Shown: piece by piece, positions 1 through 64,000 of the stretch
Layout: each line of letters opens with the position of its first letter
How positions within the stretch are numbered: the first letter of the stretch is position 1
From: Steromphala cineraria
Taxonomy: Eukaryota > Mollusca > Gastropoda > Trochida > Trochidae
DNA length: 64,000 nt
Direction: 5' to 3'
Assembly (NCBI GenBank): GCA_916613615.1
Contig: OU744724.1
Location: forward strand, 26,894,171 to 26,958,170
The notes under the pieces: model-generated
Databases searched by the model: none
Told to the model about the DNA's origin: nothing
The model's input: the letters and a program-made list of their open reading frames with translations, nothing else
Made by a program: the position numbers and the translations under genes

Positions 1-36
1 TTGTCACGTATCTAACTCTACAGTTCGCTACTATAG

Positions 37-1566
37 GTCCAGTTCTTCGACTCACGGGCATGGAAATGGATGCCACTGGATTTGCTTACGTCTACATAAA
101 GGATTACGACCCTTTGACATGGGCTAGACTGGCTCACCTGACCATGCTGTGTGGTTCTTATCGGTAAGGTGAATAGATTGCTCGAATTCATCTAACATTG
201 GAAAAATACTTCAATACGGAAATAATCGTTTCAATATGAGAATACATTCTGGATATTCTAATACAATTTTAAACATGTCTCTCATTTTTTGCTATAACAA
301 GTGGAAATATTACTGAATATCCTGAAATAAAATTTTCTATATATGAAAAAGAAGTTAGCTATACAAAAACAATCCAAATTAAAATTTTAGTTATTTTTTT
401 AGCTATAGCTTTTAAAAATGAACATAAGTTAGCGGTGAAGTAATTTCACCTTTATTCAATTGTGTTAATTAATTATTTTTGAAGTTATAATAAAGGAAAG
501 TGTCTCAATCATTGTTTGCTTAAGTCTCTTTTATTTCTTAAGATAAAGATAAATAAAATATCAAGAAAATACTCTTAATCTCTTTCAGTGGCTTTTTGCC
601 ATATGCTCAAACACCTGGCGGCAGATTGGTGGACTTCGATGACATCACTAAAGAAATCTCCAAGGGTTCAATTCTGTCATACTGTATTTTCCCGACCTGG
701 TGCAATCCTCGTCTTGACAATGAAACTCACTCTTTTATTGATTCCGGACAATTAGACGGTAATCGGGGATATCTTACCTAACACACTGTTTTGTAATATA
801 GTCCTTTTCTCAATTAAATCATGGATTTTGTGTGTTTTGTAACATCATCTTAATCTGTTGAATAAGTTATTATCATCATTGTCAACATTTATATGAATGG
901 TAAAATCTTAAAACCTGTACCTTAGCCGTTTTCAGTAGAGAAATCTATCAAAGGATTTCCTTTCTGAAATTAGACATCCTACTACGTCAGCGTAGTTGTA
1001 TCAGAGAAGTTTCTACAATAGCATGGTACATGTATTTATCAATGTATCGTTTTCGGCTGCTTATTTATTGCTATGGTGTAATTGTATCTAAGTCAGCCAA
1101 TGAAAATATTAGCAAATTTATAAAATATCTGCCATCCGGATAACGTCGCCTATTGTTTTCAGTATTTTGGGATATCTGGGTATTTTGGGAGCTTTGCGGG
1201 AACAAATTTAAAATGATGTTTTACGATGCAATATCGTGACCCATTATCTTTCAAGAAGACTAATTCTGAACCCATATTGGATTTATCTATTTATTCAAGT
1301 ACCTTTTGAATTATATTTCAGAATATAGATACGATGGCAACGGAAATGTTGTGTTCACATACCGGATTTTGAATGAAGATCTCTCTGTTGACGTCACAAC
1401 GGTAAAGATGACGTCACCTACTGACATCACCATGGAAACGTTCTCTTACAATCAGGAGACTGGAAAGTCGGGCACTCTACACACTAAGAACTGTACCTAT
1501 GGCTACGCCAAAACGTTTGGTATTTACAAGATAAACTCGCCCCAGAGTGGACGAAACAAGTCATGA
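37..1566 (+). CDS. Gene 1 (partial, 3' part): two-domain secreted VirK-like protein
   Basis: Last three coding exons of the first paralogue: exon 3 37-163, exon 4 589-758, exon 5 1322-1566 (TGA 1564-1566). Exons 1 and 2 lie before the window. All junctions are GT-AG, and the lengths (127 and 170 bp for exons 3 and 4) and phases (1,2,1) match gene 2 exactly, which fixed the boundaries. Exon 3 gives the end of domain A (PVLRLTGMEMDATG, late Cys in HLTMLCGS). Exons 4+5 give domain B, with FDDITKEISKG, an early Cys in FPTWCNP, EYRYDGNGNVVFTYR and a late Cys in TKNCTYG. Known: VirK-like domains combine an F/Y-D-D...L..G motif, a Cys, a central strand block and a C-terminal Cys. Inferred: secreted, disulfide-bonded, function unknown. 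AATAAA lies directly after the stop (1567-1572). Confidence 0.8.
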
Positions 1567-1572
1567 AATAAA

Positions 1573-2585
1573 CTGCTTTAAATCAAAGCTATTTTCTTTC
1601 TTCTGTTTATTAAAATGTCATTCATGCATTTTGTTATAGTTATTATAATATGAGTAGGATTTACTGCCACGGCTTTTAACCATCATTAACCATAAGTAAC
1701 AAAAGTAGAAACCAGAAAATTCAGAATGTAAAACAAACTATATATATGCATTTTAAGAGAAAATGTCAACGGACAAGGCAATTGGTTTGAAAGCTATATC
1801 CGTCGACACATCTGGTATATTTGTCTAAAACAACTTTTAATTGGATGATGATCCTAAACTGTAATGTTTTAACTACTACATGTTACAAAACCTTTTTACC
1901 TGAGAAAAACAACTATATTTGCTATTGCTCTTTGGCGCTTTGTCACAGTAAGGCATACATATATTAAATCCTTTCACAAATACGTTCTCAGTATTGAACT
2001 GTTTGTAAAGTGTCTCGCTCACGTTTTATATAATCACTTTAAATTAGAGGAATAATCAGAACATGACTAATCGAAAAAATGACAGACAGGAAATGACTGA
2101 TGAATTTTCTATGCTTGCTGTTATTTACCCGATTTCATGCTTTCTTAATCTAATTTAATGTTTACAAAATCAATAATTTTCTTGAAATTCTGGTGATGCT
2201 ACAATGGTTAAGACACGTCTTATAAACCTCAACAGTAAATGAACTTAATTTATTGTGTTAAATAGTTTGCCTCGGTCTAATTTGCAAGGAATCTATCGTT
2301 TCATGTTTTCTTTAATTAAACACGTTCCTTATGCTCTCTTCGGGTAATTCGATTACGTTAAATCGATGACTTATGGTAATTGATCAAACGCAAATATACC
2401 TGTAAGATATGCAAATGAAGAAACTCAATATTTCCATCTGAGCAACGATTTGAATTCTATATATTTAATCCATTCAAGTAGTAAGTTGTTAAGCAAATAA
2501 TATGCTCTTCTTCAGATAATGAAGTAGAGTGAATATAGAATAATTTGTAGTAGGTCAAACACCTTTGACTCAGATAAGGAGGAAA
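1573..2585. other. Spacer between genes 1 and 2
   Basis: About 1 kb of AT-rich spacer with no coding signal on either strand. A TATA-like run (CTATATATTTAAT) near 2456-2469, about 120 bp before the gene 2 start codon, could belong to its promoter. This is a weak assignment based on position only. Confidence 0.35.
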
Positions 2586-5500
2586 ATGGCCACCACTGAC
2601 ATACTTTCTCTCGTCTTTGTGACGTTTGCCATTGCATGGTGAGATAATTCAATTGCAAATTTTGATGTTGATTATTGATTGTGTTTTGTCAGATCTAATG
2701 GAGCGGCATTTACATAAGCTCGAAGCTTATGTGCTAATCGATATTCATGTAATTAATTGTTTCATGAATAAAATAAATATAATATGTTAAAATCAATTTC
2801 GAATGCACTTTGAAGGCAATGTTTCTGTTTTGTTTATTATACTCCATGGCTGTTTCCAACTGCATTACCATTTAAAGATAACTCGACGAAAAAAACACTA
2901 TTATGTGGAATTGACATAAGACTATAATGGGATCATACATTACGCGTATAGCGTAATTCTACTATTTTACACTTACAACTGCAATGTACAAACTAATGTT
3001 TAAAGCCAATGTTTAATGGCTGCAGACACAACGCCATCCATTTTAAGATCAATGATAAATGTTTTATGGCTTTATTTTTGGAACCAGCCACCCATTATAA
3101 TTCAAATTTTAATGTTTTTAAAAGACTTCATTCACAGAAGATGTGGGTTATAGGATGTGGAAAATTCTATGCTTGATGGCTTCACAAACAGAAAACATCG
3201 TCGATTATTCTTTCAGTGTTTAATCAATAGACTAATGTTTTCATATACGTATTCTTGAGGGCTTCACTTGCAGAAGCCATCCTTTTAAAAATCAATTTGT
3301 ATACATATCAATGGCTCTAACATTTGAAACCCCATCCAATCTAAGGGCAATGTTTATATAGTTTTATAGCTTCACCTACAGTACACACCATCCACTATCA
3401 AAACCAATGTGTAGACTAATGGCTTTAGCAATTGAAGACCCCATCCAATATAAAACATAAAAGTTTGATTACTTCATTCACAGCAAAAACATTTGAAGAC
3501 AGTTTTATCCACAAAAAATAGTTCAATATGTAGAGTAATGTGTATATGTTTGATGGTTTCACAGAAAAATCAATTATAAGATCAATGTCTATATTTGTTT
3601 CCAAGTGGTGGAAAGACGATTTATCCCCACCAAGCACAACCAGGGGAGATAATCTACAACTACAAACAAGGGGCAAGGTTCAGTTTCACAGTTGACCCTT
3701 CGGACTGTCGGGTGCTTGACGAGTCAACCCCTCCCCTCAAGAACTATTCGTTTGGAGGGGACATCGGTCACTCCCGCTACGTGCTGTACGGACCACTCAG
3801 TAACTTGACCTACTGGACACAGAGATACGTGGACAACAGGGATGTCAAGAGAATCGGTAAGTTTACATTATAAATTTGCTTACTGAGATACTCTTTGTGA
3901 CCGTAGCTCGTAATTCGTAAATCCTTAATGATGATGTTCTCAAAAAATTGTTCCAAATACTGCTGCGTAATGTGCAAATGTGCAAAAACCTAGTGTAAAT
4001 ATCTCGTAATTCGTGATGTCCTTTGGGCATCGCAGTATTGAGACAAAGAAACGGACAATTTCAAATTTTGACTACAGAAGTAAACATAAAATTGCACCTT
4101 AAAAAAAACCAATATCAGATAATCGAAGTGACCAGGGGTCATTTAATTTTTGTTCTCTTCATGACTCTAATGATCATCTTCTTACAACATCCTTTACATG
4201 CGTGTTTGTAGTTCTGCTGCCATGTTATGCTGGTTTCATGATATTCAGTCTAAGTCAATCAAGCTTCAATATTATCCGTTTCCCTCCATTACTGAGTCTA
4301 GAAAGGCCTAGTAGAGGGTCGCGTCAGCCACGTATCGAATTGACCAAATAGAACTCAGCTTGCCTTCGCACGTATAACGTTGGAGGGTCATAGGTCACAG
4401 AGAGGTCGGCTGACTAGACCTTTCTAGACTCAGTATAGGAGTGAAACGGATAATATTGAGGCTAGGTTTTCTTAGACTGCATGATATTGAATGTGTTAAT
4501 CGAATTTAATTGAAATCGGTTTTCCAAATATGACCCCTTCTCTCTAATCCATCATGCCAAAATTCAAAGTTTGTATAACGCTGATACCAAGCACACACAC
4601 TTTGCTTTCCCTGGACCGTCGGATAGATTATTTATGAAACGTTAATTGTACAAAACCCTCTCCCTGAGGATCATACAACGAGGTTCACCAAGTTAGTTGC
4701 ACTTGACAGTCCATTCGAGGTAAACATTTACAGTGGATTAGAACTAGGTCACACAGTTGAATCATTTTACTCATTTCTGTATCCACGACTAGATGTAATT
4801 GTTTAGGACAATACGACAAATGTACTCACGGATTTCCAAATAAGAATGTTTTTTTTTTGCGTTGATTTCTTTGTTACCCTACGAATTTAGGTAATTCCTA
4901 GATACATGTATGTCAAACTGAATATTTTTCTCAAACAAGGCTTTGTGGGTGAATCGCATAAAAAGATGTATATTGCCCTTTTAATAAGTAAAATTTACAA
5001 AATAATTGCATATCTTAAACACATTCGAAAATATACGTCACTATTACAGCGGGGGTGAGAAAACAAACATGCAAAGCGTGTTACGCATGAAGGTGCATTT
5101 ACACGTGCGTGGCTACAGAAACAGTGTAAATGACAACAAATGTCATGAATGAACTTCTAAGAATAGTATTTTGTAACACGCGGTTACACTGTAAACATCT
5201 GAAAAATCAACGTGATCGTCAAAATACATTTTATTTGTACGTGACTAATATAATAAGACTATTAAGTCATTATGCATTAAATTAAGAACCGACATTCTCT
5301 AACTGTTTAAAGGGCCAGTGCTACGTCAGACCGGGATTGAGATGGATGCGACTGGCTATGCCTATGTGTTCATTGACGACTATGATCCTGATGAATATAC
5401 AAAACTGGCACACCTTCACATGTTATGTGCGTCATACAAGTAAGATCATTAGACTCAACCGTACAGTTGCACCCAAAAAGACTTCAACTATCTGATATTA

Positions 5501-8500
5501 ACTAGCATAACCAAATAAGATTTGCTTGTAACTTCCGTTTATATGTCAAGGAAGTATGATATATCCTTTGCGTATTTGCTGATAAAGGATCAGCCTAAAT
5601 TGTATAATCTGCATTCTTTCTTAGGGTCAACTCTCCATTCGTACATGTTTTTCCACACTATCATTGAAAACGTTCGCGAGCACCGTGTACTTGATTATGC
5701 ACAGTAGCGAACTTCCATCTCTCACCAAGGTTTATAACTTCTACTATTGGTATTTACAGATTTCAGAGGATATTTCTACTATTGGTTCTACAGATTTCAG
5801 AGGATACTTCTACTATTGGTTCTACAGATTTCAGAGGATACTTCTACTATTGGTTCTACAGATTTCAGAGGATACTTCTACTATTGGTTCTACAGATTTC
5901 AGAGAATACTTCTACTATTGGTTCTACAGATTTCAGAGGATACTTCTACTATTGGTTCTACAGATTTCAGAGGCTACTTCTACTATTGGTATCTACAGAT
6001 TTCAGAGAATACTTCTACTATTTGTATCTACAAGTTTCAGAGGATACTTCTACTATTTGTATCTACGTTTTTCAGAGGATACTTCTACTATATGTATTTA
6101 CACATTTCAGAGGATTCCAGCCTTACGCCCAAACTCCTGCTGGCACTCTGATGAAGTTTGATGACGTCATTGACGAAATATCCAAAGGATCTATGCTCTT
6201 CTACAGTATTTACCCAAGCTGGTGCGATCCGGTACCGACTAACTACACCCATATTTCGATAGATGTAGGACCCATTGATGGTAGGTTATGTACATTTAGT
6301 CTAAACCTTCAAGATGTACAATATATCTACAGTTAATAAAGGTTCTGCGATATATGCTTTTTGAACACATATTATGAAGTAAATTTTCATTGATGGATTT
6401 GTTTGACTTATGTTTGAAATTCGTAGGTATAACTTGTATAACTTACGTAGCTTGTGCAGCCAGTTATACAATCGTTTGACTTACGATTTTCAAGCAGGTC
6501 ACAACCGTGTGGCCAAACAAATTATGATATCCTTACTTTCAAAATAAATCCGTTCACATTTTAGTGCCGCTTCCCTCAAGCGGATCAAGATCAAACAGTA
6601 GTTCACAGAAAGGATACCGAAATGTATCTGATTTTTTTTCTCATAAACTGTTTTAATTATTTAAGATGTTTTATATGTAAATAAGATGTTTTCAATTACG
6701 TAATGATAGCATCATATCAGGGCATTGTTTCACTGCTAACATGTCCAATTGACCATGCTTCAACCAATCGTCAGGTAGCAGTTTGCGTAAACACAAATTG
6801 CGACGGTTTTACTGTTTTCCCCCAGTACCGGTCACATGACCTTGTTAGATCAAAAGGGAATGTGTTGCTAAGATTTCAAGGTCTAAATTTATAAAGTATT
6901 GAAGCGCAAAAAGTTCCAATTTAGCGATTTACAACCAAGAGACAAAAACCGACACAATTAATACGATTTGATATTTAATCCATAAAACGAGTTTTCCATT
7001 CATATTGAAGATATGTCATACTTAAATGTAGTATTTCAATAAGTGCAGTTCTTACCCGGCACTTAGACAAAGCTTTCACTTCCGGCTAACTACGTGATAA
7101 AGTAGTTTCTTGTTTATGCTACCAATAGGACCGCAGAACCGCTTAGCGCATTGGAAAACAGAAAAGCAAAACGAACCTAATCAAGTAAGCGTTTTGCTGA
7201 GTCATTGCAAAGGGATAAAATTTGGTCCGAGGTAAAACCTCATAAAGTTTTCAAGGGCTTGTAGTGTAGATTTATCGGAACGAAAGCGCTGGATTATCGA
7301 GGGTGGGATAGTACAATGATAACAGACTTTTAGTTAGCATTCAGTCGAAGAAACTACCGAAGCGTACGTTAACTGGACGCATAGTTCGTTTCTATGGTGT
7401 GTATCAAACCGCGGTGAATCGCCCGTCATAAAAATCGTGTTCGAACGTAGGTTCGGCCATAGAAATAAACCAATGAAATTCGAGGGTTTTGTAATGTCAT
7501 GGTAGAACGACAATCTTTCCCCGCAAATGAAGCTCAAGTCATTACACCTGGTCTACTCTCTGATGTAACACGAGCACTTCTCGGGTTCCCAGCATATTCG
7601 CCTAGGGGCAAAACATTACACCAAGAGCTACCCGAAATGAATGAAAACTCTTTTTGGTTCTTCCGGGAGAGGATTATTGATTAAGAGGGATGACTCATCT
7701 AGTATAGAATTCAATACTTCGTTACTCTCGCTAATGAATCACTTATTTCTTTTAATGTATGTTCGAAGCGGCAGATATATGTTCAATGTAATACAATACA
7801 AACGCCCACTGACAAGACTTGGCCCAATATTTGTTAATTACTGTCTTGGTTACCAGAATGTACAGCTTTACATTTCAACGTTCAGTCAATTTACTTTACC
7901 TGCGGGCATAGCTGCAGCCTAATGTAATTAATTATTGACCTCATATTTCGTTTTGTAAAGTAGACTAATCATATCTTAACGAATTCGTGCTATATATTGA
8001 CATGAATCTTAATAAATCACTAATATGTTTTCACCAATGACTGTGACTACATAATTTATTGATTACTGTATTAAACGTAATAAATGTAATTGCTGATCGA
8101 AAATGCGTAATAAGTGAAAATAAGAATGTGGGCGAAGGAGACAATAAGACATAATATTATATTTTAGAGTTTAGAATTTATTATAGGAATAAATCGCTCT
8201 TTAAGCCACTGGTATTGTATATCTTTCTATACAGAGCTATGTTTATGAATGTCGAACGTTAACTGTGTATTCCTTATATCTATTTGTGCGTTTTTGCTTT
8301 GGAATTATGAAAAATGGCTCGTATTTTGATAAAACATTTTAGCTTCTAATATACTGAAATAACTTGATATCATAAAAAATGAAAGAAATGTTACCAATTT
8401 TAATACAAGTTGTCTTATCAATAAATTAATTCTAATACAACGTCAAAACTTTGGTTGAGCTGCCCGACTCGAAGTGCTGATTCACTGTCACATGAAGTCA

Positions 8501-10004
8501 AATACCGCTCTCCGGTTCACATACCCTTACGCTAACTCCACTAATTTGTACCCTGGGCCCAGAAGCTAGATTCGCTCGCGCGCTTTTATGCCCAGGGTAC
8601 AGATTAGTGGAGTTCGCACCCTGAGACAGGATGTAAAATAATATTTTTTTATTTCTTTAATAATTCTGTCTTTGTAATCTGAATTATTATCCATATGAGT
8701 TGTAATGCTTCATAACATATATAACGATATGTTGCACATGCGTTATGAACCCTACCAGGTAACACTGAAATGTGAGACTAATTTACCATGAATCAAATAA
8801 ATATTGTAAATAGTAGAATTAATCCAAGTCTGAGTAAACCTAGCCGCAATATCACTCGCTATATAGAGGATACTAAACGACCTTCCATTTAATATTATTT
8901 TTATTAAACGAGTTAATGATTTTGTATAAACGAGCGAAAGCGATTTTAAGAGTTTAATAGAAATAGTATTTAATGGCAGGAAGTTTAGTATTCTGTTTAT
9001 AACTTGCCCTAAAATTCATGCAAACTTGCCGAAAGAGGGCTGAAACTAGCATTTCCGCGACTCGGCAGCCATTGTGAAAGTGAAAGTGAAGGAATGTTTT
9101 CTCCTACCTTGCCGAGTGACGCTGTCCTAGGTAAAGCGGAGCGCTTACACTGTGACGTCACAACAACACAGTACTATGACGTCAAACTTGCATTGTGATA
9201 TTACATTAGTTTAAAACTGCCGTATGAATATTACACTGCGATATCTTACACGGGCGAGTAATAAACTCCCATATTGACCTCTCGGCGACCTATGACCCTC
9301 ACATCAAACGTGAGGTTGCCGAATGGATCTATCCAATCATAAAGCGGCTACTAATTGTATCATTTGTCTTAAATTTGAAATTTGAACGTTATGTGCGATT
9401 GCAGTCTATGATGAACAGACAGATGAGCCCTGATTAGTCAAATCGATAGGTAGGCTGACGCGACTAATTACTACGTCTTTCTAGACTCAATATCGGAGCG
9501 TAGCGGGTATTATTGAGGTTAGGTTTACCACACTGTTCCTGACAGTCCTATATGTTCCTATATATTTTGAAGAAATTAAGTCTTTAAATTTTGCTAGTGA
9601 AAATATCATTCTATAATAATTTGTGTTGCAAAGCAATATGACATCTCAATTCGGATATAAATTTCTATGTGCCTTAAACAAAATTCTGTATGAAATTTAA
9701 CACCCATGGATAATCCAATGATATGTGTAATGTATCACATAATTCAATCATAAATAAGATATTTTTTCTTAAAGAATATAGATTTGATGAACAAGGGCAT
9801 CTCGTCTTCACCTACCGCTCTCAACAGCGTGGTCTTCGAGTCTACGTCACTACCCTGAAAATGACGTCATCTTCTGACGTCACAATGGAAACCTACACCT
9901 ATTCGCAAATTGACAACAAATCAAGTCAACTACAAGTTAAAACATGTCATTATGGAGAGAGTCACATGTTTGGTATTTATAAAATGCCTTCTCCAGAGAA
10001 ATAA
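2586..10004 (+). CDS. Gene 2: two-domain secreted VirK-like protein, five exons
   Basis: Exons: 2586-2638, 3606-3856, 5313-5439, 6111-6280, 9775-10004; joined length 831 bp, 276 codons, one open frame. Residues 1-18 (MATTDILSLVFVTFAIAC) form a signal peptide. Domain A (about 30-144) carries Cys52 and Cys140; domain B (about 149-262) carries FDDVIDEISKG, Cys182, EYRFDEQGHLVFTYR and Cys258. The Cys pattern suggests one disulfide per domain. NLT in exon 2 is a potential N-glycosylation site. Known: domain spacing resembles VirK-like proteins (PF06903); no enzymatic motif is visible. The start codon was chosen because it is the only ATG that gives a hydrophobic leader ending in a phase-2 donor. 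The final AAA-TAA overlaps an AATAAA signal (10000-10005). Introns 1 and 3 end in repeat arrays touching the acceptors. Family assignment is less certain than the gene model. Confidence 0.85.
3000..3605 (+). repeat. Decayed tandem array ending at gene 2 exon 2 acceptor
   Basis: About ten degenerate units of roughly 50-80 bp built on a recurring pattern: GGCTTCAC..ACAGAA, then CCATCCA, then an A-rich run and CAATGT. Recognisable starts are near 3020, 3069, 3125, 3178, 3260, 3313, 3369, 3420, 3470 and 3554. The last unit runs into the polypyrimidine/acceptor of exon 2 (TTTCCAAG, 3598-3605). Most units keep a CAG after a C/T-rich stretch, so they look like eroded copies of a 3' splice site. Confidence 0.5.
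4264..4466. mobile_element. Foldback MITE in gene 2 intron 2
   Basis: Imperfect inverted repeat with arms of about 45 bp: CAATATTATCCGTTTC on the left pairs with GAAACGGATAATATTG on the right, and CTGAGTCTAGAAAGG with CCTTTCTAGACTCAG. The centre carries GAGGGTC and GGTCATAGGTCACAG. A diverged relative sits at 9270-9530. No coding capacity. Confidence 0.7.
5741..6110 (+). repeat. 34-bp minisatellite (11 units) that copies the exon 4 splice acceptor
   Basis: Eleven near-identical 34-35 bp units starting CTACTATTGGTTCTACAG and ending ATTTCAGAGGATACTT. The eleventh TTTCAG (6105-6110) is the real 3' splice site of gene 2 exon 4, and exon 4 begins AGGATTCC, matching the AGGATACT of the repeat. The unit therefore spans the intron-exon junction, giving ten upstream decoy acceptors. 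There is no stop codon in any of the three forward frames. Confidence 0.92.
8531..8617. mobile_element. Short palindromic element in gene 2 intron 4
   Basis: Arms of 28 bp: left GCTAACTCCACTAATTTG... (8531-8558), right ending ATTAGTGGAGTTCGC (8590-8617), separated by about 31 bp containing GCTCGCGCGC. Typical of a foldback MITE or its solo ends. No coding content. Confidence 0.65.
9270..9530. mobile_element. Diverged relative of the 4264-4466 foldback element
   Basis: Shares with that element the blocks GACCTCTC...GACCTATGACCCTC and TCTTTCTAGACTCAAT followed by GGGTATTATTGAGG. The copy is degraded, and its left arm is only weakly complementary to its right arm. Confidence 0.5.
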
Positions 10005-10005
10005 A

Positions 10006-12581
10006 GTGTTGCTTCGTGAGTTTTGTTCTTAAAGATTTGTCAATTTATATTGGCTTTTGGAATTTGAATTATTTCTATTCAACAGTATTTTAAGACCAAC
10101 TTTGTTTCAAGTATGTCAACGCTGTTAAATGATTTATAGAAGTTCAGTTTTTCTTAAAATCCTAAAAGTTAACAAAAAAGTATAGAAGCTAAATAAAAAA
10201 CTAACACATATTTGTGTTCTCCATTACTCACAAAGATATTCATTTACAATTCAAACGAGATATTTATTACATGGTTTGTTTGATTAACTAAACCGCCATA
10301 GTTAAAAAACATGTAATTGTAAAACAAGAAAAGTCACTATGAATGTTAAGGTTGATTGAACATAAGATGATGCACAATCGATTAATATAGCTTTATTACA
10401 TTTTAATAACATGTTTCTTATGTTTGAATCACTTGCTTAATGAATTATGAAAGCGATGGCATTGTTGATGAAATAAAGCCAATGTTTGATTATGATTGCA
10501 CAAACAGCCTCTACTATGCTCTGGTGCACATCAAAGCGAAAACAAACATTGAACAGCTACATGTACGTCCAGAAACAGATTGTTGTTCAGATGGAACATC
10601 GTTAAAGTCTAATGTCAACAAAGTTTATGATTTAAGAATTACGAAGAAGAATTTTATATCAATAGCAATTTACTTATGATGAAATTACAGTAATTTTATA
10701 ACAATATTGGCAAAATAGGGTCACAGCTCATAAATACAAATACATAGATACGAACATAATATTACCTGATTCAATTCATTTCTATTAATAACAGGATTTG
10801 TTTTTAAATACGTAAATGTCAAGTCGATCACTATTGAGAAAACATATATTCAGTTTCTGTTGACATATATACATAAAAACATAAATTGATCACGTACTAC
10901 GTCAATATAAATGTAACATCGTTGACATAAAAGGAGAATGAATAAAGATGATTTGGATAATGATGAAAGATAATAGTCAGGACAATCTGTGACAGCAGAT
11001 ATTTGCATGTTCGGTTTCCATTGGTAGACCAACTACATTCCTAATCAAATGATAATCCCGGCAATATAAGTCCCGAGAAATCTAAATGCACACAGCCGTA
11101 CCAGCGAGTTGAATCAAGTCTTTAGACATCTTCTAGACATCTATTATCCTAGACCAGAAAAACTTCGCCCGAATTGTTACAGGGGATGAAACATGCAGTG
11201 GAAGCACACATATTTTCTAAGGCCATAGATGCTCAGATTTTTAGACTGGCGGGAAGATCATGGCTATTCGAGTGGTCTTATACTTATAGACTATGAACTC
11301 ACAAGAGCCTTCTATGACGACGTACCTTAACACCTGAGAGCGGCAATCAATAAAAAAGGGGCGCGGCACGTTGACTGTTGAAGTCATGAACAGGGTGGCT
11401 TCGAACAATTGAATCCCCCATTTCCTACAGTCCAGATCTTTTTAACTTTCGATACATTTTGTAACTATTTAATGATCAGCACTTGTGCATTAAACTATAT
11501 CACTTTGGTTCTTGACGTTTACATTGGCCTTTAGCCCACTATACATCAGTCTCTCCCCATTCCATGACCTGATCTGCCTCTGCAGGAAGAGAATGACTAA
11601 TATACATTAAAGCATTCATTTCTTCAAAAGCACTGACATCGACACCAAGGACATCATAAGCTTAAATCTGACGATATAGTTATATGGCGGAAATTTGTTT
11701 ATAAAAATCACCGATAGGTAATCTTATGCTTATATTCATTATATCAGACGAGTAATACTCCTATTTTGAAACCCAATCATTGTGTGTCACACCGAAGGTA
11801 TATTTGCTTGAACCTTTCAGACATATATGTCCCTAATCTCGTCTCTGTGTATAGATAATACCTTCCTCGCCTTCTCGTAGGTGCTCATAACGTCATGCCG
11901 AGCTATGATTGTTCTAGGTTATTTGCCTTCACTGCTTGTATTTTCTTATTTGGGCCGTTAAGGTTGGTATAAATATTTGCTTGAAGACTTTAGTATATGA
12001 TAATATAATATTAACAGATAAACGTGCAGTTGGTAAACAACTTTAAAAAAACTTAAATGGATGAAAGTAAGGAAATTTCAATTAGCCAAGCCAGGCCTGT
12101 TTAAAAAGTATGTGGATGTCAATTAGGACATACGTTTTACTATATGTGATGTTAAAATCAATTGTGGTTTTAAATACCTCAATTCAATGTGCTTTAAAGT
12201 AGGACAAGACGACAATAGTTTAAAAATATGAGTTTTCTTACTTACCGTTTGAAAATGGGTTTTCTTATTAAGTGTAACAATATAAATATTTTATTAAAAT
12301 TCATACGTTAGAGAATCTATATACCATTAACAACAAACTATAATGCAAATCATATGTAATAAATTTGATATCATTCAAGCCAATTCAGTTTATGATAATA
12401 ATGTTATTCCGATAATGTCTGATAAAAATTAATGTTAATCCATAAAAACTAACATAACCCTTCATGTATAGTTTACCCTATCATTCTATCATAACGTAAA
12501 GGAAATGATGTTCAAGTCACACTGAATAGGACAATAACCATAAATTCAAGATTTGTTCAAGAGCAAAATGATAAATTTTAG
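10006..12581. other. Spacer between genes 2 and 3, first exon of gene 3 not found
   Basis: AT-rich spacer. A partial copy of the GACTTGATCTGCCTCTG element end lies near 11560-11595 in slightly mutated form. I looked for a signal-peptide exon with a phase-2 donor as in the other genes and found no convincing candidate. Small open frames (for example 10440-10679) have no recognisable protein features. Confidence 0.5.
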
Positions 12582-15500
12582 TTGCATGAGTGGATGGACT
12601 CCCAAACTATTAAAGCCAGGTGAATTCCTTGAATACTACACCAAAGGGGCTGCTCTTGCTTACTACGTGAACATTGAACAATGCCACAACCAGATCTACA
12701 GCAACATCACTCAGTACTCATTCGGTGTTGTGATCAACAACGGTTACGTCACAGCCTACCCCTCCGGCAAGTTCCTCCTGACCTACAGCACTGACAGGGA
12801 GGTCGACGGGAAACACCTGAATCTGACAGGTAAGCACTGGCAGGGCGGTCGAGGGGCAACACCTGAATCTGACAGGTAAGCAATAACAGGGAGGCCGACG
12901 GGAAACACCTAAATCTGACAGGTACACACTGATATGAAGTTCGATGGGAAACACCTGAATCTGAAAGGTAAGTACTGATATGAAGATCGATGGGAAACAC
13001 CTGAATCTGACAGGGAGGTCGATGGGAAACACCTGAAACTAACAGGTAAGCACTGGTATTGAAGCTCGATGGGAAACACCTGAATCTGAAAGGTAAGTAC
13101 TGATATGAAGATCGATGGGAAACACCTGAATCTGACAGGGAGGTAGACGGGAAACACCTGAATCTTACAGGTACGCCCTGATAGGGAGGTCGATTGGAAT
13201 TACCTGAATCTGACAGGGAGGTAGACGGGAAACACCTGAATCAGATAGGTACACACTGATATGAAGATCGATGGGAAACACCTGAATCTGACAGGTTAGC
13301 ATTGATATGAAGATCGATGGGAAACACCTGAATCTGACAGGTAAGCACTGACAGGGCGGTAGAGGGTCGATTTCCCTTCCTCAAATGATGAAAAGTTGTT
13401 CACACTAATATTGTCGCATGCAATGTCGCTTGATAAACGATATCTTTCCTTAGATATATGATGACTTACCCTCTTACCGAAATCGGAATCGAAATATGTT
13501 GAAGAAATAAATAAATGTGATACAGTTTCTTTAAAAGGCTTTTAGACGAAATACATATCTGCATTTTGTCATTTGATATTTGACTTAATCGCAGCGTCAC
13601 TGTATATAAACTCATGTCCAAAAGAAACGATACCAAGTTTTCAAAGTCGTCCGAAACAAAATTCTATAACCTGACAGAGTCGAATTTAAGTGTGTCTAAC
13701 AGGCATATATCTTGCAAAAAAGTATGCACATTTTCATTCTTCAGGAAAAGATACTTTTGATTTTGTGTCTTTTCAAATGTACATGGAGTGCATAAATCGA
13801 AATTTCAAATTGTTTTATGAACAGAACTTTTGTCATTTCACTTTAAAATTGATAAATTATTGAATTTATGTCAGAAAAAAATGTTGTTGATATAATACAC
13901 TTTATTTGACATAAATTCGTTGACGCGTCACTGCACTAGAACGTTTTAAAACAAGCGAAAGTGTCCAATTTCTCTCTGCTATCTCGCCTAGTTAAGGAGA
14001 TTCCAGATCGATGATTTTTTCAAATGCATGTTTCTCGCAAACATGAAAAGATAATGTTTTCAAATTTTGCATAGACGTAAGTTGACTACTGAAGAAATGA
14101 TATTACTATGTTTTAGTCTTATTAATCTGCAGTGGATTGAGTTATTTTGGGATTTGTATGGTATCGTTTCTTTTGGACATGAGTTTACATGTCTTCAGGG
14201 TTATTGTATCTAGGAATACTGTACATAGTGACACACGATACAAATATATTATATGTGTGCTTGTATGTATGCACGTTTGCACGCACTTGTACATGTAGGT
14301 TTGTATTATGTAATGATGCTTATTAGTCACTCAACTATATCACTTGATGCTTTTGACACCATTAAAGGTAAATATAGGCCTAAGTATACCCAGGAAAAAA
14401 ATATAAATCATAATGTTCTGAAGATCTCCCTTCAAATTTGACAACAGTAATATATGTATGTGAATTCACTAGTGTGATATGAGTAAGTTGAATGATATTG
14501 CATACTTCAGAATGTAAATATACCTATATGATAAATCACGCAACAACAATCGTTGCTAGCCAAAAGTGTACGTGTATGTGCACATGTACACATATAAAAA
14601 TATATCATTATTAATGTTGATAATTAAAATTATAATATCCAGGCCCTGCTATAAGGTCGACGGGTATTGCCCTCGGGGAGGACCCGGATGTTCTGGTCGA
14701 CATGAACGACATCAACCCCGCCAACGGGAAGATAATGGACCAATCAGAAGTCCTCTGTAAGAACACGGGAGAAGTTGCAGGGTAAGGAACGAATATATTT
14801 CAACATTCTGAGGGGCATATAAAAGTGGTGAACTAAATACAGCAAAATGTTTCGGATAAAAAACTCTATATTGTGAAATTCGGTCGTTTTCGGGTATACA
14901 TGTATATTATACATACCGTTTTTCCTCTAATACCGGTAAGCGCCCGAGTGCTTATCTTTTCAGCACCCCTTTACCCACTGGCGCTCAATAGAGGCCCGGC
15001 ACTTATGGAGGCTCGGCGCTTATTTCTTTTACAAAAAATTGAAGTTTGTTTTAAGACGTCTTTTACAATGAATACATGTATGTGTAAACTGTTATCTAAG
15101 AGATATTAATTGAGTGGTTTAAACCCGGCGCTTAGAAGTCCGGCGCTTATTCTATTGCTCGGAATTCCTTTTAATTTTATTGCTAAAACGATCAATCTTT
15201 TTTCAGGGAGTATGTTTTTTCAAAGTTGTATGTCTAACATAATGAGGAAATAAGCTTATACTCCTAAACGTGACCTTCAGAATTTTCAAAGTTGTTATCC
15301 AGAAAATCTTTCTTTTATTAATTTTCTCAATCATCTCATCATCATTATTGTGTCAGTCTGTCATATTTCTTTTAATAAGTTAAGTAAACAATGTTTGTTA
15401 CGTATGTGTCTTTCATACAACACCCACGAAAAATGACTTTGTATCAATAAACCGTACTGTGAATTATAATTTAGAATTCTTTGAAATTATTGTCTTTGAA

Positions 15501-16232
15501 ACACGTGTATATGCTCTGTATCTGAAAACTCACGTCTTTAACAGAGGTTTCCTGTTGTACGCCCAGACTCCAAAAGGAACACAAGTAACGACATTCACTG
15601 ATGTTTCCTTTCTGCTGAAGAGTGGGCAGATACTGTACTACGTGTTTGACGTATATCATTGCAAGCCCATCATATCTCAAGACGACAAACAGTTCTATGC
15701 TGGTAAAATTATAGGTAAGAGACGCAAATTTCGAAAATATGTTTGTCTGTTTTACCATAACCACATTAAAGGAAGGATTGATTTTATACAATGTACCTCG
15801 ACGTTACAGTCATGGTACCGGTGTAAATGATCATGAAATGAAAGATACAAAGTATAATTGATAGCCATTGTCATTCCCTTCCCATTGAAGGAAGTCATTC
15901 ATAAAATTATATGCTTGCCTCTTTATATAACTTTCTGTACATTAAATCTTTAACCATTTATACACCTATCGCCTCTTTTAATTCGTAGAGTTTAAACATA
16001 TATTTCCTTATTGTTTTCAGAGTATCGATTTGATAAACATGGAAGCCTTGTTTTCACCGATCACCTTCTCAGCCTCGGTTTCATCACGGTGTATGACGTC
16101 ACTATGACGTCAGCAGAAGACGTGCACATAAACATGTATATGTACTCTCGACAAGATAAATCATCAACGCATATAGGGAATAAAACGTGCACATTTGGCG
16201 ACACACTGAAGATATTTCAACAATCTATTTAG
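12582..16232 (+). CDS. Gene 3: two-domain VirK-like protein, exon 1 not identified
   Basis: Exons: exon 2 12582-12829 (or from 12591, where an in-frame AG gives a shorter start), exon 3 14643-14781, exon 4 15545-15714, exon 5 16021-16232 (TAG 16230-16232). Phases match the other paralogues, and exon 4 is again 170 bp. Domain A: GEFLEYYTKGAALAYYV, early Cys in NIEQC, REVDGKHLNLTG at the exon end, and late Cys in SEVLC. Domain B: TFTDVSFLLKSGQ, Cys in VYHC, EYRFDKHGSLVF, late Cys in NKTC. Exon 3 is 12 bp longer than in genes 1, 2 and 4 and is the most diverged part (ALGEDPDVLVDMND). The signal-peptide exon could not be located, so the 5' end is incomplete and the gene may or may not be functional. 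A repeat array begins at the exon 2 donor. Confidence 0.75.
12785..13369 (+). repeat. About 46-bp array that copies the exon 2 tail and its splice donor
   Basis: Units contain GGGAAACACCTGAATCTGAC followed by AGGTAAGCACTG, meaning the last ~35 bases of gene 3 exon 2 plus the start of intron 2. The donor at 12830 is the one that aligns with paralogues (REVDGKHLNLT-G). Further donor-like AG|GT sites follow in later units, for example at 12876 and 13341, about ten in all, in forms GTAAGCACTG, GTACACACTG, GTAAGTACTG, GTACGCCCTG and GTTAGCATTG. Some units are fused without a donor (CTGACAGGGAGGT). The first spacing is 46 bp, which is not a multiple of three. Confidence 0.92.
14930..15170. repeat. 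GGCGCTTA-rich interspersed repeat in gene 3 intron 3
   Basis: Multiple copies of the core CGCTTAT/GGCGCTTA (GAGTGCTTAT, GGCACTTATGG, CTCGGCGCTTATT, CCCGGCGCTTAG, TCCGGCGCTTATT) in about 240 bp, markedly more GC-rich than its surroundings. No ORF and no obvious terminal repeats. It reads as a short interspersed repeat or the remnant of one. Confidence 0.4.
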
Positions 16233-16645
16233 TATCTAGGATCTAAATTTTCGCAACTCTCATAGTGCTAAGAGATTCGTACAGCAATTTTGATGTATAG
16301 TATTTAGGACTATCTGAGCACTGAGAGAGCTTAAAAACCGCCCAAGATCTGTAATTCCGAGGGCTCGTTAAGACTTTCTAGGCCTGTGTAATTTTACCAA
16401 TCTCATATGCAACAATGTATTAGGTTTGTTGACTGCTTGATATTTCCATTGATCAACTTCCGGACGAAGATTATTATGAGTTTTTTTATGATTGAAGATC
16501 AATGTATAAAGAAGTCAGTATTTGTACTTATGTAAATGAGATAGAGTACCGTGCTTCAGGTACATTCAAGACAAAACAAAATTTAATGGATAAATAATGT
16601 TAATTGTGTATTGCAATTATTGCTATTCATATGTGAATATGAAAA

Positions 16646-16651
16646 ATTAAA
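16646..16651 (+). terminator. Candidate polyadenylation signal of gene 3
   Basis: ATTAAA about 410 bp after the gene 3 stop codon. No closer AATAAA was seen, unlike genes 1, 2, 5 and 6, where the signal lies within 30 bp of the stop. Confidence 0.3.
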
Positions 16652-17083
16652 ACACAATCGTTACAAGTGTTCAACATTGCCTCTCACTGTTTTATTACCC
16701 TCCTAATATTATTGAATAAACTTACAACAAACTGTATTAAATGTTTAATGATTGAAGGTGAAATAAAATGTTGAAAAAAGGTTTTTGTCGATTTATGACA
16801 ATGATTTTGATAATGATGAATAAGTGTTTGACGAAATAAAGGACCAGGAAATAACGTTGAAAATTCCGTTTTCGGGAACATTTTTCCAAGAAAACCGTTT
16901 ACTAAAACTTTTATTGAATCGTGCCAAATGTAATATCGATTGAACACTGAAGTATAGATTTTTTGGCATTTATTCAATATATTATATTTGAAGAGAAGCC
17001 AAACCCACGACTTCAAATATTACAGTGTTACCTCCTGTGTTTTATACATTATATACATGATAAAGTATTTTTCGAAGATTTAA

Positions 17084-17428
17084 AGGGACAGTAGCAGGGG
17101 GATTTAGGGGGGAATATAAGGTAATGTGAGGAAAATGAAAATCAATGGCTCCAATTGAAAGACAATGTATTGAAACTAACTGGATCAGTAATAATTCAAA
17201 TATTTAACGTAAAGTTTAGTCATGCGATTCTTTATTCTTACATAAAATGGATTAAGGGTGTTCACCGCCAATGGATTTTATGTGAATCTTCATACTTTGT
17301 CCTCTGACTATGGATGATTGGTTTGTGTAATGAGATTTTTGACACTGTCAAAATAATACATTTAGCATTAACTTATAATCAGTAAACATGTACAATATAA
17401 ACTTATAAGAAAACGTGCTACTGCCCCT
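17084..17428. mobile_element. TTAA-flanked MITE, family A, copy 1
   Basis: Ends AGGGACAGTAGCA and, inverted, GTGCTACTGCCCCT, with TTAA on both sides (17080-17083, 17429-17432); 345 bp. It shares the internal block GGGGGAATATAAGGT with five other copies in this window. A TTAA target with ends starting AGG points to a Kolobok-like element rather than piggyBac (whose ends usually begin CC); that is family-level knowledge, not proof. Non-coding. It lies in the spacer upstream of gene 4. Confidence 0.85.
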
Positions 17429-17803
17429 TTAAGAAAAAGTGTTTTTGTTATCAACATCAATGTAAGTCAGAACTCATTTTAGAATTTAGGATGATACACA
17501 GTCATAGAATACACTTTTCATTTTGCACTGGCTGACCTGTGTTTATATGTACACTAAAGTTTGTTTTGTCAATTTCTCTTCATCAATATTGATATCACAT
17601 ATTCTGAAATGTGATATATCATGGTGAAAGGTACACAATGATCATAATAAGACGTTTGACCTTTACCCTTTATCATATGTACTGCACTGTCATCGCTACT
17701 AACAAGTCTCAATACACTCAATACTAGTATACCCCTACATCTACATCTGAGACTGACCTACATTTCCCACGAAGGGTGTACAGCAAATATTTCTTTAGTG
17801 AAA

Positions 17804-20800
17804 ATGGCGTCCTTTGCTTTATCCTTTGTATCACTTGTCTTGTAAGTAAATCCTATTTATTTGTAATCATTTATTGCTTTTTTAATTTTCATAGTTATGA
17901 TTTCCCAATTTGAAGACGTCCTCTTTCATATTTCGTACAAAACATGTAACCTAAAATTCTCTTAATTTATTTATATAAAATTCTAACTTTTAACATTTTA
18001 TTTATAAACATTTGATAAGTTTCAAATTACGTATTCTGTACCTATATGTACATAAACATTCGTTTTATGTACTGCAAAAATGTCTGTTACAAAAATGTTC
18101 ATTTAGTACTATACCCGCTTAACATTTTTACGTAACAAAGTCATGGTGTCTAATGATATAAAATAACAAACACTCATTATTATAGCTACATCAAACATCA
18201 AAACTTTGAGAAGTAGAATTCATAAGCTACACAAGATCTCTTGATAAGAACTTTACTGTCCTAAATGGACAATGATCCGGATTATAAAGCTTGTAAAAGT
18301 TTTAATTGGAAGGTGAAATGTATTTTTGTGTGTTTATTCCCCATACTCTCTTACATATTTGTGACATATGTTAACTCAAATATGATTATCTTGCATATGA
18401 ATTGACCAGTGTCTATCTGTGACTATACTCAAAATGAAATATTTACACGTATAGGGGAGATGCGGGGCATGTTCGTTTTTTCAACTCGTCGTATTAAAAG
18501 CATAGGTATAGGCAAACTAGTTGAGTTAGGCACTTTCAACAATAAAGGTAAGATATGTCTGAATATATGTACAAACGTACATTATTATATTGCAAGAAAA
18601 CGACTCGTTATCTCTATTTTAGTGAAAAGGGGACGTACCGGCCCCGGTCTCCCCTACTTCATTTCACACTGCAAGGCTTAGAACTACACTATATTCACTG
18701 CTGTCGTATAGCTCTGAACAAATGCATTGTCCATCGGCAATGTTATGTTTATTTAGGAAGTGATATCGTATTATGATAACCTAATGGCATAAGCAACTAT
18801 GAGGGAAACGGGTTATCGTTAAAATTAAGATAATTGTCATTGATTCAATATTGTCAACAACTACCATGTTAATATATACTCACTTTATCACTGACACGTT
18901 TTAAAGATATGTAGCTTATGTTTGATATATTTCGGTAAGGCACCGTTTCGACGTAGATACCAATTCCTTTATTTGACAGATAGCTTAGACATACCAATAA
19001 AAAATGATTGAATTTGCTTTCGTAATACCACCATGGCATTATATGAAATGACAGCATTATAATAATAATAATGATCATTCTTATAGTTATTTATTGCTAT
19101 TGATTCAATGTGTAACAAGCATCCTTTTCTTTTATAACTATATCATTACTAGTGTACTGAGGCAAAATAAGTTGAATTTGCTCATCTAATACCACCATAT
19201 GGCTTTATTAAACATGATAGATATCAAAATGATAAGTTACAAATTTCAATTGGTCCAAGGATCTTAAAATCTATCATTCTCTGTTATAACTACAGCCAGC
19301 ATAATGATTAAATTTGCTCTTGTACACCAACGATGTTGATGGGAATGGTTTAGTTTGTACTACCACAGACTACTGGGAGTAGAGTCGGTTCCACAAGAGA
19401 TCCCCCCGTCTGGTCTGATGCAGTATGTGGAGAGTGGGGGAGTTCTAGCCTACTATCTTAACGTCTCCAAATGCGACGTGAACCTCCCTAAACAGATCCC
19501 CACCTACTCCTGGGGTGACACCGTCTATACTGCTATGGCTCTAGGGCAGTCTTCAACAAGCTACACTGTGCAGTTCTCCATCACAAGAGATGTCAGTGGA
19601 AAGCAGTACAATTTAACAGGTGCAATTAAAAAAAAATCTTGTAAATGTTTTAGAGTGCAGAGAGGAGGATGAATTGCGGTTTAACGCCGCTTCTTAAGGT
19701 ATTTCATTTATATCACGGCTGCTTGTATTATTGCAGGGAGAAATCCCGCAATTCTGGCTATCTATGCATTGCGGTGAAGCCTGCGAGCATCGGTGGGAAA
19801 ATTGCGAATCGTGGGTGCATCCTGCTACATCAGCGTATATCTCTCCGCATTATGTTCTAGCCTATCCCCTGATATCCTTCAATCATACTCAGTCGACATA
19901 TACGCTGATGTAGCAAGATGCCATGGGTGGTACTTTGCTGAAATTCAGTATAGCATTGCACCCAAACCTTACTGCCTGTAGAACAGTTCTCTACTGCAGG
20001 CCACGTTTCCGAGCCCCTGGTGATATTGCAGAAAGGGACGTTATTAAGTTGATCAAATGATGAATATACGTTTTAATGTTTTGCATATTTCCCATGGAAC
20101 ATGCATCATTAGATAATGTTTTCCATGAAATATTTTGTGAATATAAGCCTTCAATTGCTCTTTGAATATGATTTGCTATGATTAATAAATCTACAACCTA
20201 AAAGACCTGTATTGTTTGTTATAATACGTTGTGAACGCCATAACGTATAATAAATATTACAAGTATATTGAAGGGAGAGGCGTTAAGATAAGTAAAGACA
20301 TCGTTATTACTCAATTCAGTCACTTTTGGCGAATAAATATAATGCTTAAATCACATCTTTTGGTTTCACTATCAAATCATTTCTCTCATTAATATATGAA
20401 CTACATCCTTTTTAAAAACAGTTCAAAAGTATTCGATTACGTACTCAATAATATCTGCTTTTGTATTTTACTAAAATCTTACTTCGTCAATAGTGTCTTA
20501 TCCTGAGGAAGCACTCATAAAATCTCTCGATCTTGTTCAGACAACGCTGTTCGGTTTACTCAAGTGAGTCTGATGCCAAGTGAAGTGTTCGTTGAGTTGA
20601 CTGATGTGGATGAACACACACCACAGTTCCTTCAAACCGGAAGTATACAGTGCAAATACGATCAGAGGTGAGGAACGATCATACACCAGTAAGTCCAACA
20701 TATATACATGACATAACAGTTATTACAAATTTATGTTTATTATTTGTTTGTGTTTGTGTTTTGTGTGTTTTTATAGTTGCAGTTTATGTGTTGTATTTGT

Positions 20801-23800
20801 GTGTACCTTTTTATGTGATTTTTTGTGGTATTGTTTTCGTTTTCTTTTTTTTCTATTGGTTCTTACGTTCTTGATATTTCGATATTCGACACAAAAGATA
20901 TTTATGCAAATGCTAACAACTCAATTAAATTACGTTTTACCATTTTGAGTGTATTTTCATTCAACATTCATATAATTATATGATAATAAAAGAAGTTTTA
21001 TGCTCTGTCTGATCTGAAGGTTTATAGGAGGTTTTACAACCGTAATGCGTTTTTCGCCTTTAAAATGCTTTTGAAAAATTATTTACAAGACGTTACATTG
21101 TTTCCTAGTGGGGTGAAGTTGTTTGGTCAGGCAGTGGCAGGCAGTCAGCTGACGACGTACGAAGACTTGGTGAGTCACCTCGAGATGGGATACGACGTAC
21201 ACTACGTACTGAGAATGGATATGTGCACACCCTCTAACAACACCGGTCTCTTGTGGGGCGGTGTCATAACTGGTGAGATATTATTTCATACCTAGAGAAC
21301 GATTTTTAAAGAATCTTGAATGATATTGAGTGAGGTTTGCATTTTTCAAAGTCAATTTTTTATTTTAGGTATTTTTTTTCAAATTCATTTTATTCATTAA
21401 AATTAATAATAAAAAACAAAGTTGATATTCCGTCAAAACTTTAAAACCAAGTATGATAGACACTCGGATAGATCGATCGGCAATGAAATGAAAACTTTAG
21501 GAAGTATACGAAAGTTCAGGCCATAGAAACTGTTTTTAAGTGTTCAATTTTTTTATAGCCTATAAGTACTCTCTACATGACACAGGTCCAGTCTTTCTGA
21601 TACGTATAGTCTCTCTGTAAGTACTCTCTACATGACACAAATCCAGTCTTTCTAATACGTACAGTTTCTATGTAAGTACTCTCTACGTGACACAAATCCT
21701 GTCTTTCTAATACGTACAGTTTCTATGTAAGTACTCTCTACGTGACACAAATCCTGTCTTTCTAATACGTACAGTCGTTCTGTAAGTACTCTCTACATGA
21801 CATAAATCCAGTCTTTCTAATGCGTACAGTCGTTCTGTAAGTACTTTCTACATGACACAAATCCAGTCTTTCTAATACGTACAGTTTCTATGTAAGTACT
21901 CTCTACGTGACACAAATCCTGTCTTTCTAATACGTACAGTCGTTCTGTAAGTACTCTCTACATGACATAAATCCAGTCTTTCTAATGCGTACAGTCGTTC
22001 TGTAAGTACTTTCTACATGACACAAATCCAGTCTTTCTGATACGTACAGTCTCTCTGTAAGTTCTCTATACATGACACAAATCGAGTCTTTCTGATACAT
22101 ACAGTCTCTCTGTAAGTACTCTCTACATGACACATATCCAGTCGTTCTGATAGATACAGTCTCTCTGTAAATAACTCTCTACATGACACAAATCCAGTCC
22201 TGATACGTAAGTCTCTCTGTAAGTACTCTCTACATGACACAAATCCAGTCTTTCTGATACGTACAGTCTCTCTGTAAATACTCTCTACATGACACAGATC
22301 CAGTCTTTCTGATACGTACAGTCTCTCTGTAAATACTCTCTACATGACACAGATCCAGTCTTTCTGATACGTACAGTCTCTCTGTAACTACTCTCTACAT
22401 GACACAGATCCAGTCTTTCTGATACGTACAGTTTCTCTGTAACTACTCTCTACATGACACAGATCCAGTCTTTCTGATACGTACAGTCTCTCTGTAAGTT
22501 CTCTATACATGACACAGAATCAGTCTTTCTGATACGTACAGTCTCTCTGTAAGTACTCTCTACATGACACAGATCCAGTCTTTCTGTTACAAACAGTCTC
22601 TCTGTAAATACTCTCTACATGACACAGATCCAGTCTTTCTGATACATAAGTCTCTCTGTAAATACTCTCTACATGACACAAATCCAGTCTTTCTGATACA
22701 TAAGTCTCTCTGTAAATACTCTCTACATGACACAGATCCAGTCTTTCTGATACGTACAGTCTCTCTGTAAGTACTCTCTACATGACACAGATCCAGTCTT
22801 TCTGATACGTACAGTCTCTCTGTAAGTACTCTCTACATGACACAGATCCAGTCTTTCTGATACGTACAGTCTCTCTGTAAGTACTCTCTACATGACACAG
22901 ATCCAGTCTTTCTGTTACAAACAGTCTCTCTGTAAGTACTCTCTTCATGACACATATCCAGTCTTTCTAATACGTACAGTCTCTCTGTAAGTACTCTCTA
23001 CATGACACAGATCCAGTCTTTCTGTTACAAACAGTCTCTCTGTAAGTACTCTCTACATGACACAGATCCAGTTTTTCTGATACGTACAGTTTCTCTGTAA
23101 CTACTCTCTACATGACACAGATCCAGTCTTTCTGATACGTACAGTCTCTCTGTAAGTACTCTCTACATGACACAGATCCAGTCTTTCTGATACGTACAGT
23201 CTCTCTGTAAATACTCTCTACATGACACAGATCCTGTCTTTCTGATACATAAGTCTCTCTGTAAGTACTCTCTACATGACACAGATCCAGTCTTTCTGTT
23301 ACAAACAGTCTCTCTGTAAATACTCTCTACATGACACAGATCCAATCTTTCTGATACATAAGTCTCTCTGTAAGTTCTCTCTACATGACACAGATCCAGT
23401 CTTTCTGATACATACAGTCTCTCTGTAAATACTCTCTACATGACACAGATCCAGTCTTTCTGATACATAAGTCTCTCTGTAAGTTCTCTATACATGACAC
23501 AGATCCAGTCTTTCTGATACGTACAGTCTCTCTGTAAGTTCTCTCTACATGACACAGATCCAGTCTTTCTGATACATAAGTCTCTCTGTAAATACTCTCT
23601 ACATGACACAGAATCAGTCTTTCTGATACGTACAGTCTCTCTGTAAATACTCTCTACATGACACAGATCCAGTCTTTCTGTTACAAACAGTCTCTCTGTA
23701 AGTACTCTCTACATGACACAGATCCAGTCTTTCTGATACGTACAGTCTCTCTGTAAGTACTCTCTACATGACACAGATCCAGTCTTTCTGATACGTACAG

Positions 23801-24526
23801 TCTCTCTGTAAGTACTCTCTACATGACACAGATCCAGTCTTTCTGATAGGTACAGTCTCTCTGTAAGTACTCTCTACATGACACAGATCCAGTCTTTCTG
23901 TTACAAACAGTCTCTCTGTAAATACTCTCTACATGACACAGATCCAGTCTTTCTGATACATACATGTAAGTCTCTCTGTAAGTTCTCTATACATGACACA
24001 TATCCAGTCTTTCTGATACGTACAGTCTCTCTGTAAGTACTCTCTACATGACACAGAATCAGTCTTTCTGATACGTACAGTCTCTCTGTAAGTACTCTCT
24101 ACATGACACAGATCCAGTCTTTCTGATACGTACAGTCTCTCTGTAAGTACTCTCTTCATGACACAGATCCAGTCTTTCTGTTACAAACAGTCTCTCTGTA
24201 AGTACTCTCTACATGACACAGATCCAGTCTTTCTGATACGTACAGTCTCTCTGTAAGTACTCTCTACATGACACAGATCCAGTCTTTCTGATACGTACAG
24301 TCTCTCTGTTACAGGATATCGATTCTCGCATCAGGGTGGCGTGGAATTCACCCAGGTCGTGGATTCAGCTCAGAAGAAGTTCTTCATCAGTGTTGGTGTG
24401 ACTGAGACTGAAGTGACTGTAAAATCATACACAGTCTTCAGACTGACAAGAACGCAGTCTAAAACCGAGACAAAGAAATGTCACCTCGGGAAGGGTTTAC
24501 AAATAACCGTTAATAGCGATGCTTGA
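17804..24526 (+). CDS. Gene 4: two-domain secreted VirK-like protein, five exons
   Basis: Exons: 17804-17841, 19369-19619, 20541-20667, 21109-21272, 24315-24526; joined 792 bp, 263 codons, open throughout. Exon 1 plus the start of exon 2 give a strong leader (MASFALSFVSLVLLLGV). Domain A contains YVESGGVLAYYLNVSKC, SWGDTVYTA and TRDVSGKQYNLT, then NAVRFTQVSLMPSEVFVEL with late Cys in IQCKY. Domain B has LTTYEDLVSHLEMG, Cys in RMDMCTPS, WGGVITGYRFSHQGG, VKSYTVFRLTRTQSK and late Cys in KKCHLGKG. The late C-x-x-G-x-G is what most resembles VirK-family ends. NLT is a likely glycosylation site. Exons 2 and 3 have the same lengths as in gene 2. Intron 4 (3 kb) is almost entirely a minisatellite. 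Role unknown; inferred extracellular. Confidence 0.85.
18900..19368 (+). repeat. Weak long-unit repeat before gene 4 exon 2
   Basis: Three diverged copies of TTGAATTTGCT...TAATACCACCATATGGCTTTA near 19008, 19169 and 19308, spaced about 140-160 bp. The last copy ends in the exon 2 acceptor (CTACCACAG). The similarity is low but consistent. Confidence 0.35.
19818..19921. mobile_element. Inverted-repeat element with CTACATCAGCGTATAT ends, in gene 4 intron 2
   Basis: Left arm CATCCTGCTACATCAGCGTA (from 19818), right arm ATATACGCTGATGTAGCA (to about 19920). Related copies occur upstream of gene 5 (26716-26846) and, truncated, upstream of gene 6 (39034-39130). Non-coding MITE-like sequence. Confidence 0.6.
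21556..24314 (+). repeat. 55-bp minisatellite, about 50 copies, filling gene 4 intron 4
   Basis: Unit GTAAGTACTCTCTACATGAC + ACAGATCCAGTCTTTCTGAT + ACGTACAGTCTCTCT. Every canonical unit carries a consensus 5' splice site (GTAAGT), preceded by a pyrimidine-rich stretch ending in CAG. The last unit runs directly into the exon 5 acceptor (TCTCTCTGTTACAG, ending 24314). The 5' part (about 21600-22080) uses a different variant (ACAAATCC, CTAATACGTACAGTCGTTCT) and contains a three-unit higher-order period (about 165 bp, repeated from about 21720 and again from about 21886); the 3' part is more homogeneous. Small ORFs here are artefacts of a stop-poor repeat. Confidence 0.95.
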
Positions 24527-24882
24527 ATGCTGCTTGTATGGAAGCGTAATCTTTCAATGAACTTCACATGTTTAGAAAATGAGATTGTATTCTTATGATT
24601 GTGAATGATATATTGATCAAACGATCGATGATTACAATGTCAGCCGGGGAAGGATACTTTTGAAAATTGACATATGTACATGTATGGAATTATTTATGAT
24701 TTGAAAGGATTTACTAGGGTAATTTTTCCTATGAAAAGATTGAGAGTAGATAAGATGTATTTTGAAAAGTCGACAATTGGTCACAGATGATTTATTTGAT
24801 ATTGCCTGATGTATTCATGAGTGATTCTGATTTTTGTACATATGTATAGCTATATAAAAAGGCTTTCAACATGTGATTTTGA

Positions 24883-24888
24883 AATAAA
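24883..24888 (+). terminator. Polyadenylation signal of gene 4
   Basis: AATAAA in the sequence GAAATAAAGC, 357 bp downstream of the gene 4 stop codon. It is the first AATAAA after the gene. Confidence 0.5.
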
Positions 24889-25218
24889 GCTATTCACTAT
24901 TCATAAATATTTTACAAGATATTTTGATATTGGCATAGAAACAAGATAAACATACTAGATTTAATTTTTGAATGCATCTTTTAACACAGTACTATTTAAT
25001 AAATGTATTTGATATATGTAATATTTCATATCCATCTAATAAATTCAAATCAACATACCATATTTTAATACTGTATGAGCTAATATAAAAACTTCTTGAT
25101 CTAAATTTATTTAGATTGATAAACTATACGATGAGTTGTCCTGTTACTGTAACATGGGAGATAAACCGCTGCGCAACGTGTGCAATATTAAAGACGCTAC
25201 TCCAATTGTTTGCTTTAA

Positions 25219-25565
25219 AGGGGCAGTAGCACGTTTTTAGGGGGAATATAAGGTGATGTCAAGAAAATGAAAATGTATGGTTCGAATTGAAAGACATGCA
25301 TTTAAACTAAATGGAGCAGTTATAATTCAAATATATAATGTGAAGTTTAGCTATGCAATTCCCTTTTCTTACCCAAAATGAATAAAAGGTGTTCACACAA
25401 AATGGCCGCCCATGGATTTTAGGTGAATCTTCATACTCTCTGACTATGGATGATTGGTTTGTATGAGATTTTTGACACTGTCAGAATAATACATTTAGCA
25501 TTAAGTTACAATTATCAGTGACAAATCAAAAATAGAAAATTGTCCAAAAACGTGCTACTGCCCTT
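25219..25565. mobile_element. TTAA-flanked MITE, family A, copy 2
   Basis: 347 bp; starts AGGGGCAGTAGCACGTTTTT and ends AAAAACGTGCTACTGCCCTT, with TTAA flanks (25215-25218 and 25566-25569). Same orientation and internal GGGGGAATATAAGGTGATG block as copy 1. Non-coding. Confidence 0.88.
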
Positions 25566-25712
25566 TTAATATAAGTTTGATTATCGAAAGTAAAACGCAT
25601 ATTACTTAGCAGGTAAAATGTAGGTGAAAAGCTACAAGAATCTATGTCACTGACTCGAATTGCCTCAAGCATTTTTCGTGTGAAGCGTGACACTTTTCTA
25701 AACTTACGCAAG

Positions 25713-26202
25713 ACTGCAAGGCAAAAGAAAGTACACACTTCAGTAAAAATTATCATATGTGGGATTTTCAATTACTAATATGTCGATGTCGTTTTCACAA
25801 ACTGATAAGAACAAGAGTTAAATCATCATTCAAGTTTTTTAATTTTGTGTATAAAATAATGAAATATAATGTTAATAGATTGTTCCAAAATTGATTTTGA
25901 TATAAAACAAATGTTCATCAACAAGAAAGACATATTATATGTGGAAATCAATAAACATGCCCATTTTAGCACATAATGCCAACATGTTAACATGGTAGTG
26001 GTCATGATAGTGCAAATTCTATTTCTTACCCCTGCTTACAAAAGATATTTTTACAAAAACTGTAACCAGACACCAATTATTTTCTTCCAGCTACTGCAAA
26101 TATGTGTTGTTGTCAACTTGCCATAACTTATTACATCACATGGCTGTTAGATATTAAGTAATTTAAACGAACTGTCGTGTGTACTTTCGTTTGCCTGGTG
26201 AT
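25713..26202. mobile_element. Diverged relative of the element that breaks gene 6
   Basis: Left end AGGCAAAAGAAAGTACACAC; right end, inverted, AGGCAAACGAAAGTACACAC. The inside shares ATTATCATATGTG and ATTTTCA..TC.GAT.TCGTTTTC with the element at 41643-42172. About 490 bp, non-coding. Exact ends and target duplication are not clear. Confidence 0.55.
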
Positions 26203-26939
26203 TAAACTTAAACAACCTGGTTAAGTAATGACATGTTTAAACCCTTTAAGAATTTATGTTTAAGGTAAAGTAAAATTTGAGGGATAACTATTAACAACTA
26301 AATACTTTATTCATTAATTTATTTGATTTGAAGGCAAATTAACGTATTTAGCTACCCGATGATTCTATTATAGATAGATTATGTCACGATTGTAAAAATG
26401 GTAAAACCTTCAAATACCACCTATCTATTAAGGGTATCAGTTATGGACACCATACTGTAGGAAATGTTGACTGCTAAAAAGTGTATATAACAGAAATCGC
26501 CTTATATACTGTGAGAGTCATATCTGTACCGACAACAAAACGAATACACTAAGTCTAGTGTTTGCAACAATCATAGCCGCTCAGGGTTATTTTGTTAAGA
26601 TTTTCTTGAAAACGTTATATTTCCTATGTCGGAAGCTATACATAGGAAAGCAACATTCACATCCTTATGTGATTGTTGGATTAAAATACATGTAGATCAT
26701 TATGCTCGAAACAACCATTTGCCACATCAGCCTATATTTCTTCGCTTTCAGCTCAAACACGTATCCTGAATTTCATTTAGCCGATTGATATATGTGTATG
26801 TGTTGGAGCTCAACGCAGAGACATATACCCTGATGTAGCAGGATAGTATCAACCGATAGAATAACTTCCCAAGACACCTTTAATGTTATGAATGGCAACA
26901 TGTCGTGTCTAGGAAAGGAATGTGCAACAGCGCCTTTAA

Positions 26940-27285
26940 AGGGGTAGTAGGGGTAATATAAGGTGATGTCAAGAAAATGAAAATGTATGGTTCCAATTGA
27001 AAGACAATGCATTTTAACTAAATGGAGCAGTTATAATTCAAATATATAATGTGAAGTTTAGCCATACGATTCCTTTTTCTTACCTAAAATGAATAAAAGG
27101 TGTTCACACAAAATTGCCCATGAATTTTAGGTGAATCTTTATACTTTGTCATCTGACTATGGATGATTGGTTTGTCTTATGAGATTTTTGACACTGTCAA
27201 AATAATACATTTAGCATTAACGTTGAATTATCACTGACAACTTTTAAATATAGAATTATCAATAAACGTGCAACAGCGCCTTTAA
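26940..27285. mobile_element. TTAA-flanked MITE, family A, copy 3, about 110 bp upstream of gene 5
   Basis: Starts AGGGGTAGTAGGGGTAATAT after TTAA. The right end reads CGTGCAACAGCGCCT before TTAA, not the family end CGTGCTACTGCCCCT. The same string, TGCAACAGCGCC, also sits just left of the element. The matching place upstream of gene 6 (about 39870) has a single ACAACAGCGCCTTTAATAAT and no element, so it is an empty site. Confidence 0.82.
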
Positions 27286-27397
27286 TAATCAAAACTAAAC
27301 ACTACTGCTAGATGCAGCCTCTGTTTATCAGTCTGTATCTTTAACCTATTGCCCTCGTTTACATTTCACCTGAGATTAGATTACCTGCAGAAAAGCA

Positions 27398-30300
27398 ATG
27401 AAGATGCAGTCAATAACGCTCGTCCTTGTGTTGACTCTTCAGTAAGTCATTTCATTAATAAGGTATCTTATTTGTTTCTTTATTCATATTTCTCTGGTAA
27501 AGGTAATAAAAATAGATTTACTTGTGTTACACATGCATGTTATACCGCATTTTTCTATATCGGATGAATTGGATCCTTTATATGGGAACTTTATAAGTCT
27601 CTGTATAAATTTACTTAAGAAGTCCAGGAAAATAACAAAGAGTTGCATTGGTCCCCTAAATCCATATCCCCTAACCCGACACCTCGACAAGGGAATACCC
27701 CTACCTAAGTTTAAGAATCGTCAGAGGCAGATCAAGTCATGATATGGTGATCGAGCCTCTTTTCGCATTGGATCAAATAATAGGGTTCCGCCAGTTTCCC
27801 CTGGCGGAAAATGATTGCATCACAATCCAAATTTGTTTTTAGCAAATGACAACGCTTCTCGTATGGAAAGGGTGGTTCATATCACAATGCTTTAGTCATG
27901 ATTCAGTAGCCAAATGTTGATTTTAGAACAACTAACTTTGATTGCCACCAATCAGAAATCTCCCATTCTACCCCACAAACTCGGCTAAAAAACAGAGGCT
28001 GTATCAGCATTTCAGACTTGATCTGCCTCCGTGGAGAGAGAATGTTTAAGAACGTATCATAGGCTTTAATCTTAACGATTCACATACTAAATGATGCAGT
28101 TTGGGTTTGACCAGTGCTTTTATTGATGTTTTTAATATATATATTATAAAAAAACCCACATAGGTTATATTGAGATTTTTGTGATAGTGTAAATGGAATA
28201 TAACAATGCAATGTTCGTATTTCTTTCTTGGACGTGATTGTAACATGATTACGAACAGCTTAAGCGAAAACAAGAAGCAAGTTCGTTCGTTTAAGAGGCA
28301 TTTGGAGACAGTTTTGAAAAATGAAAGAAAGACAACTTGATAGAAAACGTAAAAGCTTGTAATAGTGGTAATTAACCAAAGGCAAAAAAATCCCTATAAT
28401 GTTTAATTTTTACTACAGAAAAGAACATAACAACAACTGATCTTGACATGTTGCCAACACTTTGTATAAAACCTTTTCAATTTCCATTTAATTTATGTGA
28501 TATTTTTGTTCTTAAATAAAACCACTATATTCAAAGGGAAATGGCTTATGCGTTTAGTTTTTTGAAGAGTATATATTGTAAATTTATTAAAATATTTATA
28601 TATTTACAGATTGACATGGGTCCAATCAAAATCCTTGGAAGTATCATTTCCTAAATCTATGAACGGTGGAGGGTATTCTGCCTACCATCTTAACGTATCG
28701 GAGTGTGAAGTTCAGCTCCCCAAACATATTCCTGCATACTCGTGGGGCTTCACCATTTACACTGCAAGACTCATCCTGAAGAATCCAATGTTACTGTATA
28801 CATACTTTTCAACCACAAGAGCTGTTAGTGGAAAACCATATAATTTAACAGGTAATCATAATGATTTAATATACTATATTATAATTTCTTGCGCATAATA
28901 ATATGATTATGCATGGTTTTTGCATGAACATAATATTTGAGGTAAACATAATGATTTCACATCATATGTTATTACTGCATGCACATAATCGATCAGGTAA
29001 TCATAATAATCTAAAGATGCTGTTTCATACTTGCATGCGGTTCAGGCTGAAATTTAGCTATTGAGAAAAGAAATACATCACTTTGTAGAAAAATCTTTTG
29101 TCGAAATTTTGATATCATATTTAGATTGTTTACTCAACAATAACATACCTATTTCGACGCCCAAAGCACAGTACCCCTTGTAGAAAGGGCATAGCATTTA
29201 ACGAACCCACTGTCGGTGACGTAATCATTACGCGTGTAGGATTTACACCAACTAGCAAATTTGCGTTCGATGGGTAACAACTGCCAGCAACGCATACCTT
29301 ATTCGGAGAAAAAGAAAAGAAAATCTAGTCGTGCGCGACAAAGACGGTTTTCAAGCGTATATTTAGAGACCGGAAGTTGTGAGATGGCCACACTTGATTC
29401 GCCTTTATGTTGGCTGCCGTTTTCCGTAATTTTGGTAAATTATCTCATATTTAATGAATTTTGGTCCGATTTTCCCTAGGTTGGTCGCAAAATTTTTCTA
29501 AAAATACAACACATACATTAAATATACTTTTAAAATATTGCAAGTATGATACAGCATCTTTAAATAAAAGTTGCATGCACTTAATCGCTCAGTTAACCAT
29601 AATGATTTCACATCATATATCATGATTGCATGCCATTATTACTATTACTGTTTGAAATTTTTGCACGTGCATCCCTTTTACCTGGATGTTAGTACAACCT
29701 TCTCACACAGCGTGAACTATCTAATAAAACAGTGATATTTGGTTAGACACCTTCTTCAATTCCTTGACAAAAAATGAACACCAATTTTGTTGGTATGGCA
29801 TTTCTATTAACGTTGTTATGTTTTTGGTTATTTGCGAGCAGATAAGTAACTCATTTGTGACTGTGTGTGATTGTGACTGGTGTAGACTAAATAGTACATC
29901 GTGTTATTATAGACCGATCCAGTCTGTCAATCAAATTTCGCGCATGCGTTATTTCAGCCAATCAGAGCGGCGATTTCGCTACGCGAATTTGTCAACTTTA
30001 CTTCCGGGGACAAACAAAGCGATAATGGCGACTCGTTTCTGTTGTTGCAAATAATATTTATTTATGGTGTTCTTTACAATATTTATGCATCGATGTCATG
30101 ACATAAGTATTCCTCATTGGGTAGGGTAGCAAGGTTTCCGTTATCCATCGCTAAAATTGTGGAAATGGCTTACTACATGGTAAAAAAACAATCACGGGTC
30201 GGACAAGTGTTCGAAGGTGAGAATTTGTTCGAATTACGCACTTTTCAAGTCACTCCCATAAACTTTCAACAAGGTGACAGCTCTAAGTACCCTTTGATAA

Positions 30301-33300
30301 TTTATCTTCAATACTGTATGTTTCTGAATCAACAGTTCATTTAAGTTGATCGAGATCATTAATAGCAATCCTACACGTTGACATTTCGGCAATTTTCGAA
30401 ATTTCGCCATATTGTAAACAAACTATGTTGGACGTCTTGTTGTGTAAAATACGGCGAAATATCCCACTTAGAAATAATTAAATATCAAAGACACTTGCAG
30501 ACATTCAATTTTTTATAAATATAAGGTTTTCTGCATTTCCATTTCACTCATTATGTTCCATATATGTATTATGCTCCAACCTATACATTAATTTATGTAT
30601 AGCTTTCATGCAAGCAGTAGGCTATATATGTCCCATGCTTTACTTTTCAGGCAATTGATACTAACAAAGTAACAAAACTTGAAAATATTCTTGCCAGTAA
30701 GATTAAACATGAAAAATATATCATGTTCATTTTAAATATTTCAATTTCACAGTTCAATGGTTAAATTTATTTTCAAATATTTGACCAAAGAAAACCTAAC
30801 TATTCAAACAAATTATTTTATTACCTCATTTATTGGTGCCAGTCTAGGCATATAATTAAAAACTTAAGCAATGCAACACTCAACTTTTCTGTCAAAGCTG
30901 TAACAATAATTTTTTAAATGAGTCAATAACCCAAACTGTTCAAAACTATCATTTTAAGAGTTTTTGTGACCATAGATCAGTTCACAAAAATACATCTGAT
31001 TACTATTCTTTATCAATCAAATAAAACTTGGTGCATATACAAATTATGTCCATGATTTGGAATACAATAAGACAAAAATCAAAATAATAAATACAAAAAT
31101 AAAATTTCATAGGTGAAATCTTGATCAATAAAGCTATTTTTATTGCTGTTTACTCATATGTTCAGTGATCACTGATAATTGTGTCTAATCCCATTCTACT
31201 GTTTTTACTTTGGAAACCTGAAATGCAATATTTATGTTAAGCAAAGATTTATTTGTTATTTTCAAGATTGATTACTTCCAGGATCCCTAATATTTTGTGT
31301 TAAATAATTTTCACAAAACATTGTTACTATTATAACAATTATATATTAAAAATAGTTCATAGCACTTGTCACTTAATTTATTTGGATCTTTCAGTTTTGA
31401 ATTCTTTAACACAATTTAATGTACAGTGAAATCAATGTATGGCTGTAGGCTTTTCTAATGGGAATTTGGTCATATCCATATTATCCCAATCACAAATAAA
31501 TTTAGATCAAGAGGTTTTATATAAGCATGATAAGAGCATACTGTTGTATGACAAAATTTAAGATCTGCATGTTGATCTAACTTTATTTAGATTGATATTT
31601 TCCAGATCCTGAATGAAGCCTTATTTCTCATTTGTTGATAAAATGAAGATTTATCAAAGCTATAGGTATATCTTGAATGTTTTTGTTAGATAATGTGCGT
31701 TATGAACGACATTAGCATGAACGATATGTATTTTTTTTTTAATTTTAAAAATCATCCCTGTGTATTCACCTCCTACAACTTAACATTCTCTCTTTTACTG
31801 TAGATATTTGGGATTCATTAAAGATTTATATTTGGCTACATTTGAAATATAATTTTTAAAAAGCAAAATATAAATGTATATATACTAAATGTATGATGGT
31901 ATGGAGTGTCGCCAAATGATATTTTCTAATGGTATTTGTGAATAAGAATTAATCTTTGATGATTTATGTACAGTCAATTGATTTTTGAAGGGAGACTCAT
32001 TTGGTAGTTGAATTTTATTTTTTAAAAAAGGTAACCTTTGAAGGAAACATGAAAATGATTACCATTTAAAGGATAGTATAAATTACATATACTGCAATAA
32101 TATTTTGAGAATATTAATTTTTTTAATGAATATATATGATCTCTGTGTCAGTATAAAAAGATATATCAATAATTAGTAATGTAAATATTGTGTGTCCAAA
32201 ACATACAAATATGGCAACTAATTTTAAATGTTGTTTCAAGGATTAAAATTCTAAATAATGGATTTAAAAAACAAATTATGTTGACTGATCTAGATGTGTA
32301 ATAGTCAACAACTGAGCCTATGCGACCATGACAATGATTTATCAACATAGTTAAGTAAAACAGTTTCTCGACTAAAAATGAAAAAAAAAATCAACTTATT
32401 GATCATTAATTAAATTAAACATGTTGTGGTAAAATGTGTTATGAAAGCCTTAAATTACCTAGATTGTACGGCAATTTTCAAAAGTAATGGGAATATTCCG
32501 AGTTGAAATGCGTTTGTTTACAAAATGGTCGACGACTTCTCTCGCTCTGGGCATTGATAAAGTGTCAAAATTACTTCTCATTTGTTGATAAAATGAAGAT
32601 TTATCAAAGCTATAGGTATATCTTGCATGTTTTTGTTAGATAATGTGCGTTATGAACGACATTAGCATGAACGATAGCCAAAAGATTCGGCAAGTGACAT
32701 TGTTTAGATACGCGACCCGGCTCGCCTGAGCTTGAAACTTGTCCCCTAAAATATTTCAACCAATCACGTCGTAGGGGGCGGGGCTTAACTGCTCTCGACT
32801 GGATCGGTCTATTTTCAGATAATGTTCTACGATTTACTCAAGTGACATTTATAAACACCCTTATCCATGTGGAAATGGCTGATGTTGATGAACGAAGCCC
32901 TCGGATACTTGCAAGAGGAACAGTGAAATGCGAAGGTCTAAGGTACTGTCAATATAGTAAAAACTAGCTGTAATGAATACATCCTTAAAGGGGCCGATCG
33001 AGCCTCTTTCTGAGAAATAAGCTTTAGATCGGGAACGAGGCTGTTTTCGAATAGCGCGTCATAGTTTTTAGATCTATAAATAGCACGAGAAAAGCCCCTT
33101 CCCATAATGCAACGCTATATGTAAACAACATGGCTCGTTTGTGTCAGGGTGTCAAATGAATTTTGGCATTTATTTATTTATTTCTATGTCTTGCTCATTC
33201 CAATTATTATGACTTGGGGGTATACGAAAAAACTACAACATAAATTGTAATATCAAAATATTTCAATATTATAAATGACATAATTATTTATATAAATTTC

Positions 33301-35651
33301 CATTTATAGATTTCTTGCTTATCTCTGATGTAAACAAAGTATTTTGTTTGGATAATTATTTGTGAAATTTCTTTTCCATTTTAATGCAATATTTAATATC
33401 ACAATATTTCAATATTAATTAGAAATGAAAATTATTTACATATATATTTATCAATTTATGGATTTCTTGCTAATCTCAACCCGACTCATAGTAAAACATT
33501 TTTTCTTCCAAAATATATCTTAGTCACTTAAATCACATGAGGTTTTTATGTTCGAAAAAGTGCAATACGGACTATGTATATTTCGGAGTGCGACAGCGCT
33601 GACGATTTTTTTTATATTCGATGCGAATCAACTATTCTTCTCAGTGTCACATTGATTGAGTGTCATATGTAGATTTCAATAAACAATCTGTTTGTCTGTC
33701 AATTTTCTTATGCAAACATTATTAACAAATTTCCTACAAATTAAACATCCAAGTAACTACAACACCGACCAAACAATCAGCTGACAATAATCCTAGTGGT
33801 CGCCATGATCAAGGCTTCGAGTTCGATCGGCTTTCCTCCGCCATTTTGAATTGTTTGCATTGCGAGAAAACAAATGTACTGTATCATGCTAATTCATTGA
33901 GTAAATCAAGAAAAAATAAGTGATTGATAGAAGAGGGACATGTTTACACGTGATGCATAATAAAAGTTATCAGTTAAGACAGTATTTTGTTGCAGTAAAT
34001 GCCAGTAATGCATCTCACGCTCGTAGCTCCGATGATTGGCTTCATTTCACGATGTTTTTCTTTTTGGGGGGCGATACACTTTATTCTTTATCAAATTGTT
34101 AAATCATGAACAACTTGAATGATAACCTCATTAACATTTTGAATTTTTTGAAATTAAGTGTGAAATAATCATGTAAAAATCGTATTTATTAGTTAACAGG
34201 AATGTCCTCCGTGAATTTCGTTTCCACAAACAAACAAAATCACCGCTCGATGTGCTTGTCAGTGGCTTTATTTATTTTCGCAATTTTTTTGTTTTGAAGG
34301 GCGGATTAGAACAAATTACCAAATATGACATAGTTATTAACATAAAAAAAATAGAAAACAAAGTCGAATATATAAAATTTGACGTGTCGTGTGCAAAAGG
34401 GAATTCCCTCCCGAATATTTGTGGAACAGAAAATAGCCGCTCGATCGGCCCCTTTAAGTCCTCACGTAATGTCAGAAGCAACAAGATGAATTGCTAAGGG
34501 TCAATGGGAGCTTATTGTCTATCTAATTTTACATAGTTTTGATCTAAGATATCATTAAAAAATTTAATATTATATTTGCTAAAGAGCTTCAATGTTGAAA
34601 ATTCTGATATCTGTTTATTTTTCGACATCTATACACTCATTTTCATATAGAAATAAAATCGATACCATTTATTCCAGCAGAATAAGGACTTTCCCTCAAG
34701 GCAATGATTTGACTACTTACAAACAGATTGTGAACCAGCTACTAGCAGGCAATAACTTAATATCTGCACTTAATGTGGACCAGTGTTCTCCACCAAGTAG
34801 TTCCGGTATAGCATGGATAGGAGTGATATCTGGTGAGTTAAAACCTTGTCTAAATATATCATATCATTGGTCGGTGACTGATTATAAATTGTATATAAAA
34901 TCATTCAATCAATATTTATATCCGCACTGAAGAGGCCTCAGGCCTATAGTACATTAACATGTGTAGTGGGGAAATACATGTATATGAATAAGTATTAAAT
35001 TGACATGACATGTTTTCAATAAGTCATTGCATTAAGGACATGTTAAGATTTTGTAATGTATTTTGAATTTTACAGCTCATTAGACTATAGAATTTAATTA
35101 CATTTGGATGGACTTAATAATACCGTTTAATATATTTGCATCTTCATGAATATATAATGGACATATAAAACTTAACATATGTTATGTATGTACGTAAATG
35201 TACCTAGTGAATTTGATGTAAATTAAATTGTAACTCTCTGATGATCATAAATAGTACTTTTTATGCACTAAGCACTAAACACCAGTTCCGGATAAGTGAG
35301 TATATTTACTTAGGAACATATAAGTTCACAATGAAATCATCCGAACAACAAGGTTTCGAGTTATCCGAGTTCCAAGTTAATGAGGTTCGACTACGGTATA
35401 TAACATATTTACTTCGAAGGCTTGTCCATGGTTATGTTTCAGACTACCAATTTCCCAAGGATGACGAGTTGGAGTTCACTCAGATGGTTGACTTTATTGA
35501 GAAACAATTCTTCCTGACTGTGTCTGTGAATGAAACTGCAGTGACTGTAAAATCATACACAGTCTTCAGACTGACAAGAACACAGTCCAAAACAGAGATA
35601 AAAAAATGTCAACTTGGAAAGGGTTTACAAGTTTCCATTAACGATTCTTGA
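27398..35651 (+). CDS. Gene 5: two-domain secreted VirK-like protein, five exons
   Basis: Exons: 27398-27441, 28610-28851, 32819-32942, 34678-34832, 35443-35651; joined 774 bp, 257 codons, open throughout. The leader MKMQSITLVLVLTLQLTWVQ is a typical signal peptide. Domain A: SAYHLNVSECEVQLPKHIPA (Cys47), SWGFTIYTARL, TRAVSGKPYNLT, then NVLRFTQVTFINTLIHVEM and late Cys in VKCEG. Domain B: LTTYKQIVNQLLAG, Cys in VDQCSPPSSSG, WIGVIS, LEFTQMVDFIEKQFFLTV, VKSYTVFRLTRTQSK and late Cys in KKCQLGKG. Closest to gene 4 among the complete genes. The exon 4 acceptor is a CAGCAG (NAGNAG) tandem, absent from gene 6. Introns 2 and 3 each carry a large transposon missing from gene 6. AATAAA lies at 35680-35685, 29 bp after the stop. 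Confidence 0.85.
27711..28044. mobile_element. MITE with AGAGGCAGATCAAGTCAT ends, in gene 5 intron 1
   Basis: Left end CAGAGGCAGATCAAGTCATG, right end AGACTTGATCTGCCTCCGTG followed by GAGAGAATG. Shared with the gene 6 copy (about 40322-40834) and with a shorter relative at 50203-50386. Non-coding. Confidence 0.55.
28842..29632 (+). repeat. Tandem copies of the gene 5 exon 2 splice donor
   Basis: The true donor ACAG|GTAATCATAATG (28848 onward) is followed by similar blocks: GAGGTAAACATAATGATTTC near 28939, CAGGTAATCATAATAATC near 28994, and AGTTAACCATAATGATTTC near 29592, each followed by a GCATGCACATAATC-type tail. The third copy is split by a TTAA element (29015-29559). The same array is uninterrupted in gene 6 (42181-42412). 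Confidence 0.75.
29015..29559. mobile_element. TTAA-type element, family B, copy 1, in gene 5 intron 2
   Basis: 545 bp with ends AGATGCTGTTTCATACTTGC and, inverted, AGATGCTGTATCATACTTGC. Flanks are CTAA (left, mutated) and TTAA (right). Absent from the matching place in gene 6, which reads ATGATTTAATATAAAC. Homologous to 46078-46632 and, inverted, 61510-62055. Open frames in it are not supported as genes. Confidence 0.85.
29912..32809. mobile_element. 2.9-kb TA-flanked DNA element in gene 5 intron 2
   Basis: Ends GACCGATCCAGTC (left) and, inverted, GACCGATCCAGTC (right), flanked by TA at 29910-29911 and 32810-32811. The right end lies only a few bases from the exon 3 acceptor (ATTTTCAG, 32811-32818). 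Gene 6 has an empty site (GTTATTTTTTCAG). Both ends carry a CCAATCA box. A roughly 105-bp direct repeat inside (31623-31724 and 32577-32677) includes GATAATGTGCGTTATGAACG. No recognisable transposase, so probably non-autonomous; TA targets fit Tc1/mariner-like elements. Confidence 0.85.
32989..34453. mobile_element. 1.46-kb TTAA-flanked element in gene 5 intron 3
   Basis: Ends AGGGGCCGATCGAGC and, inverted, AGGGGCCGATCGAGC; flanked by TTAA (32985-32988, 34454-34457). Gene 6 has the empty site ATCCCTAAGTCCTCACG. It has no convincing transposase frame. Its first bases resemble those of family A (AGGGGC), suggesting the same superfamily (Kolobok-like by TTAA target and AGG ends; inference). Confidence 0.88.
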
Positions 35652-35679
35652 AGAACACGCGTGTTCAGGCATCAGTGTC

Positions 35680-35685
35680 AATAAA
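35680..35685 (+). terminator. Polyadenylation signal of gene 5
   Basis: AATAAA in GTCAATAAAATC, 29 bp after the stop. It is conserved at 49135-49140 in gene 6, where it lies at the same distance. Confidence 0.65.
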
Positions 35686-36642
35686 ATCTTACAGGTACGA
35701 AAGTACAATGATCAAAATCTATATTGAATGTTTCTTTATATTTTATTCTCATTGTTTTAACACCATACTGATATGGTAGAACATTTATAAAAAGAATCAA
35801 TGTACGAGTTTAAACCTTGTACACTTTGCTGAATCTAATCTGAGAAATTCAGATTATTTAAAAACGTCATTCCTCATTTGCACAGTGATGCTGCATCGAT
35901 ACCAGGGTCTACTGAACGTTTGAAATGTGAGAAATTCCGGATTATCGGTCAAGTACCTTCCAAATTTCCAATTCCCTAGTTTTTTTATTATCACTCAAGA
36001 TCTATGGCAAACAACTGTGACTTATATTGATTTCAACATTGTTATCTCTCCCTATATCAGTATCCTTCTCTCATTCTCTCCCTATCTATCTCTGTATCCA
36101 CAAAGAAATGTACCTTGACATCAAGAGTGAGAGACAGCGCAATGCTCCTCTGATAAGCGTTAAAATGTGCATTGAAAGCAAAGTTCCCAATATTGTTCTC
36201 TAGATTTGGACAATATCCCGCCTTCAATACAGATATAATATCTATCTCTCTCGCTATCAACTTATCTATGTCTGCATTGTGTAACCTACTGCTCTGATTG
36301 TATGATCATTGAACTAACTGCAAAACAAATATGAACGAACCTTTTAAGTCATGATCAATGATAGAAGAGCACACTCAGGGGCAAAAGAAACAATACCATA
36401 TAAAATTCATGATAGTTTAAGCAAAAATATCAGATAAGAGCTGAAATCACAAACAGATATCTTGAACACAAGATCTAAAGATGAAACTTTAAAGGCTTGC
36501 AGGACAAAGTTGACTTCCTTTCACAAGTTTAGGTAAGAAAATATAAGAATCATTGACACATATTTTCCTTGTCAAAATTTAATACAAATCCGTTGAGAAA
36601 AGCTGAATCTGGCCTATTCCAGGTGAAAGACAAGGGTGATAT

Positions 36643-38047
36643 GCATTCTCTTCTCACAGAGGCAGATCAAGTCATGAAAAATCATCATATTTTGGCTACT
36701 GTATAATGGCAAATGTTATGAAATTTCCCCCCCCCCCCCAGGGGAAACTACCCGAACCCTAGGATTTGGTCTTATTGCTTTGGGGTCCAGAGACCCCAAA
36801 GTTATGTAACATTTGATATTGAAAACTAATGGCAGAAATTTCTCTCTATATTACTCTTGGAAACTTCAAAGAGAAGTGTCAGCCAATGATATTTGTTTTA
36901 AGCATATCCTGGTATTTCGACGACCAATTGACAGAGCTTTAGCAAATTTATACCCACGTGACCGTGTGGGTGGTACGAAATAATTGGCAAGCTTTAATTT
37001 GGAAACTGATTATTATAATAATGTTGTGATGTAAAATATATCGTAAATTTTCAAAAATATATGGATGAGCGTTTACACCCTTGATAAATATCAATTTTGC
37101 ATATGCATGTGAGTTGTTTTGTAGTTATTCGGTGTATTGTTTGCATTCCACATTCGGAAACGACATTCCATTTTTGTATCAACTAGGAATTCGGTTCCTT
37201 CAATTTTTTTCACTATAACGCGCGCGCTGTCCCGCCTTGTCAATGACTGATCGTTCACTCAATGCATCTCATCGTTTCACGGAACAAATTGTACTAAACA
37301 GGCCATTTCCAAATTTCATGTTTCAAAACATAACGGTTTGGATGATTTATTTACGATTAAAGGTGTCTTTCGAAGAAAGTATCGACATAGAGCCTAAAGT
37401 ATGATAATATATTCTTTAATGTCATCCTATAACATAATTTAAATTATGAACTTGTTGCTGAGATCATTTCTAAATTTATCAGCAACTTTCGGCTGTAATT
37501 CGATCGACACTCGATTAAGTAAAATTATTCTTGAAACATGCATGGGAAATTCGACGGGTTTAAACTAAATTTGCGGGTAGGCCTATTGGAAAGCAATGGA
37601 TCCCGGAAAATTTACTAACGCAACTATTTATCTTCTAGGTAATCACAGGCTCTCCATTCAAACTCACCATCAGCTATCTTTTAAAGCAACATAAATTTGA
37701 ATTACCGTCTTAATGTTTAAAAACTTATATCATAATTTAGATAGGAGACGTTATCTATCATTGTTGAAATTTAAGCGTAACGAACGAGATGTTTTACTAT
37801 GTACATAGTGTACTGATAACTATCAAAACAAAGACCAATGAACATGCGTCTCCGATTGGAACAATTTATTCAAGTAAAAGTCCCCGTCCCAGTCCTCCCT
37901 AACCTAAATCACCTGGTTCTATTGGACTGAAGATAATTAGTGATACATAACCGGGTGCCCCAAAGCTTGCCTTTAAAAAGGCTTTTCTTGTTAGAACAAA
38001 GGTTGTATCCACATTTTATGACTTGATCTGCCTTTGTGGGTAGAGAA
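36643..38047. mobile_element. MITE downstream of gene 5, itself interrupted by a 1.2-kb insertion
   Basis: The intact counterpart at 50203-50386 is 184 bp. Here the same ends (CAGAGGCAGATCAAGTCATG and ATGACTTGATCTGCC) are separated by about 1.2 kb extra (about 36777-37990). The extra piece starts GCTTTGGGGTCCAGAGACCC and contains the inverted CCCCAAAGC near its right end, so it looks like another small inverted-repeat element. A run of 13 C occurs at about 36727-36739 (7 C in the counterpart). Confidence 0.6.
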
Positions 38048-38382
38048 TGGGGTGATATGTAGATCATCCGAACTTCAGCCCTTGGTTGACTGAGGATGCA
38101 TGACTATTTGAGATACGGGCAATGCGATCTTTAGTTGATATTTTATGAGTGCTTCAATATTGAGAAATACACAATTAAGCAGACTCGAGTTGCAATTCTA
38201 TGCTAACACACCAAATCAATGTTCAAGTTTTAAAATTTGACGAGAATCGAATCAGGCAAATGAAAATAAAACTTGAGCTCGATAGACCGCCGTATCAAAA
38301 TCAAGAATTGTAAACACAAGAGACAATAGGTTCTTTTTTCTCAGCTCTGCACATCCATCTGATCAGTAGGGGCGCATAACTC

Positions 38383-39001
38383 TTGACAGTCTTGATGCCC
38401 TCATATCGTTTACCTAAGAAATGCTATAATATGATGATTCTGTTTGATAGAAATGGACATAAAAACTGGGTAACAGATGCAAAACAATTATTGTTTCAAA
38501 CCGGTCTTGGTAATATTTGGCACAATCCGGAACTTGAAATATACCCAGAATTCATAAAATCATTCACCCAAAGACTCAAAGATATATATTTCCAAAATTG
38601 GCAGGAAAAAGTATCCTTTTCGAATAAATGTGACACTTATCAAATGTTTAAATGTAATATCCAAACCGAATACTATCTATCTTGTTTAAACCTTAAGAAA
38701 TATAGACTTAGTCTAGCACGTTTTAGGTGCTCGTCTCATGAACTATTTATCGAGAGAGGAAGATATCAAAATATAGAGAACAAAGAATCTGTCAGTTATG
38801 CCATTCAAATGTAATTGAAGACGAATACCATTTTTACTTGTTTGTCCTAGCTATAATAATATCCGAAAGAAACATATCAAAGAAAAATATTACTTATATC
38901 TAAATATGGTTAAATTTAACAACCTGCTAAACATTTTGAATAATAAAGAAATTGAAAACATGTCAATGTATATATTTTACGCATCTGTATATAGATACCA
39001 C
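38383..39001 (+). mobile_element. 5'-truncated, decayed LINE ORF2 end
   Basis: The frame 38383-38814 carries LSLARFRCSSHELFIERGRY, then shifts frame into an HSNVIEDEYHF-like stretch and a degraded tail. The order LARFRC...ERGRY...C-x2-C...H-x4-C is the C-terminal zinc-knuckle end of a non-LTR retrotransposon ORF2, the same clade as 52964-53410. The frameshift and stops make it a dead fragment between genes 5 and 6. Confidence 0.7.
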
Positions 39002-39353
39002 ATTGTGTCATGAATGTTATGAAATGTATAAACAACCATTTGCCACATCAGCCTATATATCTCCGCATTCAGCTCAAACATCCTGGTATTCATTTAGCCC
39101 AATTGATATCTGTGTATGTGTAGGCGCTCAACAAATTTCGTCGAATTTGGAGCAGCCGTTTGGGCTGCAGCTCGTTCACAAAAAAGTACAAATAATAATA
39201 ACGAAAAAAAAAAGGACTTGAGACATCGGATAAAAACAATAGGTTGATTTTGTCTTGAAGACTTAATAAAGAATGCTTATATAGCGCTAACTTGCATACT
39301 GAAGTATGCTTAAAGCACGAAAAAAGTCATAAAAATCACATGCTCTATTGAGT

Positions 39354-39602
39354 TTATACCATAGTATACAGATATGTTTTTAGGTGTTTTTTTAATAGTT
39401 GATGAGAGTCAAATTTCTTTAAATCATTTGGGCGAGAATTCCAATGTTGCGCTGCAACCACGGAGAAGCTACGAGCTCCAAATGTCTGAAGGTAAACCCT
39501 TGGGATATTGAGCATATTCTCAGATCCTGATCTGAGGGCTCTGGCCGGTTTGTACACCTGCACTAGGTCACACAGGTAAGAATGAGCAAACCATTGACAC
39601 AC
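39354..39602 (-). mobile_element. 3' fragment of a CR1/Jockey-type LINE
   Basis: The minus-strand frame ends in GARSFSVVAAQHWNSRPNDL and LKKHLKTYLYTMV, matching the terminal motif of CR1/L2-like ORF2 proteins (G.RAFS..A...WN.LP..L). 5'-truncated. It lies upstream of gene 6, in sequence missing from the gene 5 copy. Confidence 0.75.
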
Positions 39603-39609
39603 TGGTATT

Positions 39610-39780
39610 AATCTAGTTAAAACTAGCTGTAATGTTATCGTCCTCTAAGTCAGAGATCAACCAGTTCTTTTTCCATTGGCTGATTTCCGCGCATGCATGA
39701 CACGGACCAGGTGGGTTAGTTGCTAGATGTAACGTAATGACTTAAAGGACGATAACATTACAGCTAGTTTTAACTAGATT
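39610..39780. mobile_element. Foldback MITE upstream of gene 6
   Basis: Arms of about 42 bp: AATCTAGTTAAAACTAGCTG on the left and CAGCTAGTTTTAACTAGATT on the right, continuing through GTAATGTTATCGTCCT and AGGACGATAACATTAC. The loop carries CGCGCATGC. Only the gene 6 side has it. Confidence 0.8.
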
Positions 39781-41642
39781 GCACTGGTATACACATAGTA
39801 GCAACTGATATAGTAACTTCCCAAGACACGTTCAATGTTATGAATGGCAACATGCAGTGTTTAAGAAAGGAATATACAACAGCGCCTTTAATAATAAAAA
39901 CTAAACACTACTGCTAGATACAGCCTCTGTTTAACAGTCTGTATCTTTAACCTATTGCCCTCGTTTACATTTCACCTGAGATTAGATTACCTGCAGAAAA
40001 GCAACGAAGATGCAGTCAATAACGCTCGTCCTTGTGTTGACTGTTCAGTAAGTCATTTTATTAATAAGGTATTTCATGTGTTTCTTTGATTCATATTCCT
40101 CTGGTAAAGGTAATAAAAATACATTTACTTGTGTTACACATGCATGTTATACCGCATTTTTTCTATGTCGGATGCATTGGATCCTTTATATTGGAACTTT
40201 ATAACTCTCTGTAGAAATTTACTTAAAAAAGTTCAGGAAAATAACAAAGAGTTGCTTAGGTCCCTTCAATCCATATCCCCTTACCCGTCACCTCGACAAG
40301 GAAATACCCCTACCTAAGTTTAATAACCATCAGAGGCAGATCAAGTCATGACATGTTGATCGAGCCTCTGTTCCCATTAGATCAAATCATAGGGTTCCGG
40401 CAGTTTCCCCAGCGGAAAATAATTGCATCACAATCCAGTTGAGTTTTTTTTAGCAAATGACAATGCTTCTCGCATGGAAAGGGTGGTTCATGTCTAAATG
40501 CTTTTGCCATAGTTCTTTTTTTAAATTTTTTTTAAATTTTATTTTTTATTCCTGATATCATTGTACATATATACATGTACACGTAGTCTTGAACATGGTC
40601 AGTTTTTTTTTAGACATACAAGAAAAAAACATAAAAGGTCAAAGACAATCATTCACTCACACATTTTGCCATGATTCAGTAGCCAAATGATGATTTTAGA
40701 ACAGCGTCGCTGATTGCACAACTAACTTTGATTGCCACCAAAACTGAAATCTCCCATTCTACCCCACAAACTCGGCAGAAAAACAGAGGCTGTATCAGCA
40801 TTTCAGACTTGATGTGCCTCCGTGGAGAAAGAATGTTTAAGAACGTATCATAGGCTTTAATCTTAACGATTCACCTGCTAAATAATGCAGTTTGGGTATC
40901 ACCAGTGCTTTTATTTATGTTTGTTATATATATATTATAAAAAAGCACATAGGTTATTTTGAGATTTTTGTGCTAGTGTAAATGGAATATAACAATGCAA
41001 TGATCATATTTCTTTCTTGGACGTGATTGTAACATGATTACTCACATGATTACGTACAGCTTAAGCGCAAAAAGAAGCAATTTCGTTCGAAAGAGGCATT
41101 TGGAGACAGTTTTGAAAAATGAAAGAAAGACAACTTGATAGAAAACGCAAGGCTTGTAATAGTGATAATTAAGCAAAGGCAAAAAATACCAACCCATAAT
41201 GTTTAATTTTTACTACAGAAAAGTACATAAAAATAACTGATCTTGACCTGTTGCCAAAACTTTGTATAAAACCTTTTCACTTACCATTTAATTTATGTGA
41301 TATTTTTGCTCTTAACTTAAACCACCATTTTCAAAGGGGAATAGCTTATGCCTTTAATTTGTGAAGAGTATATATTGTAAATTTATCATAATATTTATAC
41401 CTTTACAGATTGACATGGGTCCAATCAAAATCCTTGGGAGTATCATTTCCTCAATCTATGAACGGTGGAGGGGATTTTGCCTACCATCTTAACATATCGG
41501 AGTGTGAAGTTCAGCTCCCCAAACATATTCCTGCATACTCGTGGGGTTTCACCATTTACGCTGCAAGACTCATCCTGGAGAATCCAATGTTAGTGTATAC
41601 ATACTTTTCAACCACAAGAGCTGTTAGTGGAAAACCATATAA

Positions 41643-42172
41643 ACTCACGAGCAAAAGAAAGTATAACACTCAGTTGTATTTATCATATGTAAAATTTTCA
41701 AAGTCAGATATCTCGATTTTTTGACGTCGTTTTCCAAAAATGACTTGTTTGGAAAATTAGTCCAAAACATTAAATAAATAAAAGAATACCTCTACGCGGT
41801 TTTTTAAATTTAAAAAAAAAAATTAAAAATTCAATATTAAAATTTCCCTAAATTTATTTTGACAATACACAACTTTTCATCGACATATAACACATACTCT
41901 GTGTGAAAATCAATAAATGTTCATCGTCATGCACACATTTACAACATTTTGAACATGGTAGGGGTCATGTTGGTGTAAATTTCATTTCTTACCCTAGTCT
42001 ACTTTAAATGATGACATTTAAGTGAAAATATAAAACAGTCACCAATAAAGCCATTCAAACTACAGCCGAAAGGTGTTATTGTCTGCTTCCATAATCAAAT
42101 GCATCTTATTTCTTTAAAATATTGAATTAATGGAAAACAAGTGAGTGTTATACTTTCTTTTGCTCGTTAGTT
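41643..42172. mobile_element. 530-bp TAA-flanked element inside gene 6 exon 2
   Basis: Ends ACTCACGAGCAAAAGAAAG and, inverted, AACTAACGAGCAAAAGAAAG, with TAA at 41640-41642 and 42173-42175. The uninterrupted gene 5 reads CCATATAATTTAACAGG, so the insertion point is exact. A three-base TAA target fits PIF/Harbinger-type MITEs. No transposase. A diverged relative lies at 25713-26202. Confidence 0.9.
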
Positions 42173-42180
42173 TAATTTAA

Positions 42181-42412
42181 CAGGTAATCATAATGATTTC
42201 ATATAATATATCATAATTTCATGCGCATAATCATATTTGCATGAACATAATATTTGAGGTAAACATAATGATTTCACATCATATTTTATTACTGCATGCA
42301 CATAATCGATCAGGTAATCATAATGATTTAATATAAACATTGCATGCACGATATCGGTAAGTTAACCATAATGATTTCACATCATATATAATGATTGCAT
42401 GCCATTGTTACT
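42181..42412 (+). repeat. Tandem copies of the gene 6 exon 2 splice donor
   Basis: Four blocks: ACAGGTAATCATAATGATTT (about 42180), GAGGTAAACATAATGATTTC (about 42256), CAGGTAATCATAATGATTTA (about 42312) and AAGTTAACCATAATGATTTC (about 42361), spaced about 75, 56 and 48 bp, each with a GCATGCACATAAT-type tail. The first is the original exon 2 donor position. Confidence 0.78.
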
Positions 42413-45400
42413 ATTACTGTTTGAACTTTTTGCACGTGCATCCCTTTTACATTTACCTTGCTGTTAGTACAACCTTGTCACACAGCGTGAATAATCTAGT
42501 AAAACAGTGATATTTGATTAGACACCTTCTTCATTTCGTTGACAAAAAATGAACACCAATTTTGTTGGTATCGCATTTCTATAAACATTGTTATGTTTTT
42601 GGTTATTTGCGAGCATTTAAGAAACTCATTTGTGACTGTGTGTGATTGTGACTGAAGTAGACTAAATATGACATCTTGTTATTTTTTCAGATAATGTTCT
42701 ACGATTTACTCAAGTGACACTTATGAACACCCTTATCCGTGTGGAAATGGCTGATGTTGATGAACGAACCCCTCGGATACTTGCAAGAGGAACAGTGAAA
42801 TGCGACGGTCTAAGGTAATGTCAATCTAGTAACAACTAGCTGTAATGAATACATCCCTAAGTCCTCACGTAATGTCAGAAGCAACAAGATGAATTGCTAA
42901 GGGTCAATGGGAGCTTATTGTCTATCTAACTTCACACAATTTTGATCTAAGATAGCATTAAAACAATTAATATTATATTTGCTAAAGAGCTTCAATGTTG
43001 AAACTTCTGATATATGTTTATTTTTTTACATCAATACACTCATTGTCATATAGAAGTAAAGTCGATACCATTTATTCCAGCGGACTAAAGACTTTCCCTC
43101 AAGGCAATGATTTGACTACTTACAAACAGATTGTAAACCAACTACTAGCAGGCAATAACTTAATATCTGCACTTAATATGGACCAGTGTTCTCCATCAAG
43201 TAGCTCCGGTTTAGCATGGATAGGAGTGATATCTGGTGAGTTAAAAACCTTGTATAAATATATCATATCATTAGTCAGTAACTGATTAGAAATTGTATAT
43301 AACATCATTCAATCAATATTTATATCCGCACTGAAGAGGTCACAGGCCTATAGTACATTAACATGTATAGTGGGGATATATATGAATAAGTATAAAATTG
43401 ACATGACATGTTTTCAATAAATCATTGCATTATGGAAATACATGGTAAGATTTTGTAATGTATTTTGAATTTTACAGCTCATAAGACTATATAATTTAAT
43501 TACATTTGGATGAACATAATAATACTGTTTAATATATTTGCATCTTTATGAATTATATAATGGATATATAAGGCTGAACATAAAATGAATTTTCTATTGG
43601 ATATATACTGCTCAGATTCCTCGAAAATGGCATGACGTTTGATAAGCATTCAAAGAAGGAGTTGTGAAAATTTGACTTGACTATCTAAAGAAATGTTGAC
43701 TATATGTGCAATTTTCTGTGTGATATTTAGCTACTCACCCCTTCATAATGACAGTCAATCAGCCAGCTATTGTCTATAGCAGGGAGCAGCTTGTTGCTAT
43801 TCAGAGGTCCACTCAGGGCAGAAGGCAGCCTTTTGTTACTGTATCAACTTTCTATCCCAAGAGAAAATTATTGAAAAGAGGTTGTAGAGGTGGAAAACGA
43901 AGAGTTAATAAGACTTTCATTATCAACCCCGAACCCTTGGACAATGTAACAGAAATTAACCAAAATATCAAAATGTGCATAATGAATGTACGCTCAGTCA
44001 GAAACAAAACTCTAGAAATTCATGACCGTATTCTTGAACATGACTTGAATATGCTCATACTGACAGAGACTTGGCTGAAAGATCATGACACTGTTGTTGT
44101 TAAAATGTGTTAACACCTATGAAAGTTTCGAAGTACTGGACTTGAAGTTGAAAGTCTGTGGTGTTTTGTTTTAATGCTTATCCATCTACAGACTGCCATC
44201 TTCAGATAAACATAAAATCTCAAACAGTCAGATTGTTTCGGAATTCCGAAATCTATTTGATTCAGCAATCATCTCTAATGAACCTCTGATGATCGTAGGA
44301 GACTTCAACATTCATGTTGACAGCTGTGACAATGCCCTTGCTCAGAAGTTTTCAGATCTTTTATACAGTCTTGGCTTGCAGCAGCATGTATCGGAACCTA
44401 CACACAGAAGTGGTCACTGCCTTGACCTTGTCATCACCAAAACTTCCGACCATGTCATCAGCAGCCTCAAGGTTGAGGACTATGGATTTTCAGATCATAA
44501 AAGTATTATCTGTGAACTGAAGATATCTAAACCCCGACCACCCAGGGTCATGGTAACCTACAGAAAGACACGGTCGATAGATGTTGCCACATTCAGCGAG
44601 GATATTAACAATAGCAACCTCCTTCAACTCATGGACAATATCTGCCGAGAAGACAAAACCAAGACAAAGACACAGCTTTACAACAACACCCTTAAGAGAC
44701 TGTTAGACAACCACGCCACAATCACTACAAGGAGCATCACTATCAGACCATCATCTAATTGGATTACTGATGAAGTTTTTGAAGCCAAGCATAGACGTCG
44801 GTCTGCTGAGCATAGATGGAGGTCAAGCAAACTTGAGGTAGACAGACAGATCACCAATCTACTAGGAATGAAGTCAACGCCCTCATCAAGAAAGCAAAAC
44901 TAGAGCACATTTAAAAAAAGATAGAATAAACTAAAGGAAACAACAGGCAGTTATATGCTATTACAAAGACTTTAACAGATCCACAAACAGCGATTGTTCC
45001 TCCTTCACAAGATGTAAATCGTGAACGTGCTGAAGAGTTCGCAGAATTCTTCATCTCAAAAGTTAACAGCATTCGTGAAAATATTTCAACCCAACAACAG
45101 TCTGGCAACAATCCATTAGACCAAGACCAACCTTTTCAGGGCATGCAACTTGTCACGTTTCTACCAGCAGATACTCAGGAGATCACTGATACCATCAAGT
45201 CTGCGCCTTGTAAATCCTGTGCACTGGATCCAATTCCAACCTGGCTACTTAGAAACTGTCTTGACGCATGTAAATTTCCAATTTCTTCAGTCATAAATAC
45301 CTCACTTCAAGAGGGCTCTGTACCATCATGCCTTAAAGAAGCGATCATCAGGCCAATCCTCAAGAAAAACAATCTGGATTCTGGTGTAGCAAAACACTAC

Positions 45401-46077
45401 AGACCAATCTCTAACCTACCATTCCTTTCAAAATTGTTGGAGAAAAATTTTCTCAGACGGTTGAAGACTCATATGAACCTGCATCAGCTAAACGAAATCT
45501 TTCAGTCAGCCTACAAGGAAAATCACAGCACCGAAACAGCTCTTCTCAGTGTTCAGAACGACATCCTGACTCATATGGACAAGCAAGAGATTGTGCTGCT
45601 GGTATTGCTTGACCTTTCCGCGGCTTTTGATACTGTGGACCACACCATTCTCCTGCAGAGGTTAGAACACACACTTGGGATCACAGGTACCGCACTGCAG
45701 TGGTTCAGGTCCTATCTGTCAGGTAGAACAATGAAAGTCAAAGTTCATGATGAGACTTCATCCATCCGAGAAAACAAGTTTGGTGTACCACAAGGGTCGG
45801 TACTTGGCCCAATACTGTTTTCACTCTACATCCTCCTGATAGGCAACATCATCCGCAGCCATAAACTTAATTTCCACGGTTATGCTGATGATAACCAACT
45901 TTACATAGGAATTAAACCAACAGAAGTTGGCCAAGCAAAAGATACCATGGAGAGATGTATTGCAGATATAAAGCTGTGGATGACCAACAACTTTCTTCAG
46001 CTCAACGATGACAAATCAGAGTTCATGATCATTGGTACAAGGCAGCAACTTCGCAAAATATGCGACTGTAATCTTAA

Positions 46078-46632
46078 AGATGCTGTATCATACTTGCAAG
46101 CGGTTCGGGATGAAACTTAGCTATTGAGAAATGAAATACATCACTTTGTAGACAAATCTTTCGTCGAAATTTTGATATCATATTTAGATTGTTTAATCAA
46201 CAATAACATACTTATTTCGACGCTTCAAGCACAGTACCCCTCCTGGAAAGGGCATGTCATTTTGCGAACCCGCTTTCGGTGACGTAATCATTATGCTTGT
46301 AGGATGTACACCGTGTCTCAACTACCGTAATTGCGTTCGATGGGTATCAACTTTGACAACAACGAATACCTAATTTGGAGAAAAAGAATATAAAATCTAG
46401 AAGAGCGCGACAAAGACAGTTTTCAAGCGTATATTTAGAAACAGAAAGTTGTGAAATGGCCACACTTGATTCGCCCTTATGTCGACTGCCGTTTCGGTAT
46501 TTTTTGGTAAATTATCTCCTATTTGATGAATTTTGGTCCGATTTCCTCAAGGTTGGTCGCAAAATTTTTCTAAAAATACAACGTATACATTAAAAATACT
46601 TTAAAAAACATTGCAAGTATGATATAGCATCT
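46078..46632. mobile_element. TTAA-flanked element, family B, copy 2, inside the LINE ORF2
   Basis: 555 bp between TTAA at 46074-46077 and 46633-46636, with ends AGATGCTGTATCATACTTGC on both sides (inverted). Removing it and one TTAA restores a continuous LINE reading frame across the junction, which confirms the ends. Confidence 0.92.
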
Positions 46633-47148
46633 TTAATGTTGGTGATCAGTGCATCTACCCTGTAACCCGGGTGAAGAATCTTGGTGCCGTGTTCAACTCT
46701 TCAATGCCACCGGAAAGTCAAGCTATAACGGCAGCAAGATCAGCAACATTTCATCACCGAAGAATAGGCAAAATCTGCCGATACTTGGACATTCACACAA
46801 CCAAACTTTTAGTTCAGTCATATGTCATCTCACGACTAGACTACTGTAACTCCCTTGTGTCTGGAGCAGCAGCCATTCAACATCTCCAGCTTGTCCAGAA
46901 CCGAGCAGCCAGGATTATCACAAGAACAAAAAGACAGGAACACATCACTCCCGTGCTGAGATCGCTACACTGGCTTCCAGTCAAGAGGAGAATACAGTTT
47001 AAAATACTCTGCATCACCTACTCAACCCTCTACAACAGCAACGCTCCTGTATATCCCAAAGACCTCATTGAAATTTATAACCCAAATCGTGTCCTGAGGT
47101 CTGACAAAAGATGCAATCTGAAAATGCCAGCCACAAGAACCTCCATGG

Positions 47149-48415
47149 TGTGATATGGAGTTAGACGTTGTGGATAGTTATACTTACTTAGGCCTTCTTT
47201 TATCAGAGCATCTTGACTTTGGACGTATGGCAAAAGCTGTTGCAAACTCAGCCAGCAGGGCTCTAGGTTTGCTCATTACTAAATATAAGCTTTTAGGTGG
47301 TATGCATTTTCGGACCTATTCTAAGTTATACCAGTCTATGGTTTGGTCTATTATTGATTATGGCTGTGCAATATGGGGTACTTATACCTTTTCTTCTATT
47401 AATGCTGTCCAAAATAGAGCTATGAGATTTTTCTTAGGTTTACGTAAGTTTGCTCCAAATAATGCTATCATCGGTGATATGGACTGGTCCCCTACAGTCG
47501 TTAATCAATGGAGTAGTGTGGTGAGATTCTTTAGACGTCTTAGTCATTTAGATCACAGCAGAGTTACAAGTAAGATTTTTAGATGGAGTCATGTTTTATC
47601 TTTGAGGAAAAAGCGGAATTGGAGTTTTAGAGTTGTTAAAAAATTATCTGTTTTAAATCTTGGTCATTTTAGTGATATTAACGCTGTGTATCATATTCCT
47701 TACGTGGTCTCGAAAGTCAGGGAGTTTATTTTTAGCGAGTTTGTTGAGAAGTGGAAACAAGATCTTTTAAAAGTTGATAGCATAAGTGGCAGAGGAGGAA
47801 ATAAGTTGCGTACATATAGTACTTTTAAATTAGAATTTGGCTGTGAATTTTATGTCAATTGTGATATGTCTCGTTCCTTTCGAAGGTCACTAGCTATGTT
47901 TAGATGTGGTGTTGCTCCGCTAAGAGTAGAAACTGGCCGTTATGTTCGCTGTCCTTTAAATGAAAGGACGTGTTTTTATTGCAAAGATTTTATCGAAGAT
48001 GAACAACATGTTTTATTGTATTGCCCTCTGTATGCTGGTGAACGAAGGACACTCTTATCAAAATGTATTGATCTTTTTGATGGTTTTATAAATCTTAGTG
48101 ATGTGGAGAAGGTCAGTGCTATTTTGGCCTCCCCTGAGTTATCGTTTTTATCTGCCAAAACCTGTTTTAATATTCTTAAGAAACGCACTGCAAATATGTA
48201 TATATCATAATAGTATGGTAGATATATTACTATACTGTTTTACTTTTAATTACTTTAAATGGCTATTATACATGAAAAGTGTCTCTCGTAATTCCTTAGG
48301 GAATGGCTCAACTTTTTAATACATTGACTCTGTATCTTAATGAATGTATATATATTGTTGTATTATGTTGAGGTGAGACATAAATAAACTATCTGTCTGT
48401 CTGTCTGTCTGTCTG
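47149..48415 (+). mobile_element. Second LINE, 5'-truncated, inserted in the first
   Basis: Flanked by a TCCATGG target duplication (47142-47148, 48416-48422). One intact frame (47155-48210, 351 codons) gives the ORF2 region after the reverse-transcriptase core: SYTYLGLLLSEHLDF, LYQSMVWSIIDYGCAIWG, then RCGVAPLRVETGRY and a knuckle CFYC...H-x4-C (HVLLYCPLY). It ends in AAATAAACTATC followed by a (TCTG)n tail. It belongs to a different LINE type from the host element. The open frame suggests a young insertion. Confidence 0.88.
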
Positions 48416-49106
48416 TCCATGGGAGACAGAGCTTTCAGTGTGGCTGCACCTGCTCTATGGAACTCCCTTCCAGAAGAACTGAGATCAATACCCACCTTAG
48501 AAACATTTAGGAGCCAGTTAAAAACCCACCTCTTTCTAGCTATATACTAGTTACCTCTCTTTCTCTGGACAGCGCCACTGGTTGGATATTAGGCGCTTAT
48601 ATAAATGCATTATTATTATTATTACATGGTTCCTCTCGTCTTGTCTGTATGTATGTACGTAAATGTACTCAGTGAATTCGATGTAAATTAAATTGTAACT
48701 CTCCGATGATCATAATGACTTTCTGTGCACTAAGCATCAGGTCCGGATAAGTGAGTATATTTACTTAGGAACATATCAGTTCACAATGAAATCGTCCGAA
48801 CAACGAGGTTTCGAGTTTTCCGAGTTCCAAGTAAACGAGATTCGACTACGGTATATAACATATTTACTTCAAAGGCTTGTCCATGGTTATGTTTCAGATT
48901 ACCAATTTCCAAAGAATGGCGAGTTGGAGTTCACTCAGGTGGTTGACTTTATTGAGAAACAATTCTTCTTGACTGTGTCTGTGACTGAAACTGCAGTGAC
49001 TGTTAAATCATACACAGTCTTCAGACTGACAAGAACACAGTCCAAAACAGAGATAAAGAAATGTCAACTTGGAAAGGGTTTACAAGTTTCCATTAACGAT
49101 TCTTGA

Positions 49107-50202
49107 AAAACACACGTGTACAGGCATCAGTGTCAATAAAATCTTACAGGTACAAAAGTACAAGTACACTCAGCATGATGAAAATCTATGTTGGCTGTTT
49201 CTTTATATTTTATCCTCATTGTTTTAACACCAAACTGATATGTTGGACCATTTATAAAAAGACGCAATGTACGAGTTTAAACCTTGTATACTTTGCTGAA
49301 ACTAATCTGAGAAATTCCGATTATTCAAAAACGTCCTTCCTCTTTTTCACAGTGATGCCGCATCGATACCAGGGTCTACTGAACATTTGAAATGTGATAA
49401 ATTCCGGATTATCGGTCAATTACCTTCCGAATTTCCAATTCCCTGGTGATTTTTGTTATCACTCAAGAAATTTGGCAAACATTGGTGACTATTATTGATT
49501 TCAACATTGTTATCTCTCCCTATATCTGTTTCCTTCTCCCCTTCTCTTTCTGTATCCACAAAGCAAAGTACTTGACATCACCAGTGAGAGACAGCGCAGA
49601 GCTCCTCTGATAAGCGTTAAAATGTGCATTGAAAGCAAAGTTGTACTCTAGGTTTGGACAATATCCCGCCTTCAATACAGATATAATGTCTATCTCTAGC
49701 TATCAACTTATCTATGTCTGCATTGTGTAACCTTCTGCTCTGATTGTATGATCATTGAACTATCTGCAAAATAAATATGAACGAACCTTTTAAGTCACGA
49801 TCACTGATAAAAGAGCACACTCAGGGGCAAAAGAAACAATACCATATAATATTCATGATAGGTTAAGCAAAAATATCAGATAAGAGCTGTAATCACAAAC
49901 AGATATCTTGAACGCAAGATCTAAAGATGAAATTTGAAAGGCTTGCAGGACAAAGTGACGTCACGGGTTGACTTCCTTTCATAAGTTTAGGTAAGAAAAT
50001 ATTTTTGAACAGAACAGAACAGAATTTTATTTGTATATGGGCCACATGGCCTAAAGTAAAGGACAAAGTTGACTTCCTTTCACAAGTTTAGGTAAGAAAA
50101 TATGAGAATCATTGACCCATTTTTTCCTTGTCAAAAGTGAATACAAATCCGTTGAGAAAAGCTGAATCTGGCCTATTCCAGGTGAAAGACAAGGGTGATA
50201 TG
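49107..50202. other. Downstream flank of gene 6
   Basis: Alignable to the sequence after gene 5. AATAAA at 49135-49140 is the likely poly(A) signal. A short insertion near 50006-50075 (AACAGAACAGAATTTTATTT...CACATGGCC) is missing from the other copy. No gene seen. Confidence 0.5.
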
Positions 50203-50386
50203 CATTCTCTTCTCACAGAGGCAGATCAAGTCATGAAAAATCATCATATTTTGGCTACTGTATAATGGCAAATGTTATGAAATTTCCCCCCCAGGGGATA
50301 CTACCCGAACCCGAGGATTTGGTCTTATTAGAACAAAGGTTGTATCCACATTTTATGACTTGATCTGCCTCTGTGGGTAGAGAATG
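50203..50386. mobile_element. 184-bp MITE, uninterrupted copy
   Basis: Inverted ends: CATTCTCTTCTCACAGAGGC, then AGATCAAGTCATGA, matched by ATGACTTGATCTGCCTCTGT and GGGTAGAGAATG, about 33 bp each. Non-coding. Same family as 27711-28044 and 36643-38047. Confidence 0.75.
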
Positions 50387-50670
50387 GGGTGATATGTAGA
50401 TCATTCGAACTTCAGGCCTTGGTTGACTGGGGATGCATGACTATTTGAGATACGGGCAATGCGATCCTTAGTTGATATTTTATGAGTGCTTCAATATTGA
50501 GAAATACACCACGACATGTAAGCAGACTCAATTTGCAATTCTATGCTAACACACCAAATCAATGTTCAAGTTTTTACTTTATCTTCAATTTGGCGAGAAT
50601 CGAATCTGGCAAATGAAAATAGACTTGATAAACAGACGTATCAAAATCGGGATATTTTTCCAGAATTGTA

Positions 50671-51574
50671 AAAACGGGATATAATAGACTGTGCTCTTAG
50701 CCTTTCGTCGTGTGTAGCTCGTTTTTTTAAATAAATTCTCATACATAGTTACATACGTTGGCAGAACAATATGTCAGTGGAAATGTTCATGTGCATGTGT
50801 CTTAATAAGTTCGCAATTTGGATGGATACTTCAACCAGTAAAACAAAAAAAAAAGCTTCAACATGCCTTTTCCTGCATTTTAGTATGGAAATGTGATATT
50901 TGTAAATTTGTTTTTGACTTTGAGAAAAGGTGTGGCGATAATCTTTTAGAACACATGATAGTCAAAATCACAGGGATTCGAGTCTCGGATTGGACCCCAT
51001 AATAACTTATCAAATGCCAAAACCCGGACTTTTGTTGGCAACGGTTGGAAAACGATTTGAAATGAGCACACGGGCGCACGTTGAAATTTACCTGTTTTAT
51101 CAATACTGTTTAGGAAACTACACTATTTATTAATAATCGGTTATATATATATATAGTTATACATCTAGTGATATTAAAACATAAAACGATTTTTTAAATC
51201 ACGTTTGTCATTCAGTCCTCAAATTAAGAACCTGTTAATAAAATACTGTTTCGTATGAGTTTGTTCATTGAATTTGATGTCCATTTCTGCGTTGCTGTGA
51301 CAACGCACGTGCATCCCGTGCAAATTGCTTTGCAGGTTTGCTTAATCTCGCATTGACATGGGCTATATCATGTCTCTAAATATGTGGCAAATATGCGTAT
51401 TTTTGGAGATTTTTTATAGATGTGATGCATCACTAGACCTTGTTGTAAAAACATAGTTATTTCAACACATGTAGTAGTTGAACTTATTCGTTGAGTAATA
51501 TAAAAATGCACTCCAAAACCCATGTCTTTAACCATGAGTACCTTTCGTAACGATTTAACGTATGACTTACAACG
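50671..51574. other. Non-coding stretch beyond the duplication
   Basis: AT-rich sequence with no convincing reading frame, splice signals or repeat structure on either strand. Confidence 0.4.
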
Positions 51575-51582
51575 GTACTGAT

Positions 51583-52084
51583 TATAGGGCTGTCTATTGC
51601 CCTGATTTTTGTATTGCGATATATTGCAATAGATTAGCACTGTATTGGGATATGTATTGCACTAGTTCTTAAAGCAAAAGTAAACACATTTAATTTCGAA
51701 AACCAGAAAAAAGATCATATGACTTGTCATTTATCATCATTTATACCTGAATTATATTTTCTTTGTCGATTAAGTAAAGATAACCGATTATTAATTACAT
51801 TTAATTGATAAGGACTACTGGCTGTGCTTGATGTTGATGACAAGTCCTGCTCCATGTTTGCTTGGTTTGATTTGTTTTAATAATGGGAACATTTATCTGA
51901 TTCTCTTTATATATTTTGGTATCCCTAATGATAGTTTGAGGTCTAATTGTGACTTCTTTTGGATACTGAACGTGCATCTTAACTTCTTATCAATATATTG
52001 GTTATTTGAAATTGTATTGGGATACGTATTGTTGTGTTCCCGCATCCCAATATACCGATACAACAATAATATTGCACAGCCTTA
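51583..52084. mobile_element. Non-autonomous hAT-like element
   Basis: Ends TATAGGGCTGTCTATTGC and, inverted, TAAGGCTGTGCAATAT, followed inside by GTATTG/CGATA-rich subterminal sequence. It is flanked by an 8-bp duplication GTACTGAT (51575-51582) and GTACTGAA (52085-52092). TAGGGCTGT-type ends and 8-bp targets are characteristic of hAT elements. No transposase. Confidence 0.7.
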
Positions 52085-52182
52085 GTACTGAATACATACC
52101 GTAAAAGTAACTGAGGAGTTACCTACCAAGCCTCCATTTTAACATATTAGCAATTTAAATCAAATCTGCATATGGATCAAAC

Positions 52183-52752
52183 ATGTCATTTTATACATTA
52201 ATTCATACTACACTGTCCTACCATGTACTATGGCAACTTGCATACAAATACCCTGAATATAAACATAACTTCCAATTCTGTGTCAAAATTTCATCAAGAG
52301 GTAAAATTTCAAAAGAATGCACTCTTTGTAATAATAACACTTTTGATTATGATTTTCACATACTCCTCTACTGTGAAAAATTATTACAACAAAGAAACGA
52401 TTTCTTTACTTTTCTACTAGACAACTTTGACGTTGAAACTTATGTCATTTTTGAAATGCAAGAAGAAGTAGACATGCTTTCATTTCTCTTCGGAGCAAAA
52501 AAACAATTTTATTATTCATTGAAAGATTCCTCACTGTATGAAAGTATACTTTTACGTTTTTCACTATATGTTTATGAGCTTAGACCATATCTCCTTAACT
52601 GTTACACTGAATGAATACTTTGTAACTTTGTAACTTTTAAATTCCCTACTATGTAAATATTGTACATATCAATTTATAATGTAATTGTATTCTGATTTTG
52701 TAATATTCGGTTTTTACTGGAGGAAATAAAGAATCTCTCTCTCTCTCTCTAT
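52183..52752 (+). mobile_element. 5'-truncated LINE 3' end with CT tail
   Basis: The frame 52183-52614 gives a C-terminal ORF2 knuckle: ECTLCNNNT...FHILLYCEKL (C-x2-C...H-x4-C). It is followed by a short 3' UTR, GAAATAAAGAATCTCTCTCTC and a (CT)n tail, the usual end of a target-primed LINE insertion. The 5' limit is uncertain. Confidence 0.7.
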
Positions 52753-52963
52753 CAGTGCGCAAACGCTAAACTTGGCCTTTGGTAACAGTCACAGAAATCC
52801 CCCTTAATACCCCCATTTCACTGAGCTACGACTTTGAAAAGTGTTCAAGACTCTTCCTGACTATTCCCGACTTTTCCACTACGACTTTGTTGGCATGAGT
52901 CGGGAGCAAATAGAGGTCAAATTATGAAATTTGATATTTCTACGAGTTACTAACGACACTCTT

Positions 52964-53410
52964 GTTTAAGTGTAAAAAAGTTTAGAATATGTTTAGCAAG
53001 ATTTCGTTGTTCATCCCATGATTTAGAAATCGAACAAGGTAGATATACCAACACCAAAAGAGAATTAAGACTATGTAAGCTCTGTAACCTAAATGTAATT
53101 GAAAATGAATACCACTTTCTTCTTATATGCCCCATGTATAATAGCATTCGCTCTAAATACATTAATGAATTTTATTATGTCCATCCAAACGAGTCAAAAT
53201 TATCATCCTTGTTAAATAGTAAAAATCGTTTTGTTATTCAAAACCTGTCTATGTTTATTTATTATGCAATGTTGTATCGCAAAAATGTACTACCAAACTA
53301 AATGCTATGTATTGTCTTTATATATCAAATGAATGTGTAAATACGCTAATATGTATATACTGAATGTACTATAGGCCTGAGGCCTTTTAAGTACCGAATA
53401 AAGATTGATT
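52964..53410 (+). mobile_element. LINE 3' fragment nested in the outer element
   Basis: Frame without ATG, about 52973-53301: FRICLARFRCSSHDLEIEQG, then CKLC...EYHFLLICPMY (C-x2-C...H-x4-C), ending at TAA 53299-53301. The tail is AATAAAGATTGATTG. Flanked by a 9-bp target duplication GACACTCTT (52955-52963, 53411-53419). Too short and start-less to appear as an ordinary ORF. Confidence 0.85.
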
Positions 53411-55019
53411 GACACTCTTAAGAGTTACCTACGACATACACGACTGACATACGACACAATGAAGAGGAACTCCCGACAGACCTACGAGGCACCCCCGACA
53501 ATAAACTGAGGAACTTACGACTCATCCAAACTCAGATACGACTCAATACGACTGAGACCGACTCGTTCACGACTCATTGCCGAGTCTTTCACGACACCAA
53601 GTCACCACCACGACTCTGACAAAGACTCATTTCCGACTATCTAACGACTCACTGTCGACCCACTCACGACCTGAACGACTTATTTACGACTCGTTCACGA
53701 CAATGAAGACTCCTCACGACACAGAAACATCTCACGTACGAGTCACAGACGATCCACGTACGATAAAATCGGCAATTTTAGACCGGAATCGGGCATATAA
53801 AAGGCCAACAACCGCCGACTTTTTTGTTATGATTAGTCAGGAACGGGTCGTCACTGAACGTCTTTGAATATTGGTTAGTCGTACATGTGTTTGCACTACA
53901 CTGCAAAAATGGTGTTTTGACTTTAAACATGTTCCGTACGTGTTTTACTCAAAACATGTTTTGAGAAGTGTTTATATGCCAAACACATGAATTTGTATGT
54001 GTTGTAACTCAAAACATGTTGCGATTTTAAACATGTTGCATTATGGTAACCAAATGGCCTTTTTAACTCTAAACATGTTGTAACTCGCAACATGTTTTGA
54101 AATGTGTTTATATGCTAAACACATGAATTTGTATGTGTTGTAACTCAGAACATGTTGCGACTCGCAACATGTTTTGAAATGTGTTTATATGTTAAACACA
54201 TAAATTTGTATGTGTTGTAACTCAAAAAATGTTTCGATTTTAAAGACATTGCGTAATGATATCGTGATTATAACACATGATTCCGAACTCATTTAAGTAG
54301 AGTCATGACATTATACATGTGGAACATATACATGTTTCTGTCACGGTTAGTTCAAGTAGATTGTACTTTTGTACTATTGCCATTGTCATTTTACAACTGA
54401 TTTCACTTATTTATTTCAGAATTAATTTTTAAAATGTTTTAAGAAAATAATCTGTTTATTTTGGCAAGCAACGATTACTCAATATAAAGATCAAGAGTAT
54501 TGACAGAATTTGAATTGGAAAGCATCTTTACAAAAGGAAAACAAACTTCTTATCCATTAAACACATGCTGTCAAAAATATACTTACAAAATAGGGGTGGG
54601 GGAGTGATATTGTGCACTCTAATAAAGCTTAATGATCTCATTATATCATTTTGATTCATGGCAAAAGTAGAGTTTAAACATTTTTATTTTATTTTATTTT
54701 ATTATTCTTAAAAATATTATGACAGTGTTATTTCAAATATGTACGCTAACAATTACAGGTAAGTTGCATAATATTGCATCCCAGGATTTACACTGCAAAA
54801 AAATAAGAATAAACATGTTCTATTCGTGTTTTAAAACTCAAAAGATGTATTGAAATGTGTTTATATGTGAACGGGAACGTGTACGTGTTGCAACCCACAA
54901 CACATTCAATCGTGCAATTAGAGTTACGGGCCCTTGTCCCGAAAGCGCGGGAAAACTCCTTCGTTCTCTTTGTTTCATGATCTGATATAAAAGCGCCCTG
55001 TTTCCTTGAATTTGAGTCT

Positions 55020-56894
55020 TCAAAGTCAGTAAGAAGAATATTTACGACAGGACACTAGTGTATAACATCGACGACAGAAGTAAGACCCATTTAGCAACAT
55101 ATTTGAAGGTAAGAACCCGTTGAATATGACATATTTTAGCAATTGAACAACTGTGATAGTCATTACCAGCTATAAGAGTTCTGAAATTATCTTCCCTTAG
55201 CTTAGTTTAGTGTGACGTTCGGCTGACCTGTGCTATAGACACCGCATGAGGTTTGACCTTGTTGCGTCCTTGAAACTAAGTAATCCCACATGGCTATCAC
55301 TATTTATCAGGTCAAGCTGAGCTACTGATTTCGGTCAGTGGAAATTTTTGCCCTGGTCCATAACCAGGATCCCTCAATACTGTCTACCTCCTCAATTAGC
55401 AAGTCTAGAGTTTACAATTATACAACTTAAATATGAAGAAAAAATCTAGAAAAACCGTTCAATTATTTAAAGAAATATTTCATATATATGATACGTCGAC
55501 GAGGGTGGTTACTTCTTCGACCGTGCCAGTAACAGAACAGTTATTTTAAAATGTAGAAAATTAAAGATGATCAAAAGATAGATGACAACATTGAACGCAT
55601 CTTGTCTGATGGCTTAAAAATCGCAAACCTTTATCAATAGTATCATTTACAAGAAAGTCTAATTCTAAAAGGTAACCTACGTTGTATAATGACCATAGGG
55701 AGGTTTGAACTCTTAGCTTGACTGAAAACCCGACATTTATATGCGCGTCAGTCAGTAAAACGTAATGCTGAAAACTTTTACGCTATATTATAAGTTTCTT
55801 TGTAAAAATGACGTGTTTTTGTTGTGAATCGATGTTTACTTTTGAAACTTTCATGTTCATATCAAGGCAAATCAATGTAGGATGAATGTCACGAAATTGC
55901 TCCTTAATCACATCTTTTATTGATAGAGATAATAAAATTTTGATCCGCCCTTTACAAATTTTAGTAAAGAATTAATCTTAATAGCAAATATTAAATCAGT
56001 AATGCTTTAGCAACTAAGTTATACACCTGGGAACACTTTGGCTAGGAAGGGAATCATTTCAAGCTTATATTACAATGCAAACATAATTAAAGACCTCCCA
56101 CTGTTACGAATTACCACCATTTATGCAGATACTCGTGATCAGCCAAGCATGTCACAGAATTCCTCAGTTTTTCGCTATTTTGAAACGTTGCAGGAACAAT
56201 AGGTAATTGTGTTAAAGTAAATTTGAATACATTTCTGTAAAGAAGAGAATTTCGTCTCTTTAACGCGAACCTTGAATCTTGGAACACATAACTAGAAATA
56301 ATTTAATTCGCCTATGAAAGCTACTCTGTTCGGCAAGATCTGATCATCATATACATGTTTGTAAGGGCCGACATGTATTTGGAAATGCAATTTTTTAAAA
56401 CGACCAGGAACAAACACATATTAATTTATAACGAAATGAAAAATATAATCCTAAAGAGGATCCATCAATCTTTCTACTTTGAACCTTGAATTTTGGGTAG
56501 CTGCAAGAGTTATTTAGCCTAAAGATCAACTCCAATCTACAAACTTATTTCTCTATCGAGAGAGTTTCTCGCGCATGCGGGGGATAGTATAATATCTGGT
56601 AATGTTGTTTACACGTTAACATAACTACTATGTTATTCCATTTTGTAACATGTTCAACTCATTGTTTTCGTCAACAAATAGTATTGTACTCCATAATCAT
56701 GCAAAATATATTTGTCTAGCTCAAAAGAAACCTGCATCATGCATCAAAATTAGTATGTCCTCCGTCTGTACATTATATATTATGGAGCTTCGGCAGTTCT
56801 ATGGTTCATCAATTAACTCTCTCTCCCTCTCCCTCTCCCTCTCTCTCTCTCTCCCTCTCCTCTCTTTCTCTCTCTCCCTCCCCTCTCTCTCTCC

Positions 56895-56931
<37 letters not shown>

Positions 56932-57890
56932 TCTCCCTCTCTCTCTCTTTTCCTCTTCCTCTCTCTCTCTCTCTCTCATGAATCCTGATTTATACATTTT
57001 ATCATTGTTTATCGTTGACAAATAAAACGAGAGAATGAGTTGTTACTTGAAGTTTAAAAGTGTCTGTTTTATTTGAATCATTTGTTGAATAGCATAACAA
57101 ATATAAGCTTGTTTAATTCTTATGATATTTATTTTCTTTTATATAGGACGATCAAGTCATGTGATACCATTGAGTCTTTTCGCTCGGAAACTGCTCAAAG
57201 AAACAGAGGTCAAATAGGTTCTCAGAAAAAGGTAAGATAATTTGCCAAACAATTTTGTCTATAAAAATTGGATGTAATAGCCATGTATTTCATGATGTAT
57301 AGTATAACAACTGTTTTTAGTTTAAGGCTGCAAGCAACATCTTAAATCTCTTTCACTAAGCCATCTTTTTTATTAAACAATGGTTGCTTATTTACTGAAT
57401 ATGAATGTATGTAATAGAAACATAGTTAGGGACCTTTCTTTCACTTGCATTAAATCTCTCTGTCTTTTTATAAGTAACTGAAGCATTTTGAATTTGTTCT
57501 TGATAGGGTCAGGACATCTCATCCCTGAAAAAGAAGCTCCCAGACAGCTGGTGGTGACCAAAAGAGAAGTTGTTAGAAGCTGCTGTGATGTTCATAAAGC
57601 ATACAGATGGCATTGTCAACTATAGGGTGAAGAAGATTGCCCTGTCAAGAAGTTTTTCCTTGATTTTATGGGATCTAATTTAGCCAAAACATTTGCATTT
57701 GCAGTTGTGGGCTTCCTTTAAAGATATATATCAGCCCTTATTAATGAATTAATGGGTGTTAGCTGACATAAATTATTCACTGTTACGTGTCTTTATTTTC
57801 TCCATGTGTGATTATTTTTTTTTAAATGGACTATGTTACGGAATGTCTTGTTTTTTATAAAAGCAATAAACTTTTGTTTTACTTTAGAAC
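55020..57890 (+). other. Possible spliced transcription unit inside the inner element
   Basis: TATAAAA at 54986-54992 in a GC-richer context, then a candidate exon ending TTTGAAG|GTAAGA (55108), exon 57147-57231 (ATATAG| to AAAAAG|GTAAGA) and exon 57507 to a poly(A) signal (AATAAA 57865-57870). Exons 2+3 share a frame: SFRSETAQRNRGQIG, GQDISSLKKKLPDSWW, then TGA, then the same frame continues PKEKLLEAAVMFIKHTDG to a TAG. No initiating ATG joins it. It could be a captured, decayed host gene end or a non-coding transcript of the element. Confidence 0.3.
56818..56979 (+). repeat. (CT)n microsatellite
   Basis: About 160 bp of CTCTCT interspersed with CCCT and TTTCT. The Ser/Leu-rich and Arg/Glu-rich frames in it are artefacts of the repeat. 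Confidence 0.95.
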
Positions 57891-57942
57891 TGCCTTCATC
57901 TTTTCTTGTGCGTTATAAAATATATATATTCCAGCATGTTAA

Positions 57943-58060
57943 AGGGCAGTAGCACGCGTTTTTAAAATTGTATAATTTTACTAATAGTTTTACGTTAATG
58001 CAAAATGAACCATTTATTTTCATTTTCCTGACATCATCCTAAACACGTACTACTGCCCCT
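57943..58060. mobile_element. TTAA-flanked MITE, family A, short copy
   Basis: 118 bp with ends AGGGCAGTAGCACGCGTTTT and, inverted, AGGGGCAGTAGTACGTGTTT, flanked by TTAA (57939-57942, 58061-58064). Same ends as the 345-bp copies but with most of the interior deleted. Confidence 0.85.
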
Positions 58061-59029
58061 TTAAAGCATAATGATGCATGCCATGTATGCTCACTTGGCA
58101 TTGTATTTTGGTGGCCTTCTTTGTACATTTTTCTATGGATTTGCGCGATATTTACTGGACAAAATAATTGTTTACCTAAAAGCCTTTAATGCATTAACTA
58201 CAAGTGCTAAAAGAGGCGTTTACAACAACATATTCAAACTCTAAACATATTTCACAACATATTTACAATAAAACACTTTCCACAACACGTTTTAGATTAA
58301 AACACTTTCCACAACACATTTCAGATTAAAACACTTTCCACAACACGTTTTAGATTAAAACACTTTCCACAACACATTTCAAATTAAAACACTTTCCACA
58401 ACACGTTTTAGATTAAAACACTTTCCACAACATGTTCTAAATCAGAACATGTTTTGATATTAAACACTTTAATTTATGTGTTTAGGATTTAAACATGTTT
58501 AGATAATTTATGTGTTTAAAAAACAGGACAAGCTATGTGTTTTGCTTTGTGTTTAATATTAAAACACCATTTTTGCAGTGTAGTTGGAAGTGAGTCGGCA
58601 TGTAAATTAGGGAAAGAACCATTCCCGACTTACACCCGACAACCACGTTTCAATCCAACTATGTACGACTTATTCACGATTCAATATGATTCCATACGAC
58701 TCAATAAGACTCAGATACGAGCAACATACGACTCAATACGACGTCAATGGAATTTCTGGAATTTCCGGTTGAAAAGTACGAACCTCGCCGGACTTAAAAA
58801 GTCGGGAGTGGGTTTTTGAACATGTTCAAAAACCCACTCCCGACAAAATTTGACCTCCCGACTCTCCCAGACTCATACAGACCCATACAGACTCAACTAC
58901 GCTCAGAGGCGACTAAAGAGGACTCAGAGACGCTTAATTGCGAGTCAATGACGACATTTGGCCTATTTTCAGTCGGCAACGGCTCGTAGCTCAGTGAAAT
59001 GGGGGTATAAGCCATGACATTAAATTTTG

Positions 59030-59750
59030 TGTGATTTTGGACACGATGATACACATCCTTTGTCTTCATTCTTAAAGTCTGCCAAAGACTCAGAATCTAC
59101 TCAGTGGAATATCTGCTGCTATTGGCACTGTACACGTATTCGTAGCCAGATGTGTGTAGACTGTATTATGTTTATTGTAATATATGTCATGGCAAAATTT
59201 AGATACTTGGGATGTCTACTGAAGGCTGTCTTATCTTCACGTTTTCCCCCGACATTATAACAGCATGTTGTGAAATCAGGATGCACATCACATAAGATAA
59301 ATGTTGTCTCATCTGATATGACCTCAGTGGTTGTATTTTGGGATCACTTCCACCTGCCTCCTTAGTCTTTCATCTGAAGATGGTACACCTTCAAAATCAG
59401 ATTCTTCACAATTGGAATCGCCATCTTCACCTGTGCAATCATTCAACTCCACACCTGCAGTTTGTTCATGCATATGTGTCGACATATTGATTAAAGTATT
59501 TCCTCAAGATGATGCTCGAATTCCGTTTCTCATAATAATGCAGTATGGTCAAACTTTCTCTGATGACGTCAATGTCACTTAGAGTACCTGAATTGTCAAT
59601 ACAAATTCCGAGACGACTCAGCTGATCCAAAGTTTGCCGCTTCAGTCCACCTCTCCACAGCTGTATTGATCCTACAGTTTGAATGAATGAACCTGTAGAT
59701 CTGGGAACTCTGGGCATACAAAAGGGCAGCTACTGATTGGCCAATAATTG
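59030..59750 (-). pseudogene. Decayed minus-strand ORF region, possibly transposon-derived
   Basis: The minus-strand frame 59717-59466 reads RSTGSFIQTVGSIQLWRGGL, then LDQLSRLGICIDNSGTLS. Coding-like stretches continue in other frames toward 59030 (TGEDGDSNCEESDFEG; ETTFILCDVHPDFTTCC; GGKREDKTAFSRHPKYLNF). The shifts suggest a decayed or intron-containing gene. The style resembles poorly described proteins found in invertebrate DNA transposons, but I cannot name a family. Confidence 0.35.
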
Positions 59751-60240
59751 GACGCAAATTGATTTATTGTTTTCCTCCTGTTAAGAAATCTTCCTGTCTT
59801 TGTTAGTGATTACAGCTCTGAGAACATTTTCTAAGAGAGAATTATTTTCCATGTTTCCAGAAACTTATCCCACAAGAAATTTTTCAATACTACCCAACTG
59901 GCATCTTGACACAAAGGACCATAGAAACTCTTTTCTTATTATATTCATTAGTTGTACTGATACTACAGTTTGTATAGTCCTGTAGATCTGGGAGCTCGGG
60001 AATGGAAAAGGGCAGCTACTGATAAGCCAATAACTGGACGCCATTTGATTAACATTTTCTTTCTTCTTGTTAAGGAATCGTCATGTATATTGCAGGTGAA
60101 TTCAGCTCTGGGAACACATGTTAAGAAAGGAGAATTCTCTTTCATGTTTCCAGCAACTTATCATATGAGAAATGTCCATATACTTAACTCGCATATTGAC
60201 ACAAATGACATTTGAAGCTCTTTTCTAATTACATCCAGTA
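59690..60240. repeat. Two tandem copies of a ~280-bp segment
   Basis: CCTGTAGATCTGGGA starts both copies (about 59692 and 59980). They share AAAAGGGCAGCTACTGAT, CCAATAA.TGGACGC, CAGCTCTG.GAACA, CATGTTTCCAG.AACTTATC and TTGACACAAA. On the minus strand this would duplicate an exon-like piece (ARAPRSTG / PRVPRSTG). Similarity is clearly below identity, so it is not recent. Confidence 0.65.
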
Positions 60241-61144
60241 CAACCTTAAGGAACTGTTTTTAGATCTTCCAGTGGCATGAAACATCTTCAGTATAGCTGT
60301 TCCATATTGGCATTTTGGCGTTTAACTTGTTGAACTACATTTCAAAGAAATTAGTCTAATTACTTATAAACTGATTGACAGAAAACGATGATATCGTATC
60401 CTCAACATTACCAATCTTACACATATTGCATTATCTGGCATCTATAGCTGTCCAGTTTCAATATGGAGCCGAAGAGAAGAACGCCTGAAGTCACGTTTAG
60501 TAAGTTGTGTTTGTACATTTCACGTTGGGGTGCATAAAAGGTGTGTTCTTTTTTCACAACACTAAAGAGCTGCCCGTAAAAATTATATCACGTGTGATAT
60601 TTACGCTTTTGATTTTTGAAGCTGTAGAGATTGTTTTAAAACAATCAGTATAAATAGTATTATAAATCAAATGAAATTATTTGGTCAGGTTCATTTTAAT
60701 TAAGGAGTTCAAAAGTTTATACACGGGATCCTCAAATTCGATCTTGGTGAATAAATAGGCCGCATTGTAGCTCAAAGAAGGTAGATTGATATAAACCTTA
60801 ACGCTTACCTAATGACAACACATTTTCATTGCAAGACGGTAGGAAATACAAAACAAATATCTTTAGATTGATTTACTTAAGACTGGTGTTGCTCTGTCAT
60901 GTAGCATAAGATTTTTCTTCTATGTGTCAATACAGTTACCAAATTCTGAACATTTGCAAAGCATTTAGTGCGACATGTTGAATGAGGTCTGTTTTGATAA
61001 GGGCAATAAACGCCAGAAGTAAGATAGCAGACTAAGGCTATTGTAATGCACCTAGAACCAGAAACAAACATTGCCCCTTTAATGAACAAAATAGACAAAT
61101 AGATTCACATGCTTTATTGCTGAAAACACAGCTGTGGCATTCTG
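60241..61144. other. Non-coding stretch 3' of the minus-strand exon
   Basis: No convincing frame, element ends or repeats. It would lie downstream of the minus-strand gene ending at 61153. Confidence 0.35.
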
Positions 61145-61150
61145 TTTATT
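61145..61150 (-). terminator. Polyadenylation signal of the minus-strand gene
   Basis: AATAAA on the minus strand (TAAAGAATAAACAG), starting 2 bp after the stop codon at 61153-61155. It matches the very short 3' spacing seen in genes 1, 2, 5 and 6. Confidence 0.5.
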
Positions 61151-61152
61151 CT

Positions 61153-61335
61153 TTAGATTGCTGCTTGCTGTTGTTGACCGTTATTTGGGATATCTGGCGG
61201 GTCGGGTCCAAGAGGGATAGAACCGCTTATAACGTCAGGGAACTTGCAGTTTAGACCAAGCCACACCAGGCCAAGTGGGTGACACCCGGTGTCCGGGTTG
61301 CAGACAATATTAGTACAATTCAATAAATAGTCTGT
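61153..61335 (-). CDS. Terminal coding exon of an unidentified minus-strand gene
   Basis: On the minus strand, TTTCAG at 61341-61336 is followed by an open 60-codon frame to TAA (61155-61153). The peptide begins TDYLLNCTNIVCNPDTGCHP, has a hydrophobic LGLVWLGLNC, and ends in a proline-rich stretch (GPDPPDIPNNG) and QQQQAAI. Four Cys in the first 40 residues and NCT (a glycosylation motif) suggest a secreted or extracellular domain. There is no ATG in the exon, so earlier exons must lie at higher coordinates or beyond the window; I could not find them. Codon use is even and GC is higher than the surroundings. Family unknown. Confidence 0.55.
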   Translation of the reverse strand, partial: TDYLLNCTNIVCNPDTGCHPLGLVWLGLNCKFPDVISGSIPLGPDPPDIPNNGQQQQAAI

Positions 61336-61509
61336 CTGAAATAAACAGAAATAGCAAGTACTTAGTGTTTCAGTTATGAAATATTTTTTGAATTGTACTG
61401 GACAATCTAATTTAGCAATATAACAGTTATTACGTTAAGTATCTACATCAACATATCATTGTTCATCATCTCATAGCGATTATTGTTATTGTCGAGAGTA
61501 AATAATTAA

Positions 61510-62055
61510 AAGAGAAATCGATACAAGAACATGTATCGAAACGACTTGCTTTAAATATTAAACATTTTGTTACTGTATTCGTTGTAACGATATTTTGAGA
61601 AAAGCCTTGAGTTCATTAACTACATGTAGGAGATAATTTATGCAAATGACCGAAACGGCAGCCCCGGCATGTCGACATGAAAGCTGATCAAGTGTTGCTA
61701 ACTGACGATTGCGTTTCCTAAATATACGCTTGAAAGCCGTTCTTGTCGCGCACGACTAGATTTTCTTTTCCCGTTCTCCGAATCAAGTACTCGTTGCCGC
61801 CCATCAATTGTGGTAACTGAGACGCGGTTTAAATCCTGCACACATAATGATGACAACACCGAAAGCGGGGTCGTTAAAAGCTATGGCACTTTCGCAGAGG
61901 GCACTGTACTTTGGGCGTCGAATTAAGTATTTTCTAGTTGATTAAAACATGTAAATATGATAAAGTTTCGACGAAAGATTTTATACCGACTAATGCATTT
62001 CTTTATTCAATAGCTGAATTTTATCACCAACAGCATGCAAGTATGACGATAGCGC
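61510..62055. mobile_element. TTAA-flanked element, family B, copy 3 (inverted, diverged)
   Basis: 546 bp between TTAA at 61506-61509 and 62056-62059. In reverse it shares with copies 1 and 2 GCAAGTATGA near the end, CGACGAAAGATTTTAT, GCACTGTACTTTGGGCGTCG, and CGCACGACTAGATTTTCTTT. The length matches the other copies (545, 555). Confidence 0.75.
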
Positions 62056-62111
62056 TTAAAGGATAAATCGTTTCCCATCAATACCTTTCCTTATTTGACT
62101 TCAATTTTCAA

Positions 62112-62449
62112 AGGGGCAGTAGCAAATTTTTTGAAAATTTTATATTTTAAATTTTCTACTGATAAGTGTACGTTAATGCTAAATGTATTATTTTGATAGT
62201 TTCTAAATTGTCATTACACAAACCAATCATCTATGTCAGAGAACAAATTTTAAAGATTCACATAAATATTATTGGCGGCCCCTTTTTGTGTGAACACCTT
62301 AAATTCATTTTAAGAAAAAGGAATCGTATCGTACATTATATATTTGAATTATTAATGCTTCCTTTAGTATAATACATTGTCTTTCAATTGGAACCATTTT
62401 CTTTCCTGACATCACCTTATATTCCCCCTAAAAACGTTCTACTGCCCCT
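62112..62449. mobile_element. TTAA-flanked MITE, family A, inverted copy
   Basis: 338 bp; starts AGGGGCAGTAGCAAATTTTT and ends AAACGTTCTACTGCCCCT, flanked by TCAA (mutated) and TTAA (62450-62453). The internal CACCTTATATTCCCCC is the inverse of the block in the other copies. Confidence 0.85.
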
Positions 62450-62817
62450 TTAAAATGTACATGAAACTCAAAGAAGTCGTATATATTTTTGCCAACGATA
62501 GTTTCAGCGATGTTATCCCCTGTGGCTTTGTGACAGATGTTAAAGGCTTGCATATATAAGGTGTTTGTAGAACAGTTATGTTCAACCTTCAAACCCACAG
62601 GTATGTCAACATACCATTAACTTCCCATTCAACAATTAACTTGTTCCCTCAGCTTTAATATGTGTTAATTTAAGATACAAACCAGCGACCTTTATTTCGT
62701 TGCACTATTTATTTGAGTGCACTTAACCTTTAGTATTTAAAATGAGTTATTTTTAAACCCTTCAATCCTGATACGTAGTATCTTAAAGCGGTCAACTTTT
62801 AAAAACTCGACATTTAA

Positions 62818-63171
62818 AGGGGCAGTATCACGTTTTAGGGGGAATATAAGGTGATGTAAAGAAAATGAAAATCAATTGTTTCAATTGAAAGACAATGTAT
62901 TTAAACTAAATGGAGCAGTAATATTTCAAATATATAACGTAAAGTTTAGCCATGCGAATCCTTTTTCTTACACAAAATGAATTAAAGGTGTTCACAAAAA
63001 ATGACCGCCAATGGATTTTATATGAATCTTCATACTTTGTCCTCTGACTATGGATGTTTGGCTTGTTTAATGAGATTTTTTACACTATCAAAATAATACA
63101 TTTAACATTAACTTACAATTATCAGTGAAAATTTTCAATATAAAATCCTCAAAAAACGTGCTAGTGCCCTT
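62818..63171. mobile_element. TTAA-flanked MITE, family A, copy near the right end
   Basis: 354 bp; starts AGGGGCAGTATCACGTTTTA, ends AAAACGTGCTAGTGCCCTT, flanked by TTAA (62814-62817, 63172-63175). Same orientation as copies 1-3. Confidence 0.88.
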
Positions 63172-63482
63172 TTAAGTCCTGGGAATGGTAGGGAGATATA
63201 GCAGAAGTTTTCTCATTAAGGTAAAGTTTAAAGTTATGTTTCTATTCATTTTGAATTGTCTCAATTGACATTATCTGTTCTTATCTGCATTCGATTGAGA
63301 AAGTATGTAAAGCGTATCATATTTGAAAAGTTTAGGTACTGTCTTGAGTTCAGTGAAACGCATTTGTTCGGTTTGTTCGCGATAACTAATGCAAAAAGAA
63401 GGACACCCGCCGCAAACAGTGTGTAGCTGAACGCAAGGTAGGATTTTACATAAATCTTCAGTAAAGCACACGGGTGCACTTA

Positions 63483-63996
63483 TACCCCACTTCCGGTCTC
63501 GTTGCTACGGTTTCCTTTCTTCTAATTGCGGGTGTATTGACCAACACACCTATTTGTTTCAAATACACCTACTTTTTATTGCACACCCACATTCAGGTGA
63601 ACTTCGGAGATCTTCCACTTTGGTTTATCAACGGAGTTGTAAAATTAATATTTAAAATATATTTTTTGGGAGAAATTTTAACGAACAAAGTGGGAATCGA
63701 GACCGGGGCCTTTATATTGCAATATAACGCCTCTATGAACTGAGCTAATGAGGATTGACGCAAGTAGCGGTAATTTCTGTTGTGTCATGTCTATAATTGT
63801 TATCCTTGTTGTTATTTTGTCCTATATAAGCCTATGTAAAAGTTTGTACAAAAATTTCATGTCATGAAGTCAGTATATTTTTTAAAAGCCTAATGTTTCG
63901 GTTATTTTCTTTTGAACGAGTTAGGTCAGTTCATATATACATAGAGAAGAATGGACAGCTCTTTTTCGTCAAATATAACTTGACCGGAGTGGGGTA
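63483..63996. mobile_element. TIR element at the right edge, TTA/TAA-flanked
   Basis: Ends TACCCCACTTCCGGTC and, inverted, TACCCCACTCCGGTC, flanked by TTA (63480-63482) and TAA (63997-63999). 514 bp. The first bases resemble those of the 52.8-59.0 kb outer element (TACCCC), and the target is the same TWA type. It carries a tRNA-like segment on the minus strand. Confidence 0.75.
63691..63753 (-). ncRNA. tRNA-like segment with pol III A and B boxes
   Basis: Minus strand: TTAGCTCAGTTCATAGAGG matches an A box (TRGCNNAGYNGG-like), and 30 bp later GGTCTCGATTCCC matches a B box (GGTTCGANTCC with one change). The spacing is as in tRNA genes and tRNA-derived SINEs. The acceptor stem and CCA-side pairing are not convincing, so this is a tRNA-derived remnant rather than a working tRNA. 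Confidence 0.5.
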
Positions 63997-64000
63997 TAAG

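Follow-up and report, generated by a model that had tools for sequence, protein, structure and literature searches.

Where minisatellites abut the exons of a gene, it can be asked whether they fell there by chance or whether splice junctions attract them. This question is raised by a 64-kb window (the whole stretch of DNA analysed here; contig C5 26894171-26958170) of a 1.27-Gb mollusc assembly, in which several arrays of tandem repeats lie at the exon edges of a single gene family. The original prediction took them for arrays seeded independently on splice junctions, offered slippage at junction sequences, breaks linked to the spliceosome or R-loops, or selection as possible origins, and knew of no described process of this kind.

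On the last point, earlier cases do exist. Repeats of this kind, known as mirages in lancelets, were reportedly first described by Canestro in 2002 (Adh). In the accessible text of two papers, lancelet mirages are minisatellite-like tandem duplications that span an exon-intron boundary, at 5′ and 3′ boundaries alike, with units of 10-160 bp; the genes concerned are Adh3, the globins BflGb6 and BflGb9, troponin C and PGBD5, and splicing seems undisturbed (PMC3087553, PMC3902484). The PGBD5 repeats are of 60 and 108 bp, and troponin C is cited in that same work (PMC3902484). Human genes in segmental duplications, according to the available part of the study, also carry internal tandem repeats, some of them at exon-intron boundaries, with 27 intron modifications (PMC2812944), and intron gain by tandem duplication of AG|GT sites has been described by Rogers and by Gao and Lynch (as quoted in the accessible text of PMC3087553). 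Within the literature searched, lancelets are the animals in which mirages are on record, with a related form in duplicated genes of humans; titles and abstract openings of that literature, whose coverage excludes most subscription journals, report none from a mollusc.

The gene cluster and its exon edges

The forward strand of the window carries six tandem paralogues of one gene family (G1-G6). Hand-built models of G2-G5 are intact in gene and frame, each with five exons, stop-free frames and intron phases 2,1,2,1 throughout, while G6 has its frame broken by an insertion. G1 starts upstream of the window; its exon 2 was located by tblastn at 4278-4528 of the preceding 5 kb (L036), where its exon 1 is proposed by eye from 2936 on. 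The G2 protein has two relatives, from Haliotis rubra and H. rufescens, both uncharacterized (52% identity over 91%), and the Haliotis proteins (P0001/P0002) are collinear with G2-G5 across the splice junctions. These relatives point to a mollusc, probably a gastropod, rather than a lancelet as the organism. A homologue search with the G4 protein at 1e-3 returned none, VirK alone was seen among Pfam domains and lies under its cut-off (PF06903, precomputed on P0001), and the window gave no matches to Rfam or in a tRNA scan. The exons that border arrays with acceptors or donors discussed below are as follows.

3606..3856, + strand: G2 exon 2 (open frame, conserved phase, Haliotis alignment)
6111..6280, + strand: G2 exon 4 (gene model, Haliotis alignment)
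12582..12829, + strand: G3 exon 2 (gene model, Haliotis alignment)
24315..24527, + strand: G4 exon 5 (gene model, Haliotis alignment)

Since the five-exon models of G2-G5 are intact and their intron phases conserved, the exon edges are secure. It could be argued that the edges are mis-called and that the arrays merely look aligned with splice sites, given that the models were built without transcripts, but the phases and positions shared by G2-G5, the full open frames and the collinearity of the Haliotis proteins across the junctions make this highly improbable.

Anatomy of the arrays

By TRF, the gene cluster has three strong arrays; weaker ones were sought with a gapped self-match scan, which on 20 shuffles yields a mean of 3 hits of score ≥24 and 1.2 of score ≥30 per 64 kb.

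2983..3605, + strand: decayed array in one register near 56 bp, occupying G2 intron 1 in its 3′ part as far as the acceptor of exon 2 (self-match against shuffles)
5737..6115, + strand: 34-bp array of 11 copies, each unit with a pyrimidine-rich tract, TTTCAG and AG (TRF, copy alignment)
12787..13366, + strand: mixed 46/32-bp array at G3, unit made of the last ~40 bp of exon 2 plus the donor (TRF, scan, copy alignment)
21563..24309, + strand: 55-bp array of 50 copies abutting the G4 exon 5 acceptor, with a pyrimidine tract in the last unit (TRF, unit alignment, motif score)
28840..29004, + strand: decayed donor array at G5 exon 2, donor at 28852 (scan score 30, edge score 27)
42175..42410, + strand: the same decayed donor array at G6 exon 2, donor at 42184 (scan score 56, edge score 30)

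At the end of G2 intron 3, the predicted 34-bp array that includes the exon 4 acceptor is borne out by 11 aligned copies of TTTCAG|AG at a spacing of 34-35 bp, the eleventh being the acceptor itself at 6111; by motif score the acceptor-likeness of the unit is borderline (P 0.066). In the gene model, the family protein is made from this last acceptor. The array is open in the frame of exon 4 for 139 codons (shuffled-unit P 0.036), so that longer isoforms may be possible at G2: as read from the sequence, use of the upstream acceptors would lengthen exon 4 by 34-bp steps.

The array at the G3 exon 2 donor was likewise predicted correctly, with a 46-bp unit. More specifically, its units copy ~40 bp of the exon 2 end plus GTAAG and are donor-like (P 0.003, motif score), and its second period was traced to CTGACAGG, an eight-base repeat that lies within the exon, 32 bp upstream of the donor. 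The family protein is obtained from the first donor (12830). Six of the extra GT copies in the array were tested as donors, and each either shifts the frame or lies behind a stop, so the first donor is needed for the family protein and the suggestion of variable exons at G3 fails for these six.

The remaining arrays call for corrections. In G2 intron 1 the decayed array is real, as 12 self-matches with a best score of 39 are found over 2983-3600, where 25 shuffles reach no more than 4 and 21; but it ends ~5 bp short of exon 2 (3606), and the copy at the exon edge scores 16.5, a value not clearly above chance that is reached by 12% of interior segments, so the splice signal proposed for its unit is at most a candidate. 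The G4 array does abut exon 5, as predicted, but it ends at 24309, the exon starts at 24315 and the acceptor AG (24313-24314) lies outside, so that the array does not span the exon boundary. Nor is GTAAGT present in each of its units: it is found in 34 of 49 (GTAA being invariant across the 49), and it is no donor of G4. By motif score, the donor and acceptor values of the G4 unit are unremarkable (P 0.18 and 0.33). The array at the G5/G6 exon 2 donor is confirmed by its edge scores, with two or more decayed copies downstream of the donor in each gene (aligned at hand-picked places). It counts as one event, however, because G5 and G6 are duplicates, ~90% identical with introns included.

Thus, the observation of arrays on exon edges in this cluster is largely confirmed, with the above corrections for G4, G2 exon 2 and G5/G6. 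By copy alignment, the repeat unit spans the exon-intron boundary and carries the splice signal at G2 exon 4, G3 exon 2 and G5/G6 exon 2, hence in at least three of the arrays for which this had been claimed. The units are unrelated in sequence, which implies 4-5 separate events and agrees with the independent origins proposed at the outset. Elsewhere in the cluster, TRF places one array of score 52 in G3 intron 3; the self-match scan gives repeats in G4 intron 1 (18881-19235) that are suggestive only, as is a stretch present in two copies at the donor of G1 exon 2 in L036 (P 0.07-0.09).

Selection could in principle retain the extra splice sites, for redundancy or for variable exons, and both the open frame of the G2 array and the invariant GTAA in G4 would fit. 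On the other hand, the fifth donor base in the G4 units is conserved at just 0.69 and several positions outside the signal are invariant too, the six extra G3 donors tested yield no usable frame, the unit lengths (34, 46 and 55 bp) do not divide by three, and the G5/G6 array has decayed, G6 being moreover broken by an insertion. Retention by selection is accordingly considered very unlikely.

Placement in the cluster and in the genome

Outside the window, 25 blind 10-kb stretches (L002-L026, 250 kb in total) hold 39 arrays with a TRF score ≥100, which make up 6% of the sequence, and this density served as the expectation for the cluster. All three strong cluster arrays lie at, or ≤5 bp from, an exon edge. 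In a window selected for this very pattern from an unknown number of windows, and with P values left uncorrected, (i) the 39 edges used (strictly, five genes have 40) carry three edge-seeded arrays, G4 counted, where 0.5 would be expected (P=0.015), (ii) a strict count of G2 and G3 only gives two against 0.5 (P about 0.09) and (iii) no array of score ≥100 is seen deep in the cluster introns against 3.6 expected (P=0.027). For the same pattern-picked window, limiting the sample to units ≤100 bp without L021 gives 0.17 expected (P 7e-4 for three), and a seed-unit model with a random throw into introns puts all three on edges with a probability of 4e-4 to 6e-4, or 1e-4 to 2e-4 when intergenic DNA is included, and 5e-7 to 8e-6 when two decayed arrays, chosen after the fact, are added. 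The excess of arrays at edges within the cluster is modest and uncorrected.

Such an excess would be expected if exon edges were hot spots of tandem duplication, as might follow from breaks where the sequence is transcribed, prone to R-loops or bound by the spliceosome. Three of three strong arrays at or beside edges, two older arrays placed likewise and the several lancelet genes affected (in the accessible text of PMC3087553 and PMC3902484) speak in favour of this. But besides the choice of the window for its pattern, positions drawn at random from the genome fall within local repeats almost as frequently as edges do: of 44 edge pieces of 60 bp (G5 and G6 entered separately, the G6 exon 5 start placed one base off), 5 have a copy scoring ≥25 no more than 600 bp away, against 3.1 expected from the 7.1% of 4000 random genomic 60-mers, and at score ≥16 the figures are 6 against 4.7. 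This control is severe, because long arrays weigh by their length and an edge placed amid the units of an array would mean that the exon is lost.

Splice signals are not in excess in the blind arrays either. Among the 39, a donor-like unit (P≤0.05) is found in one and an acceptor-like unit in none, with about two of each expected; a wider motif run on 44 arrays down to a TRF score of 50, with matrices that include array edges, gives donor P≤0.05 in three (L004, L011, L018) and acceptors in none. The coding score of the flanks of the sample arrays is near chance, the score itself being weak. Genome-wide, the counts show no surplus of tandem donors with a short period: AGGTAAGT in tandem at 11-27 bp occurs at 267 sites and the reversed motif at 1102, and among the matches listed (100 of 267) there are 23 distinct places on C1-C3, followed mainly by two C4 arrays. 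The repeat of CAGGTAAGT at exactly 26 bp occurs twice, against four times for its control. A count of GTAAGT N6 GTAAGT (3086 against 12917 for the control) was set aside, one dispersed sequence dominating the 100 matches listed.

Therefore, the proposed targeting of splice junctions is not supported by these limited tests, which show no genome-wide excess and have low power because many arrays lie outside genes and the genes are unannotated. Hot spots at exon edges are an unlikely explanation of the cluster, and quite doubtful is the broader version, in which splice junctions of expressed gene families in this mollusc lineage would be hot spots of minisatellite birth, with mirages far above what array density predicts and a mutational process at exon edges shared perhaps with lancelets.

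A clear further mirage is among the arrays found blind. At L004 8999-9183 (C1 near 12.009 Mb), on another chromosome-sized contig, a 61-bp unit is present in three copies, each made of the last 32 bp of an exon followed by CAG|GTAAGTG, giving three copies of the exon end plus CAGGTAAGT. Behind an acceptor, the exon has an open frame of 89 codons; it matches no Pfam family, three neighbouring open frames have sub-cut-off hits only, and two of the L004 frames joined find no homologue at 1e-3. As the exon is without a known relative and does not reach significance in coding score (P 0.13), the case is built on the open frame and two splice signals. If exon edges occur about once per 2 kb, a guess based on usual gene numbers in animals, chance would give one or two arrays like that of L004 in the 250-kb sample.

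Origin and meaning of the mollusc arrays

The arrays of the cluster are probably neutral mirages in a repeat-rich mollusc genome, for which no aiming at splice sites is needed. A short tandem duplication would happen to span an exon edge and give birth to a minisatellite; it would be tolerated as long as one copy of the junction stays right, namely the first donor or the last acceptor on the side of the exon, while surplus copies enter the intron, where their splice sites would presumably be ignored in splicing, as the reports on lancelets suggest. The array would then grow and decay like any other minisatellite. With a repeat-rich genome and many exon edges, some edges would be struck by chance, and neutral birth, growth and decay would leave fresh arrays (G2 intron 3, G4) beside decayed ones (G2 intron 1, G5/G6).

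As in lancelet mirages, the units at G2, G3 and G5/G6 span an exon-intron boundary; unlike the lancelet cases, the arrays described here belong to a mollusc, reach up to 50 copies (G4) and include several unrelated ones in one tandem cluster. The human duplicated genes share minisatellite units (~30 bp on average), some of which lie at the exon-intron boundaries of recent paralogues, but theirs vary between paralogues and are tied by RNA to alternative splicing and new introns, as stated in the available part of that study (PMC2812944). In intron gain by AG|GT duplication, too, sequence that bears a splice signal is duplicated, but here no new intron results; such gain is ruled out by the introns of G2-G5, which have the phase and place of the family.

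The four mirages now seen in a mollusc (G2, G3, G5/G6 and L004) suggest that the phenomenon is not a lancelet peculiarity, and five genes of one cluster show mirages or something close to them. Mirages are also possible raw material for new introns. Moreover, they offer natural tests of how the spliceosome chooses among near-identical sites, with 11 acceptors in G2 and at least seven donors in G3. Under scanning models of 3′ splice-site choice, use of the last of 11 near-identical acceptors is not obvious. The same G2 array shows one further property that neutral mirages do not predict, namely that the frame of exon 4 stays open for 139 codons back through it.

A mirage outside the cluster

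An independent mirage, that is, a minisatellite-like tandem duplication whose unit spans an exon-intron boundary, is found outside the gene cluster in L004, a blindly sampled 10-kb stretch of Steromphala cineraria contig C1, where an open exon (L004 8760-9030) precedes the array.

L004:8999-9183 (G000 C1 about 12,008,998), mirage, 61-bp x3, unit made of the exon end + CAGGTAAGT

Weaker repeats near exon 2 edges

Fainter repetition is seen near exon 2 of two paralogues, G4 and G1, the latter in L036 (the 5 kb directly before the window). By eye, a third copy of the G4 repeat sits close to the acceptor of exon 2, at a distance of ~25 bp.

18881-19235, decayed repeat in G4 intron 1, self-match at offset 164 (score 37)
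L036:4529-4700, weak two-copy duplication beginning at the G1 exon 2 donor (exon-edge copy score 28.5, P 0.07)

Other repeats and insertions

The dispersed repeat listed below has copies that are 76-87% identical to each other, the one at 25215-25569 carrying 24-nt inverted ends (96%). The reading frame of G6 is disrupted by the 41640-42174 element, which is absent from the corresponding place in G5.

17079-17433, 25215-25569, 26950-27288, 62105-62454 and 62813-63176, five copies of a dispersed ~350-bp repeat
41640-42174, inserted element bounded by inverted ends of 62 nt (79%), sitting some nine bases 5′ of the G6 exon 2 donor, within that exon
43700-48210, remains of a non-LTR retrotransposon in G6 intron 4, with endonuclease (PF14529) and reverse transcriptase (PF00078) matches

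At the start of C1 (L001:1-10000), a near-perfect 185-bp x54 array, in which CCCTAA-like words are abundant, is perhaps a complex telomere-end repeat.
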